Assembly (NCBI GenBank): GCA_025330725.1
Contig: JAIWND010000020.1
Coordinates: 248,001-312,000 of the forward strand
Origin: Chlamydoabsidia padenii
Lineage: Eukaryota; Mucoromycota; Mucoromycetes; Mucorales; Cunninghamellaceae
DNA: 64,000 nucleotides
Direction: 5' to 3'
A program made the position numbers and the translations under genes. The notes below the pieces were generated by a model. The model was not told the DNA's origin, made no database searches, and was given only the letters and a program-made list of their open reading frames with translations. Shown here piece by piece: positions 1 through 64,000 of the stretch (the stretch's first letter is position 1; the number at the start of each line of letters is the position of its first letter).

Positions 1-640
1 AAGAGAGCGCACATAATCTAAAGCAGAGGCAGCATCCAACCCACGAGTATGGCAATCCCAGCAGTTGATAGAACTGTACGTGGTCATTTGTTCTCCAATT
101 GACAGTCGTTTTCGTTCACCACCAGATAGACCACGTACGAATGCACTCCCCACCAAGGTGTTCACTTGTTTCGTAAGACCCAACATATTTCCCAGAAGAT
201 AAAGGATCTTGGTGACAAAATCAGTCTTGGTTTCTTCAGGTAAACGATTCCCAGGTATCTCGGTACGAAGAGCGAGTCGCAGAGTTTGCTTGATTGTAAG
301 TGTTCGATACTGGAGATCTTGTTCATAATAGCAGACTTGACCTTGGAATTCTTTGACAAACAAATCGTAATCATTCCCACCATAGCTGACCGCACCGTCG
401 ACGTCAATAAAACTGCTACGCATGTTCGCCACCACCTTAAGAAGAGAAGTACAACCTGCACCAGGTCGACGAAGAGCAATTCGCCATCCTTGCAAAAACC
501 ATTAAAAGAGTGGAGGATCGTTTTCTTGCTGTCGCTTAGCCCAATACCAAAGTATTTCTACACCTTGAATATATCACCAATAAAGTCGAATAGTGTGTGC
601 ATCAGCAACAAGACCCTAATTTGTTTTGTTTTAAAAAATT
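1..640 (-). pseudogene. PDR-type ABC transporter fragment, frameshifted at Walker A, cut by the window edge
   Basis: On the minus strand this encodes part of the first nucleotide-binding domain of a pleiotropic-drug-resistance (ABCG/PDR) exporter. Visible in order: a likely intron acceptor near 563, the lead-in KKTILHSFNGFCKDGELLF, a Walker A core RPGAGCTSLLK (about 440-470), a Q-loop-like region, the ABC signature LSGGERKRLSIGE (about 90-130) and the degenerate PDR Walker B stretch NCWDCHTRGLDAASALDY (about 15-65). The lead-in and RPGAGC lie in different frames. A few bases appear to be missing where PDR proteins have V-x-G-R-P-G. Family knowledge: these are plasma-membrane drug exporters. 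The break suggests a pseudogene, although a sequencing error at this one point would look the same. The rest of the gene lies left of the window. Confidence 0.72.
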
Positions 641-1133
641 AAAAAATAAAAAGAAGAGGAAGAAAAAAAGGCATTGTCGGTTTTAAAAATCTTTATTAAA
701 ACAAGGTTATGGTATCTATTCTAAAGTCCATCTTCGTTTCAAGGTGATGTGTCTTTACTTAGAGGGGCAACCACGAGAAGGTGTAGACTATCAGATCCAA
801 ATAACCCCAAGACCCCGATATGCTGGCTCTTTTCATCACCCATCTTCCGGCCTGGCTTATATAAAAAGACCTACAACACGCAAGCAAGTGAATGAAGCAC
901 CAATGAAAATGATACAATTACTTTGTTTATTGGCCAGATAAACAAAGTCCCTCAGAGCCCAAGTATCAGATTCACGCCTCGCATCTTCCAGAGAGAGATA
1001 CCCAGTAAAGCCAGTGTAGAAGCCAGTATATGTGTGGCCCGATCAGTCGGCGTTTGAATATATTGTCTATATTTTGGCCCTCTGACCTGCCATTCTCCCC
1101 CTCTTCTTCTCACATTATAATTTATCAACAGTC
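641..1133. other. Intergenic, no gene recognised
   Basis: AT-rich spacer between the transporter relic and the prenyltransferase gene. Short open stretches exist on both strands, but none shows family motifs or convincing splice structure. A variant of the recurrent promoter element lies at 1049-1059. Confidence 0.5.
1049..1059 (+). promoter_or_regulatory. Variant GCGGG/TTTGAA promoter element
   Basis: GGCGTTTGAAT, 75 nt upstream of the prenyltransferase ATG. It is a weak match to the consensus found before most genes here. Confidence 0.35.
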
Positions 1134-2322
1134 ATGGATCTACCTTATAGTCAACGCCCGGAATGGTCAGATGTGACACCTTTACCTCAAGATGATGGTC
1201 CCAATCCACTTGTACCTATTGCTTATTCCTCAGATTGTAAGTGGATTGTATCCCCTTCTTTGACTAATATAAACAACTTTTATAGATATTGATGCCATGG
1301 ATTACTTTCGTGCGGTGACAAAGAACAATGAAAAAACAGAACGTGTACTTGAACTGATAGGTGACATTATTGATATGAATCCTGCTCATTACACTGTATG
1401 GTAAGTTCAATAGGAGGGGGTCAACATTGTTTTAACTCTCTTTTTTTTTTTTTTAAACAAAAACAAAACAGGCGATATCGACAACAAGTACTCTTTGAAC
1501 TCGGGTCTGATCTTCAAAAGGAATTGGATTTTGTAGATACTATTGCCAGTAGTCAAGCCAAAAATTATCAAGTGTGGCATCATCGACTGGTAATTGTCGA
1601 TACACTTAACAACAGTGACCGGGAACTACCTTTTATCAACTCAATTTTGGAAGAAGATACCAAGAATTATCATGCATGGTCATACAGGTAAAGACAACCA
1701 CAAACATACCAGGTGGAATACTCATTTTATTACTAGACAATGGGTTGTGAAACGCTTCAATTTATGGAATCAAGATTTGAAATATACGGACGATATGATC
1801 TTGATGGATGTACGCAACAACTCGGCTTGGAATTATCGATACTATGTCTTGTTCTCCAACCCTGATAAACCAAGTCTAAATACTCTAAAAGAAGAAATCG
1901 AATTCACAAAAAACAAGATCCAATTGGCACCCAATAATTCTAGTGGCTGGTCTTATTTGACTGCGTAAGTACAAAATGACAACTCTTTAGGGTCACCAAC
2001 TGAACTCTATATATATATATATAGGATTATGGAGAAATTGGATCAACCATTATATACCATTGAACCCTTCTTGCATCAGTTGGTCGAAAAACAAATCGTG
2101 TCTCCTCATCTATTCTCCACATTGATTGATATGTATACTCAACAGGCCAAATTAGATGGAACCAATGTCGATCCTACTGCATTGGAGGTAAGTCTTGTGT
2201 TTATATATAAAGGATTAGACTAATGATGGTTGAAATAGTATTGTGATCGATTGGCTAATGATTTGGATCCTACAAGAAAAAAGTATTGGCAATACAAGAA
2301 ATCCATTCTCTCTGACGCATAA
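1134..2322 (+). CDS. RAM2: Protein farnesyltransferase / geranylgeranyltransferase I alpha subunit
   Basis: Alpha subunit shared by farnesyltransferase and type I geranylgeranyltransferase, which attach isoprenoids to CaaX cysteines in the cytosol. Six exons (1134-1236, 1286-1400, 1472-1687, 1737-1964, 2025-2187, 2239-2322) give 302 residues, normal for the family. Repeats of the prenyltransferase alpha (PPTA) motif are clear: [30 protein letters not shown] and [11 protein letters not shown], about 35 residues apart. The product starts [14 protein letters not shown], matching the family's N-terminal entry into the first helical hairpin. All introns have GTAAGT-like donors, and the 2025 acceptor follows a TA repeat. 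The gene converges tail to tail with the UBX gene. Identification is firm. The symbol is by homology to yeast RAM2 (FNTA in animals). Confidence 0.93.
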
Positions 2323-2532
2323 ACATGGGTAGTATTATCACTGGATAGTAATATGCTTTTATAATAAAAATCTGGTTTGACTATTTGCCTTTATATATTT
2401 ATATAGTGATGTATTGTATATTTAATTGTCAATTGTTTTATTATGTTTATTTGATTGATAATATATATATATATATATAAGAGGTGATACACTATTAACA
2501 ACTAGAGCTAAACAAAAGGTGGTTGTATACCA

Positions 2533-3289
2533 TTAAGCAAATTGAACATTGACAGCAGCATTTTGTAATCCAGCTTGTTGAATTTCTTGATCCAATACAT
2601 CAATCAGTTGTTGACGATTGAATACCAGCTATAGAAGAGTTTGGTTAGTTATTTATTTCCCATACCCCATTTTGATTTGCAATTACCTCGAAAGCCTGAT
2701 CTTGTGTTTCAGGGACTTGAGATTTGATGAATTCAAAGAGATGGCGCACAGGATCTGTTTTTAAGAAACGGCGAATCACTCGCGATCCATCAGCCATTCG
2801 GAATTGAATTCTTGTCGAGTTGGCCATATCAGAGGTTTCTTGTCGTTTCACCGGTAATATTGAGTCCAGTACTGATGTTGGTTTCTCATCATCATCATCT
2901 GATTCCATTTTTCTGTCTATTGTTGTTGATTCTGCTTTGTTTGATGAAGAGGTTTCGATGGTTGGATTTAAAGAGGCTGTAATGGCGGCATGGAGTTGTT
3001 CTTCTTCGGTCATATCTGATAATGTTTGCTATATAAAGAAAGAGAGTTAGTAAACAAAAGGACCACTTTGATTTCGTACTTTACCCTTGGCTTCTTCATG
3101 GTCACTGATTTCCCTGCTTCTGGTGAATGTTGTTCCAAGAATTCGGTGACTATATATATATAAATTAATGATGAATACCCAAGATATTCCTCTTATCAAT
3201 ATACACTTACCTTCCATCATAAAGTCCGTGGGTGAGAGTTGTTTTTCCCAAGATTTAGCCAATTCACCTATAAAAGGATGAGTAAGGAC

Positions 3290-3337
<48 letters not shown>

Positions 3338-4222
3338 TTACCTGTCCTTGAATCAATGATGGCCACATAAGGATAATGTCTGACAGGATAAAGAGTCAAA
3401 TACCGTTTCCCTTCCGAGCTTTCATTTGCATACTGTAAAAAAACAAATGATTCCCGTACGATATCCTTGACAAACCCATCACTCCATAAATCCCGATTCA
3501 ACACTTGACAAGCGAATTCAGTGGGATCCTGGACATTGACCAACAACCATTTACTCTGTTCCTTTGCCGTCACTCTAGCTTCTTCGAATCCACCACGAAA
3601 CATGATATCAAAGGGAGGTCGGAATAAATCAGCTAGTCGTTTCGCTTTTGCTGTGGCGTCATCGGTTGGTTGATGGTTGGTGGTTGCTGACGAGGATGAA
3701 TCACCTTGATTAAACACCGATGGTCGCATGTCTGCTTGTCGTCCTAATAATCCACCAAAATGACCAGTGCCTGGTCCACCATAGCCATAATCTCCAGTGA
3801 GAATATCCGTTCTGGGGGCAATGGGTGCACGTACTTTGGGCCGACTTGAGGATTCTTGTTCATGTAATTGTCGGGCCAAGGCTTCATCGGAAAGTGCTGA
3901 ATCGCCGTCATCTCCAGTATCAGCATTGGTCGTTGTATCTTGTGTTGTGGACGACGAGGACTTTAATGACTTGCCACCATTTTCTAAATATAATGTCACT
4001 GCCAGATTCACATTGTTGTCCGAGACCTATTGATGATGTAAAGAAAAGAGTCAGTATCGAACAGTGGTTGAGGGTAACAAGATAAAGACTGTTCATTGTT
4101 TTGTTGGTCCAGTTGTTGTTTTTATTTTTAGATTTTACCTGCAAGTAATCGCGAGCATCTTGAGGAGTTGCTCCTGTAAAGTCACAAAAGTGGACAATGT
4201 TGGCATCAGTTTCGCTGCTCAT
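2533..4222 (-). CDS. UBA-UAS-UBX domain protein (Ubx5/UBXN7-like p97/Cdc48 cofactor)
   Basis: Predicted adaptor linking ubiquitinated substrates to Cdc48/p97. Six exons on the minus strand (4222-4139, 4026-3342, 3267-3211, 3149-3085, 3028-2687, 2628-2533) give 442 residues. Order: UBA-like N terminus (CDFTGATPQDARDYLQ then VNLAVTLYLENGG), acidic/serine linker, UAS thioredoxin-like domain (PPFDIMFRGGFEEARVTAKE through QHSPEAG), a UIM-like helix (TEEEQLHAAITASL) and a C-terminal UBX domain (IQFRMADGSRVIRRF ... VFNRQQLIDVL). Intron 2 carries a TTA microsatellite. The architecture matches UBXN7 and yeast Ubx5. I cannot separate orthologues, so no symbol is given. Confidence 0.9.
3291..3336. repeat. 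TAA/TTA trinucleotide microsatellite in a UBX-gene intron
   Basis: About fifteen uninterrupted TAA units inside intron 2 of the UBX gene. It lies next to the donor and inflates one open frame into a poly-leucine tail that is not real coding sequence. Confidence 0.9.
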
Positions 4223-4767
4223 GATAGTTGTGAATAGGTGTGGAAGAAGAAAATAGAAGAGGAAAGAAATAATTTTAGTGAACGCGTCCCATTACGAATG
4301 GCACCGATTTTATTTTTTCAAATCCCGCTCTAGGCTTGATTTTCAGGATGATGTTTCTCATCTGACTTGATGCTACTAGGTTGTATAAGTAACATTCCAT
4401 AGATAATCACTTTGACTGTTTGTCTCTCGACAGCAAACACCATCGTATGAAAAAAAAAAAGAGGCAAAGCAATATCTGATGGGTACAAGTTCTTTTGACT
4501 AGCAAAGTAGCATACTGCTTCCATTGTGTATGTATATTCTTCATTACTTTGATAAAAGTAGGCAAATAGTTTCATTTTTTGGAAAAAAAAAAAACCGTAG
4601 CGGGATTTGAATTATACAATTTGCATAAATGATCCTACTTGAACATTCAAAAAGCATTTAATGTGGCCTTCTTTTCATGGAAAGACGGGATTTGAATAGT
4701 TTGGACATTCGCATACAAGATGGTACAAACAAGTTTATTTATTAAAAACAGACTATACTAAATCAAT
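4223..4767. other. Intergenic with three promoter-element copies
   Basis: Holds three copies of the recurrent element, at 4317-4328, 4600-4612 and 4685-4697. The first serves the UBX gene. The other two face no recognised gene. A minus-strand 81-codon frame (4330-4575, start MKLFAYFYQSNEEYTY) begins 25 nt below the second copy and could be a small gene. I recognise no family and call it unsupported. Confidence 0.4.
4317..4328 (-). promoter_or_regulatory. GCGGGATTTGAA element of the UBX gene
   Basis: TTCAAATCCCGC on the plus strand, which is GCGGGATTTGAA on the coding strand, 95 nt before the start codon. Exact consensus match. Confidence 0.6.
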
Positions 4768-7700
4768 CTAGGCTGTAGGACTTGAAGATCCAGTAGTGGT
4801 TGGTGATTTACTAGATGGCGACGGCGGGAGTTCATGTTTGATTTGGAAGAGTTTGATGAGTGTACCATTCCAAGGACTTGACAGGGCATGCATGGAAGAG
4901 ATATACGCTTGACCCCAAAGCATACTTCTAAACCAAATAACCAAGGCTTCACCCCATTGGAATTTACGTATAAAGATACCATGGCGATGAGGTAGAATCC
5001 CGACCATCGTGATCGAACGTAAAAAGTCCAATACTTGAGCATCCGTCGTCAGGCCTTCGGATGTACATTTTTCTTCAACCAGTGGGACCAAGTAGTTTAA
5101 TAACACTTGAATTGTTTCTATAGGGAATTGAGGAAACCATAAGGATACCTAAAAAAAATAAAAAAAAAGAGGGTTAGTAGTGATTTAAACATGATCCTTG
5201 TTTTCTTACCCATTCTTCAGTTGGAGTAAACTTTTGCATAGTGTACATTTGTGATAGAGAGGATGAGGATCCATGATTGCTGTTTTCAGATAATGGTTGT
5301 GTAGTATCGTCAACAGATTGTTGTTGTTGTTGTTTTTCTTCTTTTAAGCGTCGGTGGTTGTCGATTTCCGCTAGACCCGAAGCCAGAGTAAATGTGAACA
5401 GTTTTTCGAATCGAGCATGGTTTCGAACAATGGCATAAATGACATTTGGATTATCTATTATAATAAATCACAATGATGAGTATGCAATGCCTACCGATGA
5501 ATCCATCCTTTACCTGCAAAGTGGTATTGGATGATGTTATTAAATATTTCCAACATGTAGCCAGTAAGACGATGATTGCTATCATCAGCCAACATAAACC
5601 CAGGAGAAGAGACAGAGTTGAAGAGAGTGATTAGCTTACTTGCCGAAGCCACCGAGAGATTTTTAAGGAAGGGTGAGATATTGGTGATGGTAAGAATGAA
5701 TGCTGGATACAAGGAGGAAAGACCACCATGAGTGGAAGCAATTAGGTTGACTATGGACTATGAGATACAAAAAAAAAGGGGGGGGGCAAATGTTAAATAG
5801 ATAGTGACAGTAAGGGTGGGTTCAAGCATAACTTACAATAATAAGGTAATCACCATAGGTACCATGGAAAGCAGGTAATCGAGCCAGAGCAGGGAGGGAG
5901 GAATGACCAATAAACACCGTGTTTAACTTGATTCCAAATTCACGTTCAGATGACAATGTTTGTAGAATAAATGCACACATTCTGACAACACCGACTTGAG
6001 CTAGACACACACACACAAAAAAAAAAGACGAATTAATAAACACAGAATCATACATGTATGTTGTATTTTACCTATATTGGATTTGCTTTCGATAGAATAG
6101 TAAATCAGTACCACCATAAAGTCCAATGCATGACTAGTTTCTGTCAAGTAATTCTTGAATCTCTATATAAATAATCACAGTAAAGTAAGTTTAGCCATTG
6201 ATCCTATCCTTTTGTTTAGTTTACCTGGTTACATTCCATTAGTCGCCAACATAACATCATCATTTCCACATTACATTGTACCCGTTTGGTGGATCGAGGC
6301 AAATAAGTGTTGTTTGCCTAAGAAGGAAGTTAATTCCATTTCATTATTTGCCCACCGTCCCCTTCCTCATCTATTATTACCTGTAATGGGTTCAATAAGA
6401 TCCGCTGAATCCCATCCATTAAGAATTTAAAGTCCTGAGTCCTATGTAGTTTCGACAGATAATGCTTGAAAGGATTATCGTGAGTATCGTTGATTTCTTC
6501 TACTGAGGATAAGATGGATTGTAATTCAACCGATACAGGACTGGTGGGTAATAATACCGCTGGTGTTGAGTCGTCATTGGCGATAGAGGTATCAATAGGA
6601 GTCGGCAAGACCTGCATCGAACTACTACTAGCGAGTGGGGGATTAGCAATATCAGCCACCATTTTCTCACCAGCAGCAGTAAAAGATTGTTGATGTTGCT
6701 GTTTATCCAATTCATGCATCAGTTCCACGGCATGAGGCGAGCGATAGTCCAATAACACCAACAAGACCCGAAGACAACTTGCCACCAATTGTTCGCGAGG
6801 ATTTGCCACCATGATATGATTGTAAGGAACACCCCAACCCAGAGGATCGTATTTGCACGCCGTATTCATAAAACTGCATAATAGGACCAACACAATCTTG
6901 CGTTCGGTCTTGGTCACCACATGGTTCAGCCAGAGATCTTCTTTCGCCAGGGTATGAGAGGGGGAAGTATACATGGATTTGGACAAGAGCATCATTAGAG
7001 TCCGGAGTACTTCGGTTCGATTCATGTCCATGTCGCGAGAGCTACCCAGTGATTTCGAAGATCCAACACCGTCTTCCCAAATGGCATACACCACTCGAGA
7101 TGTTTCGCTTGGTATAGTGAAGCCAGTCAAATATAAACATTGAATAACCACTATATATATATATAAAAGAGAGATTAGTATCTATCTACTCTTCGTTTTT
7201 AAAAACACTTACAAGTCAGTAACATTTCACCACGAGGTTTCAACGTATCATATTTGGCAATACGTTTTTGATCCAAAGGAGATTCGTCTTGACCTTCCCC
7301 AACTTGTTGCTCCTGTACTGAATCATCCGGTCGTTCCACGGTTCGAGACGTCCAAAAAAAGTGGTCTTCCCATTCCGCATTGTCATGGCTTTCGAATATA
7401 TAAGGCATGATCCGAGTCAAGAGTCGGAAGCAGTTGAGGAGGTGTAGTGTTGGATGTTGTATCGATGGAAAGTGGGGCGCATTCACAATGGCATCGATGC
7501 GTTGGATTATCTACACCAAAAAAAAAAAAAAAAGAGAATGACAAGTAAGACCAAGGTTAGTTTGGGCTTTGCGACATACCTTATCAAGCAAGGTTTCCAG
7601 GTTTTCCTTGGCGGTATCGCGTGTCTTTCTAATGTCGTTAGCACCAATGAGTGAGTAAATGTCATCAGCGGTTTCGGGAAGAGTCCAAAACTATAACAAT

Positions 7701-7936
7701 CAAATACAACAATGCAAGTTTAATTAAGATAAATAAGGATGGTAGTAAACATTCTTTTATACTTACACAAGACCAGTAATCATCAGCCAAAGGTGGAATA
7801 TGCTAACCAGATGGACAAGACGAGTTGATTTTAGTATCAGGGAGTTGTGACAAGAGGGAAGAGTTCTACTTACACGTTCTTCAAATAGTCGGAATACACC
7901 TTTTCTAAAGGCAAGCTTGCTATCCGTAGCACCCAT
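4768..7936 (-). CDS. HID1 family protein (Golgi/secretory, N-myristoylated)
   Basis: Orthologue of the HID1/Ftp105 family, peripheral Golgi proteins involved in dense-core vesicle sorting in animals and in Golgi localisation of a deubiquitinase in fission yeast. The start MGATDSKLAFRKGVFRLFEE is diagnostic and contains the conserved N-myristoylation glycine. Eleven exons separated by ten GTAAG/TAG introns give about 830 residues. Conserved blocks are YWSCFWTLPETADDIYSLIG, HPTLHLLNCFRLLTRIMPY, GWGVPYNH, GTYGDYLIIS and the C-terminal HGIFIRKFQWGEALVIWFRS. Low-complexity Gln/Ser stretches sit in exon 10. The start at 7936 is the only one that preserves the myristoylation signal. A palindromic copy of the promoter element lies 87 nt upstream. 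Family identification is strong, though individual exon edges may be off by a few bases. Confidence 0.9.
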
Positions 7937-8022
7937 TTTTTTTTTTAAAAAAAAAAAGTAGTAGTGGCAATAAAGAGAGAGGACAAGTGACGATTTGAGA
8001 AAAAAAAATAAAAATAGCAAAT

Positions 8023-8038
8023 CGGGATTTGAAATCCC
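8023..8038 (-). promoter_or_regulatory. Near-palindromic promoter element of the HID1 gene
   Basis: CGGGATTTGAAATCCC: two inverted half-copies of the recurrent element sharing the TTTGAAA core, 87 nt upstream of the HID1 start. Confidence 0.6.
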
Positions 8039-8180
8039 TACGTTGATCTCAAGTGGACGAAAAGCGCGCAGTAAGGTAAACTAGTTTCAATCACTTATTA
8101 ATCATTAGTTTCGTTTCGTATGATAAAAAGATAGTTTTGTTTTTCCCTTCTTCCTTTTCTCTCTCTCTCTCTCTCAAAAG

Positions 8181-8678
8181 ATGTGTTCTCATTTTCGAAC
8201 CCCACCACCTCCTCATATCCAGTTGAAAACAACTGCTCAAAGAAGAGCAAGAATCAAGCCTGAACTAAAAGCCAAATTGGAATCTGAATACATAAACAAC
8301 CCTAAACCCAGTAAAAGTGAAAAACATCGGATCGCCCTTGATACCGGTATGACAGATGATAATGTGCATTTTTGGTATGTTCTGCCTCAGCCTTACATGG
8401 ATTGCTGAACCTTATTGCTTTATCACAGGTTTCAAAATCGAAGAGCTCGAGCGAGTCGGGAAGCCAAACAAAACAGAGGTAATTAGACCATGTAATGATT
8501 GACCCAGAAATGAATATATCTTTTTGTGACAGACAAGCAGGCCGCCCCTGAGTATCGTATGGTACCACCTCCGATTCAAACTCCCTCCGTACGGCTACCC
8601 TCCATTGTCAATCTTTTGGGTGATGACCGTAAAGGCAAGGCTCCACTTTACTCCTCAGAATCACACTTTCAAAGATAG
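8181..8678 (+). CDS. Compact homeodomain protein
   Basis: Putative DNA-binding transcription factor of only 129 residues. Three exons: 8181-8374, 8429-8478 and 8533-8678. Residues about 18-80 form a homeodomain of typical (non-TALE) length. It has a basic N-terminal arm (AQRRARIKPELKAKLESEY), helix 2 (SKSEKHRIALDTGM) and recognition helix VHFWFQNRRARASREAK, with Gln50, Asn51 and Arg53 in place. Intron 1 interrupts the WFQNRR codons, a common position for homeobox introns. The short tail is proline/serine-rich, and I see no activation domain. It starts divergently about 245 nt from HID1. Role unknown. Confidence 0.87.
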
Positions 8679-9649
8679 CCTGGTATCTCGTTCAATAGCG
8701 GGGTTTAAATCTGCATATAATTAGTTTTCCTTAATAATGTCTTTTTTTTTAATAAATCTTTAATGCGCCTAAAAGAATGGCTCTTCTTTCAAATTGTCTC
8801 TTTTATCTTACCTACACTTGCAGCAAACAGTTTACCATTGACAATGTCAATACAATACATCCCACGATTTGACAACAAATCAATGAAACTCATCATCTTG
8901 CTATGCTCTCTGGTCTGATTGCTCTTTCAAGAATGCAAGTTGCAATAAAATAAAATAAAAAAAAGACATGATCTCTCTTCTTTTAATAGGCATCGACACG
9001 TACTCTATCGTATCAGACATGGCAACAACCACAACAGAAAAGGTGAATGGCTGGAACTCTACAAACAAGGAATCGTCAGACGAATTGATCTATTATACTT
9101 GCTCAGATACTATGCAATTATTATTTATTATGACGTGGGGCAATCCAGTCATACTAACTCTTTACAGTATCTTTGGGACATTAGCATTTTGGTTTAGGTT
9201 GGTACGTTGTTTATATCCTTTAGATGTCTAGATTTTTTTTTAATTGATGATACAAAAATAAACTACTTTTTTATATGACTCACTAGATTGGCCTTTTTGC
9301 TCGTGAAGGATGTTATATGTAGTATTGTATGCATGAACGACTTTTTTGAAATCCCGATTCATGCGGAAGGACGAAACCTTCATTTTATCATTCAGCATAG
9401 AAAAAAGGAGCCTATTACCATGCAAGGGGAGAAAAAGCATGTTTTCTTATGCATGAAGAAGAAGAAGAATAAAGTCTTTCACACCAGCCTAGGTATGAGC
9501 CTAATCATTATGGGTTAAATCCGACATATATGGGGATCAAGTTTTTGTTTTTATAAAAAAAAAAAAAATAGAGTAGCTTTATTAGGTTATAATTAAATTT
9601 ATAAAAAGGGGGAGGGGATACTATACTAATGGGATATAACAAGTGGGTT

Positions 9650-9770
9650 ACTACTATGCAATTGGATCCGTGGGACAAATGATCCTGTTCTTGGTTGTTG
9701 CAGTATATTGTCGAATCAGGCAGATGGCACTAAAAGAGTTCAAAAAAGAAAGTAAAGCAATGACAAGGTA
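9650..9770 (+). pseudogene. Possible relic exon of a polytopic membrane protein
   Basis: One frame reads VGYYYAIGSVGQMILFLVVA followed by VYCRIRQMALKEFKKESKAM: a hydrophobic helix and then a basic amphipathic stretch, as in a transmembrane segment with its cytoplasmic loop. It ends at a potential GTACAC donor but no further exons follow, and the upstream frame is closed. It may be a fragment of a dead solute transporter. The family is not identified, and chance is possible. Confidence 0.3.
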
Positions 9771-10002
9771 CACTTTCTTCAACCTCTGTGTTCTTATCTC
9801 ATGATGGTAACTAAATCCAATGCATCACGCGACTAATAAAATAAAACCAGTCATTAGAACCAATCCTTTTTTATATATTGTTTTTGTCTATTTACCTTTA
9901 TCCAATTGAGTTGAACGTCTTTTCAGTTGCAGGTAATGTGTTTTCCTGTGTTGTGTAGTGATGAAAGAGAGATAAAGAACCCCCGAAAGAAGAACGACAT
10001 AA

Positions 10003-10015
10003 TTTAAAATCCCGC
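10003..10015 (+). promoter_or_regulatory. Promoter element of QCR9
   Basis: TTTAAAATCCCGC, 129 nt before the QCR9 ATG. C-rich strand in the gene direction. Confidence 0.55.
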
Positions 10016-10143
10016 TCAAGGCCTGTGACGTTGGAGACCGCCTCCCTGGCACTGGTTCATTTTTTTTTTTTTTTTTTTTTTACAATCCCGTAAACATTTT
10101 TTTCTTCTCTTCTCTCTTCAACTTACATTACACTTTATCAAAC

Positions 10144-10409
10144 ATGCCTGCTGCTGCTTCCTCTGGTATTGCCCGTGGTATTTACAACACCTTGTTCAAG
10201 AAGAACTCTGTCTTTGTCACCTCCATCTTTGTGTCTGCTATTGCATTCGAAGTTGTCTACGATACTGCCAGCTCTACCATTTGGGATAAGGTCAACAAGG
10301 GTGTAAGTAGATAGAACCTTATGGCAAACGATCCAAATATAAATCTTATTTGTCTCTTCTTTCAATGTAGAAACAATGGAAGGATATCAAGCACAAGTAC
10401 GAACAATAA
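10144..10409 (+). CDS. QCR9: Cytochrome bc1 complex subunit 9
   Basis: Small single-span subunit of mitochondrial respiratory complex III in the inner membrane. Two exons (10144-10302 and 10371-10409) encode 65 residues. The product has the family pattern: GIARGIYNTLFKKNSVFV, a hydrophobic segment TSIFVSAIAFEVVYDTA, then WDKVNKGKQWKDIKHKYEQ. Length and the N-terminal YNTLFKKNS block match yeast Qcr9 and mammalian UQCR10. The AAC repeat after the stop (about 10435-10459) lies in the 3' region. Confidence 0.93.
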
Positions 10410-10938
10410 ACGGGCCTCTTAATGTATCATTAAACAACAACAACAACAACAACAACAACGACTTCTTCGACTATATACTACGATAGGGCTGCATAGATTA
10501 TATATAAAATAATAAAGATATTATATGTATACTTTTGCCTTTGTATCCAACCATTTGTCTTTGTATTATTATGTTTAGTGTGGTGTGGGTGGGGATCGGT
10601 GCGACGGTTATTGACATACGGGGGAGAGGGACCTGTCAATGATGGGCTTTGATCTTATGTATATGTCATCCCAAAAAAAGGCATTTCGAATTCTTTCGTA
10701 AATTAAAAAAAAAAAAAAAAACAACCCAAAAAAAACGAATCATCAAACATTCTCCAGAATATAAAGTAGACTGGTATTATCAAAAGGGACAGAGAGGGAA
10801 GAAGATCATTCTATGACCTTCTTTTTTTCTTTCCTCTTCTATTCTCTTCTTTTCTCCTCTTGCTTTGATTTTTTTTTTCTCTTAGTTTATTCTTCCGCTT
10901 CTTTTTCCTTTTTCTTACTTTATCACTTTATATAAATT
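10410..10938. other. Intergenic, no gene
   Basis: QCR9 3' region with an AAC microsatellite (about 10435-10459), AT-rich polyadenylation-like sequence, an A17 run near 10705-10721 and a long pyrimidine-rich tract (about 10820-10920) just before the HSF-type gene. No clear copy of the recurrent promoter element was found before this gene. Confidence 0.5.
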
Positions 10939-12031
<1,093 letters not shown>

Positions 12032-12034
12032 ATA

Positions 12035-12047
12035 TTCAAATCCCGCT
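12035..12047 (+). promoter_or_regulatory. Promoter element of the EXS gene
   Basis: TTCAAATCCCGCT, only four bases after the HSF stop codon and 146 nt before the EXS-gene ATG. It is followed by a T21 tract. Confidence 0.6.
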
Positions 12048-12192
12048 ATTTCTTGTGAATCTTTTCTTTTTTTTTTTTTTTTTTTTTTGTCCCTTCTTCT
12101 TTTCAATTGATCATCTATCTGATACCCCCTTTCCCCTTTATTTGACTCTAGTTAATCTTATTTATTATACTGGCTTTACACACTCACTTTAT

Positions 12193-13691
12193 ATGGAATC
12201 ATCTTGGGTACCCGGATCATATCGACCCATCATACTAATTTGTATAGGTTTATGGGGCTGGGGGCTTGACTTGTTATTACTATGCCGACATCGTATTGAT
12301 CCTTCTTATCTACTTCAACTCCATCATCATCATCCTTCCACCACCACTACTACTACTACTAATAACAATAATGACAAACACATGTACAAACCCATCTTTG
12401 TATTGGCAGGTGGTCTCTCACTTATGGTCTTGATCAATCTTTGGTTTTACCTTCAATGGGTCCTTCCTGAAGACGCTTCTTGGTTACCACTCTTGGCTTA
12501 TCTCTCTGCCATTGTCTTGATGTTATGGCCTGGCAAGACTCTTTATGTCAAGGAACGTACTCGATTTATAAGGTAAATAAAAAGGGGAGAGGGCGGGGAA
12601 TTGATTTGATTATTTGGCTGTAACATTTAATTATCAAGCTATTTTGTGTTGTCTCCAACGTAGATTGATAAGACGTGTCACATCTGTCAACTTGTTTGCC
12701 AATGTATACTTTGCTGATATCATCTTTGCTGATCTGTTGACAAGCTTCTCTAATGTACTTGGTGATATGTTTTTGACAAGTTGTATCATCTTGCCTGGGA
12801 AATCACATTTAGATTATATGGAATTAGAAACTAATACTCAAAATGCTTATTATCGTGATATTCTGGTACCATTGATCATCAGGTAAAACATGACTAGATA
12901 ACAAAAAAAAAGGGGGGGTGAATCATTGAATACTAATCATCACTTTTTTTTTTTTTTAGTCTTCCTTACTTTATACGACTACGACAATGTGTATCCGAAT
13001 ATATTGAATCTGGTGGCGACACTCGACGACATTTATTCAATGCTCTTAAATATGCATCTGCGTTCCCGGTAATCATTCTTTCGGCTGTACAAAAAAAAGC
13101 GTCGATCTATCTGACTGAAAATGGAACTATACCAGCAACATGGTGGATCAATGAATCCAACCTATTCCGACTATGGTAAAAAGTAACATGAAATTCCCCC
13201 CCCCCTATATCATACTCATCTTTATTTTTTATGGTAGGATGATGGCGGTATTTATTAATTCAATGTATTCATTCTGGTGGGATATTTCAATGGACTGGAA
13301 TTTATTACAAGTAACCTACAACACACCAGGAAAACATAATACGAACCCGACACCAATGATTCGATTCCGACGTCACCTTCACTTTTCATCTACTGCCATT
13401 TACTTTTTGGCCATGATGGCTGATTTTATCTTACGGATCACCTGGGGACTCAAATTCAGTTCACACGTCTATATCAAGCAAATCGAAGGTAATGTCTTTT
13501 TGGTCGAACTATTGGAAGTGGTGCGTCGTTGGATCTGGGTTATTTTTAGGATGGAAAGCGAATGGGTGAAACGATCGACCACAGTGGATACATCTCAACC
13601 AAATGATAGTGGTTTTAGAATGGATTTACTCGATCGGCCTAAACATCTCACTCCTATACATGAAGAAGAGGATGATCTCTTTGCTCAATAG
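12193..13691 (+). CDS. EXS-domain membrane protein (Erd1-like)
   Basis: Polytopic membrane protein with an EXS domain, the family of Erd1 and of the C-terminal part of SPX-EXS (XPR1/SYG1) phosphate exporters. Without an SPX domain it is closest in layout to Erd1, which acts in the Golgi in phosphate recycling and retention of glycosyltransferases. Exons 12193-12572, 12664-12882, 12960-13175 and 13238-13691 give 422 residues. Several hydrophobic helices are visible. EXS hallmarks are RRVTSVNLFANVYFADIIF, DMFLTSCIILPG, LPYFIRLRQCVSEYIESGG, FWWDISMDWNLL and EVVRRWIWVIFRMESEW. The open frame extends upstream of 12193 but has no ATG there and is poly-phenylalanine from a T tract, so 12193 is chosen. 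Confidence 0.85.
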
Positions 13692-13979
13692 TTATTATTA
13701 TAGAATTTCCCCCCCCCTCTCACACATAGATTTAGTCTTTTATATATATATATATAAATACTTGATAGTATTAATAAAGAACAATGGGTTTTTACTAATG
13801 CAACATAATGGATGCACTTTATACGGTTTTCCCCAGGATGGATTCATGCAATCAAATGATGGTGACTGTGTAACACCTATATTCAACCCCCGGTATTTGC
13901 TTCTTTGCTTTATCAAAAGGTTTATTTTTATTGTTATAAAAAAGAGTATAGATTAGGATAAAGAGGAATACAGTGGGAT

Positions 13980-14799
13980 CTATACTACACGTTTGACTTC
14001 AAAGAAGCGTTTCAAATAAAACACTTGCCAAAAGCATACAGCCACCAATAAAGTGAGTTGACCAATCGACCACCATTTGACCCGATCGTTGGTACTTTCG
14101 GCAGCTAACCAATAAAAGGACAGTTAGTTTTAATTTTTCCCCCTCCCTCCCTCCTCCTTCCATAACTACTTACTGTTACGATGTTCACGTTCACGGGCTA
14201 CAATGTATTCTTGTTCATCCTTGATGGCAAAGATACTTTCGGCCAACTCCCTAATTTCACGTTCAATAGGATCGATATGGGCTATCATAAAAGGTCGTTT
14301 AGTATCTAGTGTATGATTAGGAGGGCGGCACTTACTTTTTGCTGTTTCTTCAATCCGTTCCATATCATGGACATTGAAATTGACAGATTTGGCAGGAATG
14401 GAAGACATGCGATTGCTAAAGCAATAAGTGTATTTGCCTTTTTTACTTGCCGTCACCACATGATGTCCACTCGATTTCCGAGCTACGCTTACAATCAAGG
14501 TATCTTCGGAATCCCTAAGCTATAAAGAGCAGTTAGGATCTTTTTTTTTGACGTTTTGTTCATTACCATAAAATCGATTTCCGAATTACCACCTATGCCT
14601 ACCTGAATAAATAAGCATTAGTTTCATTCATTAGTTTATCAGTGTAAATACTTACTTGAAAGGAAACAGTGAGCCTGTCTCCTATTTCCATGTTTTCAAA
14701 AAAGCAATCTTCACTGTGAGGTTGAATGTCAATACTGATCCCATAAATAAGATGCAGTAGACAAAAGAATGTTGCTACTCCAAAATAAAGGCCACGCAT
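13980..14799 (-). CDS. EMP24: p24 family cargo receptor, Emp24/TMED2 type
   Basis: Type I membrane protein of COPI/COPII vesicles that cycles between ER and Golgi and selects cargo such as GPI-anchored proteins. Five exons (14799-14656, 14602-14567, 14519-14336, 14281-14174, 14104-13980) give 198 residues. An N-terminal signal peptide (LYFGVATFFCLLHLIYG) is followed by the GOLD domain (EDCFFENMEIGDRLTVSFQV, GKYTYCFSNRMSSIPAKSV). Then come a coiled coil with DEQEYIVAREREHRN, one transmembrane helix and the tail YLKRFFEVKRVV, carrying the FF motif and C-terminal hydrophobics of the Emp24/TMED2 branch. The promoter element is 65 nt upstream. Confidence 0.92.
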
Positions 14800-14863
14800 G
14801 ATTGTTAAAAAGAGTGAAAGAAAAAAGAGGTAAAGGGCCGGAAGCACCGCGCGTCAACCGAGA

Positions 14864-14877
14864 GCGGGAATTCAAAA
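14864..14877 (-). promoter_or_regulatory. Promoter element of EMP24
   Basis: GCGGGAATTCAAAA, 65 nt upstream of the EMP24 start on the opposite strand sense. Confidence 0.5.
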
Positions 14878-15139
14878 ATGTAAGGAGGTGAAAGGAGGGG
14901 TACATTTGGCCAATCAGATCCTACAAAGGTCACTTGATAAAAGGGGACTTTTTCACATCCTCTAAAGCATAAACCCATGGCATAGTTTCCCTCCGCCCCT
15001 TTATATTATCGCTAGAGTATGATATCAAGTTGCTCCATGAAATTATGTAGCTACAATGCCTCAGTGATATTCGGTTGCTCCTTGAAAAGATGTACTAATT
15101 GTAAGGATAACCATCTAGTTGTTGGCGAAGACTAGGTTT

Positions 15140-15480
15140 TCGTTCGCCGATTAAAAATAAGATCGGCAGGACCTGTCCAGTCGAGGTCAACATCCCTCTC
15201 CTTGGAAAACGATGATCCACCGTCGTGAAACCATGGATTTGAGTTGTCTATCTTCCGTGTTGCATTTGGTTTAAGAAATGCTTGTTTTCGACTTTGTTCA
15301 TTTTGATGTTGTAATAGTATTGATTTTCGTGTTCCACGATATGCTTAGATGAGGTATCGTCTTTCTTTCTTCGTTGCGGCTTGACGGAACAAGTTCCGGG
15401 AAAGCGCCGTCTTCAATAGAGCGGTGCTTCATTTGATGATTCAAGTACCAAATCATCACACCCAAGTAAATCGCTTGTCG
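15140..15480 (-). pseudogene. Degenerate coding-like remnant, probably the same retroelement
   Basis: On the minus strand, downstream of the gag fragment, broken frames read IYLGVMIWYLNHQMKHRSIE, then after a shift RKQAFLKPNATRKI and ERDVDLDWTGPADLIFNRR. Acidic D-x-D-W patterns occur at the end of some fungal Ty3/gypsy Gag proteins, but I see no zinc knuckle. Assignment to the same relic rests on strand and position only. Confidence 0.3.
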
Positions 15481-15888
15481 TTTTTTTTTTTAAGGTCTTG
15501 TCGTGTTCAAAAATTGATTGCAAACAATTATGAAATGATTACAGAGCTTTGCGTTTAAAAATATACTTTTTCGGGAAGCAAATACTGTACACTTTCTATT
15601 GCTCGTTTCATTTTGGTCAATCCAATTTTTCAAAGTTGGTTGTATAAATGTGCTGTATGTAGGTTTTTGATAAATATATATATATATATATATATAGTAA
15701 AAATGAACGGTCCGTAAACACAATGAGACCAAGTTATGGTCCTTTATTAAAGGAAAGAAAAATTTATATATGTTTAAGAGAAAGGGTCTATGACATTGGT
15801 GATGGTGTATTTTATTACTGAGCATACGTTGTATGGTATGGTATGTTTTTAGTTGAGATACGACAGACTTTATGCAAGCGAAGTCGGA

Positions 15889-15901
15889 GCGGGATTTAAA
15901 T
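15889..15901. promoter_or_regulatory. Promoter-element copy inside the retroelement relic
   Basis: GCGGGATTTAAAT, exact consensus. It faces no called gene and lies where the gag reading fades. Confidence 0.4.
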
Positions 15902-16216
15902 ATATTATTATATTCACGTCCCGATATCATGCAAACAAACAGCAAGAATTTATACGAATCCATAGTTTCCCCCGCACCTCGCCGAAGTATTGAAATGGTG
16001 TCCCAAATTCGTCCAAAAAAAGTTTTAGTAAACGAAACCCATGTTGTACAGTCGTTTCCAAAGAACCAGTCCACCATCGCTTTGTCGGAGAAGTTAGGTA
16101 CCACCGCCAATTTCATCCCGTTCTTCCACTTTGGCGTATGCTTCGAATAGTTTCAACCAGATTCCGGGGTCGTCACCTTTACAGTAATCATTCATTTTTA
16201 TTTGTCAAACGATTTG
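15890..16216 (-). pseudogene. LTR-retrotransposon gag remnant (Ty3/gypsy-like)
   Basis: The minus strand reads MNDYCKGDDPGIWLKLFEAY, then AKVEERDE; after a one-base shift it continues KLAVVPNFSDKAMVDWFFG, NDCTTWVSFTKTFFGRIWDT and LRRGAGETMDSYKFL. This order (WLxxFEAYAK, hydrophobic helix, DWF, SFxxxF, ExMxSY) is the retrotransposon Gag capsid-like domain of fungal gypsy elements. The frameshift and the absence of pol show that the element is dead. An LTR-like end and primer-binding-site-like sequence lie immediately upstream (16236-16479). It is a relic of a fungal retrotransposon. Confidence 0.68.
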
Positions 16217-16235
16217 TTCTAGTTAGGTTCCGCCT

Positions 16236-16479
16236 GGAGTCACCAAATGTAAAAAAAGGTATGCATGTCCAAGTAAATCAAGTGGATAAAAGAAGAGAGT
16301 TGTTTTTTTATTTGAGAATAAAATAGGTGAGCAGGAATTTGGGGAAACCCCCACCAAAAATGTCGACTGCATTACCGGCTGCCCAATTATTCAAGTGACA
16401 AACAAGTTTTAAAAGCCGATAGGGAAATTCACAAAGTGACAAGCGAATGTTCCACAAACGACGATTTGAAATGGAAACA
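16236..16479 (-). mobile_element. Putative LTR end plus primer-binding site of the retroelement relic
   Basis: Reading the minus strand: a block ending in ACA (16248-16250), a two-base spacer, then TGGTGACTCC (16236-16245). That ten-mer is complementary to a tRNA 3' end of the form GGAGTCACCA, including CCA. This LTR-spacer-PBS-gag order is what an LTR element predicts. The distal LTR boundary (TGTTTCC near 16479) is a guess, giving about 232 bp. No second LTR was seen. Confidence 0.45.
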
Positions 16480-16605
16480 CTGTACGTTTTTATTAGGGAA
16501 ATGATATGTATATATAAAACAAAAGGACCAGCAAGTTAAAAAAAAATAAAAAAAAGTATAAACTATATATGATGATGATGATGATGACGTGTAATAATAA
16601 GTAAT

Positions 16606-19174
16606 CTAATCAATATCCATTTCATCCTTCTTTTCTTCCTTGTTTTCTTCTTCTTGAGCATCAGTCATGGGAGAATCAGTAGGTTCTTCAGCAGCAGGCT
16701 GGGGAATAGGTTTGGGCTTGTTCAAGATTGGGGTAGCAAAGGCCACCACGGCTTCTTCTTCCTTGGCAATATCACGAGCAAACAAGACTGGAGTTTCATG
16801 CTTGGGCACCTTGTCTTGTTTCGCGACTTGTTCATCCAACCAGCGACGAGCACGATCACCACGATCGACAATATCTTGCTTGTCTTGAGCAGGAATATGA
16901 GCATACTTGTCGTCCCCACTCATGGCTTCTTGAGTCACACGTTGGATGGTGTCCCGGAGCGACTGGGCAGCCCGAGGACGTTCTTCCGCTTCACGGTATC
17001 GTTCCACCACCGGGGTACCAATCACCTTGAGTGCGTCCAACTTTTCTACATACACTGACTTGGGCTGGTCATCGCCTTCGTCATAGATCCAGTCCACCAC
17101 CGTATTCAAATCTTGGGCAAATTGGTCCTTGACACCGGCATCAATATAGTCGCTGAGGGGGCCCATGATCTTGTCCCGCATGTCGTAGCCGTATTCTTCC
17201 AACGAGTTCTTGGCTGCTTCCGTGGCCATGATCAGTTTGTCCGTGGCGACCATTTGGCTTTCCTTTTCCGTGTATTGGTCCACGAGGTTTTTGGGGAGAG
17301 ACGTGGTGCTGCTGATAACAGTGAGATCGCCGGTCTTGACGAGTTTCTTGGTCTTTTTGATTTCCTTTTCGCCGTCCTTGTTTGTGATTTCTTCTTCCAT
17401 TTCCTTTTCTTCCACGGTATGAGCGCTTTCCACCGACATGATGCCGTGAATGTTGAGTCTGACCTTGACCTTGATTTGAGCAGGTTCACCGTTGGATGCA
17501 GGTTTGACGTCCTTGATCGTGTATTGACCCAACCAGGGATTGATGCCTCGAGGTAAAGCTTCAGGGACAGAGTATTTGGCTTGCAACGTAAAAGGTTCGC
17601 TGCGATAAAAAGTTAACATCTTGGTGGAAGGAATGCTGTTATTGTTGTCAAACACCACAATGTCGGTATCGTCGTCTTCAGGGCACTTTGTCCATTCGAG
17701 CTTGATGGGATGGCTGCAGATATCACCCACACGGAAATCACGGACCTTGAAGACAGGAGACAACATGGCACATTGAAGAGCAGCCCCACGAGACACCGCT
17801 TCGTCTTGGTTCAAAGTAGTGGAGATGGGCTTGCCAAAGAAATTGGAGATGGTTGTCTTGATGGCAGGAATACGAGTAGAGCCACCGACCATTTCCACCG
17901 CATCGATTTCATCCACCGTCATACCAGCGTTTTCCAAAGCCTTGCGGAGTGTATCTTCGGTACGAGTAAAGAGAGGAGCAGCCCATTCTTCAAAGTCGGT
18001 ACGGTTCACGATGGTTTGCACATCACGATCATCCATGATGGATTCAATGTTGACAGGAGCTTGAGGGTTAGCAGATAAAACCTTTTTGCATCGTTCGGAA
18101 GCCACCATGAGACGTAAAAGAGCCTTTTGGTTGGTATAGACATCAATCTTGAACTTTTCCTTGAATTCAGCAGCCAAATGTTCGGCAATCACAGTGTCAA
18201 AGTTACGACCACCAAAGTGCTTGTCAAATGCAGATCCACGCACCGTCAATTGACCCTTGACAAATGATACAATGGCCACAGAGTAATCAGAATGACCGAC
18301 ATCCACAAAGGCGACATTGCGAGGCTTGTCTTCGGGCAAATCCGTCTTGGTGATACCATAACCAAGGGCAGCAGCAGTCAAATCGTTCACCAAACGCAAG
18401 CAATTTAATCCAGCAATTTGAGAGGCGCTCATGATGGCACGGCGTTGGACTTCGGTAAACCATCCAGGGACTGTGATCACACAGTCAGAGACAGGACCAT
18501 TGATTTCATTGGCAGTGATATCCTTGAGCTTGGACAAGTACATGGCGAGCAATTGGACGTTGGAGAAGGATTGAGATTCACCAAGATAGTTGACCTAAAT
18601 AGAGTGCATGTCAATAACCTGTTATCACTCCCCCCCCCCGCCTTTTTTTTTTTTCTTACCTTGACACCCACTTGACCATCGACATCAACGAGTTCACCAG
18701 CAATGTACTTTTTTTCGAATTCTTGAAGATCAGGGTCCGAGAGTGTACGACCAGCAAGACGCTTCAAGCTACCAACAGTGTTCTTGTAGTTGCTGACTTC
18801 TTGAGTTTTGGCGGCTTCACCCAGATAGCGTTGACGAGTGCCAAAAGAGACGAGAGAACTATTTTTTTTTTTTTATAAAAAAAAAAAGGTACAGGTTAGT
18901 TAATAAATAAAAAAGTCCTTTACACGTCAAACAAGTCCATTATTTATCGCTAGTCCCATATGAATCGTTAAACTTACGGAGTAGCACGGTTGGAGACTTC
19001 GTTACAGATAACGTCGATACCACGGTTTCGGGCAACGGAAATGACGGATTGGAGGTTACCTAAATCAATACCCTATTATTACCAACCGGCCAAACAAAAA
19101 AAAAAAGTGGTGGTGAGTTTTAAGGTTTATGATTGTTTTCGTTTATAAGTATCGGACTTTACCACAACAGACAT
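16606..19174 (-). CDS. SSE1: Hsp110-type chaperone (Sse1/Hsp88), nucleotide exchange factor for Hsp70
   Basis: Cytosolic Hsp70-superfamily protein that recharges Hsp70 with ATP and holds unfolded proteins. Four exons (19174-19163, 19072-18978, 18858-18660, 18594-16606) give 764 residues; exon 1 has only four codons. The start [20 protein letters not shown] has the Hsp110 form of phosphate loop 1. Also visible are [48 protein letters not shown] and [12 protein letters not shown]. The substrate-binding part contains the acidic insertion with [16 protein letters not shown], and the C terminus is acidic (KKDEMDID) rather than EEVD, as expected for Hsp110. A GCGGAATTTGAAAA element is 96 nt upstream. 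Long open frames on the other strand are shadows. Confidence 0.95.
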
Positions 19175-20307
19175 GATAACTTTATGAATTATATGGAATA
19201 TGAAGGAGAAAAATGAAAAGAAAGCAAAGGAGAGAGAGAGAAAAAAGCGCTTAAAAGTTTTGAAGGTTGGCGGAATTTGAAAATGTGCTAGTGCAAGTGA
19301 CTTTGAACGAGTAAGAAGATTCTCGAGAGATCCATTTGAAAAGCCACTATTATATCATTTTTAGTATCCCTTATTAAAACGGAGATGGGTGGTCTTCTCC
19401 TTGTATTATGTTGTATATACACTAATTTGTTATTCACATATTGCAATGACAAGCTTATCATGTCAATATAGTTCAGTGCGATACCATCAACAGATGAAAC
19501 AATGTAATAACTGCTTGGAAGACCAAAACATCCCAGAAAATCCTTTTTGGAACAATTTACACCCCGACATTCATGCAGAAATTGAAATTGAAATCCCGCT
19601 GCTCTAACCATCATGTTAATGGGCCGTGGTATCAACTTTCTGGTATTTGACGAATCATGCAAAAAGTGAGAGAAAAAAGCGGGGTTTTAATCAACTCGGA
19701 TGCCTCAGGATGTGCACTGACATGGTACATAACTATCTTACCCCTGAGATGTGAATAGTACATATAATGTGATCTCTTTTTCAAAAAAAAAAAAAAATGG
19801 TACGATTAGATACCTTCCTCCTTAATAAGGAAGATCAGCAAATGTATTCCTCCAGGAATAGAGATGATCCATTTCCACGAAAAGGCCCGCCTCTTTTTCT
19901 ACATGATCATGCTTTTCTTAAAGGCACGACAAACTTTATATCAAGCATCAAAGTAATGTGATTGGTGAGAATTGGATTCAGGCACCAAAACATTTACCAA
20001 TGATGAACTTAATGTTTCATACATAAAAAAAAAAACATCGTCAGTTGATTGGAATGTATCTTTTTTCTATTATTCTTTCATTCTATGTTTGAATGGTACT
20101 TGATAGGTTCATGGTATCGGAGTTGAAACGACACTGTTCAGTCAAGACAGGGGAAAAACGAAAAAAAAAGCACCTGATCAATGGTTTTTTCCCAAGGTCT
20201 CTGCCACGTGTCGGAGTTCATCATTTTTATTATTATTTGAGTGGGGAATACAAAGGGGATACATACTAAAAGAACATGATCAGCTATTTACAGGAAGGAA
20301 GGGAGGT
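19175..20307. other. Intergenic, no gene recognised
   Basis: Holds the SSE1 promoter and two further copies of the recurrent element at 19588-19600 and 19679-19691 with no gene assigned. Short frames on both strands (19288-19662, 19389-19607) have no recognisable domain or splice structure. Confidence 0.5.
19270..19283 (-). promoter_or_regulatory. Promoter element of SSE1
   Basis: GCGGAATTTGAAAA, 96 nt upstream of the SSE1 start. One G is replaced by A. Confidence 0.5.
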
Positions 20308-20535
20308 TTACTTTCTTTGCAATCGAAAGAAACGCTTGAGTTTTGATCTAGAAGCCTTATCATCGTCTATCGGGCTACTTGGGGCAGAATGGCTGCTACT
20401 ACTACTTGATAGTTGATCTTGGTTTGATTCCATTGAAGAAGCAACTGATGATTTAGAGGGTGACCATTGTGAGTATTGATGTAAAGAAGGACTCATATCA
20501 AAATGCTCTGTGAATCGTGAATTGCAAGGTACCAT
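20308..20535 (-). CDS. Small serine-rich hypothetical protein
   Basis: A 75-residue frame starting MVPCNSRFTEHFDMS, continuing through a serine/glutamine-rich middle (SSSSSSHSAPSSPIDD) to a basic end SRSKLKRFFRLQRK. An upstream in-frame ATG at 20598 would add a poly-phenylalanine leader derived from an A tract, so the inner start is preferred. No family recognised. A poorer match to the promoter element (TCCCGCC) lies about 140 nt upstream. Could be a real small regulator or chance. Confidence 0.35.
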   Translation of the reverse strand: MVPCNSRFTEHFDMSPSLHQYSQWSPSKSSVASSMESNQDQLSSSSSSHSAPSSPIDDDKASRSKLKRFFRLQRK

Positions 20536-21265
20536 ATTAGTGTGATTAAGATATATGTTAAAAAAAAAAAAGATGGAGAAACAAGAAAAAAGGGGCAAAA
20601 CAAAACTGTACCTTTTTTATATGCTGTCCTTAGCTTCTTTAGCACTCCCCAATGAAAAGTAATTGAGTTTCAATATTCATGTCCCGCCGAAAGAGAGAAA
20701 AAATGGCTAGTTGTCCTACTTTCTGATTATATACAAGTCTTGGTAACCTCGGATGTTAGCTTTAAAGAAGTATCACTCATATGATCTAGATGCAAAAAAG
20801 TACTAATACCCAGCACACGTTTGTTAGTCAGTACTTTTTGAAAGATATAAACATGTCAAAATAGTCTTTTTCCTCCATCGGTGTCACATTTTAATTCTAC
20901 TGATTCGACTGACATCATACAAAATAGTGATCTTCCAGTAAAAGTTGAAACTCATTCTTGTTGTTCATTTGCTGTCGAGGTAACAAATGAAACCTTAAAA
21001 AAAAGTATTATGAATGGATCATCGTCGTCAATGACATCAATGATGAAAAACCCTCGACCCTATTTGTTCGTGACATTCTAGCCTTGTTAGCATTGCAAAG
21101 TGTACTTTCGACAGATCATCTCTGAGGGGTTCCTGAAGATTACATACTTGTCGCAGGAGTCGGGGTTTGAAGTGTGAGGAGGAAAATTTTTGGGAGGGCT
21201 TGGAGGGGGATTTTTTTTATTTTATTTTGTTTCTCTTTCCCACTTTTTATATATCAAAACCAATA
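20536..21265. other. Intergenic, weak coding hints only
   Basis: Contains the guanylate kinase promoter. A plus-strand open stretch at about 20881-21081 (for example VKVETHSCCSFAVEVTNET) lacks an ATG and any domain. Confidence 0.45.
21161..21172 (+). promoter_or_regulatory. Promoter element of the guanylate kinase gene
   Basis: CGGGGTTTGAAG, 94 nt upstream of the start codon. Confidence 0.5.
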
Positions 21266-21990
21266 ATGCAACCTGTCGCCAACATCTTTGTCATCTCTGG
21301 TCCTTCTGGCTCTGGTAAATCTACCTTGTTAAAACGTCTATTCAATGACTATCCCGGTACTTTTGGATTCAGTATCTCACGCAAGTCACATCCTCATCAT
21401 CCTCATTACCACACTCTTCCTTATGAATGTAACCAACCGTTTTTTTTATTTAACCATAGACACTACACGTGGACCTCGACCTAAAGAAGAAAACGGTGTG
21501 GATTACCATTTCGTCACCAAAGAACTCATGGAATCTGAAGTGGCTCAAGGCAAATTCATCGAAAGTGCCACATTCTCCGGTAACATGTATGGTAAGTGTT
21601 TATTTACTTGATCAAAAAAAACAAAAGCAGGTATTGACAAGTCACTGTTAACTGTTGATAGGTACTTCGATCAAGGCCGTGAAGGATGTAGTGGATGTAG
21701 GCAAAGTATGTATTTTGGATATTGATATGCAAGGTGTCAAGGCGGTCAAGAACACGGATTTGGATCCCAAGTATATCTTTGTCCAACCTCCCAACATGGA
21801 AATCTTGGAACAACGTTTACGAGGACGAGGCACCGAAAAAGAAGAAGCTGTCCTGGCTCGTTTGGAAGCTTCCAAGGCGGAATTGGCTTATGCTCAAGAA
21901 CCTTCCACTTATGATCATATCATCATCAATGATGATTTAGAACATGCTTATACACAATTGAAACTGGCTATCTTTGGATCTTCTCTGTAG
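21266..21990 (+). CDS. GUK1: Guanylate kinase
   Basis: Cytosolic enzyme converting GMP and ATP to GDP and ADP. Exons 21266-21380, 21460-21591 and 21662-21990 encode 191 residues, the usual length. The P-loop FVISGPSGSGKSTLL is at residues 8-22. The GMP-binding region HTTRGPRPKEENGVDYHFV, then EFIES-type residues (GKFIESATFSGNMYG) and the lid/adenine region LRGRGTEKEEAVLARL complete the fold. The first intron begins GCAAGT at 21381: joining AGTATCTCAC to ACACTACACG is required to rebuild the invariant S-H-T-T-R, so this is a GC-AG intron. Identification is certain from the motifs. Confidence 0.95.
21381..21459 (+). other. GC-AG intron in guanylate kinase
   Basis: The donor GCAAGT replaces GTAAGT; the acceptor is CATAG. 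No GT donor nearby restores the SHTTRGPRP motif. Confidence 0.88.
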
Positions 21991-22417
21991 ATCTCTCTTC
22001 CCCACACACTTTATCATAGAATAGATTCCTCCCCTTTTTATTTATTAGTAGTAGTATGTCTTTTAATAAACATAAAGTGATATATGCTCTTTTTTTATTT
22101 ATATATATATATATACATGGATGGATTTACATATAGCAGATAATAAAATGACCTGATCAATTGGAGGTCTTTATTTGAAAAACAACAAGCGGGGATACCT
22201 AATCAAGGTGATTAATATGCATCTACATCTAATCCATAGTAAAGGATAGTGGGGTCGATCTAGGCAAGTCATATGTTTCTTTAGTATAGTAAAGTGGTTG
22301 TTTGCTGATACAATGCATCTCTCCTCTCAAAAAGGAATGGCGGGATTTGAAATACCATTCATAAATTTGACGGGGGGTTTCCTTCTCTTCCCTTTATTCA
22401 TCAACGAATCAAGCGAC
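21991..22417. other. Intergenic, promoter of the small membrane protein
   Basis: Guanylate kinase 3' region with a TA repeat (about 22100-22115), then a strong promoter element at 22340-22353. No coding signal. Confidence 0.5.
22340..22353 (+). promoter_or_regulatory. Promoter element of the small membrane protein gene
   Basis: GCGGGATTTGAAAT, exact consensus, 65 nt before the ATG at 22418. Confidence 0.6.
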
Positions 22418-22930
22418 ATGCCTCCAGCAAGACCACATGTAAGAGGAAGAAGAAGAAAAAAGTAGGTGTTCTTTTTATAATGTAAACCAAGACAAATTTA
22501 TTTTATTCAATCTATAGAATGATAATGCCGACTTTATAGAGACAATCAACAATCTAAACGTACCTTGTACCGTCGCTACTTGGAATACGTTTAATCACAG
22601 AAAAGGTAGGTAACTGACTCAAAGTTCAAACAAACTAGCTTTTATTTTTTTATTACTTGGTGCCTACGACGGTCTCTCTTGGTTATTCCTTTTTCCCTTG
22701 CCCTGGGTCGACTACCTGCTTATGGCGATGATCTCCACTTATAATTTGCAGGTAAAGACAAAAAGTGGATTTATAGAGGAGAAATGATACTCATCATTTG
22801 TGTTATTATATAAAACCAGCACTTATCCTGGCGGAAATCCACACTCATCGACGACTATCTGTCGACCCCTATCGATACTAAAAAGACCAACCGAACAACA
22901 CAACCATCGTCCTCCCTGTCACATTTGTAA
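22418..22930 (+). CDS. Small putative membrane protein, family unknown
   Basis: Four exons (22418-22438, 22518-22605, 22639-22751, 22820-22930) with standard splice signals join into 110 residues. They begin MPPARPHNDNADFIETINNL and continue with NVPCTVATWNTFNHRK. The middle is hydrophobic (AFIFLLLGAYDGLSWLFLF then PLPWVDYLLMAMIS), probably two short membrane segments. The tail HLSWRKSTLIDDYL is polar. I recognise no family. The consistent splice sites and the exact promoter element 65 nt upstream support a real gene. Exon 4 could be read in another frame (PCHICNSLPRPRN) with more exons, so the C terminus is uncertain. Confidence 0.6.
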
Positions 22931-24557
22931 TAGTCTACCTCGGCCAAGGAATGGGTAAAGAAAAGAAAAAGGACATCTATCACCGCTGACTAACCCCTTT
23001 CTCTCTCTTTTATGTGGTAGCTCCCTCGGATTTTTTATCAGGATGTGATTGAACCATTTGGGTCTTTTTGGCACAATGTTTAGCATCTTATCTCAACGGC
23101 TCCAATAGGATAAAGTCTTGTTAGCTTGGTTGAACATATTTTTCTTAGACCAGGCGTATATACTCTCGATGCATGTGTTGTCAAGGTACACTTATCAACA
23201 CCAACTCTTCGCCCATCCAATTGACAGTTTCTGGACCTTGAACCCCTGTAGCCTAGTTATCCCCCCCTCCACTTGATTAGTATATTCCTTCCTTTGATGA
23301 TATCTTCATTTTGTTATATAATAAAATAAACTTGTTTATTAGTATAAAACCATCCATTGTTGTGCGTTTTTCCACCTAGAATATTGAAACACCGCCTTCA
23401 AGACACTCGAGTAAATTTAATTTTTCGCCGATTAGGGTAAACTTTAGCCCAAGTGGCTTCCTATAGGCTTCATCTCATCAATGCGAACTATGATGGCCAA
23501 TGTCCTGTATAAGATTGTTATAATTTGACAATGCATGGGTTTTGATCATCTGATTTTTTCTTTTTCACACCATATAAAAGAGCTTTTTAAATTCTTTAAC
23601 AAACAACAACAACTTGTCAGTCAATTCTTGGATGAGAATATGGCTGGCACCCCTCCTTTGAGAGGGATGGACCTCTTCCTAAAACACAAATACCATAGCT
23701 CCTTTTTGATTCTTCAAGCAGGATCATTCATGCAAATGATATGATTCAAATCCCGCCATAGGTTGAATGTCTTGTCTGATTAAATAGATACATAAAACAT
23801 TGTTCGCAATCCTATATATCACCCATCACATATATAAAAGAATGATTTAAAAAGATATTTATAAAGAGGATTTTACATATTAACATCATCCAAACTTAAA
23901 AAGAGTTGCTATCACCCCATTACCCTGATCCTATGTGAGATATGATATAATTCAGCAGATGAAGTAAGAAAGGTGCCGAGGGACTCGAAAAACAATTCCT
24001 GCAAGCAAAATCATGCGTGAGCTTAAAACAAACGCAATTCAATTCCCGCCAACGAAGAAAAGTGCACGTGTGTGACACTGGGGTAAAAGAAGATTGATTT
24101 ATTTTGTAATAGATGGTATAGGTAAAATAGAAATAAAAGAAAGACTATTTTAATTGACGATGAGGTACAATGTGTGATGGAGAATGGCAACAAGTTTTAA
24201 TGGGTGATGGAGAGTGGCAGTGAGTTGTCATGCTTGATGAATGAGTTACCAGCCGTTTGGATTTTAAAAGCCCGCATATTTGATTCAGGTGGCCACACCC
24301 ATTTGTTGTATCTAAATGCATACATTGTTCAGAGCAATACAAAGAGTCCTATTAAGAGAGAGATTAGACATAAGATAATCATATATACAAGCCCTTACAC
24401 AATGAGCAGCAATCGCCTTGTCACAAAAAGGACACCAGTTTAAATCACACATTTTATTAGAGGATAGAATATAAAAATAAATAAATAAAACAAAGAAGAA
24501 TCCCTTATATATAACTCCAAAAATTTTCTAGCACTAAAAATTTCTTGATCGCAGTCA
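22931..24557. other. 1.6 kb intergenic, no gene recognised
   Basis: Holds promoter-element copies at 23744-23757 and 24037-24050, the first directly behind a 21-nt string that recurs at 36416-36436. Short open frames at 23535-23744 and 24145-24443 have no domain. Confidence 0.5.
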
Positions 24558-26379
<1,822 letters not shown>

Positions 26380-26464
26380 CTTGTTCCACGAGTTTGGAAA
26401 AAGGGGGGGGAAACAAATTGAGAATGTAAAAGAGAAAGAAGGAAAATAGAAAAGAAGAGAAGAG

Positions 26465-26499
<35 letters not shown>

Positions 26500-26919
26500 G
26501 GAAGTCGGAGCTGGAATATGCGGGCAAGGCGGGTAGTTTCAAATGGGACATCTTTTTTATGCTGAAAGGATAGATTCGATGGCACTCAACAAGGTATCCA
26601 TAAGGCTGAGTCTGTTGTTGACGAAAAAAAAAAAAAAAAAAGGAAGGTTTTCCCCCATTGTTTTAGTGTGTAGCATGATACTCAATCATACCACCCATTT
26701 AGTATTTGGAAATAATAAATTGTTGATCTCTTTTGTTGCCCTATGACAATGTGTGATCTCTTCTTCCCCCCCAAAAAAACATGATCATTTTGGTATCATC
26801 TGCCTGTGGTCTGTTCAGTGCAACAATGGATGATTTTTAAACCCCGCATATCGTCTATTTCTTACCTCCATTCTTTTTTTTTTCTCTTTCCTTCTTTTTT
26901 CTTCTTCTATACCTTTACC
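26380..26919. other. Intergenic, divergent promoter region
   Basis: An A29-31 run near 26468-26497, an A18 run near 26623-26641, a gapped copy of the element near 26528 for the WD40 gene and a good copy at 26834-26847 for the WWE-like gene. No coding signal. Confidence 0.5.
26834..26847 (+). promoter_or_regulatory. Promoter element of the WWE-like gene
   Basis: TTTTTAAACCCCGC, 73 nt before the ATG at 26920, followed by T- and C/T-rich sequence. Confidence 0.5.
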
Positions 26920-27435
26920 ATGAAAAAAGATATCCGTAATCATCCTTATCACTTTGAACAAGCCTTACAAGCCACGTCTTCGATTGACACCTTCACCAAT
27001 GGATTGCTCACCTTGACTGAACAACAAAAGCATCAACAACAACAACAACAACAAGTGAAATCGACTGGTACAACTTACTTTACCTGGCTTGTCTTTATGT
27101 ATGCTAAATGGGTACCGTTTGATGCCAACAATCAAGGTAAATTGGAACAGACATTACATTTGGGTGGCACCTTTGTTGATATTGAAGATAGCAACTTTCC
27201 AAAGGTGAAAAGGGTCCGGGTGTTCCCAAAGTCAAACTACTTGTCTTATCTTGGTGTAAAGTATCGACTATCAAGGGTCATGCAACCTGATGCTTGGTCG
27301 GATTCTCAGGTAACTCCTCCTTCTGAACACAATTTAGCTCGAATCTTACCACCACCTATCGACAATGATACAACAAGAATCAATGATTGGCAATCAAGTC
27401 CACCTCAATCATTAATATCACATGTATTATCTTGA
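26920..27435 (+). CDS. Hypothetical protein with WWE-like region
   Basis: Single-exon gene for 171 residues starting MKKDIRNHPYHFEQAL. A Gln tract (about 38-46) precedes TYFTWLVFMYAKWVPFDA and GKLEQTLHLGGTFVDIED. This resembles the WWE-like N-terminal region of DDHD-type phospholipases (W ... WVPFD ... LE). Those enzymes are much larger and no lipase part is present here, so function is not inferred. The tail is proline-rich. An upstream extension exists without ATG and is poly-phenylalanine. Confidence 0.6.
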   Translation: MKKDIRNHPYHFEQALQATSSIDTFTNGLLTLTEQQKHQQQQQQQVKSTGTTYFTWLVFMYAKWVPFDANNQGKLEQTLHLGGTFVDIEDSNFPKVKRVRVFPKSNYLSYLGVKYRLSRVMQPDAWSDSQVTPPSEHNLARILPPPIDNDTTRINDWQSSPPQSLISHVLS

Positions 27436-29007
27436 TCTCCCCTTCCTCTCTCTTCCCTTTGTATCTATAACTCTCTATTGCCACTATATCCCCCTTCATT
27501 ATAATAGTTCTGTACTTTTTTTTTTTAACTCTTCCCTTTACTACATTAGGTTATGTTGTTGTGTTTATATTTGACTTGAAATAAAGAATAGTTAACTTGT
27601 AATAAAGAAAAATGTGATCATACAAAAAAGACTCTCTCCATGTGCCACGTTAGAAAAAAAAAAAAAAAACTTGAAAAAAAAAAAAAAACTTCCCTGCATA
27701 AAAAAAAAAGGCGGTTATAAAGAATGTGAACCTATGATTCATTGTGATAATTACATAGTTCATCATTCTTTCAAGACTTTTCGATCGGTTGCGATGTGTG
27801 ATTCATGAGAGCATTCACGATGGTTTACCACGGGATTACATTTTGATCAAATGATCACCTTTTTTTTTTTTTTTTTCAAACTCATCCTCAAAGAGAGGAG
27901 TTTGAATCCCCATCATCGGCTCTACAGCTCAGAATGGAGAAACGACATCAAATGACGCAGAGATTAACGTCGATTTGGGCACATCACAGGATCTCCAAGA
28001 TACCCGTCTCCTTGGTCCTAGTAATTCAATTCCCGCCGCGGCATTACTATTCCGAGGGCCCCTATTTAATACGAGGGGGTGTCACAAAAGTTGGGTTTCA
28101 ACATCTGTGGAGCAAAAAAAAAAAAAAAAAAAATCTTTTTTTTTACGCGCGTTGACATGTCTCCTTTAGTATACTCATCATGTTGCTTAAGCTAGGGAAA
28201 TTGTCAAAAATGACATAGGGAGTCCTTATTTACTGGAGAGAATGAATCTACCACTTTTTTGGACAACAGCACAAGACACAGACATAGGGGTAGCAAGTTC
28301 AATATTACCTTTTGATCCTTCACTCCAAGGTCGGGGTTGGAATAGTTTTGCATGAATTCAGGGTTTGAATCGACACTGTGACGTTTTTAAACAACAATTG
28401 AAATTCTATCCGAACGTTCAAGTCTAGAATGGGTGGTTTTAGAAATGACAGTGACTTCAAGGAGCTAAACAAAAAGAACGTGTAATTTGAAAATGGGGAG
28501 CGAGATAGTTCTTTCGTTTTTCATTTCCTTGTTCTCTTTATCCTCGTTCCTCTCCTTTTTCATTTAACTCGTGTTTGTCCCTGACACTTTATTATAGTGC
28601 ATATTCCCTACTAAACAAGTCAATGATTTGATCACATCACAATAATTGACACAATAGTTGAATTAGATATATATTCTATTTTGCTTAAATTGATATTTTG
28701 CCTCGCTTAACAAGTCTCATTTTGGTTCGCATGAACTTGGTCTTTTTCATTCTAAATCAGACTTGTCTCCTTAACCTCGGTAAGGACCAATAATAGTTGA
28801 CATCATTTCTATCTAATGATGTTCTATTCTACAATCATGTTTTTTTACAAGTATAAATAAAACCCTTTTGAATAAAATCAAATTCTTCTTCTCTCTTCAC
28901 CTTGGACGTTTATCGCCTTTTTCGAAATTAAAACCCCGATTCTATTTTTTTTTTTTTTTTTTTTATCTTAAAAGAAAGCGGGACTCCCACACTTTTTTTT
29001 TTTTTTC
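27436..29007. other. 1.57 kb intergenic, no gene recognised
   Basis: Contains several poly-A runs (27655-27687, 28114-28132), element copies at 27901-27912 and 28024-28037 without a gene, and the C2H2 promoter at 28927-28940. Lysine-rich frames are products of the A runs. Confidence 0.5.
28927..28940 (+). promoter_or_regulatory. Promoter element of the C2H2 gene
   Basis: ATTAAAACCCCGAT, 68 nt before the ATG, followed by a T22 tract. Confidence 0.5.
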
Positions 29008-30084
29008 ATGTCTTCTTGTATTCAACCATTCCAGGGCTCTCTTGTCCATGAATCTCCAAACAATGTATTACGGTTTGTTAATCCCAATTCTCTTGATCGA
29101 CCCAATGACTATTACATGCCTTCACCCAAGCAAAAGGATACTCCTCGACGTTTCAGTTATGCTGACATGTTAACCTCTGGTCCCAATTCTTATGACAATA
29201 ATGACCCTTATTATTTGCCCTTGACATCACCTTCGAATGCCAGTGACGATTATCACCATCCCCATAGCAGTGATTCATCCACCAGTTCGACCAATGATCA
29301 GCTTCACTATATGGACAACTCGGCAGGATCATTCATCATGAACCATGTCCACTTTTCAACTTCACCATCACCACCTGGACTGACAGATGGATTCAACTTG
29401 ACTTGCTCACCTACTCCGTCTGTGGCCGAGCCTCCTTACCATCAACAACAACAACAACAACATCGTCATTCGATTGCCACCACTGTTCAGCACCCTTCGG
29501 CTTGTCTTTATGATAACAACAACCGACATCATAGTTTCAGTCTGTACGAACAACCTCGACCTGGTATGATCTATAACAGCAAACCTCAAATTAAAAAGGA
29601 ACAAATGAATGATGCCTGTCTCTCCATGTATACGCCTCAACCCAGTAAAGAAGACAAACCCACTATCAAGAAACCTCCACGATCTCGTGGCCGTCGAGTC
29701 TCTAATATACCAAGTAATGGTTCTCGTATGTTTATATGCAAAGCGGATGGATGTGGTAAGGTGTTTAAACGATCTGAACATCTCAAACGACATATTCGAT
29801 CCATTCATACTTTGGAAAAACGTAAGTACATATTCAATAAGGGAAAGAGGAAACTGACCAACTTTTTATATAATTATATAGCGTTTGAATGTCCTTATCA
29901 AAGCTGTAACAAACGATTCTCTCGATCTGATAATTTGAATCAACATATCCGGATCCATAGACATAGTAATGGTGGTCCAACTAAACTAGACAAACAACAA
30001 CAACAACAACAACAACAACCTAGCAGTAATACTCAACGCCAATCACCGGAACACTTTGCCAGTTATGTCCAAGGTTATATCTGA
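29008..30084 (+). CDS. C2H2 zinc-finger transcription factor, Msn2/Seb1-like
   Basis: Nuclear factor of 338 residues from two exons (29008-29821 and 29882-30084). Two C-terminal fingers read FICKADGCGKVFKRSEHLKR and HIRSIHT, linker LEKPFE, then CPYQSCNKRFSRSDNLNQHI and RIH. The pair of C-x4-C fingers with RSEHLKRH and RSDNLNQH is typical of stress-response (STRE, CCCCT-binding) factors such as Msn2/Seb1. Splicing inside the linker restores K-P-F. The rest is Ser/Thr/Gln/His-rich low complexity with a Gln tract near residue 146 and another after the fingers. Binding specificity is inferred from the finger helices only. Confidence 0.9.
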   Translation: MSSCIQPFQGSLVHESPNNVLRFVNPNSLDRPNDYYMPSPKQKDTPRRFSYADMLTSGPNSYDNNDPYYLPLTSPSNASDDYHHPHSSDSSTSSTNDQLHYMDNSAGSFIMNHVHFSTSPSPPGLTDGFNLTCSPTPSVAEPPYHQQQQQQHRHSIATTVQHPSACLYDNNNRHHSFSLYEQPRPGMIYNSKPQIKKEQMNDACLSMYTPQPSKEDKPTIKKPPRSRGRRVSNIPSNGSRMFICKADGCGKVFKRSEHLKRHIRSIHTLEKRKYIFNKGKRKLTNFLYNYIAFECPYQSCNKRFSRSDNLNQHIRIHRHSNGGPTKLDKQQQQQQQQPSSNTQRQSPEHFASYVQGYI

Positions 30085-31093
30085 TCTCACTTTCTTTAAT
30101 ACCCTCCTCTTATATAATCTATCTTTTTTTTTTTTTACACTCTTTATTCTCACTTGACTATGTATGACCTCCTTTTTTTTTTTTTTTTACTTTTAATACC
30201 ATACCACATTACAGTTTATCTTCATATACTTTTTTATGCTTTTTTACTTTATTCTTCTCTTTTACACTATACCTCCTCCTCCTTCCTTTACTGTAGAAAG
30301 TGGTTGATCTTTTTTTCGGCTGGAAACTGAATATTGCTCAATAAACTGTTTTTATTTTTATCATTCATGCGGGTTGTGTTTGAAATGGGCGGCGGTTGAA
30401 TATAAAAGGTGGGCGGGGTTTAGGCTTCTCTTTCTCTCTCTCTCTCTTCTTTTTACTGATAATTTGATCGACTTTGGATCTGGTTGAAAACAGACTTTGG
30501 TTCTTAACTTGGTCACAGTAAAAGGATAAGTGTGAAGGAAAGAAAGAAAGAAAATGACCACTGACCATTAGTCGAACTCGCTCTTCTTTTATAGATTCCC
30601 CCCCCTCGAGTTACATTCATTATTCTCTTTTGTATAGGTACAGTGGGCATCTCTTACATCCTGTGGTCATTCTTGCGAAAAGCAAATCTTTTCATTTTTC
30701 CTTCTATACGGACTTTATGGTACAAAAAGGTAATGATAAAAGTAATGTGTTTCTCTCCTGGTTTTGTTAATGACAGACTCTCTCTCTCGAATTACGGCAA
30801 CATGTCGGGATTTGAAACTATTTTATTTAGCCCTCTCACCATCAGGATGGATGGGCCACCATCATAGTATCCTTACGAAATGATGACTTTTATCCCATGA
30901 GGAAACCTAGTATAGATATTAGTTTATAAAGGTAGTATAGTTTGTAGTACTTGTATTAGGTATGGTAATAAAGTGGCGTGTGACTGGGTAAAAAATTTCC
31001 GTTACCTTGTTGATTACGATTTTTTTTTCTTTTTTCTTCTTCCGCTCTTGTGTATTTTTTTTTTTTTTTTTTTTTTTTGATCAAGTCCTTGTC
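30085..31093. other. Intergenic, no convincing gene
   Basis: T-rich 3' region of the C2H2 gene, an element-like copy at 30413-30422 and a strong one at 30806-30818. A stretch near 30643-30728 reads ISYILWSFLRKANLFIF after a TATAG acceptor-like site and ends at a GTAATG donor-like site. It could be an exon of an unrecognised small membrane protein, but no ATG-bearing exon was found. Confidence 0.4.
30806..30818 (+). promoter_or_regulatory. Promoter element upstream of NUP53
   Basis: CGGGATTTGAAAC, 276 nt before the NUP53 ATG, farther than usual. An unmapped 5' exon could explain the distance. Confidence 0.4.
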
Positions 31094-33173
31094 ATGTTTG
31101 CACCAAAGCCCGAGACTAAACCGTTTGGATGGGGGTATGTACCAACTGGATTATATGGTCACTGACAAATGTTAACGATGCTCTTCTCTTTGGTTTTGAT
31201 AGCGCCGCTTCTGATAATACCCAACAGACGCCTTCATTGTTTGGAAACACTACACAGCCTACAACGAACAGTAGTACTTTTGGGACACAGCAACAACAAC
31301 AGCAGCCATTTTCGTTTGGCTCTACTTCTACAACCAACAACAATACTTTTGGGAACAACACACAACAGCAACCATCATCTTTGTTTGGCTCTACTTCTAC
31401 AACCAACAGCAATACTTTCGGTGCCAATACACAGCAAAAACAGCCATTTTCGTTTGGATCTACTACTACAACCAACAACACTACTTTTGGTAACAACACA
31501 CAACAGCCACAACCATCATCTTTGTTTGGATCTACTACTACTACAACCAACAATAATACCTTTGGGACCAACACCTCAAATGCTCAGCCATCAACTTCAC
31601 TCTTTGGAAGCACCAATACTAATACACAGCAGCCGTCTTCCTTTGGCACTACTTCCAACAATACTACTTTTGGGACAGCAGCAAATACACAACAACCAAC
31701 TTCACTTTTTGGAGGAGGTACTTCATCTTTTGGATTTGGCAACACACAAAAACCACCAGGATCCACAACTTCTACTTTTGGATCAAACACCTTTGGAACC
31801 AATAATCAACAACAACAACAACAACAAGGACTACTAAGCTTACAAGCAGCCTTTCCCGATACCAATGTGCCATACTTTATCATCCGACCTGATGGGATCA
31901 ATCGTACGACATTCCCTTCCTCCTTCTTTTTAAACGAACGGTCAACCACATCCACTAAACCTACTACAAAGGACGCCACCTTTTATTATAAAGGGAAAGA
32001 AACAACGATTGCCGAATCCATCAATTCTGAAGACAAATCATCAAGTAAACTCTCGACTTGTTCGGCTTCTTCTCCTACACAACGAAATTATGCAGGCAAA
32101 CGAAAGGTCCTTCCTGGGTTTTTGACAGGCTATTCTGCTCAGGTAAGAAAGGGAAAGAGGTGTAAATAATAATAAAAAACTCACCTGATTCCATTACCAT
32201 TTAGACTACGGAAAATGCTAGAACGGGACAAAAACGATCTTTGGATAATAATGATGACTCGAGGTAAAATAAAAATAAAAAAAAAAGTATAGATTCTTGA
32301 TTCTTTCTCCAACTCATCCTCCCTTTTGTTTTTTTTGTTTTTGTTATAGTCGGCGAGTAGTGACCAAATCCTCCTCATCAACTACATATACAGGCATTTT
32401 TGGAAATCAACTCAACAATCGGTCTACAAGTTTCGGTAAATTGGAACCTGATAATGATGATGATGATGCACCACCCGTATTATCCTTATGGCATATTCAT
32501 ACAGGTCCCACTACTGAAACTAAACCAGGTAAGAAGAATCCTATTTTGGTTTTTATTATGTTTACTAACTTTGTTTCTTTGTTTCATAGCTCCTCTGGTC
32601 AACTTGATAAAAGAAGCAAAAGGAATAAGGTAAAATAGAGATAGAGGGAAAAAGTGACTTGATTTTGATTGTATGTCTTTTATATATAGTGATTTGGATG
32701 ATCAATATATCCCAGGCGGTGTCTCATCTACTGTTAGTGTATTTGGCTATCCACCAGAAATGGTCACTGACATCTTGACCTACTTTAAACAATTTGGCGA
32801 TATCTCGGCAACCACTGAAACTGCAAAGAATTGTGTGACGATCACTTATACAACTCCTCAAGCAGCTCAAAAAGCAGTAGAGGCAAATGGCAAGGTGCTT
32901 CCTAACAATACCATGGTCGGGGTAACTCGTCTGTTGCCAGCCGACATTGATCGTACTCCTTCTAATACCATTATCAAGAACAACAATTCCACGCCCGTCG
33001 ATCCATCCATATTCAAACCATCCAGCTCCTCCAATGGCATTCTTGGCATCTTCTCTTCGTCAGAACCATCTAAACCAGTACCTGAATTGACAAAGTTGGG
33101 TCAACCTGTAGTTAAAGTGGGTCAAGAAAATCTGTTTGACAAGATCAAAAAATATGCACTCACTGGTTGGTAG
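31094..33173 (+). CDS. FG-nucleoporin Nup53/Nup35 with RRM-like MPPN domain
   Basis: Nuclear pore component of 580 residues from six exons (31094-31134, 31203-32142, 32205-32263, 32350-32528, 32590-32629, 32690-33173). The first 200 residues are FG repeats of the form SLFGSTSTTNSNTFG, far richer than in animal Nup35. The C-terminal third carries the dimerising RRM-like fold: VSVFGYPPEMVTDILTYFKQ, FGDI, then VTITYTTPQAAQKAVEANGK. It ends in NLFDKIKKYALTGW, the amphipathic membrane-binding tail of this family. The extended FG block is the odd point: it makes the protein look like a linker nucleoporin with an FG domain grafted on. An antisense open frame is a by-product of the repeats. Confidence 0.88.
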
Positions 33174-33545
33174 ACTATTATTAAATCATATAGAATCATT
33201 TGTTTACTCCCCTTCCCCCCCCCCCTTTTTTTTTTTTTAAAAAAAACAAGTAATAATAAAAATGAAATTGAACTATCTTTGAACAATGGCCCGATTTGGA
33301 ACTCCGGTGACTCATTTTTAAAAGGCGTCTCTTTTTTTTTTTTTGAAACCACATTGTTACCCTTTTTTTCTCTCTCCCTCTCCCTTTTTAAACTTTTTTT
33401 TTTTTCTTTTTTTTTTTTACAATTGATATTGTAATTGTATATCTTGACTCTGTCTATCGATTTGACGGAACAAGGTAATAACAATTAAACTTTTAAACGC
33501 TCTCAATTAATATAAACCTCTTGTTCTTCTTCCAAGATAGTATTA
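33174..33545. other. Intergenic
   Basis: C/T- and T-rich tracts (33210-33240, 33332-33420) with an element-like TTTGGAACTCCGG at 33294-33306, 240 nt before the next ATG. No coding signal. Confidence 0.5.
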
Positions 33546-35842
33546 ATGATGAATCATACTGATAATGTAAATGGTGATGCTTCACATGGCGATGAAGGAT
33601 ACGTGGAACAGAGGTTTGAAGCACCTGATTTTATGGTAAAATGGTCTGAAGAACAAAAAGCAGGTAATTATTATTGTGGAAAATAGGGAGCGTCGTTTAT
33701 TTTACTCATTTATTATCATCATTTTGGGTTTCCTTTTATAAAAATAGAATTTGCATACCAACTACTGTTATCCATTCCGACATCCCGGTCCCTCAAAGTC
33801 GTGGATCGACTGGGTCCATTATTACATCGTGATTTTTTCTCGGTAAGTGACAACAATAAAGATACAAGAAGGAATGATATTGAATTCTTATTTGTTATTG
33901 TTTAGATGTTACCTTATGAATTGGCAGTTTATATTCTTAGTCATGTGGATGTCCTTACTGTGATACACATGAGTCAAGTCTCAAGGCGGTGGAAAATCAT
34001 TTGTGAAGATCCTTCTTTATGGAAACAACTCTTTGTGCTTAAAGGATGGCGATATGATCAACAAGCAATCACAAATTATCTCAACGAATCAACAAACAAA
34101 GGGAAAACCAAGATTTCTACTATACCAACATCATCCTCTTCTTCTCGATCACCTGTGGCAATAACGAACGATACACGTTATGATCCAGCGGCTTTACCTA
34201 CCATGCCTGGTGCACCTTCAAGTCGACTTGGAACATTACGTCGACCTGGTGATATCTTTTTAAGACTTCGACAACGACGACCATCACCCACATCATCTTC
34301 ACCTACTTCAATTCAATCCTTTGAATCGATGCTTGTCAATGAACCCACTGCATCACAGTCAACTGATCCTGCACCCACTGATTTACCACCTTCATCTCCC
34401 ACAACTACTAGTGACATTACCAAACGTGGATCGAAATTACTCTTGTTTGACACCAATCGACGACAACACCATAGACCCATCCTTGTCGATTCAAAATTAC
34501 CAGTGACCATACCTTCTTTATCCACTGTTCCCAGCACCATCCGAAAATCACATCCTACACCATCCTGTACTCGCATCAGTGTCTCTTCTACACTCAAGCC
34601 TACCTTGAATAATCATCCACACGACGACGTAACTCAACACCGAGTGATCGAACGCCGACCTTTCAAGAACCGACCCATCTCTCGTCAACATGTCCATTAC
34701 GACGAAACAGCACTCTATCATTACCAAGAGGAAAACGATCGACGATTCATCAATTGGCGTCGACTGTACCGGAATCGCAACCTAATTGAAAAACGATGGC
34801 GAGATGGACAATACTGGATGCACAACATGGTCGACTCTTCGTCAGAACACCATACGGACTGGATCTATTGTTTACAATTCAACCACCGGATCCTGATCAG
34901 CGGCAGTCGAGATCGCACCATCAAGATCTGGGCGCTTCATACCGGGGCCTGTCTACATACGCTGTATGGTCACAAGGCCAGTGTGTTATGTCTCCAATTC
35001 GACGACAAGTATATCATCAGTGGTAGTAGTGATGCCACCATGGTGATGTGGGATGTCACTAGTGCGAAACGGATACGTAAATTGATGGGGCACGATGAAA
35101 GTGTGTTGAATTTACGGTTTGCCGGCAATCGGTTGGTCAGCTCTTCGAAAGATCGTACCATTCGGGTCTGGGATTTGGGGACGGGATCCACGACCCAGGT
35201 GCTTCGGGGCCATCGGGCGGCTGTCAATGCCGTGCAATTCAAAGACGATATGGTGGTATCTGCCTCTGGGGATCGAACGATTCGATTATGGAATGCGGTA
35301 TAAAGGATCATACGTTTTTATTTCGGGAGGAGGGAAAAAACTCACTCTTCTTTTATAGGCAACAGGTGTTTCGCTTCGGACATTTGATTCTCATAGTCGT
35401 GGGATCGCATGTGTGGAATTCGATGGACAATGTATTGTCTCTGGCTCAAGTGATCAATCCATCAAGGTATGGAATCAAGCGACAGGGGAATGTCTGACGA
35501 CCATGGCCGGTCATACTGATCTGGTACGGACGTTACAAATGGATCGACACTCGAATCGCATCGTCAGTGGAAGTTATGATGGTAGTATCAAGATTTGGAA
35601 TATGGACAAGGGTGTTTTGATTAAAAGTCTAAATGATAAAGTGGAAGGAAGGTAAGTGGATGGCTTTATCTATTGATCATGACACTTATTCTCTCTTTTT
35701 ATATAGAATTCTTAATCTACAATTTGATTATGCTAAAATCATTTGCTGTACCAACATGTCAAAAATCGTCATTTATGATTTTACATATGGTCTCGACACT
35801 CAGTTTTTGGATACGTCCCTTCCCCCTGCTAGTATAGTTTAA
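33546..35842 (+). CDS. F-box / WD40-repeat protein (putative SCF substrate receptor)
   Basis: Predicted ubiquitin-ligase specificity factor. Five exons (33546-33663, 33748-33842, 33906-35297, 35359-35651, 35707-35842) give 677 residues. The F-box reads LPYELAVYILSHVDVLTVIH and SRRWKIICEDPSLWKQL (residues about 70-115). A long Ser/Thr/Pro-rich linker follows (about 130-310). Then come seven WD repeats with GSRDRTIKIWA, GSSDATMVMWD, SSKDRTIRVWD, SASGDRTIRLWN, GSSDQSIKVWN, GSYDGSIKIWN and a degenerate last blade. The preceding helices (FAYQLLLSIPTSRSLKVVDR) resemble the D-domain-like region of Cdc4/Pop1/Met30-type proteins. Which orthologue it is cannot be decided here. Confidence 0.9.
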
Positions 35843-36783
35843 TATATATATATGTGTAATAAATAGTCTTTATCATGTCTCAAGTCATCTGACTCTTATA
35901 TAAACTGCTTCAATAATGAAAGCAGGTTGGGGATTGATTGTATAAAAGAGGGGGAGAAAGCGGGGTTGGAAATATCGCTGCATGAACTGCGGGGTTTGCA
36001 AAAAGTGGATTTTAACATCAATAAATCTTTATTCCTCCGTCTTGGCACGAGTAGCATCGTTTTCTCGCCCAGATCGAGACCAATGATACGATCTTCAAAA
36101 ACATAGTTTTCAGGCTTAAAGTCTTCAAGAGAAAATTGTTCTTGTTGATGTAAAGTTGGCTATTTTCGTTAACATCGTTGACATGGCGTGGTAGCACTAT
36201 TTTTTTTTGGGGGGGGGATTCCGGGCCTCTTCCATTTTTTGTAATAAAAGAAGAGAGAAAAAAAAACACATTATTATATCCTTTGTATATGACAACAATT
36301 TATAAAGTTATTTGCAACTACAAACCATTTAGAACGAGGCAGGGTTAGTAAACTTGGTCTTTTTGATTGGGGTATGTAAACGAACCACATTGGCGGGATT
36401 CAAATGAAGGGGCATATTCATGCAAATGATATGATTAGTCTCTCGTGACGGAACCTAACGTCCTTGATGTTTGGGACGCCACCCCTGACCATGATGCACC
36501 TAATCAAGCATTTCATGCACTATCTGAAAATTCAAATCCCGGTCCATATTCACATTTGGCCAGAGTAGTGTTTGAAAAAAGTAAATGTCATCTTTGGCCA
36601 GTTTTTTTTTTTTTTTTTTCGATGGCAAGTGAAGATTGTCGAATGGTATGAACCATTCCCTATAGTCTAGACTGTATGATATGACAAGAATAAATAAGAC
36701 AAGTATTTATTATTTATAAATTAAAAAAATAAAAAGACCAATTTAAATTCTGGTATACATATAAAACTACATACTAAATAATA
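35843..36783. other. Intergenic with element copies and a short relic
   Basis: Element copies at 35960-35973, 35989-36003, 36393-36405 and 36530-36543. A minus-strand relic at about 36030-36170 is listed separately. The 21-nt string shared with 23726-23746 is at 36416-36436. Confidence 0.5.
36030..36170 (-). pseudogene. Short coding relic with G-x-D-x-G motif, possible transposon debris
   Basis: One minus-strand frame reads FSLEDFKPENYVFEDRIIGL and then DLGEKTMLLVPRRRNK, about 45 codons, closed on both sides by stops. IIGLDLGEKTM resembles the first RuvC-like motif of TnpB/Fanzor-type nucleases (G-x-D-x-G), but the fragment is too short to assign. Confidence 0.28.
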
Positions 36784-39281
36784 CTAATAAGGTTGAGGCA
36801 TGATAAAACCACCAGGATGATCTGATGGCTGACGTTGAATCCCAGGGAAGGTTTGCTTGTATTGGTACCCAGCATTCGCCGACAAGAGATGTTCTTTACC
36901 TTGAGTATGTAAATGATACCCAGCTTGACCAAACACCAATTTAGGCACGTCCAACAAATACCCCATGGTGCCTTTTTTACCGACTTCCTTTTCTGCTTGT
37001 ATCCAAAAATTGATCTTGCCTGTGGATTCATCAAAGTAACCAGCGCAATAGTTACGACATCCCATCAATTTCTTGTTTTGTCGCTATAAAAGAGGGAAGA
37101 TGAGTTGTTGTTTTTTTTTCCTTATAGGGGGAACTTACCGTGTTTCCATTTGGTGATTTCTTGAAAATGTTGTACATTTTTTCTTCTGTGTTTCCATTAA
37201 ATGTGATATAAGATGAGTTTTGGTTCAAAATGGTCAATAGAGCTTGAGGAGGAGGACTAGAAAGAGGGATGAGTTTCTTCTTTTTTTTTGTATATCGGAT
37301 GACTTACACGTTGACAATGGCACTGGAGATGATTTGGACCATAAAGTAAGGATCACCTTCTTCCTTTTCCTTCATGTCCTTCGAGTAAAGTTTACCAGCA
37401 CCACAACAATGAACCTAGAAGAAAGAGTTGATTAGTCATCACCATGTCCTTTCTTCTTTAGCACCTACATCACCACCCAAGAAGGAGACACGGATCGATT
37501 TATGGCGAGCATACTGTTGCAAGTTTTCAATGAATCGTTTTCGTTCCACCAAATGATTTCCTGCTGTCCAATCTAAATAACAAAAAAAAAAAAAAAAGGT
37601 TAATCACATCTAGTTTCCCCTACCCCTTCTTTAAACACTTACGATCATTCATATCATCCAAGAGTTCAGGATCACCATTCCATTTGTTCAAACTACCCGT
37701 GATCACATCACCCAATGCCCCAGTCTTGCCTGCCAAAGTAGCCAAATTGAATCCAGCTGCACCATCCATTGCCTTTTCAAATAGTGTCAACCGAGGATAG
37801 ATCAATGGCACACCTATGAATGAATGAATAAAAAAAAAGGGGGGGTCATTAGTCACTTGGCCTTTGTTTGAATGATCACTCTTTACCTGTTGCCACTAAT
37901 AAATGCTTGACAGTACTAGGCAATCTGTTATGAATGGCTTGAAAGACAATATCATATGTCTTTGGATGACAGATATCATGCTTGGTACGTTCACCACGAC
38001 AATCCAGTTGTAAAAGTCCAATATCAGGTCCCAAAGTAGTCACCACGCTGTTACAAGTAGGTTTAGAACCACGGATCATACCATGTCGTTCAGCCAATTC
38101 AACCGTCGTATGATGTTGGAAGAGATAATAGAATCGACAAGCATTACCAAAGAGAGCTAAAGAGAAAGAAAAGTGAGTGACGAGGAGTTTAGTTTGAATG
38201 TCCAACTTACTTTTAAAACAATGGGCATTTTGCATTTCAGTAGGATAAGAGCCATACCCATCAATGATATCCTAAAACAAACAAAAAGTTTGACTGTTTA
38301 GATCCATCTACCATCATAAAAGATGACTTACATGATCATCCCACATATTAACCGAAGGAATCGCAGCAAAGGCTTTAGCCACCCAAGGATTTTGCTTCCT
38401 ATAACAAGAAAAAAAATCAATTAGTCTTTCTTTATATATATTAATAAAATGCCTTACCCAAAGTTTTCCACATAGTTATCAAAGTAAAACTTTTCCATCC
38501 CATCCACCATATCAGACGACAAGGTCATATCCAACCGTTTCTTTGGATCCTTTTCATTATTCCAAGGCTGCATAAACTCCTCCTTGATGATCTTGTCCTG
38601 ATACAATTGATCCCCACCACCAATCAATACATGGAACGGCATGACTTGATGACGATCCAGCACATCTTGCCAAAGTGGATGATCCAGTCCCCCAAATTTA
38701 TCCTTGATGTCTTGAGGAATATCCGAGAAGCCATTACAAGAGTAAAACATGAACCGCATGGCATCTTGAATCGCCGGAAGGTGAAAGGTAAAAGGTGGTA
38801 GAGCAGGGTGTGTGTACTGGACCCGTTGCGGTTGTGTCGTCAATGGTAGATTAAGAGGGTAGCGCCAAAAGTGGTAGTGGTGACGGAAACTATCCAGACG
38901 TTCGGCATGGCATTCCAGGACTTGATGAGCGAGTTCCACACGTAGAGGTGGGGCATGGGTTTCATTCGAGACGATCAGGCACGACCCGCGCCAGACACGA
39001 GCTTGGTAATCAATATCACTGTACCGGAGCAGAGGACCACACACTACTTGAGTAGGACCATGTTGAGGATGGAGGACTTGTTCTTTTATATCATGGAGAT
39101 GAGGTCGGTGGATTTGATGATGGCCGAGATGGAAACTGCCGCCTTGGGGGTATTGTTGTTGATGAGAGAGATTCATTTGTTCCAGAGTCAGATCATTAGG
39201 TGAGCCATAGCCTTGATCAGGAGCACCATATCCTTGAGCAGAAGGATAATGAGAAGGTTGTGGTGGTGCGTATGGATTCAT
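36784..39281 (-). CDS. PhoD-like phosphatase family protein (fungal PhoD_2 type)
   Basis: Nine exons on the minus strand (39281-38458, 38398-38332, 38271-38211, 38156-37887, 37813-37643, 37572-37469, 37414-37308, 37256-37139, 37083-36784) give 673 residues. After a Gln/Pro/Tyr-rich N terminus the metallophosphatase-like core shows FMFYSCNGFSDIP, PFHVLIGGGDQLYQDKI, SVNMWDDHDIIDGYGSYP, DWTAGN-like spacing and LGGDVHCCGAGKLY. These contain the GGGDQ, DDHD and GGDVH metal-ligand motifs of the PhoD family. The C terminus is also conserved in fungal homologues (MGYLLDVPKLVFGQAGYHLH). Substrate is unknown for the fungal branch. The promoter element is 88 nt upstream. Confidence 0.87.
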
Positions 39282-39697
39282 GGAAGAAAAAAAAAAAAAA
39301 AAAGTAAGGAAAAGAGAGAAAGAGAGGGTCCGACCGACTTTTTTTTTTTATTTACCTCTTACACTATAATTCAAACCCAGGCAGCAGCAGTATCCCACTT
39401 TTCTTATCAACCATTCAGAAAGACAAATGATTTATACAGGTAATGCCTTTGTTGCTGCATATGTCATCGATATCATCACACTACAAACTAGTTCCACCAC
39501 ACTTGTTTCATTCGTGTACGACATTAACCAACTTTTTTAACCTGATTTGGGTAAAAAAAAAAGTCGGAATCCCGGTATAAAAATAAAAAGGACACCCAAA
39601 ATGTAAAAATGACAATGAGATTTATTATGTATCATTAATTAAAAAAGGGGAGAAGGGAAACTATTACTATGGTATCAATTAACTAACTAAATCTAAA
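39282..39697. other. Intergenic
   Basis: PhoD promoter with ATTCAAACCCAGG at 39369-39381 and an element-like GGAATCCCGG near 39565-39574, then the LRR gene's 3' region. No gene seen. Confidence 0.5.
39369..39381 (-). promoter_or_regulatory. Promoter element of the PhoD-like gene
   Basis: ATTCAAACCCAGG, a slightly diverged copy, 88 nt upstream of the start. Confidence 0.4.
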
Positions 39698-41554
39698 CTA
39701 GGTGCCAGCCAAAGAGGAAGCTTCCCACCAATTCGTTTCTTCTTGCTCAGCACTTTGCTGAAGAATAGGTTGAGTCTCCGCCTGATGCACGCACACCACT
39801 GATGTCTTGTCCAAATGTCGTTTCCAACACCGAGTAGAGCAAAACCTCACCCGACGGACCACGGCAGGATGACCACCATAACTTTTCACTTGAACCGAGG
39901 TTAACCATTCGTTCACAAAGGGTTGTTGACATGTAGCGCACCATCGATGTGTGCACAGATCATTGGCGAGATGAGGAGGAATCATGTGAAGTGGTACGTT
40001 GAGTTTGGATTGTAATATCACCCGGGTGGCCAATTCACGAAGCGAATGGAGTATGGATACATTGTCGCCGTCCGTGTCGATCAGGGTGCAAGCTTGTCCG
40101 TCCTTTTCTTCTTCGGCCATCAAGAGGGATCGTGACACGTCAGAGTCATCAGACAGCGGTGGACTGATGGTTTGTCTTGATCCTTGTACATTTAATTGTT
40201 GTGCCAAAAGGGACAATTCTCGATCAATCACCGCATCATCGTCATCCTCGTGTAATAAGAGTGGTATAGTGGAGGAAGTGCTTGGTGTGGGTATCGGGGT
40301 TGCCAAGTATGTGGTAGTGGGTATAGATAATGGACTTGTTGCAAAATTACATGGTGATGAATCATTTTGTTGAGATGGTGATGATCGTATTGATAAGCAT
40401 CCATTACCTTGAGGACCACATTGATGATGTAAAAGTCGAGAGGAAGAAGAGGAAGAGGAAGAGGTCGAGGTCGAAGAAGACGAAGAGGTCATCATTGGTA
40501 ACGCCCGCATCGTCATTCGTTTCAACAATTGAGCATACGCATCCGATGGACCATGACCAGGCCGAGTCATAGGATTACCCGTGATCAATAACGTTGTCGT
40601 ATTCATCCTTTCCAGTATATCCGCCGGCATGATACATAACAAGTTTTCCGAAATATCAAATAATTCCAAGTTGACCAATTCCACCAACGTTGCCGGCAAA
40701 GTGGTCAAATGATTCTTGCTGACATTCAACGTTTTCAATCCACCACATCCACCAATACTGATCGGCAGCGACTCGAGTTGGTTCCGCGACACATTGAGAT
40801 GGACCAAGGAGGGGATCGACATGTTCCCAGGCAACGCACACAGTTGGTTACACGACACATCCAGTTCCTCTAATCGGGGCATCTCCACAATCGAATCCGG
40901 TATCCTTGTCAGACAATTACCACCATATACTGACCCCAGCTGTAAATGACGCATGTGTTTCCACCGAGAGATATTAGGAGTCAAATAATCAATGCGATTG
41001 CCAGCAACCGACAGAGTGACGAGGCCAGGGAGTTGGAGGGGCAGTTGATCCGGTATGGTAACGAGTTGATTTTGAGCCACCAGTAACACCTCTAATCCAG
41101 TCAGGTGGTAGAGTTCGGTAGGTAGTCGAGTCAGCAGATTGGACGATGCGTTGAGAGTGCGTAGGTGGACCAACTGGGTGATTTCGTCGGGGAGAGACGA
41201 TAGCTTGTTGCGAGAGATATCCAATTCCACTAGACTCGTGAACACTTCCACCGATACGAGTTGTTGTCCCAGTTCCACTGTCGTAAGGTGTTTGCGTCGT
41301 AACATGAGAAGGCCATCTTTGGAGAGCAAGTTGTGTTGTTTCCTCCGAATCTTGACTTGGTGTTGTTGTTCCCTTTTGCATTGTCGTTTGACTTGTCGAA
41401 TGTGGCCTCCCAACGGGGCAAGAGAAGGGTCATCAATACAGGATTCAATATCGACAATGGGTGAATGAGAAGGAAGCCATGGTTCAACGTGATCATGTCT
41501 GTCGGGAGGAAGTACACCTGTTAAGAGTTTCCCACCCAGTAGATTGGGTAACAT
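39698..41554 (-). CDS. Leucine-rich-repeat protein with C-terminal Cys-pair motif
   Basis: Single-exon gene, 618 residues from the ATG at 41554. The open frame continues 63 codons farther but passes through the promoter element and A/T tracts, so the inner start is preferred. About ten LRRs occupy residues 70-320, for example LVELDISRNKLSSLPDEIT, LRTLNASSNLLTRLPTELY and LVHLNVSRNQLESLPISIGG, of the SHOC2/plant PIRL Ras-group type. A low-complexity Ser/Thr linker follows. The C terminus has WCATCQQPF and RVRFCSTRCWKRH, a possible zinc-binding pair of CxxC/CxxxC. Likely a scaffold in signalling; no specific partner can be inferred. Confidence 0.82.
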   Translation of the reverse strand: MLPNLLGGKLLTGVLPPDRHDHVEPWLPSHSPIVDIESCIDDPSLAPLGGHIRQVKRQCKREQQHQVKIRRKQHNLLSKDGLLMLRRKHLTTVELGQQLVSVEVFTSLVELDISRNKLSSLPDEITQLVHLRTLNASSNLLTRLPTELYHLTGLEVLLVAQNQLVTIPDQLPLQLPGLVTLSVAGNRIDYLTPNISRWKHMRHLQLGSVYGGNCLTRIPDSIVEMPRLEELDVSCNQLCALPGNMSIPSLVHLNVSRNQLESLPISIGGCGGLKTLNVSKNHLTTLPATLVELVNLELFDISENLLCIMPADILERMNTTTLLITGNPMTRPGHGPSDAYAQLLKRMTMRALPMMTSSSSSTSTSSSSSSSSRLLHHQCGPQGNGCLSIRSSPSQQNDSSPCNFATSPLSIPTTTYLATPIPTPSTSSTIPLLLHEDDDDAVIDRELSLLAQQLNVQGSRQTISPPLSDDSDVSRSLLMAEEEKDGQACTLIDTDGDNVSILHSLRELATRVILQSKLNVPLHMIPPHLANDLCTHRWCATCQQPFVNEWLTSVQVKSYGGHPAVVRRVRFCSTRCWKRHLDKTSVVCVHQAETQPILQQSAEQEETNWWEASSLAGT

Positions 41555-41654
41555 TGGTAGAGTTTGATATGAATGACAACGGGGTATTGGTTTGATGAAT
41601 GGAAGATAGGAGGAGGAGGAAAAAAAAAAAGAAAGGCTGTTTACAAATGAACAA

Positions 41655-41667
41655 GCGGGCTTTAAAT
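41655..41667 (-). promoter_or_regulatory. Promoter element of the LRR gene
   Basis: GCGGGCTTTAAAT, 101 nt upstream of the chosen start. Confidence 0.5.
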
Positions 41668-42566
41668 TAATTATCAGATTTTTTTGTTTTTTGAACATGG
41701 CTGATGATTGATTGGTTAGTTGGCAATCAGATACGAGATGCAAACCCCCCCCCCTTTCTCATCTGATCTAACACATCCCCTTGTTTGTGCATTATCTTTT
41801 TCATCAAGTTCCCAAGTCTTTATCCCCAATCATGATGTTTTTGTATTTCAATCCCATTTTCTCTTTTTACAAAATGAATGCTATCAACTTGAAGATTTTC
41901 ATACTGGGACAAGTGTAGCGGGATTTGAAATCGTTGGTTGGCGGATAAAAAGAAGAATCACTTCTTTTTCTTTCCCACCAACCTTTTTTTTCTTAACTAT
42001 TCCATTCGATACCTTACTCCAGCTTGTCTCACTCAAGGCCAATGATGATCAACTACACACTCAAATCTTGATACTCATTAAAAGCAAAACAGCCACGCCT
42101 ACATCTCACCATCTCACTGACTCGATGGCAAGTAGGAAAAGAGAAAAGATGGAGACGATTAATCTAACCATCAAACTAGGATTCTTATTTATACTAACTT
42201 GGGTCAAGGACAACATTTTCTTCTTCCTTTTGGCTTCAACTTGCCGTCGTGGGTCTCTCTTTGTATAGGACGGCATCAATGGTCATCTGACAAGAATGGA
42301 TTCTCTTCGTGGGAAAATAGCGTCATCAGCACAGCACGGACGATCTCCTCTTGGTGTCTTATAATACTTCCCTTTAGATATAGTGTACATACATTTTAAT
42401 AAAGGTCTAATTTTTTCTTAATTCTTCTTCGTGTATTGGTTCGAGCGTTGTGTAACATCTAGTGTTGTCAGATGGGGGAAATTTGTCTTTTTTTTTTTTT
42501 TTTTACCTACGTGGAGATGATATTTTTAGGTGGGTGCCTTTAATTACAAGGTCGTACGCTTCGCCC

Positions 42567-42581
42567 TTTTTGAAACTCCGG
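42567..42581 (+). promoter_or_regulatory. Promoter element of the Ert1-like gene
   Basis: TTTTTGAAACTCCGG, 83 nt before the ATG, followed by T-rich and CT-repeat sequence. Confidence 0.5.
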
Positions 42582-42663
42582 TATTGTGGGGGAAGAAGAA
42601 AGAAAAAGCATCCCCCCTTCTTTTTTTTCTCTCTCTCTCTCTTTCTTTTCCATCTCATCCAGC

Positions 42664-44204
42664 ATGACGGATTCAACGAACGACGCTACTTTGAAACGTA
42701 AACGGAAAAAGGTCTCCTTGGGTAAAGAAAAAAGCTCACAACTATAAAAACAAAATACATTCTATTCGTTGGTTATGACTCATTCCCATTTTAGCTTGTG
42801 TATTTTGTCGACGATCACACATGACTTGCGATGAAGGTATAGCCAAAAAAAAAAAAAAAAAAAAGCAAGAAAATCACCTAGTCAACTCTTTTCTCTCTTT
42901 TTATTGTAGGACGACCTTGCCAACGATGTATTAAACGTAATATTAGCGATATGTGTCACGACAACCCTATTGGAAGGAAGAAATCATCCAGCCCACCTAT
43001 TCTAACTATGGCTACCGATACCACTCCTTTACCGACTCCACCAAGTACTTTGTTAGAAGATATAGATTGGGGTATGCGTGGGAATGAAGGAGGTATTATA
43101 GGTGGGAATTCTCATTTGACTCTTTTATTATTTGTTTATTAGGCAATTCCTTTACCAGTATAGACAATGAAATGGATGTATTAAAGTAAGTATAGGTTGA
43201 TGATGATGATGATGATACATGAAACTAACCTTCTTTTTCTTGTAGTGACTTTTTGGAAGATGTATCTCAACAAATAACTAAACAAGATACTCGGGACAAG
43301 TTTTTTTTAACGGCAGCTGATCCCAAGGATGGAAAATTAGAAGATCGGTTGAACGAAGTCATTAATGCGAAATACGAAGCGGGGTTTCTCAAGCCCTACA
43401 ATTATGTGAATGGATATGCAAGACTACAACGCTACATGGATAAATAGTAAGTCAAATAATCGCATTCTATAGGATGATTCACACTTTATATATATATATA
43501 TAGCATGTCACCAGATAGTAGGCAACGTATTCTGAACGTCATGGGAACATTCAGACCGACCTTTAGAGATGTTGCACAATCATTGACTGATGTGGATCTC
43601 ATCTTGGTGGAAGAAGCATTTGAACGACTCTTATTGGTAAGTAGATCTATTTTTTAATGCTCCGCTAATTCTCTCTCTCTCTCTCTCTCTTTTAGGATTA
43701 TGATCGAGTGTTCACTGCTATGGCTATTCCTGCTTGTCTATGGCGTCGAACAGGGGAAATATATAAAGGAAATAAGGAATTCGCTACGTTGATCGATGTC
43801 TCTGTGGATGATTTACGTGATGTAAAAATAAAGGACCAATCAAAGGGGGAAATGTCACTCACTCTATTTTTTTTTTTTTGTAGGGACGATTATGTATTTA
43901 TGAAATCATGGCCGAAGAATCTACCGTTAATTACTGGGAAGTAAGTAGTGGAATCACAATGGGAGGAGTAAAATTGATGTCTGTTTTTAGAAATATGGCA
44001 ATATAGGATTTGATGCTCGGCAAAAAGCTGTGTTGACTTCTTGTTTAATACGGCATCAAAAGAAACCCATGGTCATGTCATGTTGTTTCTCCTTTACCGT
44101 TCGGCGTGACAAGTACAATATGTAAGTGTATTTACAACAATGACTATATTACTAACTACTACTTGTTTTAATATCGAATGGGGGGGATCATAGACCGGTA
44201 AGTT

Positions 44205-44241
<37 letters not shown>

Positions 44242-44332
44242 AGAATAGAAACAATGGAATTGATAAGACTAACATGTTTGTTTGTAGACCATCATTGTTG
44301 GTAACTTTTTACCCATCGAAATACAAAACTGA
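42664..44332 (+). CDS. Zn2Cys6 transcription factor, Ert1/AcuK-like (gluconeogenesis regulator)
   Basis: Binuclear zinc cluster plus PAS-type regulator. The closest known family, Ert1/AcuK, controls gluconeogenic and respiratory genes. Exons 42664-42721, 42795-42836, 42910-43071, 43143-43185, 43246-43446, 43504-43636, 43696-43821, 43884-43940, 43991-44121, 44194-44197 and 44288-44332 give 333 residues. The cluster is split over exons 2-3: ACVFCRRSHMTCDEGRPCQR then CIKR, with six cysteines. A PAS-like region follows (VFTAMAIPACLWRRTGEIYK ... FATLIDVSVDDLRDGRLCIY). The family tail is rebuilt as FTVRRDKYNIPTIIVGNFLP only if the 4-nt exon ACCG is included. Shorter than yeast Ert1. Confidence 0.87.
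44194..44197 (+). other. 4-nt microexon (ACCG) of the Ert1-like gene
   Basis: Flanked by ATCATAG and GTAAGT. Exon 9 ends two bases into a codon. Adding ACCG gives I-P and returns the conserved TIIVGNFLP frame. Skipping it gives an unrelated tail and a total coding length not divisible by three. Confidence 0.75.
44206..44239 (+). repeat. 34-nt poly(A) run in the intron after the microexon
   Basis: An uninterrupted A34 tract begins nine bases after the microexon's donor. Confidence 0.88.
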
Positions 44333-44597
44333 TTGATCCATTTTGTCTCTAGTTATAGTCTTTCCTCTTGTACATTCTTTTTTTTATATACAATACCAAA
44401 TAAACTTACATATCTATATGATTCTTTATTGTCCAATACATAGTCTGCCCAGCGTTGTAATCCAAACTAGGGATATGTATATTCACACTACTTGTATCAT
44501 TAAACATCCCACATGATGCCATTACTGTCCCCGCACATAATAATAAAAGGAAGAATAATTTTTTATTTATGAAATACAATTAATTAACCAACTATTA

Positions 44598-46799
44598 CTA
44601 GACAAAGGTGGAATAAATACCATCGAGGATCGCCATCAAGCCAAACGCACCGGCATCAGGAATACCCGAAGCCTGGACATCCTTGTCATCCAAGTAAGAA
44701 GCCCGACCTAATTGAGCTCTTTGTTTTCGTGTTGCCTCCAACCCATGTCGAGCCGCTTCCACCGCCAAAGACAGAGTAGCACCTTGTTGATTTAGAGTAT
44801 CAATAAACGGAATCAGCACATCCATCATCGTTCGATCACCTACACGAGCCCGGGTATATGTTTGTAAAGTTACCAAGGCATTGGCACCGGCTAAAAAAAA
44901 GTGTGTTGAGTTTTTTGTTTTTTTTTTTTTCCAATCCATTCATGTTACCTTTTCCCCATGTCTGCAAATCATTCATTTGTTCTTTAGCATTGTTTGCTAG
45001 AGCATTTAAAAAGATACAGTAGATGGCTGCGCAAGTACCACCTGCATTATGATCTATTGTATCAGCCAATGCCACCAGGGTATTTGATGTGGATGAGAAG
45101 GGATAAGTAGGCAAAGCCTTTTCAATAGCTATCAAGAAATAGTGGGTGAGTTTATGAGTTGACTTTGGGACTTTTTACCTTGGGCTGCGGACTTTAAGGT
45201 ATGACCACAATCCCCATCCCCCAAAATGGTGTCATAAGATGTTACCGTAGGTTCAGCTTGTATGATGGCTTGAATAACATTGTGAATCACTTTTGGGAAT
45301 GTCCCTTGACTGCTGGCTACAATATACACAAAAGATGATGAGTGTCATTTGTTATACCCTTCTTCTTCTTCTTACCAACATCCTCCGATGATATATCCAG
45401 TTTCTTTTCAGGTACATGTTCTTCCTCTTGATAGGTAAATGTGGATCGACATAGAGGAGACCAACCAACACAATGGACAGGATGATCCAATAATTCCAGT
45501 ATGAGCTCCCTATTGTCGTTCAAAGTCAAGAGACTAAGAGAAAAGCCGGGCATATCGAGACTTGTGACAAAGGACCCTGACAACACACGTTCCAAATGTA
45601 AATGGGGCAGGTTAGTGATTGCCTCGACTGCTTCCTTGACAATCACATTGAATTCCAGACTTGGTGTACCACCGAGGTTATTGACGACAAGCACCACTGG
45701 CATGGTACCGTCCGTAGGTAAATTCAAGTAGGCACGATCATCATCATCTTGGTCTACGAGTTTATCCACCACCTGTTTCACCACACCTTTAGCATCCATC
45801 AATGGTAATTTTGTCAATCCAGGTTCATTATGAATCCCCAAACCAAGTTCGGTTTCATTTGGTCCTAAAGAATGTGCATCAAGAGAAGGAACATGACAAT
45901 GATCCAATGCCATGCCCAACGTTGCACTGTGATCAATCACGTATTGCCCCATACCAGCCACTTGTTCCAACGATGCCCTATCACAAAGAGTATATTAGTC
46001 ATTTCCACCCATTTGATTGATTTATTCTTTACCCTTTTGCAGCCAAAGCACCACAGCATTTGCTAACCAAAGCAACCATGGCCAATCCTCTCCGACCAAC
46101 CTTGTCACCTTTTTTCCGTCCAATGGCAATATCATCACCCACAATGAGCATGGCGACCTTGATCCCTTGTGCCTTGGCCCGTTCCACCGCCACACCAAAA
46201 TTTAAGCAATCACCTGTATAGTTTTTCACAATGACCAATGTACCATGAGGTGATTGGATGCGCTTGATTGCCGCCAAAACTTGACTTGCCGAAGGAGATG
46301 CAAACACATGGCCACATACAGCAGCTGTCAACATCCCATCACCTACATACCCCACATGGGCCGGGTCATGGCCTGATCCACCTCCAGATATCAACGTCAC
46401 CTGTAGTTCGGCTAGTTGATCCACCTTTGCATGATAAACAACTAGGAGTGTGTACATAAAAAAAAAAAAAAAAAAAAGGTAAACATGATTATTTTGCATA
46501 TGTGCCCCCGTCCCGATTTCTTCCTCTTTACCTTTATGTTCAGGAATATAACGTACATGAGGATTAGCGTAACAGAATCCTTTGATACTGTCAGACACAA
46601 TCTATAACATTATATAAAGAATAGGTCAGTTGAGATGGATAAAACGTGTGATACTTCATTCTTACCGTTGCGGGATTATTCATAAAGTGTTTCCCTGTTT
46701 CAAATATATACATATATACATTTTTTTAAAAAAATAGGTAGCGTTAACACCTGTTTATTTATCCCTTTGAATGGATACATTACCTTGATGTTTAGTCAT
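44598..46799 (-). CDS. DAK1: Dihydroxyacetone kinase
   Basis: ATP-dependent kinase that phosphorylates dihydroxyacetone (also glyceraldehyde) and detoxifies it in glycerol metabolism; cytosolic. Two domains from about seven exons. The DhaK-like N domain starts MTKHQGK-HFMNNPAT and shows LISGGGSGHDPAHVGYVG, PSASQVLAAIKRI, KNYTGDCLNFGVAVERAK and LGLGIHNEPG, the last containing the histidine that binds substrate covalently. The DhaL-like ATP domain has ILGDGDCGHTLK, with the Mg-binding aspartates, DHNAGGTCAAIYCIFLNAL, RVGDRTMMDVLIP and ASGIPDAGAFGL. The joined architecture is the eukaryotic/Citrobacter type. All catalytic motifs appear intact. The element variant ATCAAACCCCGT is 122 nt upstream. 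Confidence 0.94.
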
Positions 46800-47238
46800 T
46801 GTGAAACTTTTGGTATATTTGGATATATGTGATGTGAATGAAAGAAGAGAAAAGAAAGAAAGGGCGATAAGGGCGTTTTTTTTTTTTTTTTTGTGGGGAG
46901 GGCTGTGAGAAATCGAAAAAATCAAACCCCGTTCGCCATGCTGCTTACTTGATGACACACAATCGGCGTAAAAATAAAATAAAAAAAAGTGTTGCAACAT
47001 CGCAAGTGGCAAAAAAACAATCTATCGATTACACAAACAGAGATGATATCCCTTATGATTTATGAGGGGGGTGAGTATAGAATATCCACCTAGTGCGCAG
47101 CATGTATAAGGGAGAAGATGGGATAAACAGGTGATCGGGTAGTATAAAGTTCCCATCTCTTCTTTTTTATTTATTTTTTTCTTCCTTCTTCTTCTTCTTC
47201 AAGAGTAGTCTTTCCAACTCATGGCCATCTAAACTGAT
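46800..47238. other. Divergent intergenic
   Basis: DAK1 promoter with the element at 46921-46932, an A/T homopolymer at 46877-46893 and a CT/TTC-rich tract before the cyclin gene. No gene seen. Confidence 0.5.
46921..46932 (-). promoter_or_regulatory. Promoter element of DAK1
   Basis: ATCAAACCCCGT, 122 nt upstream of the DAK1 start. Confidence 0.45.
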
Positions 47239-47967
47239 ATGACCCTGCCCTTACCTCTCACGACCTCCTTTTTTGAAACTCCGCCTCCTCGACCTTGTCG
47301 GTATTGCATTGCTCAACAAAAACGAATAGATTTCATCGATCGTCTTGTCGGTAAGTTGTGAATGGCTCTGTCTTTATCCAACTCATACCCTCTTCTAGAT
47401 ACATCCACAGAGATTATTGATTCCATCTGGACCGAACCAGCGCCAATCAAACTGGTCAGCACCCGCGCTTTCATCCAAGAAATCCTGCGGAGATCAAAAA
47501 CCACCTATTCCAATCTCCAAGTATGCTTATTTTATCTGTTCCGAGTGAAAAAGGCGGTCCTGATGCATTTACAACGACCCATCAAGGACAGTATAATTAG
47601 TTGTGGTCGGCGCATGTTTTTGGCCTCGCTCATGGTCGCGGCCAAGTTCCTCCAGGACAAGAATTATAGAAACCGAGCATGGTCTCGTCTTAGTGGCCTG
47701 GCGTTACCGGAAATCAATGCCGCCGAAATCACTTTTTTGAAACTGATCAATTATAATCTGTATATCAGCAAACCCACATTTGATCATTGGTACACATTGT
47801 TACAGTCTTACCTTTATCGTCAGCCTTATTTTTATCAGCCGCTCTTGACGATTCATACTTGTTGTTATTATATTCAAGACTATCCTTCCCCACCACCTTG
47901 GAGTGGATATAAACGAAGATTTGATGATGATAATGATCGGGATTACAACAAAAGATCTTGTCATTGA
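47239..47967 (+). CDS. Pho85-type (PCL) cyclin
   Basis: Cyclin partner of a Pho85-like kinase. Two exons (47239-47350 and 47399-47967) give 226 residues. The cyclin box shows TRAFIQEILRRSKTTYSNLQ, CGRRMFLASLMVAAKFLQDK, NYRNRAWSRLSGLALPEINA and AEITFLKLINYNLYI, matching the PCL pattern. The N terminus has CRYCIAQQ. The promoter-type string TTTTTTGAAACTCCGCC lies inside exon 1 (codes FFETPPP), so transcription may start within it. In that case the start would be the ATG at 47362, in frame but inside the proposed intron. I keep 47239 because the intron signals are good. Confidence 0.82.
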
Positions 47968-49095
47968 TATATATGTATGCAGTAATAATAAAAAACAACC
48001 ACTCCCTCGCTTTTATCCTACTTGGTCTAGTCTCACAAAAAAGAAAGTATTTATCTTTGTCATGTTTGAAACACATTATACGTTTGTTTTTAAAGCATTT
48101 TACATCCACTTACATGACATGACTTGGAAATATTCATGTTTAGCCCATATTTACAAATATGGAACATTCATTCATGCTGACCTGACAATGTTCAATCGGC
48201 GCTTGAATTGTTACTTTTTTCTCCATCTCTTTCAGCATGAATATTTCTCTTAAAGAAAGATCCCATTTTCATCAGTTTCCATCATGTCCTCTCTAACAAG
48301 ATGTTATGTAGTCAGGGTGATGATATCTAATGTTTTAACATTCAGGGTTGTGTGACAATACCACAAGGTAAAACAGAAGCAAAAAATAAAATAAAAATAA
48401 AAAAAGCCCGAGAAAATGTCCCTTCTATGCAATTCATGATCTTTTTTATTTACAAGTGGTGGGGATGAAACATACTATCAAAGGAACCTTCTCCCCCGAT
48501 TCTTCTTTTACCCCCCCCCTTTGATCAATCTATGATGATGATATGTAGCATTACATAAAAAAAGTGTGACAGGTCAAAAGATATCAATGCCAAAAGGTGA
48601 TACAAAGTACCACATTCACCAAAAGATTCTTTGCATTGATTGGTAAAGATAAAAAAGATAAACTATTAGGTCCATCAGCCAATCTTCATGGGCACGTAAA
48701 GTTTCGATTTCAAGCCCCGCAAAGAGTGCAATGTGCCTATCATTGTTCTTATTTGAACCTTGTCGACTCTTATCATAACCCAATAGAAGGGTCTTGATGC
48801 CATCTTGGCCACGTTTTTTCACAAGATGGGAATCATCCCTTTTTTGGCAAGAGGGAAATTTTTATTATCAGCTTGAAAGAGGTGATCGATAATCGATTAA
48901 AACTTGGAAAAGTCACAACCCGCCATTTACCGCTCTTTCCACTTGAATTGCCGCATATCTTTTCCCCCACCTCTTTTTTTTTTTCTTCTTTCTTTCTTCT
49001 TCTTTTTCTTTCTTCTGCTTCTTTGTTACACTCTTTTATATATATATAGAATTATATACTTCCTCTTTTTTTATTATTATTACTTTTTACCTGTG
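47968..49095. other. 1.1 kb intergenic, no gene recognised
   Basis: AT-rich, with an element-like TTTCAAGCCCCGC at 48708-48720 and a weak one at 48914-48924. Short frames on both strands lack domains. A long C/T tract precedes the next gene. Confidence 0.5.
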
Positions 49096-49717
49096 ATGAC
49101 CACTTATCAAGATGCATGTCAACCAACCACATCTTTTATAGACCAACACGAACATGATTATGCCGAGGATAAATGTAACGCGACAACCACCACACCGATT
49201 TCGCCTTACAGGTACATTTATAAAACAACACTAATAGTATAAAACACAAAAAAAGGGTCATGGCATTGTGCGTGTACTGTTTATCATGACAGGATTCTCA
49301 CGGTACCATGATACTTCATTCCACCCTAATCTAATGCACTGACCTAACCATTTCTTCTTAATATAGTACTGACAATGATACCAACACACCTTATCATATT
49401 CGTGTACTTGGGATTGCGGAACAAGGAGCCAAGTCTCGCGTGGAAACTCAAATTCGACTCAATCTGGAATTGATCAATCATCACGGTGAAAAGGTACAAG
49501 ACTGGTCCCATGTACGACTGCCTGATCCTCTACTGACACTCAAACGACGAAATGCATCCACCTCGACTCTTATCACCAACAGAAAACGAGGGGAACAACA
49601 ACCATTGGATGCTGCTGATATTCCTCAAGATACCATTCTCCATCTTCGGGCGTCGGTGATTTGTGAAAGTGATACTACTAGAAAAGTCAAAATGTGTCAA
49701 CGATGTGTGTGGCGTGA

Positions 49718-49752
<35 letters not shown>

Positions 49753-50966
49753 TAAAATATACCGGGGATCAAGTAAAAGCTAATCTGTGTTTTTTTTTTT
49801 TTTTTTACTATGGTAGTGGAAGCGCGCTGATCGAAAGAAGGCGGGAAGAAGACTGGGTGCCACTGTTTACGATGAAACACTAATGGAACGGGAAAGGCAA
49901 CGCATCCTATTGTTTAATAGTGATCCACTCTTGGCTTTCCATGAAGGGGAATGTGTCTTACCCACTCGGATCACCTGTTATTCTCGACATCATGATGAAC
50001 GACAAGGGTTTAGGTAAATAAATAAATAAATAAATAGGGAAAAGCATATACTTAATCCTTTTTACTTTATATAGAATCACTTTTACAATGTATGATCACC
50101 AAGGCAAATTGGTGGCAACAGGTACATCTCCTCCCGTCATGATAACCGATGACCACAAGAATTTGGCAAAACTAGGTGACAAGCGCCGGCGCCGAAGAAA
50201 GAGAAAGTCTGTGTCTCCTATTGTTGAATCTCTACCTACACCTGAAGAAGATACATTGGCAACATTTGATGATATCACTGGGCAACAACAACAAATGGTA
50301 AAACTAGAAGATCATATATCACCCACCGGCTTGGATAACGACGAGGATATCATCAAAAGTATGGATTCTTTCATCTCAATGGCGGCTACATCTCTGCCAC
50401 CTACCGACTCAGCAAGTTATCTGGACCCTACTCTGTTTTTCCCCACCCTCAAATCACCTCCTGATCTCCACTCACTCTCACTCTGGTCATCGCCTTCTTC
50501 CTCGCCCACCACAGGTTCTTCACCACCATCACCACTCACCATCACATCTACCTTTACATCACCATTACTACATACCCAACATCCTCAAGTGGAACGTATG
50601 ATTCCTGATGTGGCCTCCTTGGAAGGCGGCACAGAAATCACGATATTGGGATCCAATTTTTACGAGGGGCTGGTTTGTTATTTTGGTGATCAACAAGCAT
50701 TGACGGCGTATTGGAGTCCTACGACCTTGGTATGTACTGTGCCTCCTTCAACTCGACCAGGTCCTGTCTTGGTCACTTTGGTCGATCAAGCTTCTTTTGT
50801 CTCGTCCTTGACCACACCTCATCTCGTATTTACATACCAACAACCAACAAAAGATCCCTGGGATGATCATACTTTACACACCTTGACCTGGCAAGTCCTC
50901 AATCTCAATATGACCCAAAATGTCCATGATGCTCAGCAAATCGCTCTTCGTTTGCTTCAAATGTGA
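49096..50966 (+). CDS. Mga2/Spt23-like transcription factor lacking ankyrin repeats and membrane anchor
   Basis: Related to Mga2/Spt23, ER-anchored activators of the fatty-acid desaturase gene. Four exons (49096-49211, 49367-49718, 49817-50013, 50075-50966) give 518 residues. The family N-terminal domain reads IRVLGIAEQGAKSRVETQIR, WSHVRLPDPLLTLKRR, then a Cys pair CQRCVWREWKRADRKKAG and ECVLPTRITCYSRHH. After an acidic, Ser/Pro-rich segment comes an IPT/TIG domain: MIPDVASLEGGTEITILGSN, FYEGLVCYFGD, YWSPTTLVCTVPPSTRPGPV. The last block NLNMTQNVHDAQQIALRLLQ matches the helix preceding the ankyrins in Mga2, and then the protein stops. No ankyrin repeat or transmembrane helix follows. Confidence 0.85.
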
Positions 50967-51419
50967 TCTTTCTCTCTCTTCCCCTTCCCACATTGTATTA
51001 TTAGTCACCCTCTTTTTATATATGATACCTTCCTTGTAGTCTTTTTTTTATTTTTATATGTGTATAATTTGTTATAACTCTTCCCCGATTTATGTTTTAG
51101 TTTAGCTTTTTTTTTTTTTTCCAAATCAATTTTTATATAATAAAACGTAATGTATACAACACAGTAATGTTTATCAACATGCTGAAACTTTACAACCAAA
51201 CTGATATGATTGGTTCTATCTGGTGTGTATAGATCAGACGTGCTAGACACTTTAAACCCCGGCGGTAACGCATAAACGCCCCTATCACGCTGTATGACCC
51301 CGCCATGTTTAAGTAATATATATAAAACAAAAAGATAGGCCAAGTATGTTAAAAAGACCCTTGTTTATTGGGTACAATAAGCATCTATAGTTTTTATTAT
51401 TATTTAAGAGCCAATCCAA

Positions 51420-51890
51420 ATCTATCAAACAAAAAGGCTAATCTATAGTTTCCCCCTCCCACCCACGATCGCCCACCCCGCCCTATAACATTGATTTCCC
51501 GTTTCCCACCTTTGGTTTCGGTTACACTGACAATGTTTCCCAACTGGATGACGATCTAAAAGACAAAAAATGTTATAATCGGTTTGTTTTTCATTTTTCT
51601 TTATTTTGATATTACCTGGATAGTGGGAAGATGTACTGAGAAGGTTACCCGCGAGTGTCGTCATACAGATTCCTATCGGCGCCTATTAGAGAAGGAGGGG
51701 GGGGTTCCATCAAACAGACCATAAGCAAGTCATTTTATCATGTATCTTACCAGCTTGGTCTTCTTCTTTTGCATCGAGTCCATTCATGGTTGGTTGAGGG
51801 TGAATCATTACAAGTGAATGTACCAGATAAGAGTCTACCATGGGATGGTGTTGCTGCTGAGATGATTGTGTGAATTAAAAAAAAAAAAAA
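51420..51890 (-). other. Possible spliced minus-strand transcript, coding status unclear
   Basis: Three exon-like blocks on the minus strand are bounded by good signals: acceptor ATCTCAG near 51875, donor GTAAGA near 51750, acceptor TAATAG near 51689, donor GTAATA near 51615, acceptor TTTTAG near 51558. Each block is open in one frame but the open frames do not join: VDSYLVHSLVMIHPQPTMNG, GICMTTLAGNLLSTSSHY and QLGNIVSVTETKGGKREINV. It may be a decayed gene, a non-coding RNA, or a gene whose junctions I have misplaced. Family unknown. Confidence 0.28.
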
Positions 51891-52142
51891 ATTAGTGGAA
51901 GAGAGAGGTAGAAATTGAAACCCACCTGATTCTGTCTTTCTATAGGGGAGGATCTAGCGGGGTTTGCAAACAAGCCCAAGTCCTGGATCTTAGTCTTGCA
52001 TGAGACCTACGTACCCATAAACAGTTACGTTCAGGCACACATATATTCTTAAGATCCACTATGAATATCATCTTTACGAATATCAAGCCCAATTGTTCTT
52101 CTATAGACCCCGTGGAATCGGAAAATGCTAGGCACACGGAAT

Positions 52143-52305
52143 TTTGGAAGAGCACTTGTCACTCAATTGTCAACCGATGCTAATGATTAAAGTGGCCATG
52201 TAGGCACTATGGTATATTTCCAACATACTTTACCGCCAAAGCCAAGCCCCAAGTCCCTTATGTCAGTATGTTCAGGCTTGCGATGACTTTTACCTGCCAT
52301 TTGTG
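52143..52305 (+). repeat. Degenerate direct repeat, copy A
   Basis: Begins TTTGGAAGAGCACT, contains CCGATGCTAATGATTAAAG and ends near TTTTACCTGCC. Matches copy B 227 nt downstream over about 160 nt with many substitutions. Confidence 0.8.
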
Positions 52306-52369
52306 TAAGAGAGAAGAGGAAACCACATTTCGTTCTTAAACCCCGACCGCCCTTGATTCCCTACTAAGA

Positions 52370-52528
52370 TTTGGAAAGAGCACTACTCGCTTCATTGTTA
52401 ACCGATGCTAATGATTAAAGTGACCATCCTATAACATATTTTCAACAAAAGTCACCACAAAAGCCAAGCTCCAAGACCCTTGTGTCAGTCTATCCGAGCT
52501 TGCTATGACTTTAACCTGTCCTTTTGCG
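52370..52528 (+). repeat. Degenerate direct repeat, copy B
   Basis: Begins TTTGGAAAGAGCACT, contains the same CCGATGCTAATGATTAAAG core and ends near TTTAACCTGTCC. No coding frame is shared between the copies. Confidence 0.8.
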
Positions 52529-52866
52529 ATGAGGATTGTTTTTTTTCTATGCAGAAAAAACTTCAATTCCCGTGGAATCATCCAGCCTTATCGTTTATGA
52601 TCTTTGGCATGATCCCAATTTCAAATCCCGATTATTCAAACCACGCCGAGTGAACGATCATACGAGCGTACAAACACTGTTCGATGATTGAGTAGAGATA
52701 AAAGACAATATATTATTATATATACGGTATCATTAAAGTAAAGAGAGAGAGATGTACAAAGACTATACTAATAAGAATATGTGAGGTGGGAGACTAGTTA
52801 ATATCTATATGTATATATGTATAACCAAAAAGTACAATAAATAACATTATCTAATTCTAAACCAGT

Positions 52867-54347
52867 TTATAAAGATGATGGATGAGATGCCAATTGACCC
52901 AACAGATCGACGACTTGTTGACTTGTATCCACACAATATCTTGCCAATGTTTGTTTTGTAGAAGGACCAACGAGAATGGTATGTGTCTTGGTATCGTTGA
53001 ACAAGGCCCTAAACATATCCTCATCTGTTTGATCATCCCCAGCACAAATCACAAAATCAGCCTCTTGTTGTTGTCGAATACGTTTCACCACGTTGCCCTT
53101 GTTGACCAGTACCGAGCGGACCTCCAAATTCATTTTGCCCACGAGAATATCTACACCAGGTAAATCTTTAAGAGCCTGATGACATTCATCCGATTTCCTC
53201 GTTCTACAAAAAAAAAAGAGAGAGATATGTGAGTATATATATATATATATATATATCATAAACCAACTTACGCAGTGTCTAAATCAAGCGCATTCCTGTA
53301 ATGCCAAGTGATGGATGATTTCTTTTGTTCGATTTCGGTGCCAGGTAATCCATCAGTGAAACGAGTAAAAATCGCCAACGCTTGAGGTTTCCATGGCAAA
53401 ACGGCATCCTTGAGCATATCGATCCAATTGGTATCACCAGGCATTTTCATAAACGAACCATGTTCGGCAGATAACCCAAGACCATGTAAATGACCAAAAC
53501 AATCGTGTAAAAACTTTTGATCCCGACCAGAGATAATCCATACCGTATTCAGAGGATCCCTGCATAATGTGGTGAGATGGTCCAATAAGGAACGAGTAGG
53601 AAGTGCCATTTCAGGTCGACTGACAATGGGAGTCAATGTGCCCTATAAAAAAAAAAAAAGAGTGAGTTGTTTTATCCCATTGGTGGCGGCGTACCACACT
53701 TACATCGTAATCAAATAAAAACAACCGTTGCTTTTTCGCCCCTTGGTATGCTTGAATGACTTGTTTGACTATTAATGGTTGAGGATGAGAAGGTACCTAT
53801 ACATCAAAAGAGTCAGTAAAAAAAAAACAATCCCATCCATCCCATTCTAACCTACCGGTGTCACAGGACCATGAATGTTGGTCAAGATAGAATCAAGTAG
53901 TGAAGAGAGTTGATCGACATGCTGAATTGTTGTCACTTTGTATTCGTCCACAGGTAATAAAGGAGGAGAAGGAGGTAACAATGGTTTGGAAGGATCAATG
54001 AGAATAATATGTTTTGCCATGGGAGGAGTAGAGCCATGATGATGGGCTTCTTTTAACCATGAGTGTTGTTTGTCAGGGTTCATTAATAAGATACAAATAT
54101 CGGCTCGAGCCAGCAAGGAAGCATCAGGTTTGTCAAGATGATAAAAAGGTACCTTGGAGACAGATAGAGGTTTGGTCGATAAAGAAGAGAATGCAATAGC
54201 CACATGATGTTGCCATTGGGGATAATCCAAAAGGAATGTTTCTAGAGTGGGTATCAGTGGTGAAGATAAATAGTGTTCATCTTGTTCGCAATAAACGACC
54301 TGTCGATCAAGACTGGCTTGTTGGAACATCAAGTAGTGTTGTGACAT
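52867..54347 (-). CDS. Trehalose-6-phosphate phosphatase-like HAD enzyme
   Basis: Likely dephosphorylates trehalose-6-phosphate, the last step of trehalose synthesis. Four exons (54347-53856, 53796-53704, 53642-53272, 53203-52867) give 430 residues. The HAD nucleophile motif LFLFDYDGTLTPI is split exactly after FDYD by intron 2. Later motifs are WIISGRDQKFLHDCFG, LGLSAEHGSFMKMPG, ITWHYRNA, VNKGNVVKRI and FVICAGDDQTDEDMFRAL. Yeast-type Tps2 has a full Tps1-like glycosyltransferase domain before this. Here only about 160 unrelated-looking N-terminal residues precede it, with a proline-rich stretch PLLPPSPPLLPV. So this is a stand-alone phosphatase with a novel or decayed N domain. Confidence 0.87.
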
Positions 54348-54465
54348 TATATATATATATATGTAAAGTGAAGGATTAGTGTATAGAGAAAGGAAAAAAA
54401 GGAAAGAAAAAAAAGAGAGCGGAAAAAATTCAACCTTTATAAAATCGAGGATCAACTAGAGATAA

Positions 54466-54479
54466 GCGGAATTTGAAAT
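54466..54479 (-). promoter_or_regulatory. Promoter element of the trehalose phosphatase gene
   Basis: GCGGAATTTGAAAT, 119 nt upstream of the start; same variant as at SSE1. Confidence 0.5.
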
Positions 54480-54824
54480 GATCACAACACACAACAGGGT
54501 TGTTTTGAAGATCCCGCTATCAGTAACCATTTTCCCCTGATGACATCTTTTTAACTAGTTTTTTTTTTTTTTTCTTTCTTCCTTGCATTAGCGTTGATGA
54601 TGGCAAGAACAAAAAGGTTTATATAACTGTACTACTTTTTATCGATAATGAAAAAAAAAAAGAGAAAGTGTACTACTATCTTTGGTCATATCAGCGTCAT
54701 ACATTCAATATCCGATTCTTTCTATCTTTTGGAACGTTTTTGATAAAGTTTTATATATACGTATATCATTGTTTGTGATCAAATCTCAGTCAGCCATTTG
54801 TCACTGTTTTAAACAATAGACTGA

Positions 54825-54838
54825 GCGGGATTTAAAAT
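54825..54838 (+). promoter_or_regulatory. Promoter element of the MRG gene
   Basis: GCGGGATTTAAAAT, 175 nt before the ATG. Confidence 0.5.
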
Positions 54839-55012
54839 AATCGGGGTCAGTGATACCTTGATGAAATGAAATCGACGCGGCAAATAAAAAAATACCTAGT
54901 CTCTCTCTCTCTCTCTCTTTTCTCATATTTACTTGGGAACAGACTGTCAATGATTGATCCTACTTGAATATATATATATATTTTACAAATAAATGAACAA
55001 TAAAAAGTAACA

Positions 55013-55907
55013 ATGCAACTCAAACGAAAATCAAGTAAAGCTCATGATGGTGGACGGAAACGAGCCAGAGATATGACGACAGATACAATGGTAGGGTAAG
55101 AGAATACTCTTTTTTTTTTTTTTTTTTTTTTTGTCACTCACTTGGAAACTATTCTTTGTTTGTTTGTTTCGTTTTGTTTTTTACTTTAGGACGACAATGA
55201 TACACCAAGACTAGACTTACAACTCGACATGCCATCATCGTTAAAGGGGATACTAATTGAAGATTGGGAAAATATTACCAAAGAAGGACTTGTAAGTACA
55301 TATTTATGTGTGTATGTATATAACAGACTAACCAAAATGTAAAACCTTCTTTAGCTTGTCAATTTGCCAGCCAAAACCACAGTGTCGGATATATTGGATC
55401 AGTATTATCACTCACAACATAAAGGGTAAAGATTGATTATGACTTGATTTGAACTGACAAACTTTTATATAGGAATGATGATAGACTGAATCAGACGATT
55501 CAAGGCATTAAACTCTATTTCCGTCATCTCTTGGGCAACATGTTACTCTATCGATCTGAAAGGGAACAATATATTGACTTGCTTAGATCGAATAAGAATG
55601 TGGTGGATATCTATGGTGCTGAACATTTGTTAAGACTCTTTGGTAAGTAAAGGGTATGTCTTTATCAACCCCACTCACTTTTTCTTTCTTTCTTTTTAGT
55701 GGAATTATCAGCTATTATGATGGAAGCCAAACTGGATACCGATACATTGGAACAATTACAAATTACATTTATGGATATTCTGACGTAAGTTTCTTATTTG
55801 TTTATTTTGTATATGTCAATAACTTGACCTCATTTTAATATAGATTCCTTCATAATAATGAAAAGGATTATTTTGCAAAGGACTACAAAGTAAATCGAAA
55901 TAGATAA
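55013..55907 (+). CDS. MRG-domain protein without chromodomain (Eaf3/MRG15 family)
   Basis: MRG domain proteins act in NuA4 acetyltransferase and Rpd3S-type deacetylase complexes. Six exons (55013-55090, 55190-55291, 55355-55425, 55473-55642, 55700-55784, 55844-55907) give 189 residues. After a short basic N terminus (MQLKRKSSKAHDGGRKRARD) comes the MRG domain: MPSSLKGILIEDWENITKEG, VNLPAKTTVSDILDQYY, IKLYFRHLLGNMLLYRSERE, YGAEHLLRLFVELSAIM and FLHNNEKDYFAKDYKV. Eaf3/MRG15 carry an N-terminal chromodomain that reads methylated H3K36. None is encoded here or in the 665 nt upstream, which hold the promoter. It resembles MORF4-like truncated paralogues. A full-length paralogue is expected elsewhere. 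Confidence 0.87.
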
Positions 55908-56224
55908 GAAGGCTGTATATATGATGTCAACTTCCTGTCAATCTCACCTTTGGGGCTTCCCCAGTACGGGTCTTGGTTTAGGCATATCTTTCCTATCGAT
56001 AACAATTGTCGTATATAGTAAGGTCATCATCCTTTCCCCCCCCCCTATTAATGCGGTACAGACATACTCCCTTTCCCTATCTTGATCAAAATATCCATTA
56101 TCATCCACTCATTTTTTAAATCTCCGTCAATGCATCTCTATATAAAACCCTTCATTCCATTCTCTTCCTCGTTTTTTTTTTTTAAAAAATAAAACATTTG
56201 GCACTTTTTATATATATATACAAT
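55908..56224. other. Intergenic
   Basis: Short spacer with TTTTTTAAATCTCCG-type element at 56112-56127, T-tract and TATATA just before the next ATG. No gene. Confidence 0.5.
56112..56127 (+). promoter_or_regulatory. Promoter element of the F-box gene
   Basis: A TTTTTTAAATCTCCG-type copy, 98 nt before the ATG. One C of CCCG is replaced by T. Confidence 0.4.
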
Positions 56225-56872
56225 ATGACTGACCTGCCTCTTGAAATCATTGATCATATCATAACGTTTGTAGATGCATCTTGCCTTTACGAACTAGGTC
56301 ATGTCTCCCGTGTGCTCCGCCTCTTGAGCAAAAAACACCTCTACCATAATCATATTCAACATGTATCTATTCGATTATGGATGCATCAACCCGGCACTAT
56401 GGCTCATACCCCTATCGACTTTGAATACCAACAACCTTGTTATCCTCTTGCCGCCCATTTTGGCTTCAACCACCATCAGGCCATTCGATTCAATCCCAAC
56501 AAACCCATCTACTTTGATGGGTGCACCATCATCATTCATGGCAAAGAGCGGAAACATTATGGTATTACTTACCAACAACCGATTTCACTGGACTTGACGT
56601 CTTGTTGGACGATCGAACGACAAGGACAATGGTCGATGAAAGGAAAACTGGAACAGGATGGCTATTTGACACCGACAGCTCTGGTGTGTAACTGCAATCT
56701 CTTCAACCCGGATACATTGGATATTATCTCAAGGCAACAAATCATACGTTTACAAGAACGTATTCAACAAAAGCAACACCGTGGGTTGAAAAAGGAATGT
56801 TGCTCTGCTACTTCTTGTAGCTTATTACCCCGACCTTTTACTTCCCCATTCTTATCCATCTCATCCTCTTAG
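56225..56872 (+). CDS. F-box domain protein, single exon
   Basis: Putative SCF adaptor of 215 residues. The F-box is at the very N terminus: MTDLPLEIIDHIITFVDASC then LYELGHVSRVLRLLSKKHLY. The remainder includes FEYQQPCYPLAAHFGFNHHQ, a beta-rich region and a Gln/Arg helix QQIIRLQERIQQKQHRGLKK. It shows no WD40, LRR or Kelch repeats, so the substrate-binding part is unknown. Nine extra in-frame codons upstream include another ATG (56198) inside the TATA-rich leader; the inner ATG opens directly on the F-box and is preferred. Confidence 0.75.
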   Translation: MTDLPLEIIDHIITFVDASCLYELGHVSRVLRLLSKKHLYHNHIQHVSIRLWMHQPGTMAHTPIDFEYQQPCYPLAAHFGFNHHQAIRFNPNKPIYFDGCTIIIHGKERKHYGITYQQPISLDLTSCWTIERQGQWSMKGKLEQDGYLTPTALVCNCNLFNPDTLDIISRQQIIRLQERIQQKQHRGLKKECCSATSCSLLPRPFTSPFLSISSS

Positions 56873-57307
56873 ATTATAGTCCCCCTTGTACATAATACAC
56901 AGTCATCTTGCATAATAAAGAATACCCTTCGAAATAAAAAAAACATCTTTTTGCTCATGATATCACATTCTCGGTATATCCTACATGAATCGTTTATGCC
57001 AGACCAGACGTCTCGGATCCGCATGAAACATATTAAACCCCCGCCATAGATAAGGTATTTACTGTTTATGGTATATTTTAAAAGTGTTCTTTTTCTTCTA
57101 GCAATGTTGAAAATAGTTTCATTCCTCATTTTTATCAATCTGTATTTCTAGAAGATTTTCAAACATTAAGTATGAAGTGATGCATTTTTTTTTCCTGCCA
57201 ACATCCCGAATCAATCGGGGTTTAAACATGTCGACGTCTGTGGGAAAAAAAGGCGGCCTTTTTTTTTTTTTTTTTCTTGTCTACCTTCTTTCTGTTCTCC
57301 CACACTC
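56873..57307. other. Intergenic
   Basis: An element-like AAACCCCCGCC near 57034-57046 and a good copy at 57216-57228 for the protease gene. T18 tract at 57259-57276. No gene. Confidence 0.5.
57216..57228 (+). promoter_or_regulatory. Promoter element of the M28 protease gene
   Basis: CGGGGTTTAAACA, 80 nt before the ATG. Confidence 0.5.
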
Positions 57308-60164
57308 ATGACATCTGTAACAGAAAACACTCCATTGTTGGCAACTCGTCAAGATGAGGAACCACCCATTGTCCGACCTATTCGTCATCCATGGAATGCC
57401 TACTTTTGGATCTTTGGCAGTCTTGCTCTCTTGGTATCCTTTATCTATAACTATCGATTGACATTACCACGACCTTTATCACAAGTCGAAGCCATGGAGC
57501 AAGACGACTTCTCCGGTCTGCACAGTTACAACCAATATCTCTCTCACTTTAATACCCCTCATTCTGCCAATCAACAAGGGAATACCGAAATGTATCATTG
57601 GATCAGTAACGAATTGGAACAGTTTGCAAAGGTCGCTCAACAAAATGATATCAAGGTCGATCTTATCACGAACGATACTACTCGTTTGGTGGTTAAACGG
57701 GACAGGTACAGTCAAGGTAAGTCAACCTTTTGCTGTGGCTATCCATCTTGACATTCTTTTTTTTTAATGGGTAGGTGAATACTGGTATGTGGAATCACGT
57801 AACGTCATGATTAGGTTACATGGACAACAAGGGTCTATTGACAATGCTCTTCTTGTCAACGCTCACTATGGTAATTGTCTCTTCTCCTACACATTTGACT
57901 TTTTACTCACTTTTTTCTTTTTTAATAGACAGTGTATCCACTAGCCATGGTGTCACGGATAACGGGATGGGAACAGCCACAGCATTGGAATTATTAAACT
58001 ACTTTAGCCAACATCCACCTCGAAACACAATGATCTTTTTATTCAACAACTATGAAGAAGGTGGTCTGATCGGTGCTCAATCCTTTATCCATCATCCTTG
58101 GTTTTCCACCATCAAACTCTTTGTCAATCTTGGTAAGACAAATGGGGTCTCAAACAAAATAAGGTTGATGTTTTAACTTGTTTTAAAAGAGGGAACGGGT
58201 AGTGGTGGTCGAAGTCTTTTGTTTAGAAGTAGTAACCTCGATGCTGTCAAGAAATTGGCTTCGTCTCGGGCTCATCTCTTACATGGATCTCCTTTCGGCA
58301 ATGACATGCTCAAGTCTAAATTGATACGAAGGTAAAATAGAATGGATTTATCATTATCCCCTTTATTGACACACTTTTCTTTCATAGTGACACGGATTAC
58401 ACGACATTTACTGGAAAAGGAGTTCCCGGTTTGGACATTGCGTTTTATACACCCAGGGCACATTATCATACACAACGGGATGACCTGGTCCATACCACGC
58501 CTTCTTCCCTTCAATACATGGGACAAATGGCACTAGGTGTGGTGCGGGCCCTGGACGAGGATGATATTGACGATCCACCAATGGAAAAGTTTATCTATTT
58601 TGATATTCTCGGTCGCATCATGCTCGTTTACTCTTTTACGACAAGTCAGGCGATGAATATCTTTATGCTTGTCAGTACGCCTTTGGTCGCCTTGATCTGG
58701 TTGGCGATTCTTTCCCGTGATCATGACAACAAGAAGAAATTCTGGTTGGAGGCGTTGATGACGTTTAGTCAGGGTCTGGCTGCTGTCTTGATTGCCATCG
58801 TGCTTATTATTGGTGTCGATGCATTGGCCATCTATGCCCTCTTACAATTGAAACCCTTGGTAAGATATCTCTAGTAGGTGTGATTGATGAAACTCATGTT
58901 TTTTTTTTATGTGTGTGTATAGTTGACTTATGGTAATGCTTATATTGTTGCCTTTTATCTGGTATTGGCCTCTCTCTTGGGTTTGACTCTTTCACAATTA
59001 GTATTGACGAGAATTAAACGTATGCATCGTGCTCTTCTTCAATTAAATACCTCATTATATGGATTGGTCGCGGTATGGTGGGGGATACTTGTGGGTGCGA
59101 CGGTGATGGGATCCACCGAGGTTGCAGGTGGTTATTTCGCCATCTTTTTTTTGACAAGTGGGATCGCTGCCATCATTGTGTCTCATCTCTTGGCCATGTT
59201 TTACCTCAAGGCGAAACTCTTTGGTGTGTTTGTTGTACAAATGGCATTACCTGTCATTCTCATGACTGAATTTTGCTTCTTGTCTCTGGATGCCCTTCGT
59301 CATACCACTGCCGATGGTACCCCTGAACTCTCTAGTAAGTATATATTTATATATATATATATATATCTGTAAACTCTTGACTAACACAAACCCCCTTGCA
59401 TAGTTTACGTGATTGTTGCCACACCTATTATTCTCATCACATTGCATTTGTTACCATGGATCCATGTCTCGGGCGACAAGCGCCAACCAGTGGGTGTGTT
59501 TACTTTAGCTCTGGTAGTGGTCTTCATCAGCTGTCTCCTCCTCAGTCCTTTTAACCGACAAAACTCACCTAATCGAATCGTGTTTTATCAAGAATATGAT
59601 CAGATCGAATCTACTGCCACCGTGCGCTTGGTAACGGGTCGTGGACTGGATAACACCCTGGCACACTACCTCACTGCCGAAGAAGCGGCCACTCTGTGGT
59701 GCGACCAAGACGACTACCAAATGACCTGTACTTATCAAACCAAAGATGTGCCCATGTACGCCCATCATCGAGACGAAACCAAGCTGGACATTAACGATCA
59801 TGACGGCCAACGGCTCCAAATCACCACCACTGTCCAGCATAGTCATTTGTGTCAACTCAAGATGAATACACCCATCCTAAAGGCCCAAGTCAATGGTGAA
59901 CCTATCCTTCCCAATGGTGATGACATGCAAGCGATCATGACGTATGTAAACCAAGCCGGGCATCCCGTCCGATGGGACATTGAAGTGGAAAAAGACCATC
60001 ACAACTTGACGGTACAATTATCTTGTCTCTATGACGATTGGACTCGTGGTGAATTGCCGGCATTTACTAATCTTCGTAATCGATTGCCTGAAACTCAAGC
60101 ATTGACTATCAAGGGTGGTACTGGTTTGGCCATGGTCCATTATCCTGTAGTTTATATTCAATAG
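57308..60164 (+). CDS. PFF1: Vacuolar membrane zinc protease, M28 family (Pff1-like)
   Basis: Multispanning metallopeptidase predicted in the vacuole membrane. Seven exons (57308-57716, 57775-57870, 57930-58132, 58190-58331, 58388-58860, 58923-59334, 59404-60164) give 831 residues. An N-terminal helix (YFWIFGSLALLVSFIY) precedes the M28 core with zinc ligands: NAHYDSVSTSHGVTDNGMG, LFNNYEEGGLIGAQSF, FVNLEGTGSGGRSLLF, TDYTTFTGKGVPGLDIAF and a distal histidine in HYHTQRDDLVHTT. About eight membrane segments follow (residues about 390-640), then a lumenal C-terminal domain ending VHYPVVYIQ. The exon 3/4 acceptor is AAG. Length is slightly below the yeast protein. All catalytic ligands appear present. 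Confidence 0.92.
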
Positions 60165-60235
60165 TTATTATAGTGTATCACTCATGTTGTAATAAAATGG
60201 AGGGGGGGCATGAATGTTCCCCAATAGCATCGACA

Positions 60236-60250
60236 TTTTAAAACGCCGCC
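60236..60250 (+). promoter_or_regulatory. Promoter element of LST8
   Basis: TTTTAAAACGCCGCC, 73 nt before the ATG. It lies within 90 nt of the protease stop codon. Confidence 0.45.
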
Positions 60251-60322
60251 TTTTTATTTTATCAGAAAAAAAAAAAAGTGGGGACACTCTTATCGTCTTT
60301 CTTCTCCACATCTATTCCATTC

Positions 60323-61754
60323 ATGTCTGACAGCTCTCCATCTTCTTCACAAGAACAACAAAACTATGCGCAAATGCAACAATATCAACAATCTCTACAA
60401 AATGATAGTCATTCTGTGATTCTAGTGACCGCAGGCTATGATAATACTATTCGGTTTTGGGAAGCACTTTCTGGGATCTGTTCTCGTACTATCCAACATG
60501 CTGACTCGGTAACTTTATGATAAAAAAAACCCTTTATCCTGTAATTAACTGGTTTTATATAGCAAGTCAATAGGTTATGTATCTCCCCTGACAAGACTAT
60601 TTTGGCAGCAGCAGGTAAAAACCCCTCTTCCCATCATTGACCTCACCTTCATTGTTTGTTTGTTTTTTTGGTAGGTAATCATAATGTCCGACTTTACGAT
60701 ATCAGTAGCTCCAATGGTAATCCTGTAAGTAAAAAAAAAAAATAAAACTTCAAGATGTCGCTTTTCTTACCCTCTGTCTAGTTGGTTGTGTTTGGTGAAC
60801 ACACGGGTAATATTACGGCGACGGGATTCCATGGGGAAGGACGGTGGATGTTTACGGCCAGTGAAGATGGACATTTGAAAATCTGGGATACACGATCAGG
60901 AAGGAATCCTGTCTTGACTCGGAATTTCGATAATGGGGCGCCCATTAATGATGCAGTGATGCATGCCAATCAAGGTGAATTGATTACCTGTGATCAAAAT
61001 GGGGTGGTGAAAATCTGGGATTTGACAGCACATGCTTGTACTCATCAACTGGTAAGTTCCAGGGGAAAAGAACCATGACATGGTAATCTTTTTCTTTTTA
61101 TTATTATTACTTTATAGGTCCCTGAAGAAGGCGTTCCTTTACGGTCTGTTAGTATTGCGTCGGATGGATCCATGCTGGTGGCGGTAAACAACAAGGTAAT
61201 CCCTCTCTCTCTCTCTCTCTTTTCTCTCTTTCTGTCTAACCTTTTTATATTAGGGATATTGTTATGTATGGAAAATGTCAAATAGTACATCTGAACTATC
61301 TGATGTGGAACCACTATTCAAATGGCAGGCTCATAATGATTATATTTTACGATGTGTTCTAAGTCCTGATACAAAGTAAGTAATAATATATAAAAAAAGC
61401 TGCGTTTCGGATCAAGACTCATCTCTCTTTATCAAGGCTTTTAGCCACATGCTCTGCTGATAAAACCATCAAGATTTGGAACGCTGAAAAGAAATTCAAG
61501 TTGGAAATGACACTTACTGGTCATCAACGATGGGTATGGGATTGTGCCTTTTCCGCCGATTCAGCCTACTTGGTTTCAGGTAAAACATGGAAAAAGAGGG
61601 AAATGTGAACTAACGATTGTGTGATATAGCCTCATCGGATCATGTATCAAGATTATGGGAATTATCTCAAGGGGAAACGATTAGACAGTACAATGGACAT
61701 AACAAGGCAGCTGTATGTGTGGCTTTGAATGATTTATCGGTCGGTTACTCATAG
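60323..61754 (+). CDS. LST8: TOR complex subunit Lst8 (WD40)
   Basis: G-beta-like subunit of TORC1 and TORC2 that stabilises the TOR kinase. Eight exons (60323-60508, 60563-60614, 60675-60724, 60782-61051, 61118-61195, 61254-61375, 61437-61579, 61630-61754) give 341 residues. Typical blades: [120 protein letters not shown] and [20 protein letters not shown]. The open frame begins 15 codons earlier with GTG; the ATG at 60323 is the first start. About 25 extra Ser/Gln-rich residues precede the usual Lst8 N terminus. Intron 6 uses an AAG acceptor. Confidence 0.94.
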
Positions 61755-62089
61755 TATACCCCCCTAGTTTAGATACTTTTAATTTGTACGTGTGGGCTAA
61801 TAAAAACTACTAGGATCTTTTTTTTTTTTTTTAAAAAAAAAAAAGTAACATATGGATTGCATGAATCTTTGTCTTGGTGGGGTTATCACATTTATGCATG
61901 ATAGTCTTTAGGGCGTTGCCGGTGTTTTAAAACATGATGTGTCGCCTGTAAATGGTACCTATAATAAAAAATAAAAAAAGCAAAGACAATAGGATATTAA
62001 AAAAAAGGACCTGTCATTTATTTGTCTATTCTTTATTAAAACAAAAAAAGGATGATGATGATGATACTAAACTAGAGGGAGGGGGAGAT
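61755..62089. other. Convergent intergenic between LST8 and RPL24
   Basis: 3' regions of both genes with T/A homopolymers at 61819-61844. No gene or element copy of good quality. Confidence 0.5.
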
Positions 62090-62692
62090 TTAAGCCTTCT
62101 TAGCAGCTTGAGCAGCCTTCTTGGATTCCTTGGACTTGGCAATAGCAGCTTGACGAGCAGCAGCACGGGCATCAGGCTTTTGGTTACGCTTGGCACGGAT
62201 AGCATCCCAAGAGGCACCAGCAATAGCACGTTCATGCTTGACAGTACGACGAGATCGCTTCTTGGCCACTTCTTCGGTAACACCCTTCTTGTTCAAACGA
62301 CGGTAAATGGTGGTCCATCGGATCTTGCGAGGGTTCAAGCGTTGGAGAAAGTAAGATTCGGCCTTACCATTGATGAATCGGAAGGTCTACATGATGATGA
62401 TGATAAAAAAAATGAGTGTCATGTTCTTTGTTACATCCCTGGTCATGTTGTCTGCATTCCCCCCCCTTTTTTTTTTTCCTGTTCATAATACGTACTCTAT
62501 AAATAAAAAGATAATTAGTGAGCGGCATGTCATTGTATTGTGTCATTGGCATTACCTGCTGTCAATACGGACGTAAGTCTTACCACGAGCAGGGTAGATC
62601 TTGAAACCTGAGAAAGCGCAAATCTCGAGCCTATTATAAAAATCGATTAGTATGGGTGGATGGATGGATGGATGGATGGCTACTTGCTTCAT
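62090..62692 (-). CDS. RPL24: 60S ribosomal protein eL24
   Basis: Large-subunit ribosomal protein. Exon 1 is ATGAA (62692-62688). A GC-AG intron follows (donor GCAAGT at 62687), then exon 62630-62556 coding [20 protein letters not shown], and the last exon 62386-62090 coding [54 protein letters not shown] and a basic Ala/Lys tail. The block order matches yeast and human eL24 (FSG-KIYPG, DS/G-x-FRF, NPR-I-WT-L-RR). Joining the last two exons with one intron leaves the frame one base short. An A at 62500, flanked by TTTATAG and GTACGT, restores it (125 residues). A 4-nt exon GGAT is a poorer alternative. Confidence 0.93.
62500..62500 (-). other. Candidate 1-nt microexon of RPL24
   Basis: On the minus strand the base A lies between a complete acceptor (TTTATTTATAG) and a donor (GTACGTATT). 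Including it turns AGC AG + ACC into AGC AGA ACC, so Asp-Ser-Arg-Thr-Phe-Arg-Phe reads through as in other eL24 proteins. Confidence 0.5.
62631..62687 (-). other. GC-AG intron 1 of RPL24
   Basis: The donor GCAAGT after ATGAA joined to G CTC GAG ATT TGC gives M-K-L-E-I-C, matching the universal MKxEhC start of eL24. No GT donor gives this. The intron also carries a TGGA tetranucleotide repeat (about 62663-62679). Confidence 0.82.
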
Positions 62693-62767
62693 CTTTGTCA
62701 ATGGATAATGAGGGAGAGGAGGGAAGAAAAAAAATTGAATGGGGTGCTTACAAGTAGGTGCCGCTAA

Positions 62768-62781
62768 GCGGTGTTTGAAAT
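62768..62781 (+). promoter_or_regulatory. Shared element in the RPL24/FRG1 bidirectional promoter
   Basis: GCGGTGTTTGAAAT, 76 nt from the RPL24 start and 65 nt from the FRG1 start. The two ATGs are only 153 nt apart, and this is the only copy between them. Confidence 0.55.
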
Positions 62782-62845
62782 AACGTCCATTAGGTGTAGG
62801 GCGCACTTTTTTCTCTTCTTTCCTTCACTTTTTTTTTTTTTTACA

Positions 62846-63881
62846 ATGCCTGCTGATAAACCTCCAAAGAAAGGGAAACTCTCTTTCAAAGGTGAAAAGA
62901 AGGAAAAGTAAGTAGGATGAAGGCAACCCCTAATAAAAGGAATCTAAACCATCCCATCTTATTAGGAAAAGGAAAAGAAAGAATCGTGATGACGATGAAT
63001 CCCGCGACCAAGCCCAACTCCTTGAAGATGGTAAAACCACCCCAAACATGATGCTTTAAAACCTATACTAAAACAGTTATATATAGGCTGGGTTCGTGTG
63101 GATGCTCTGGACGATCTTGTCGGCCCTATCTATATCACCCACCCAAGCGATCCCACCATTTGTCTCACTGTCGATGAAAACGATCGATTTTTCGCCTACC
63201 CACTCGCCGACCACATGTCTACTTCCGAACCCATGATTGTCAACCAAGTGTTTGTCGGCTCACGACTGTTGGGGTCCACCAGTCGATTCACCTTTAAATC
63301 GTATCGCGGCAAGTACCTCAGCAGTGACAAGATTGGCGTCACCAGTTGTGATCGGGAAGCCATTAGTGGATTGGAAGAATGGGAACCGGTGGTCACGGAC
63401 GCGGGGGTGGCATTTCAAAGTACGCATGGTACATTCCTCATGGTCGATCAAGTCGCTGACGGTGGTAAAAAAAAAAGTACATGATGCTGAATGGGATAGG
63501 GAACTCACCACTTTGTTGTTGTAGGGTTTAAAATTCGGGCGGACGCTGATGATATTGGGTTTTGTGAAACATTCCGAGTGTATTGTCAGGCTAAATTCAA
63601 GAACAAGCGGAAAAAGGAAACCAAGGCGAAATTCGATGCGGATCAGGCGGAATTGGATAATGTGTAAGTAACCAGGGGAGGGTCTCTTAGTGGTAATATA
63701 CTCACTCGCTCTCTCTCGCTCTCTTTTAAATAGGAAGAAGAATCAATCTTGGGGTGGAGGGAAATTACATATGACGCGTGAAGACTCTAAACGACTCAAG
63801 AAGGCTAAATCCGAAGGACGAATCAATGAAGCCATGTTGGATCGACGGGCTTTGATGAAGGCGGATCGATATTGTAAATAG
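62846..63881 (+). CDS. FRG1: FRG1-like actin-bundling / RNA-associated protein
   Basis: Homologue of human FRG1, a nucleolar and spliceosome-associated beta-trefoil (fascin-like) protein. Five exons (62846-62907, 62966-63030, 63087-63464, 63525-63663, 63734-63881) give 263 residues. A lysine-rich N terminus (KPPKKGKLSFKGEKKEKKRK) is followed by the trefoil domain: DGWVRVDALDDLVGPIYITH, FKSYRGKYLSSDKIGVTSCD, AISGLEEWEPVVTD, FQSTHGTFLMVDQVADGGFK and IGFCETFRVYCQAKFKNKRK. The C-terminal helix has EDSKRLKKAKSEGRINEAML and DRRALMKADRYCK. Length and motifs match the family (about 258 residues in human). Confidence 0.93.
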
Positions 63882-64000
63882 GATAGTAATAGTTTAGCGG
63901 TTGTCTCATTTATATGAAAATAAAAATAGGGGCGGTTATGTATACAACATTGTACCATGTATAGGGTTGGACTGGGATTATCCGTCTATAATCTGCTGTA

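Follow-up and report, generated by a model that had tools for sequence, protein, structure and literature searches.

About half of the genes sampled in the mucoralean fungus Chlamydoabsidia padenii are preceded by a short bipartite DNA element, with the refined consensus RKCGGgRtTTrAAWW and the core CGG-N3-TTNAA. We propose that this element is probably bound by a single, abundant, sequence-specific protein that nucleates promoters, comparable to the general regulatory factors (GRFs) of yeast. Our search of the literature turned up no account of how Mucorales promoters are built, none of an element that dominates them, and no earlier description of this exact sequence. A single, easily searched element so placed would aid the prediction of transcription start sites, gene annotation and the design of expression vectors. 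It would also offer a way to reach the promoter factor that these fungi use, and a further example of the GRF turnover known in fungi.

In the window, a 64,000-nt stretch of contig JAIWND010000020.1, GCGGGRTTTRAAW matches at 10, 30 and 57 places when zero, up to one and up to two mismatches are allowed, respectively. Across the 34.2-Mb genome, the exact pattern is present in 2,681 copies (1332 + 1349), against a single copy (1 + 0) of the reversed-pattern control, and the T-first form of the element contributes a further 2,018 copies, compared to 2 in the control. When up to one mismatch was allowed, 164 kb held 61 copies in intergenic DNA, where 30 dinucleotide-shuffled versions averaged 0.87, and 2 copies each in introns and exons (0.10 and 0.60 in the shuffles, respectively). 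Unsupervised k-mer counting returned CGGGATTTGA as the top intergenic 10-mer, with 27 occurrences against 0.09 expected. Together with the counts from other contigs given below, these results bear out the central claim of a first-pass annotation, made from the window alone, that an element recurs upstream of its genes.

The internal spacing of the element is rigid, with three letters between CGG and TTNAA. CGGG and TTTRAA separated by one letter were observed 51 times against 0.6 expected; among 12 alternative gaps, a gap of two gave 4 against 0.7, and the others gave at most 1 each. The gap-plus-one pattern occurs 226 times genome-wide, mostly as in-register copies of the element, and 8 out-of-register cases were read by eye among 100 places listed. 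A PWM was trained on the intergenic matches of the same sample; at a threshold of 9 bits it gives 184 intergenic sites. Our significance claims rest on the pattern of the first-pass annotation, on the shuffles and on the other contigs, and the position test (p = 5e-11, below) alone uses PWM sites.

The sites at the 18 promoters named in the first-pass annotation are given below with the strand of the site. For gene functions, one exon from each of 20 of the 29 genes in the window was searched against Pfam, and 16 had a match; names marked FP are those of the first-pass annotation.

4316..4328, minus strand: exact site, 93 nt before ATG 4222(-) of the UBX gene (FP)
8022..8034, plus strand: one-mismatch site, 85 nt before ATG 7936(-) of HID1 (Hid1 Pfam match); a weaker copy in inverted orientation, at 8028-8040, overlaps it
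10003..10015, minus strand: one-mismatch site, 128 nt before a predicted 66-aa two-exon gene, QCR9 (FP), at 10144(+)
12034..12046, minus strand: exact site, 146 nt before ATG 12193(+) of an EXS-family gene
14864..14876, plus strand: two-mismatch site, 64 nt upstream of the gene at ATG 14799(-)
19270..19282, plus strand: one-mismatch site, 95 nt before ATG 19174(-) of an HSP70-family gene (SSE1, FP)
21160..21172, plus strand: two-mismatch site, 93 nt before ATG 21266(+) of a guanylate kinase gene
22340..22352, plus strand: exact site, 65 nt before ATG 22418(+) of the 22418 gene, which is absent from the gene-finder predictions
26835..26847, minus strand: exact site, 72 nt upstream of the gene at ATG 26920(+)
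28927..28939, minus strand: two-mismatch site, 68 nt before ATG 29008(+) of a C2H2 gene
41655..41667, plus strand: one-mismatch site, 100 nt before ATG 41554(-) of an LRR gene
42569..42581, minus strand: three-mismatch site (13.8 bits by PWM), 82 nt upstream of the gene at ATG 42664(+)
46920..46932, minus strand: two-mismatch site, 236 nt before ATG 46683(-) of a predicted Dak1-domain gene
54466..54478, plus strand: one-mismatch site, 118 nt upstream of the gene at ATG 54347(-)
54825..54837, plus strand: exact site, 175 nt upstream of the gene at ATG 55013(+)
57215..57227, plus strand: two-mismatch site, 80 nt upstream of the gene at ATG 57308(+)
60237..60249, minus strand: two-mismatch site, 73 nt upstream of the gene at ATG 60323(+)
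62768..62780, plus strand: single one-mismatch site in the middle of the 153-nt gap of a divergent pair (RPL24/FRG1, FP), 75 nt from ATG 62692(-) of the L24e gene and 65 nt from ATG 62846(+)

Distances had been stated for 17 of these 18 promoters, and a site was recovered within 2 nt of the stated distance in 16; the exception is DAK1, where the nearest site is 236 rather than 122 nt from the modelled ATG. The description of the copies as exact or one-mismatch was too strict: 11 of the 18 have no or one mismatch, six, including DAK1, have two, and that of the ERT1-like gene has three. The suggestion of a general element shared by genes of unrelated function stands, given that the genes it precedes include HID1 and those for EXS, HSP70-type, ribosomal L24e, guanylate kinase, LRR and C2H2 proteins.

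The element occupies a preferred position. PWM sites reach a density of 8.53/kb at 60-129 nt upstream of predicted ATGs, against 1.78 and 2.76/kb farther out (p = 5e-11). On 170 kb of other contigs (a sample including a 20-kb part from contig C67 that contributes no site to the peak), GCGGGRTTTRAAW with at most one mismatch occurs at 3.10/kb at 60-129 nt versus 0.83/kb at 130-699 nt (13 of 60 genes, p = 5e-4), and with at most two mismatches at 5.71 versus 1.49/kb (21 of 60 genes, p = 2e-6); under the latter threshold, 15 of the 29 genes in the window have a copy at 60-129 nt. With the refined matrix, 46 of 84 genes have a site 50-135 nt upstream, and 63 have one within 250 nt of the start, yet 34 of 81 also have one within 250 nt after the stop, which qualifies the first-pass claim that the element precedes most genes. 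Within 150 nt, sites accompany 50 of 84 starts versus 12 of 81 stops. Coding strength, GC3 and length do not differ between genes with and without a site (p = 0.27, 0.61 and 0.38, respectively).

Both orientations are used, as had been noted: the 50-140 nt zone holds 46 sites, of which 5 are common to two genes, and the remaining 41 comprise 17 on the same and 24 on the opposite strand (p = 0.35), counts that show the placement of the element and not its activity. An apparent shift in distance by strand (medians of 101 nt for the same and 90 nt for the opposite strand, p = 0.03) was lost once the shared sites were removed (100 and 91.5 nt, p = 0.10). All five divergent gene pairs less than 200 nt apart contain exactly one site, located 71-121 nt from both ATGs, with 2.3 sites expected in these five gaps from the overall intergenic density; three of the five are weak (10.7-13.4 bits). 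The C/T tract reported between element and gene was also recovered, on the gene side only, where the C+T fraction rises from 0.56 to 0.78 starting about 40 nt from the site. Leader C/T content is 0.75 in genes with a site versus 0.625 in those without (p = 8e-5), and some predicted starts in the latter group may be wrong.

Many sites lie elsewhere. Outside the 50-135 nt zone fall 138 of the 184 intergenic sites, a share unforeseen in the first-pass annotation, and 23 of the 27 strongest ones (at least 20 bits). Tail-to-tail gaps carry 2.0 sites/kb versus 2.7/kb in other gaps and, among gaps shorter than 800 nt, 1.57/kb versus 3.91 and 3.46/kb in the other gap types. The 20-kb C67 test region does hold sites, but none of its 5 genes has one 50-135 nt upstream (1 of 7 with a 40-aa cut). 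Elsewhere on C1, a predicted ATG lies at a distance of 50-135 nt from only 7 of 26 exact sites, the background being 9.5% (p = 0.009). The gene models derive from a home-made, unvalidated gene finder that misses genes, such as the 22418 gene, and missed genes together with short first exons may explain part of the off-zone sites.

Under the GRF-like reading, a putative protein would bind the element and keep a nucleosome-depleted gap open, and transcription would start within or close to the C/T tract, on either side where such a tract is present. The direction would then be set by the tract rather than by the element, and promoters could be opened in both directions from one site. The sites of the budding-yeast GRFs Reb1, Abf1, Cbf1 and Rsc3/30 are likewise short and lie upstream of the starts of unrelated genes. 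The present element differs from those sites in its sequence and in its reach, a single element lying ahead of about half of the genes sampled; the Reb1 site CGGGTAA is not enriched (2 versus 3.6 expected) and was rejected as the same signal. GRFs turn over between fungal lineages (PMC2897762). With a view to conservation in other species, viral and GTDB contigs were queried with one protein each for sequence of mucoralean origin, and none was found. As a guess at the binder, we suggest a Zn2Cys6 protein, with which a CGG triplet plus an AT-rich extension would be compatible; the genome has 46 Zn2Cys6 domain matches. Sites of this family that combine CGG with a fixed AT-rich extension include those of yeast Stb5 and Oaf1, and, like the present element, they are asymmetric, with CGG at a fixed distance from AT-rich letters. 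We know of no family member with the letter pattern found here.

The off-zone sites bear on the idea that the element is a general intergenic one (a boundary, an insulator, or a sequence related to replication or repair) whose proximity to promoters is secondary. The roughly 2 sites/kb in tail-to-tail gaps, the placement of most of the strongest sites far from predicted ATGs, and the C67 region would all fit, but the sharp peak before ATGs, the single central site in all five short divergent gaps, and the excess at starts over stops argue against it, and we regard it as unlikely. The first-pass annotation leaned instead towards a general core-promoter or nucleosome-free-region element. A core-promoter element in the strict sense would be read by TBP/TFIIB-like factors through a BRE-like GC-rich half and a TATA-like TTTRAAWW half. 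The preferred place before ATGs, the C/T tract, and the adjoining GC and AT halves are in line with this; the occurrence in both orientations and the single copy serving close divergent genes are not, and the strict version is not supported. In addition, TTTGAA, the commonest core of the element, is a poor TATA box. TATAWA is about as common within 150 nt in genes with a site (13 of 46) as in those without (14 of 38), so the element does not replace the TATA box. We rate this explanation as rather improbable. An origin from Pol III sequences or repeats, either as a B-box relic of tRNA-like elements or as a dispersed repeat, is largely refuted and appears highly improbable. The reverse complement of the element, TTCAAATCCCGC, resembles the 3' half of the tRNA B box, and for 26 of the 184 sites, sequence similar to the surroundings of the site recurs in the sample. 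However, no such recurrence is seen for the remaining 158, the B-box consensus GGTTCRANTCC has 0 sites versus 0.2 expected, and ARAGORN in bacterial mode found no tRNAs in the 214 kb.

The adjoining halves could also represent a DREAM-type composite, with E2F/DP bound to GCGGG and a LIN54-like CXC protein to TTTRAA, shorter than the animal CDE/CHR and far more widely used. The GCGGG half is E2F-like, and TTTRAA agrees with TTYRAA, the consensus of LIN54 (PMC4974476); a hybrid E2F-CHR element is reported for worm and human DREAM (PMC3093354, PMC5683655); and the genome contains six E2F/DP domain matches (PF02319, above cut-off). The element shares with CDE/CHR a GC-rich E2F-like half adjoining TTTRAA at rigid spacing, but the spacer after GCGG is 2 rather than 4, the CHR letters are looser, and T is allowed in the E2F core. 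The model in a figure legend of PMC4974476 places four nucleotides between CDE (SGCGG) and CHR, a spacing with 0 sites versus 0.1 expected in the intergenic part of the 214 kb. E2F sites (TTTSSCGC) are not enriched in intergenic DNA (3 versus 2.9), and TTTGAA outside the element is depleted (126 versus 158). LIN54 requires T at the first and a purine at the fourth CHR letter (PMC4974476), but a letter other than T stands first (position 6) in 45 of the 184 PWM sites, and a pyrimidine stands fourth (position 9) in 38; judged by the density of 0.27/kb in exons, about 20 of the 184 may be chance matches. Only 90 of the 184 show the G of the E2F core at position 0, and 67 show T there. The targets are in general not cell-cycle genes. 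TCR/CXC (LIN54), DIRP (LIN9) and pRb profiles had no match in the genome, in a search run without a eukaryotic positive control. The 39-position profile of another Cys-rich family, Zn2Cys6, gave the 46 matches mentioned above. Overall, a DREAM-type composite seems to us slightly less plausible still than a general intergenic element. It is similarly doubtful, and a little more so, that after pRb loss in zygomycete fungi an ancestral E2F-MuvB composite was compacted in this Mucorales lineage into a single general, bidirectional promoter element serving a large share of genes.

Other known motifs were also considered as the same signal and rejected: CCAAT (151 versus 219 expected), MCB (8 versus 3.7), and TATAWA, which is abundant (557 versus 204) yet does not track the element.

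The recurrent intergenic signature GCGGGRTTTRAAW is a real, strong and promoter-associated element, most likely a site of the general regulatory factor (GRF) type with a new sequence. In the window (C13, 248001-312000), it is present in 10 exact copies, 30 copies with at most one mismatch and 57 with at most two. The first-pass annotation placed the signature ahead of most genes in the window and proposed a general core-promoter or nucleosome-free-region element. Its recurrence is well above chance: over the first 164 kb of our sample, intergenic DNA contains 61 copies with at most one mismatch compared to a mean of 0.87 after shuffling, with 2 copies in introns (shuffle mean 0.10) and 2 in exons (0.60). 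Across the whole genome (34,228,448 bases in 95 contigs), exact copies number 1,332 on the forward strand and 1,349 on the reverse, whereas reading the pattern backwards yields 1 and 0; for the T-first form, the counts are 1,032 and 986, versus 1 and 1. An unseeded count of intergenic words ranks CGGGATTTGA first among 10-mers (27 copies versus 0.09 expected under a third-order model).

Genes were modeled with a small, purpose-written HMM in a 214-kb sample consisting of the window and 50 kb each from contigs C1, C56 and C8, yielding 85 genes of at least 80 amino acids, 84 of these with a predicted start, and a median intron of 70 nt in a single run. These models miss short genes, such as the one previously noted at 22418, and a 66 amino acid gene at 10144 falls below the length cutoff and was left out. 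The EXS-family gene (12193-13691) is covered by two models, with a PF03124 match in each half. The protein encoded by the single-exon LRR gene (39698-41554) is closest to those of Absidia cylindrospora (60%) and Absidia repens (58%), followed by Hesseltinella, Radiomyces, Mucor and other Mucorales, which places the source among the Mucorales, close to Absidia.

The 184 intergenic sites scoring at least 9 bits, about 20 of which may be chance matches judging from the exon rate, yield the refined matrix RKCGGgRtTTrAAWW, with near-invariant CGG, a gap of three letters, TT, one letter, and AA. Spacing between the two halves is rigid. CGGG and TTTRAA separated by one letter occur 51 times versus 0.6 expected; of the remaining 12 gap lengths between 0 and 12, a gap of two gives 4 (0.7 expected) and the rest 0 or 1. 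In the looser form, CGG and TTNAA occur 130 times at a spacing of three (8.7 expected) and 39 times at a spacing of two (9.3 expected), the latter excess being, in our reading, what TTTAAA-type copies would give. The form lengthened by one letter occurs 226 times genome-wide, and 92 of the 100 copies listed were judged to be still in register. Upstream of HID1, two overlapping inverted copies form the near-palindrome TCGGGATTTGAAATCCCTA (8022-8040).

Site density reaches 8.53/kb at 60-129 nt upstream of predicted ATGs (50 site-gene pairs). It is 0.99/kb closer to the ATG (0-59 nt) and, farther out, 1.78/kb (130-299 nt) and 2.76/kb (300-699 nt); the contrast between 60-129 and 130-699 nt has p = 5e-11. 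The originally proposed pattern behaves likewise around 60 genes on contigs that had not contributed to it (C1, C56, C8 and C67), with 3.10/kb versus 0.83/kb at up to one mismatch (13 genes, p = 5e-4) and 5.71/kb versus 1.49/kb at up to two (21 genes, p = 2e-6). Of the 84 genes, 46 have a site in the 50-135 nt upstream zone; within 150 nt, one is found before the start of 50 of 84 genes and past the stop of 12 of 81. The distances to ATGs in the first-pass annotation proved correct to within 2 nt for 16 of 17 genes, DAK1 being the exception; of its 18 sites cited as exact or one-mismatch, 11 do have 0-1 mismatch, six have two, and one has three. From the site toward the gene, C+T content is 0.59 and 0.56 over the first 40 nt and then 0.78 and 0.76 over the following 40 nt, with 0.43-0.49 on the far side (51 site-gene pairs).

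The element has no fixed orientation. Between 50 and 140 nt upstream there are 46 sites, of which five are common to two genes; the 41 unshared sites divide into 17 on the strand of the gene and 24 on the opposite strand (p = 0.35). An apparent weak strand-dependent shift was dropped upon a recount allowing for the common sites. Five divergent pairs (both genes at least 80 amino acids long) have start codons less than 200 nt apart, and every one of them has a single site, situated 71-121 nt from each of the two ATGs. These gaps total 895 nt, for which the overall intergenic density predicts 2.3 sites; three of the five sites score only 10.7-13.4 bits. Of the ten divergent pairs closer than 450 nt, nine have a site at this distance from one or both ATGs, the exception being C1 4643/5075. 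What is unusual about the element is the share of genes that carry it, its concentration ahead of the start region, and its two-sided placement.

Several observations do not fit. Only a minority of intergenic sites fall in the zone 50-135 nt upstream of a predicted start: 138 of 184 do not, nor do 23 of the 27 strongest (at least 20 bits). Since the gene models miss short genes, true promoters may be among these sites. Density is 2.00/kb in tail-to-tail gaps, 2.72 in divergent and 2.69 in tandem gaps; in gaps under 800 nt, it is 1.57/kb in tail-to-tail versus 3.91 and 3.46, respectively. An additional 20 kb of C67 contains seven intergenic sites, with none of five genes, or one of seven at a 40 amino acid cutoff, having a site in the zone. 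Of 30 exact sites retrieved, 26 were kept after removal of four overlapping the C1 sample, and seven of the 26 have a predicted start 50-135 nt away, versus 9.5% of intergenic positions (p = 0.009).

Our first lead for the binding protein was a composite of E2F and CHR sites read by DREAM-type proteins. The AT half of the element resembles the LIN54 consensus TTYRAA (PMC4974476), DREAM in worms acts through an E2F-LIN54 hybrid element (PMC3093354, PMC5683655), and the genome has six E2F/DP domain matches (on C7, C56, C19, C67, C1 and C8). However, a spacer of 4 nt, as in the animal element, yields 0 sites versus 0.1 expected, E2F sites show no excess, free TTTGAA is depleted, positions 6 and 9 hold letters that LIN54 does not accept, and T occurs in the E2F core. 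Moreover, the functions of the target genes are unrelated (16 with Pfam matches; one exon each from 20 of the 29 window genes). The CXC, DIRP and pRb B-domain profiles gave no match in the genome, which is weak evidence because no control genome was positive for any of them; the similar short, Cys-rich Zn_clus family gave 46 matches and, therefore, the CXC miss is slightly more telling. The detection of E2F/DP without pRb agrees with the statement on zygomycetes in general in PMC4862756.

Fungal GRFs are thought to act by holding promoters open, and the mode we propose for the protein reading this element is the same. If the element is a GRF-type site, a single protein would bind the bipartite sequence and keep promoters open through nucleosome depletion, and transcription would begin within the C/T tract, on whichever side or sides bear one. 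The GRF repertoire turns over among yeasts (PMC2897762). Literature searches by sequence, and on promoter motifs, start sites and chromatin in Mucorales, found no such site among the records listed; PMC11258239 covers 6mA motifs and not this element. Because most subscription papers fall outside the literature covered, the element is only provisionally undescribed in Mucorales.

Among other signals, Reb1 and B-box consensus sites show no enrichment in intergenic DNA. TATAWA is 2.7-fold enriched in intergenic DNA of the 214-kb sample (557 versus 204) and occurs at a similar rate ahead of genes that have the element (13 of 46) and of those that lack it (14 of 38). Another word that recurs in intergenic DNA, TGCATGAA (TTCATGCA), has 27 copies versus 3.5 expected in the window, C1, C56 and C8 samples, none of the copies listed lying 60-129 nt ahead of a predicted ATG. 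In the C8 sample, site neighborhoods at about 329.9-330.7 kb and 339.2-339.9 kb each have several similar stretches in the 214-kb sample, possibly a dispersed repeat that also bears copies of the element.
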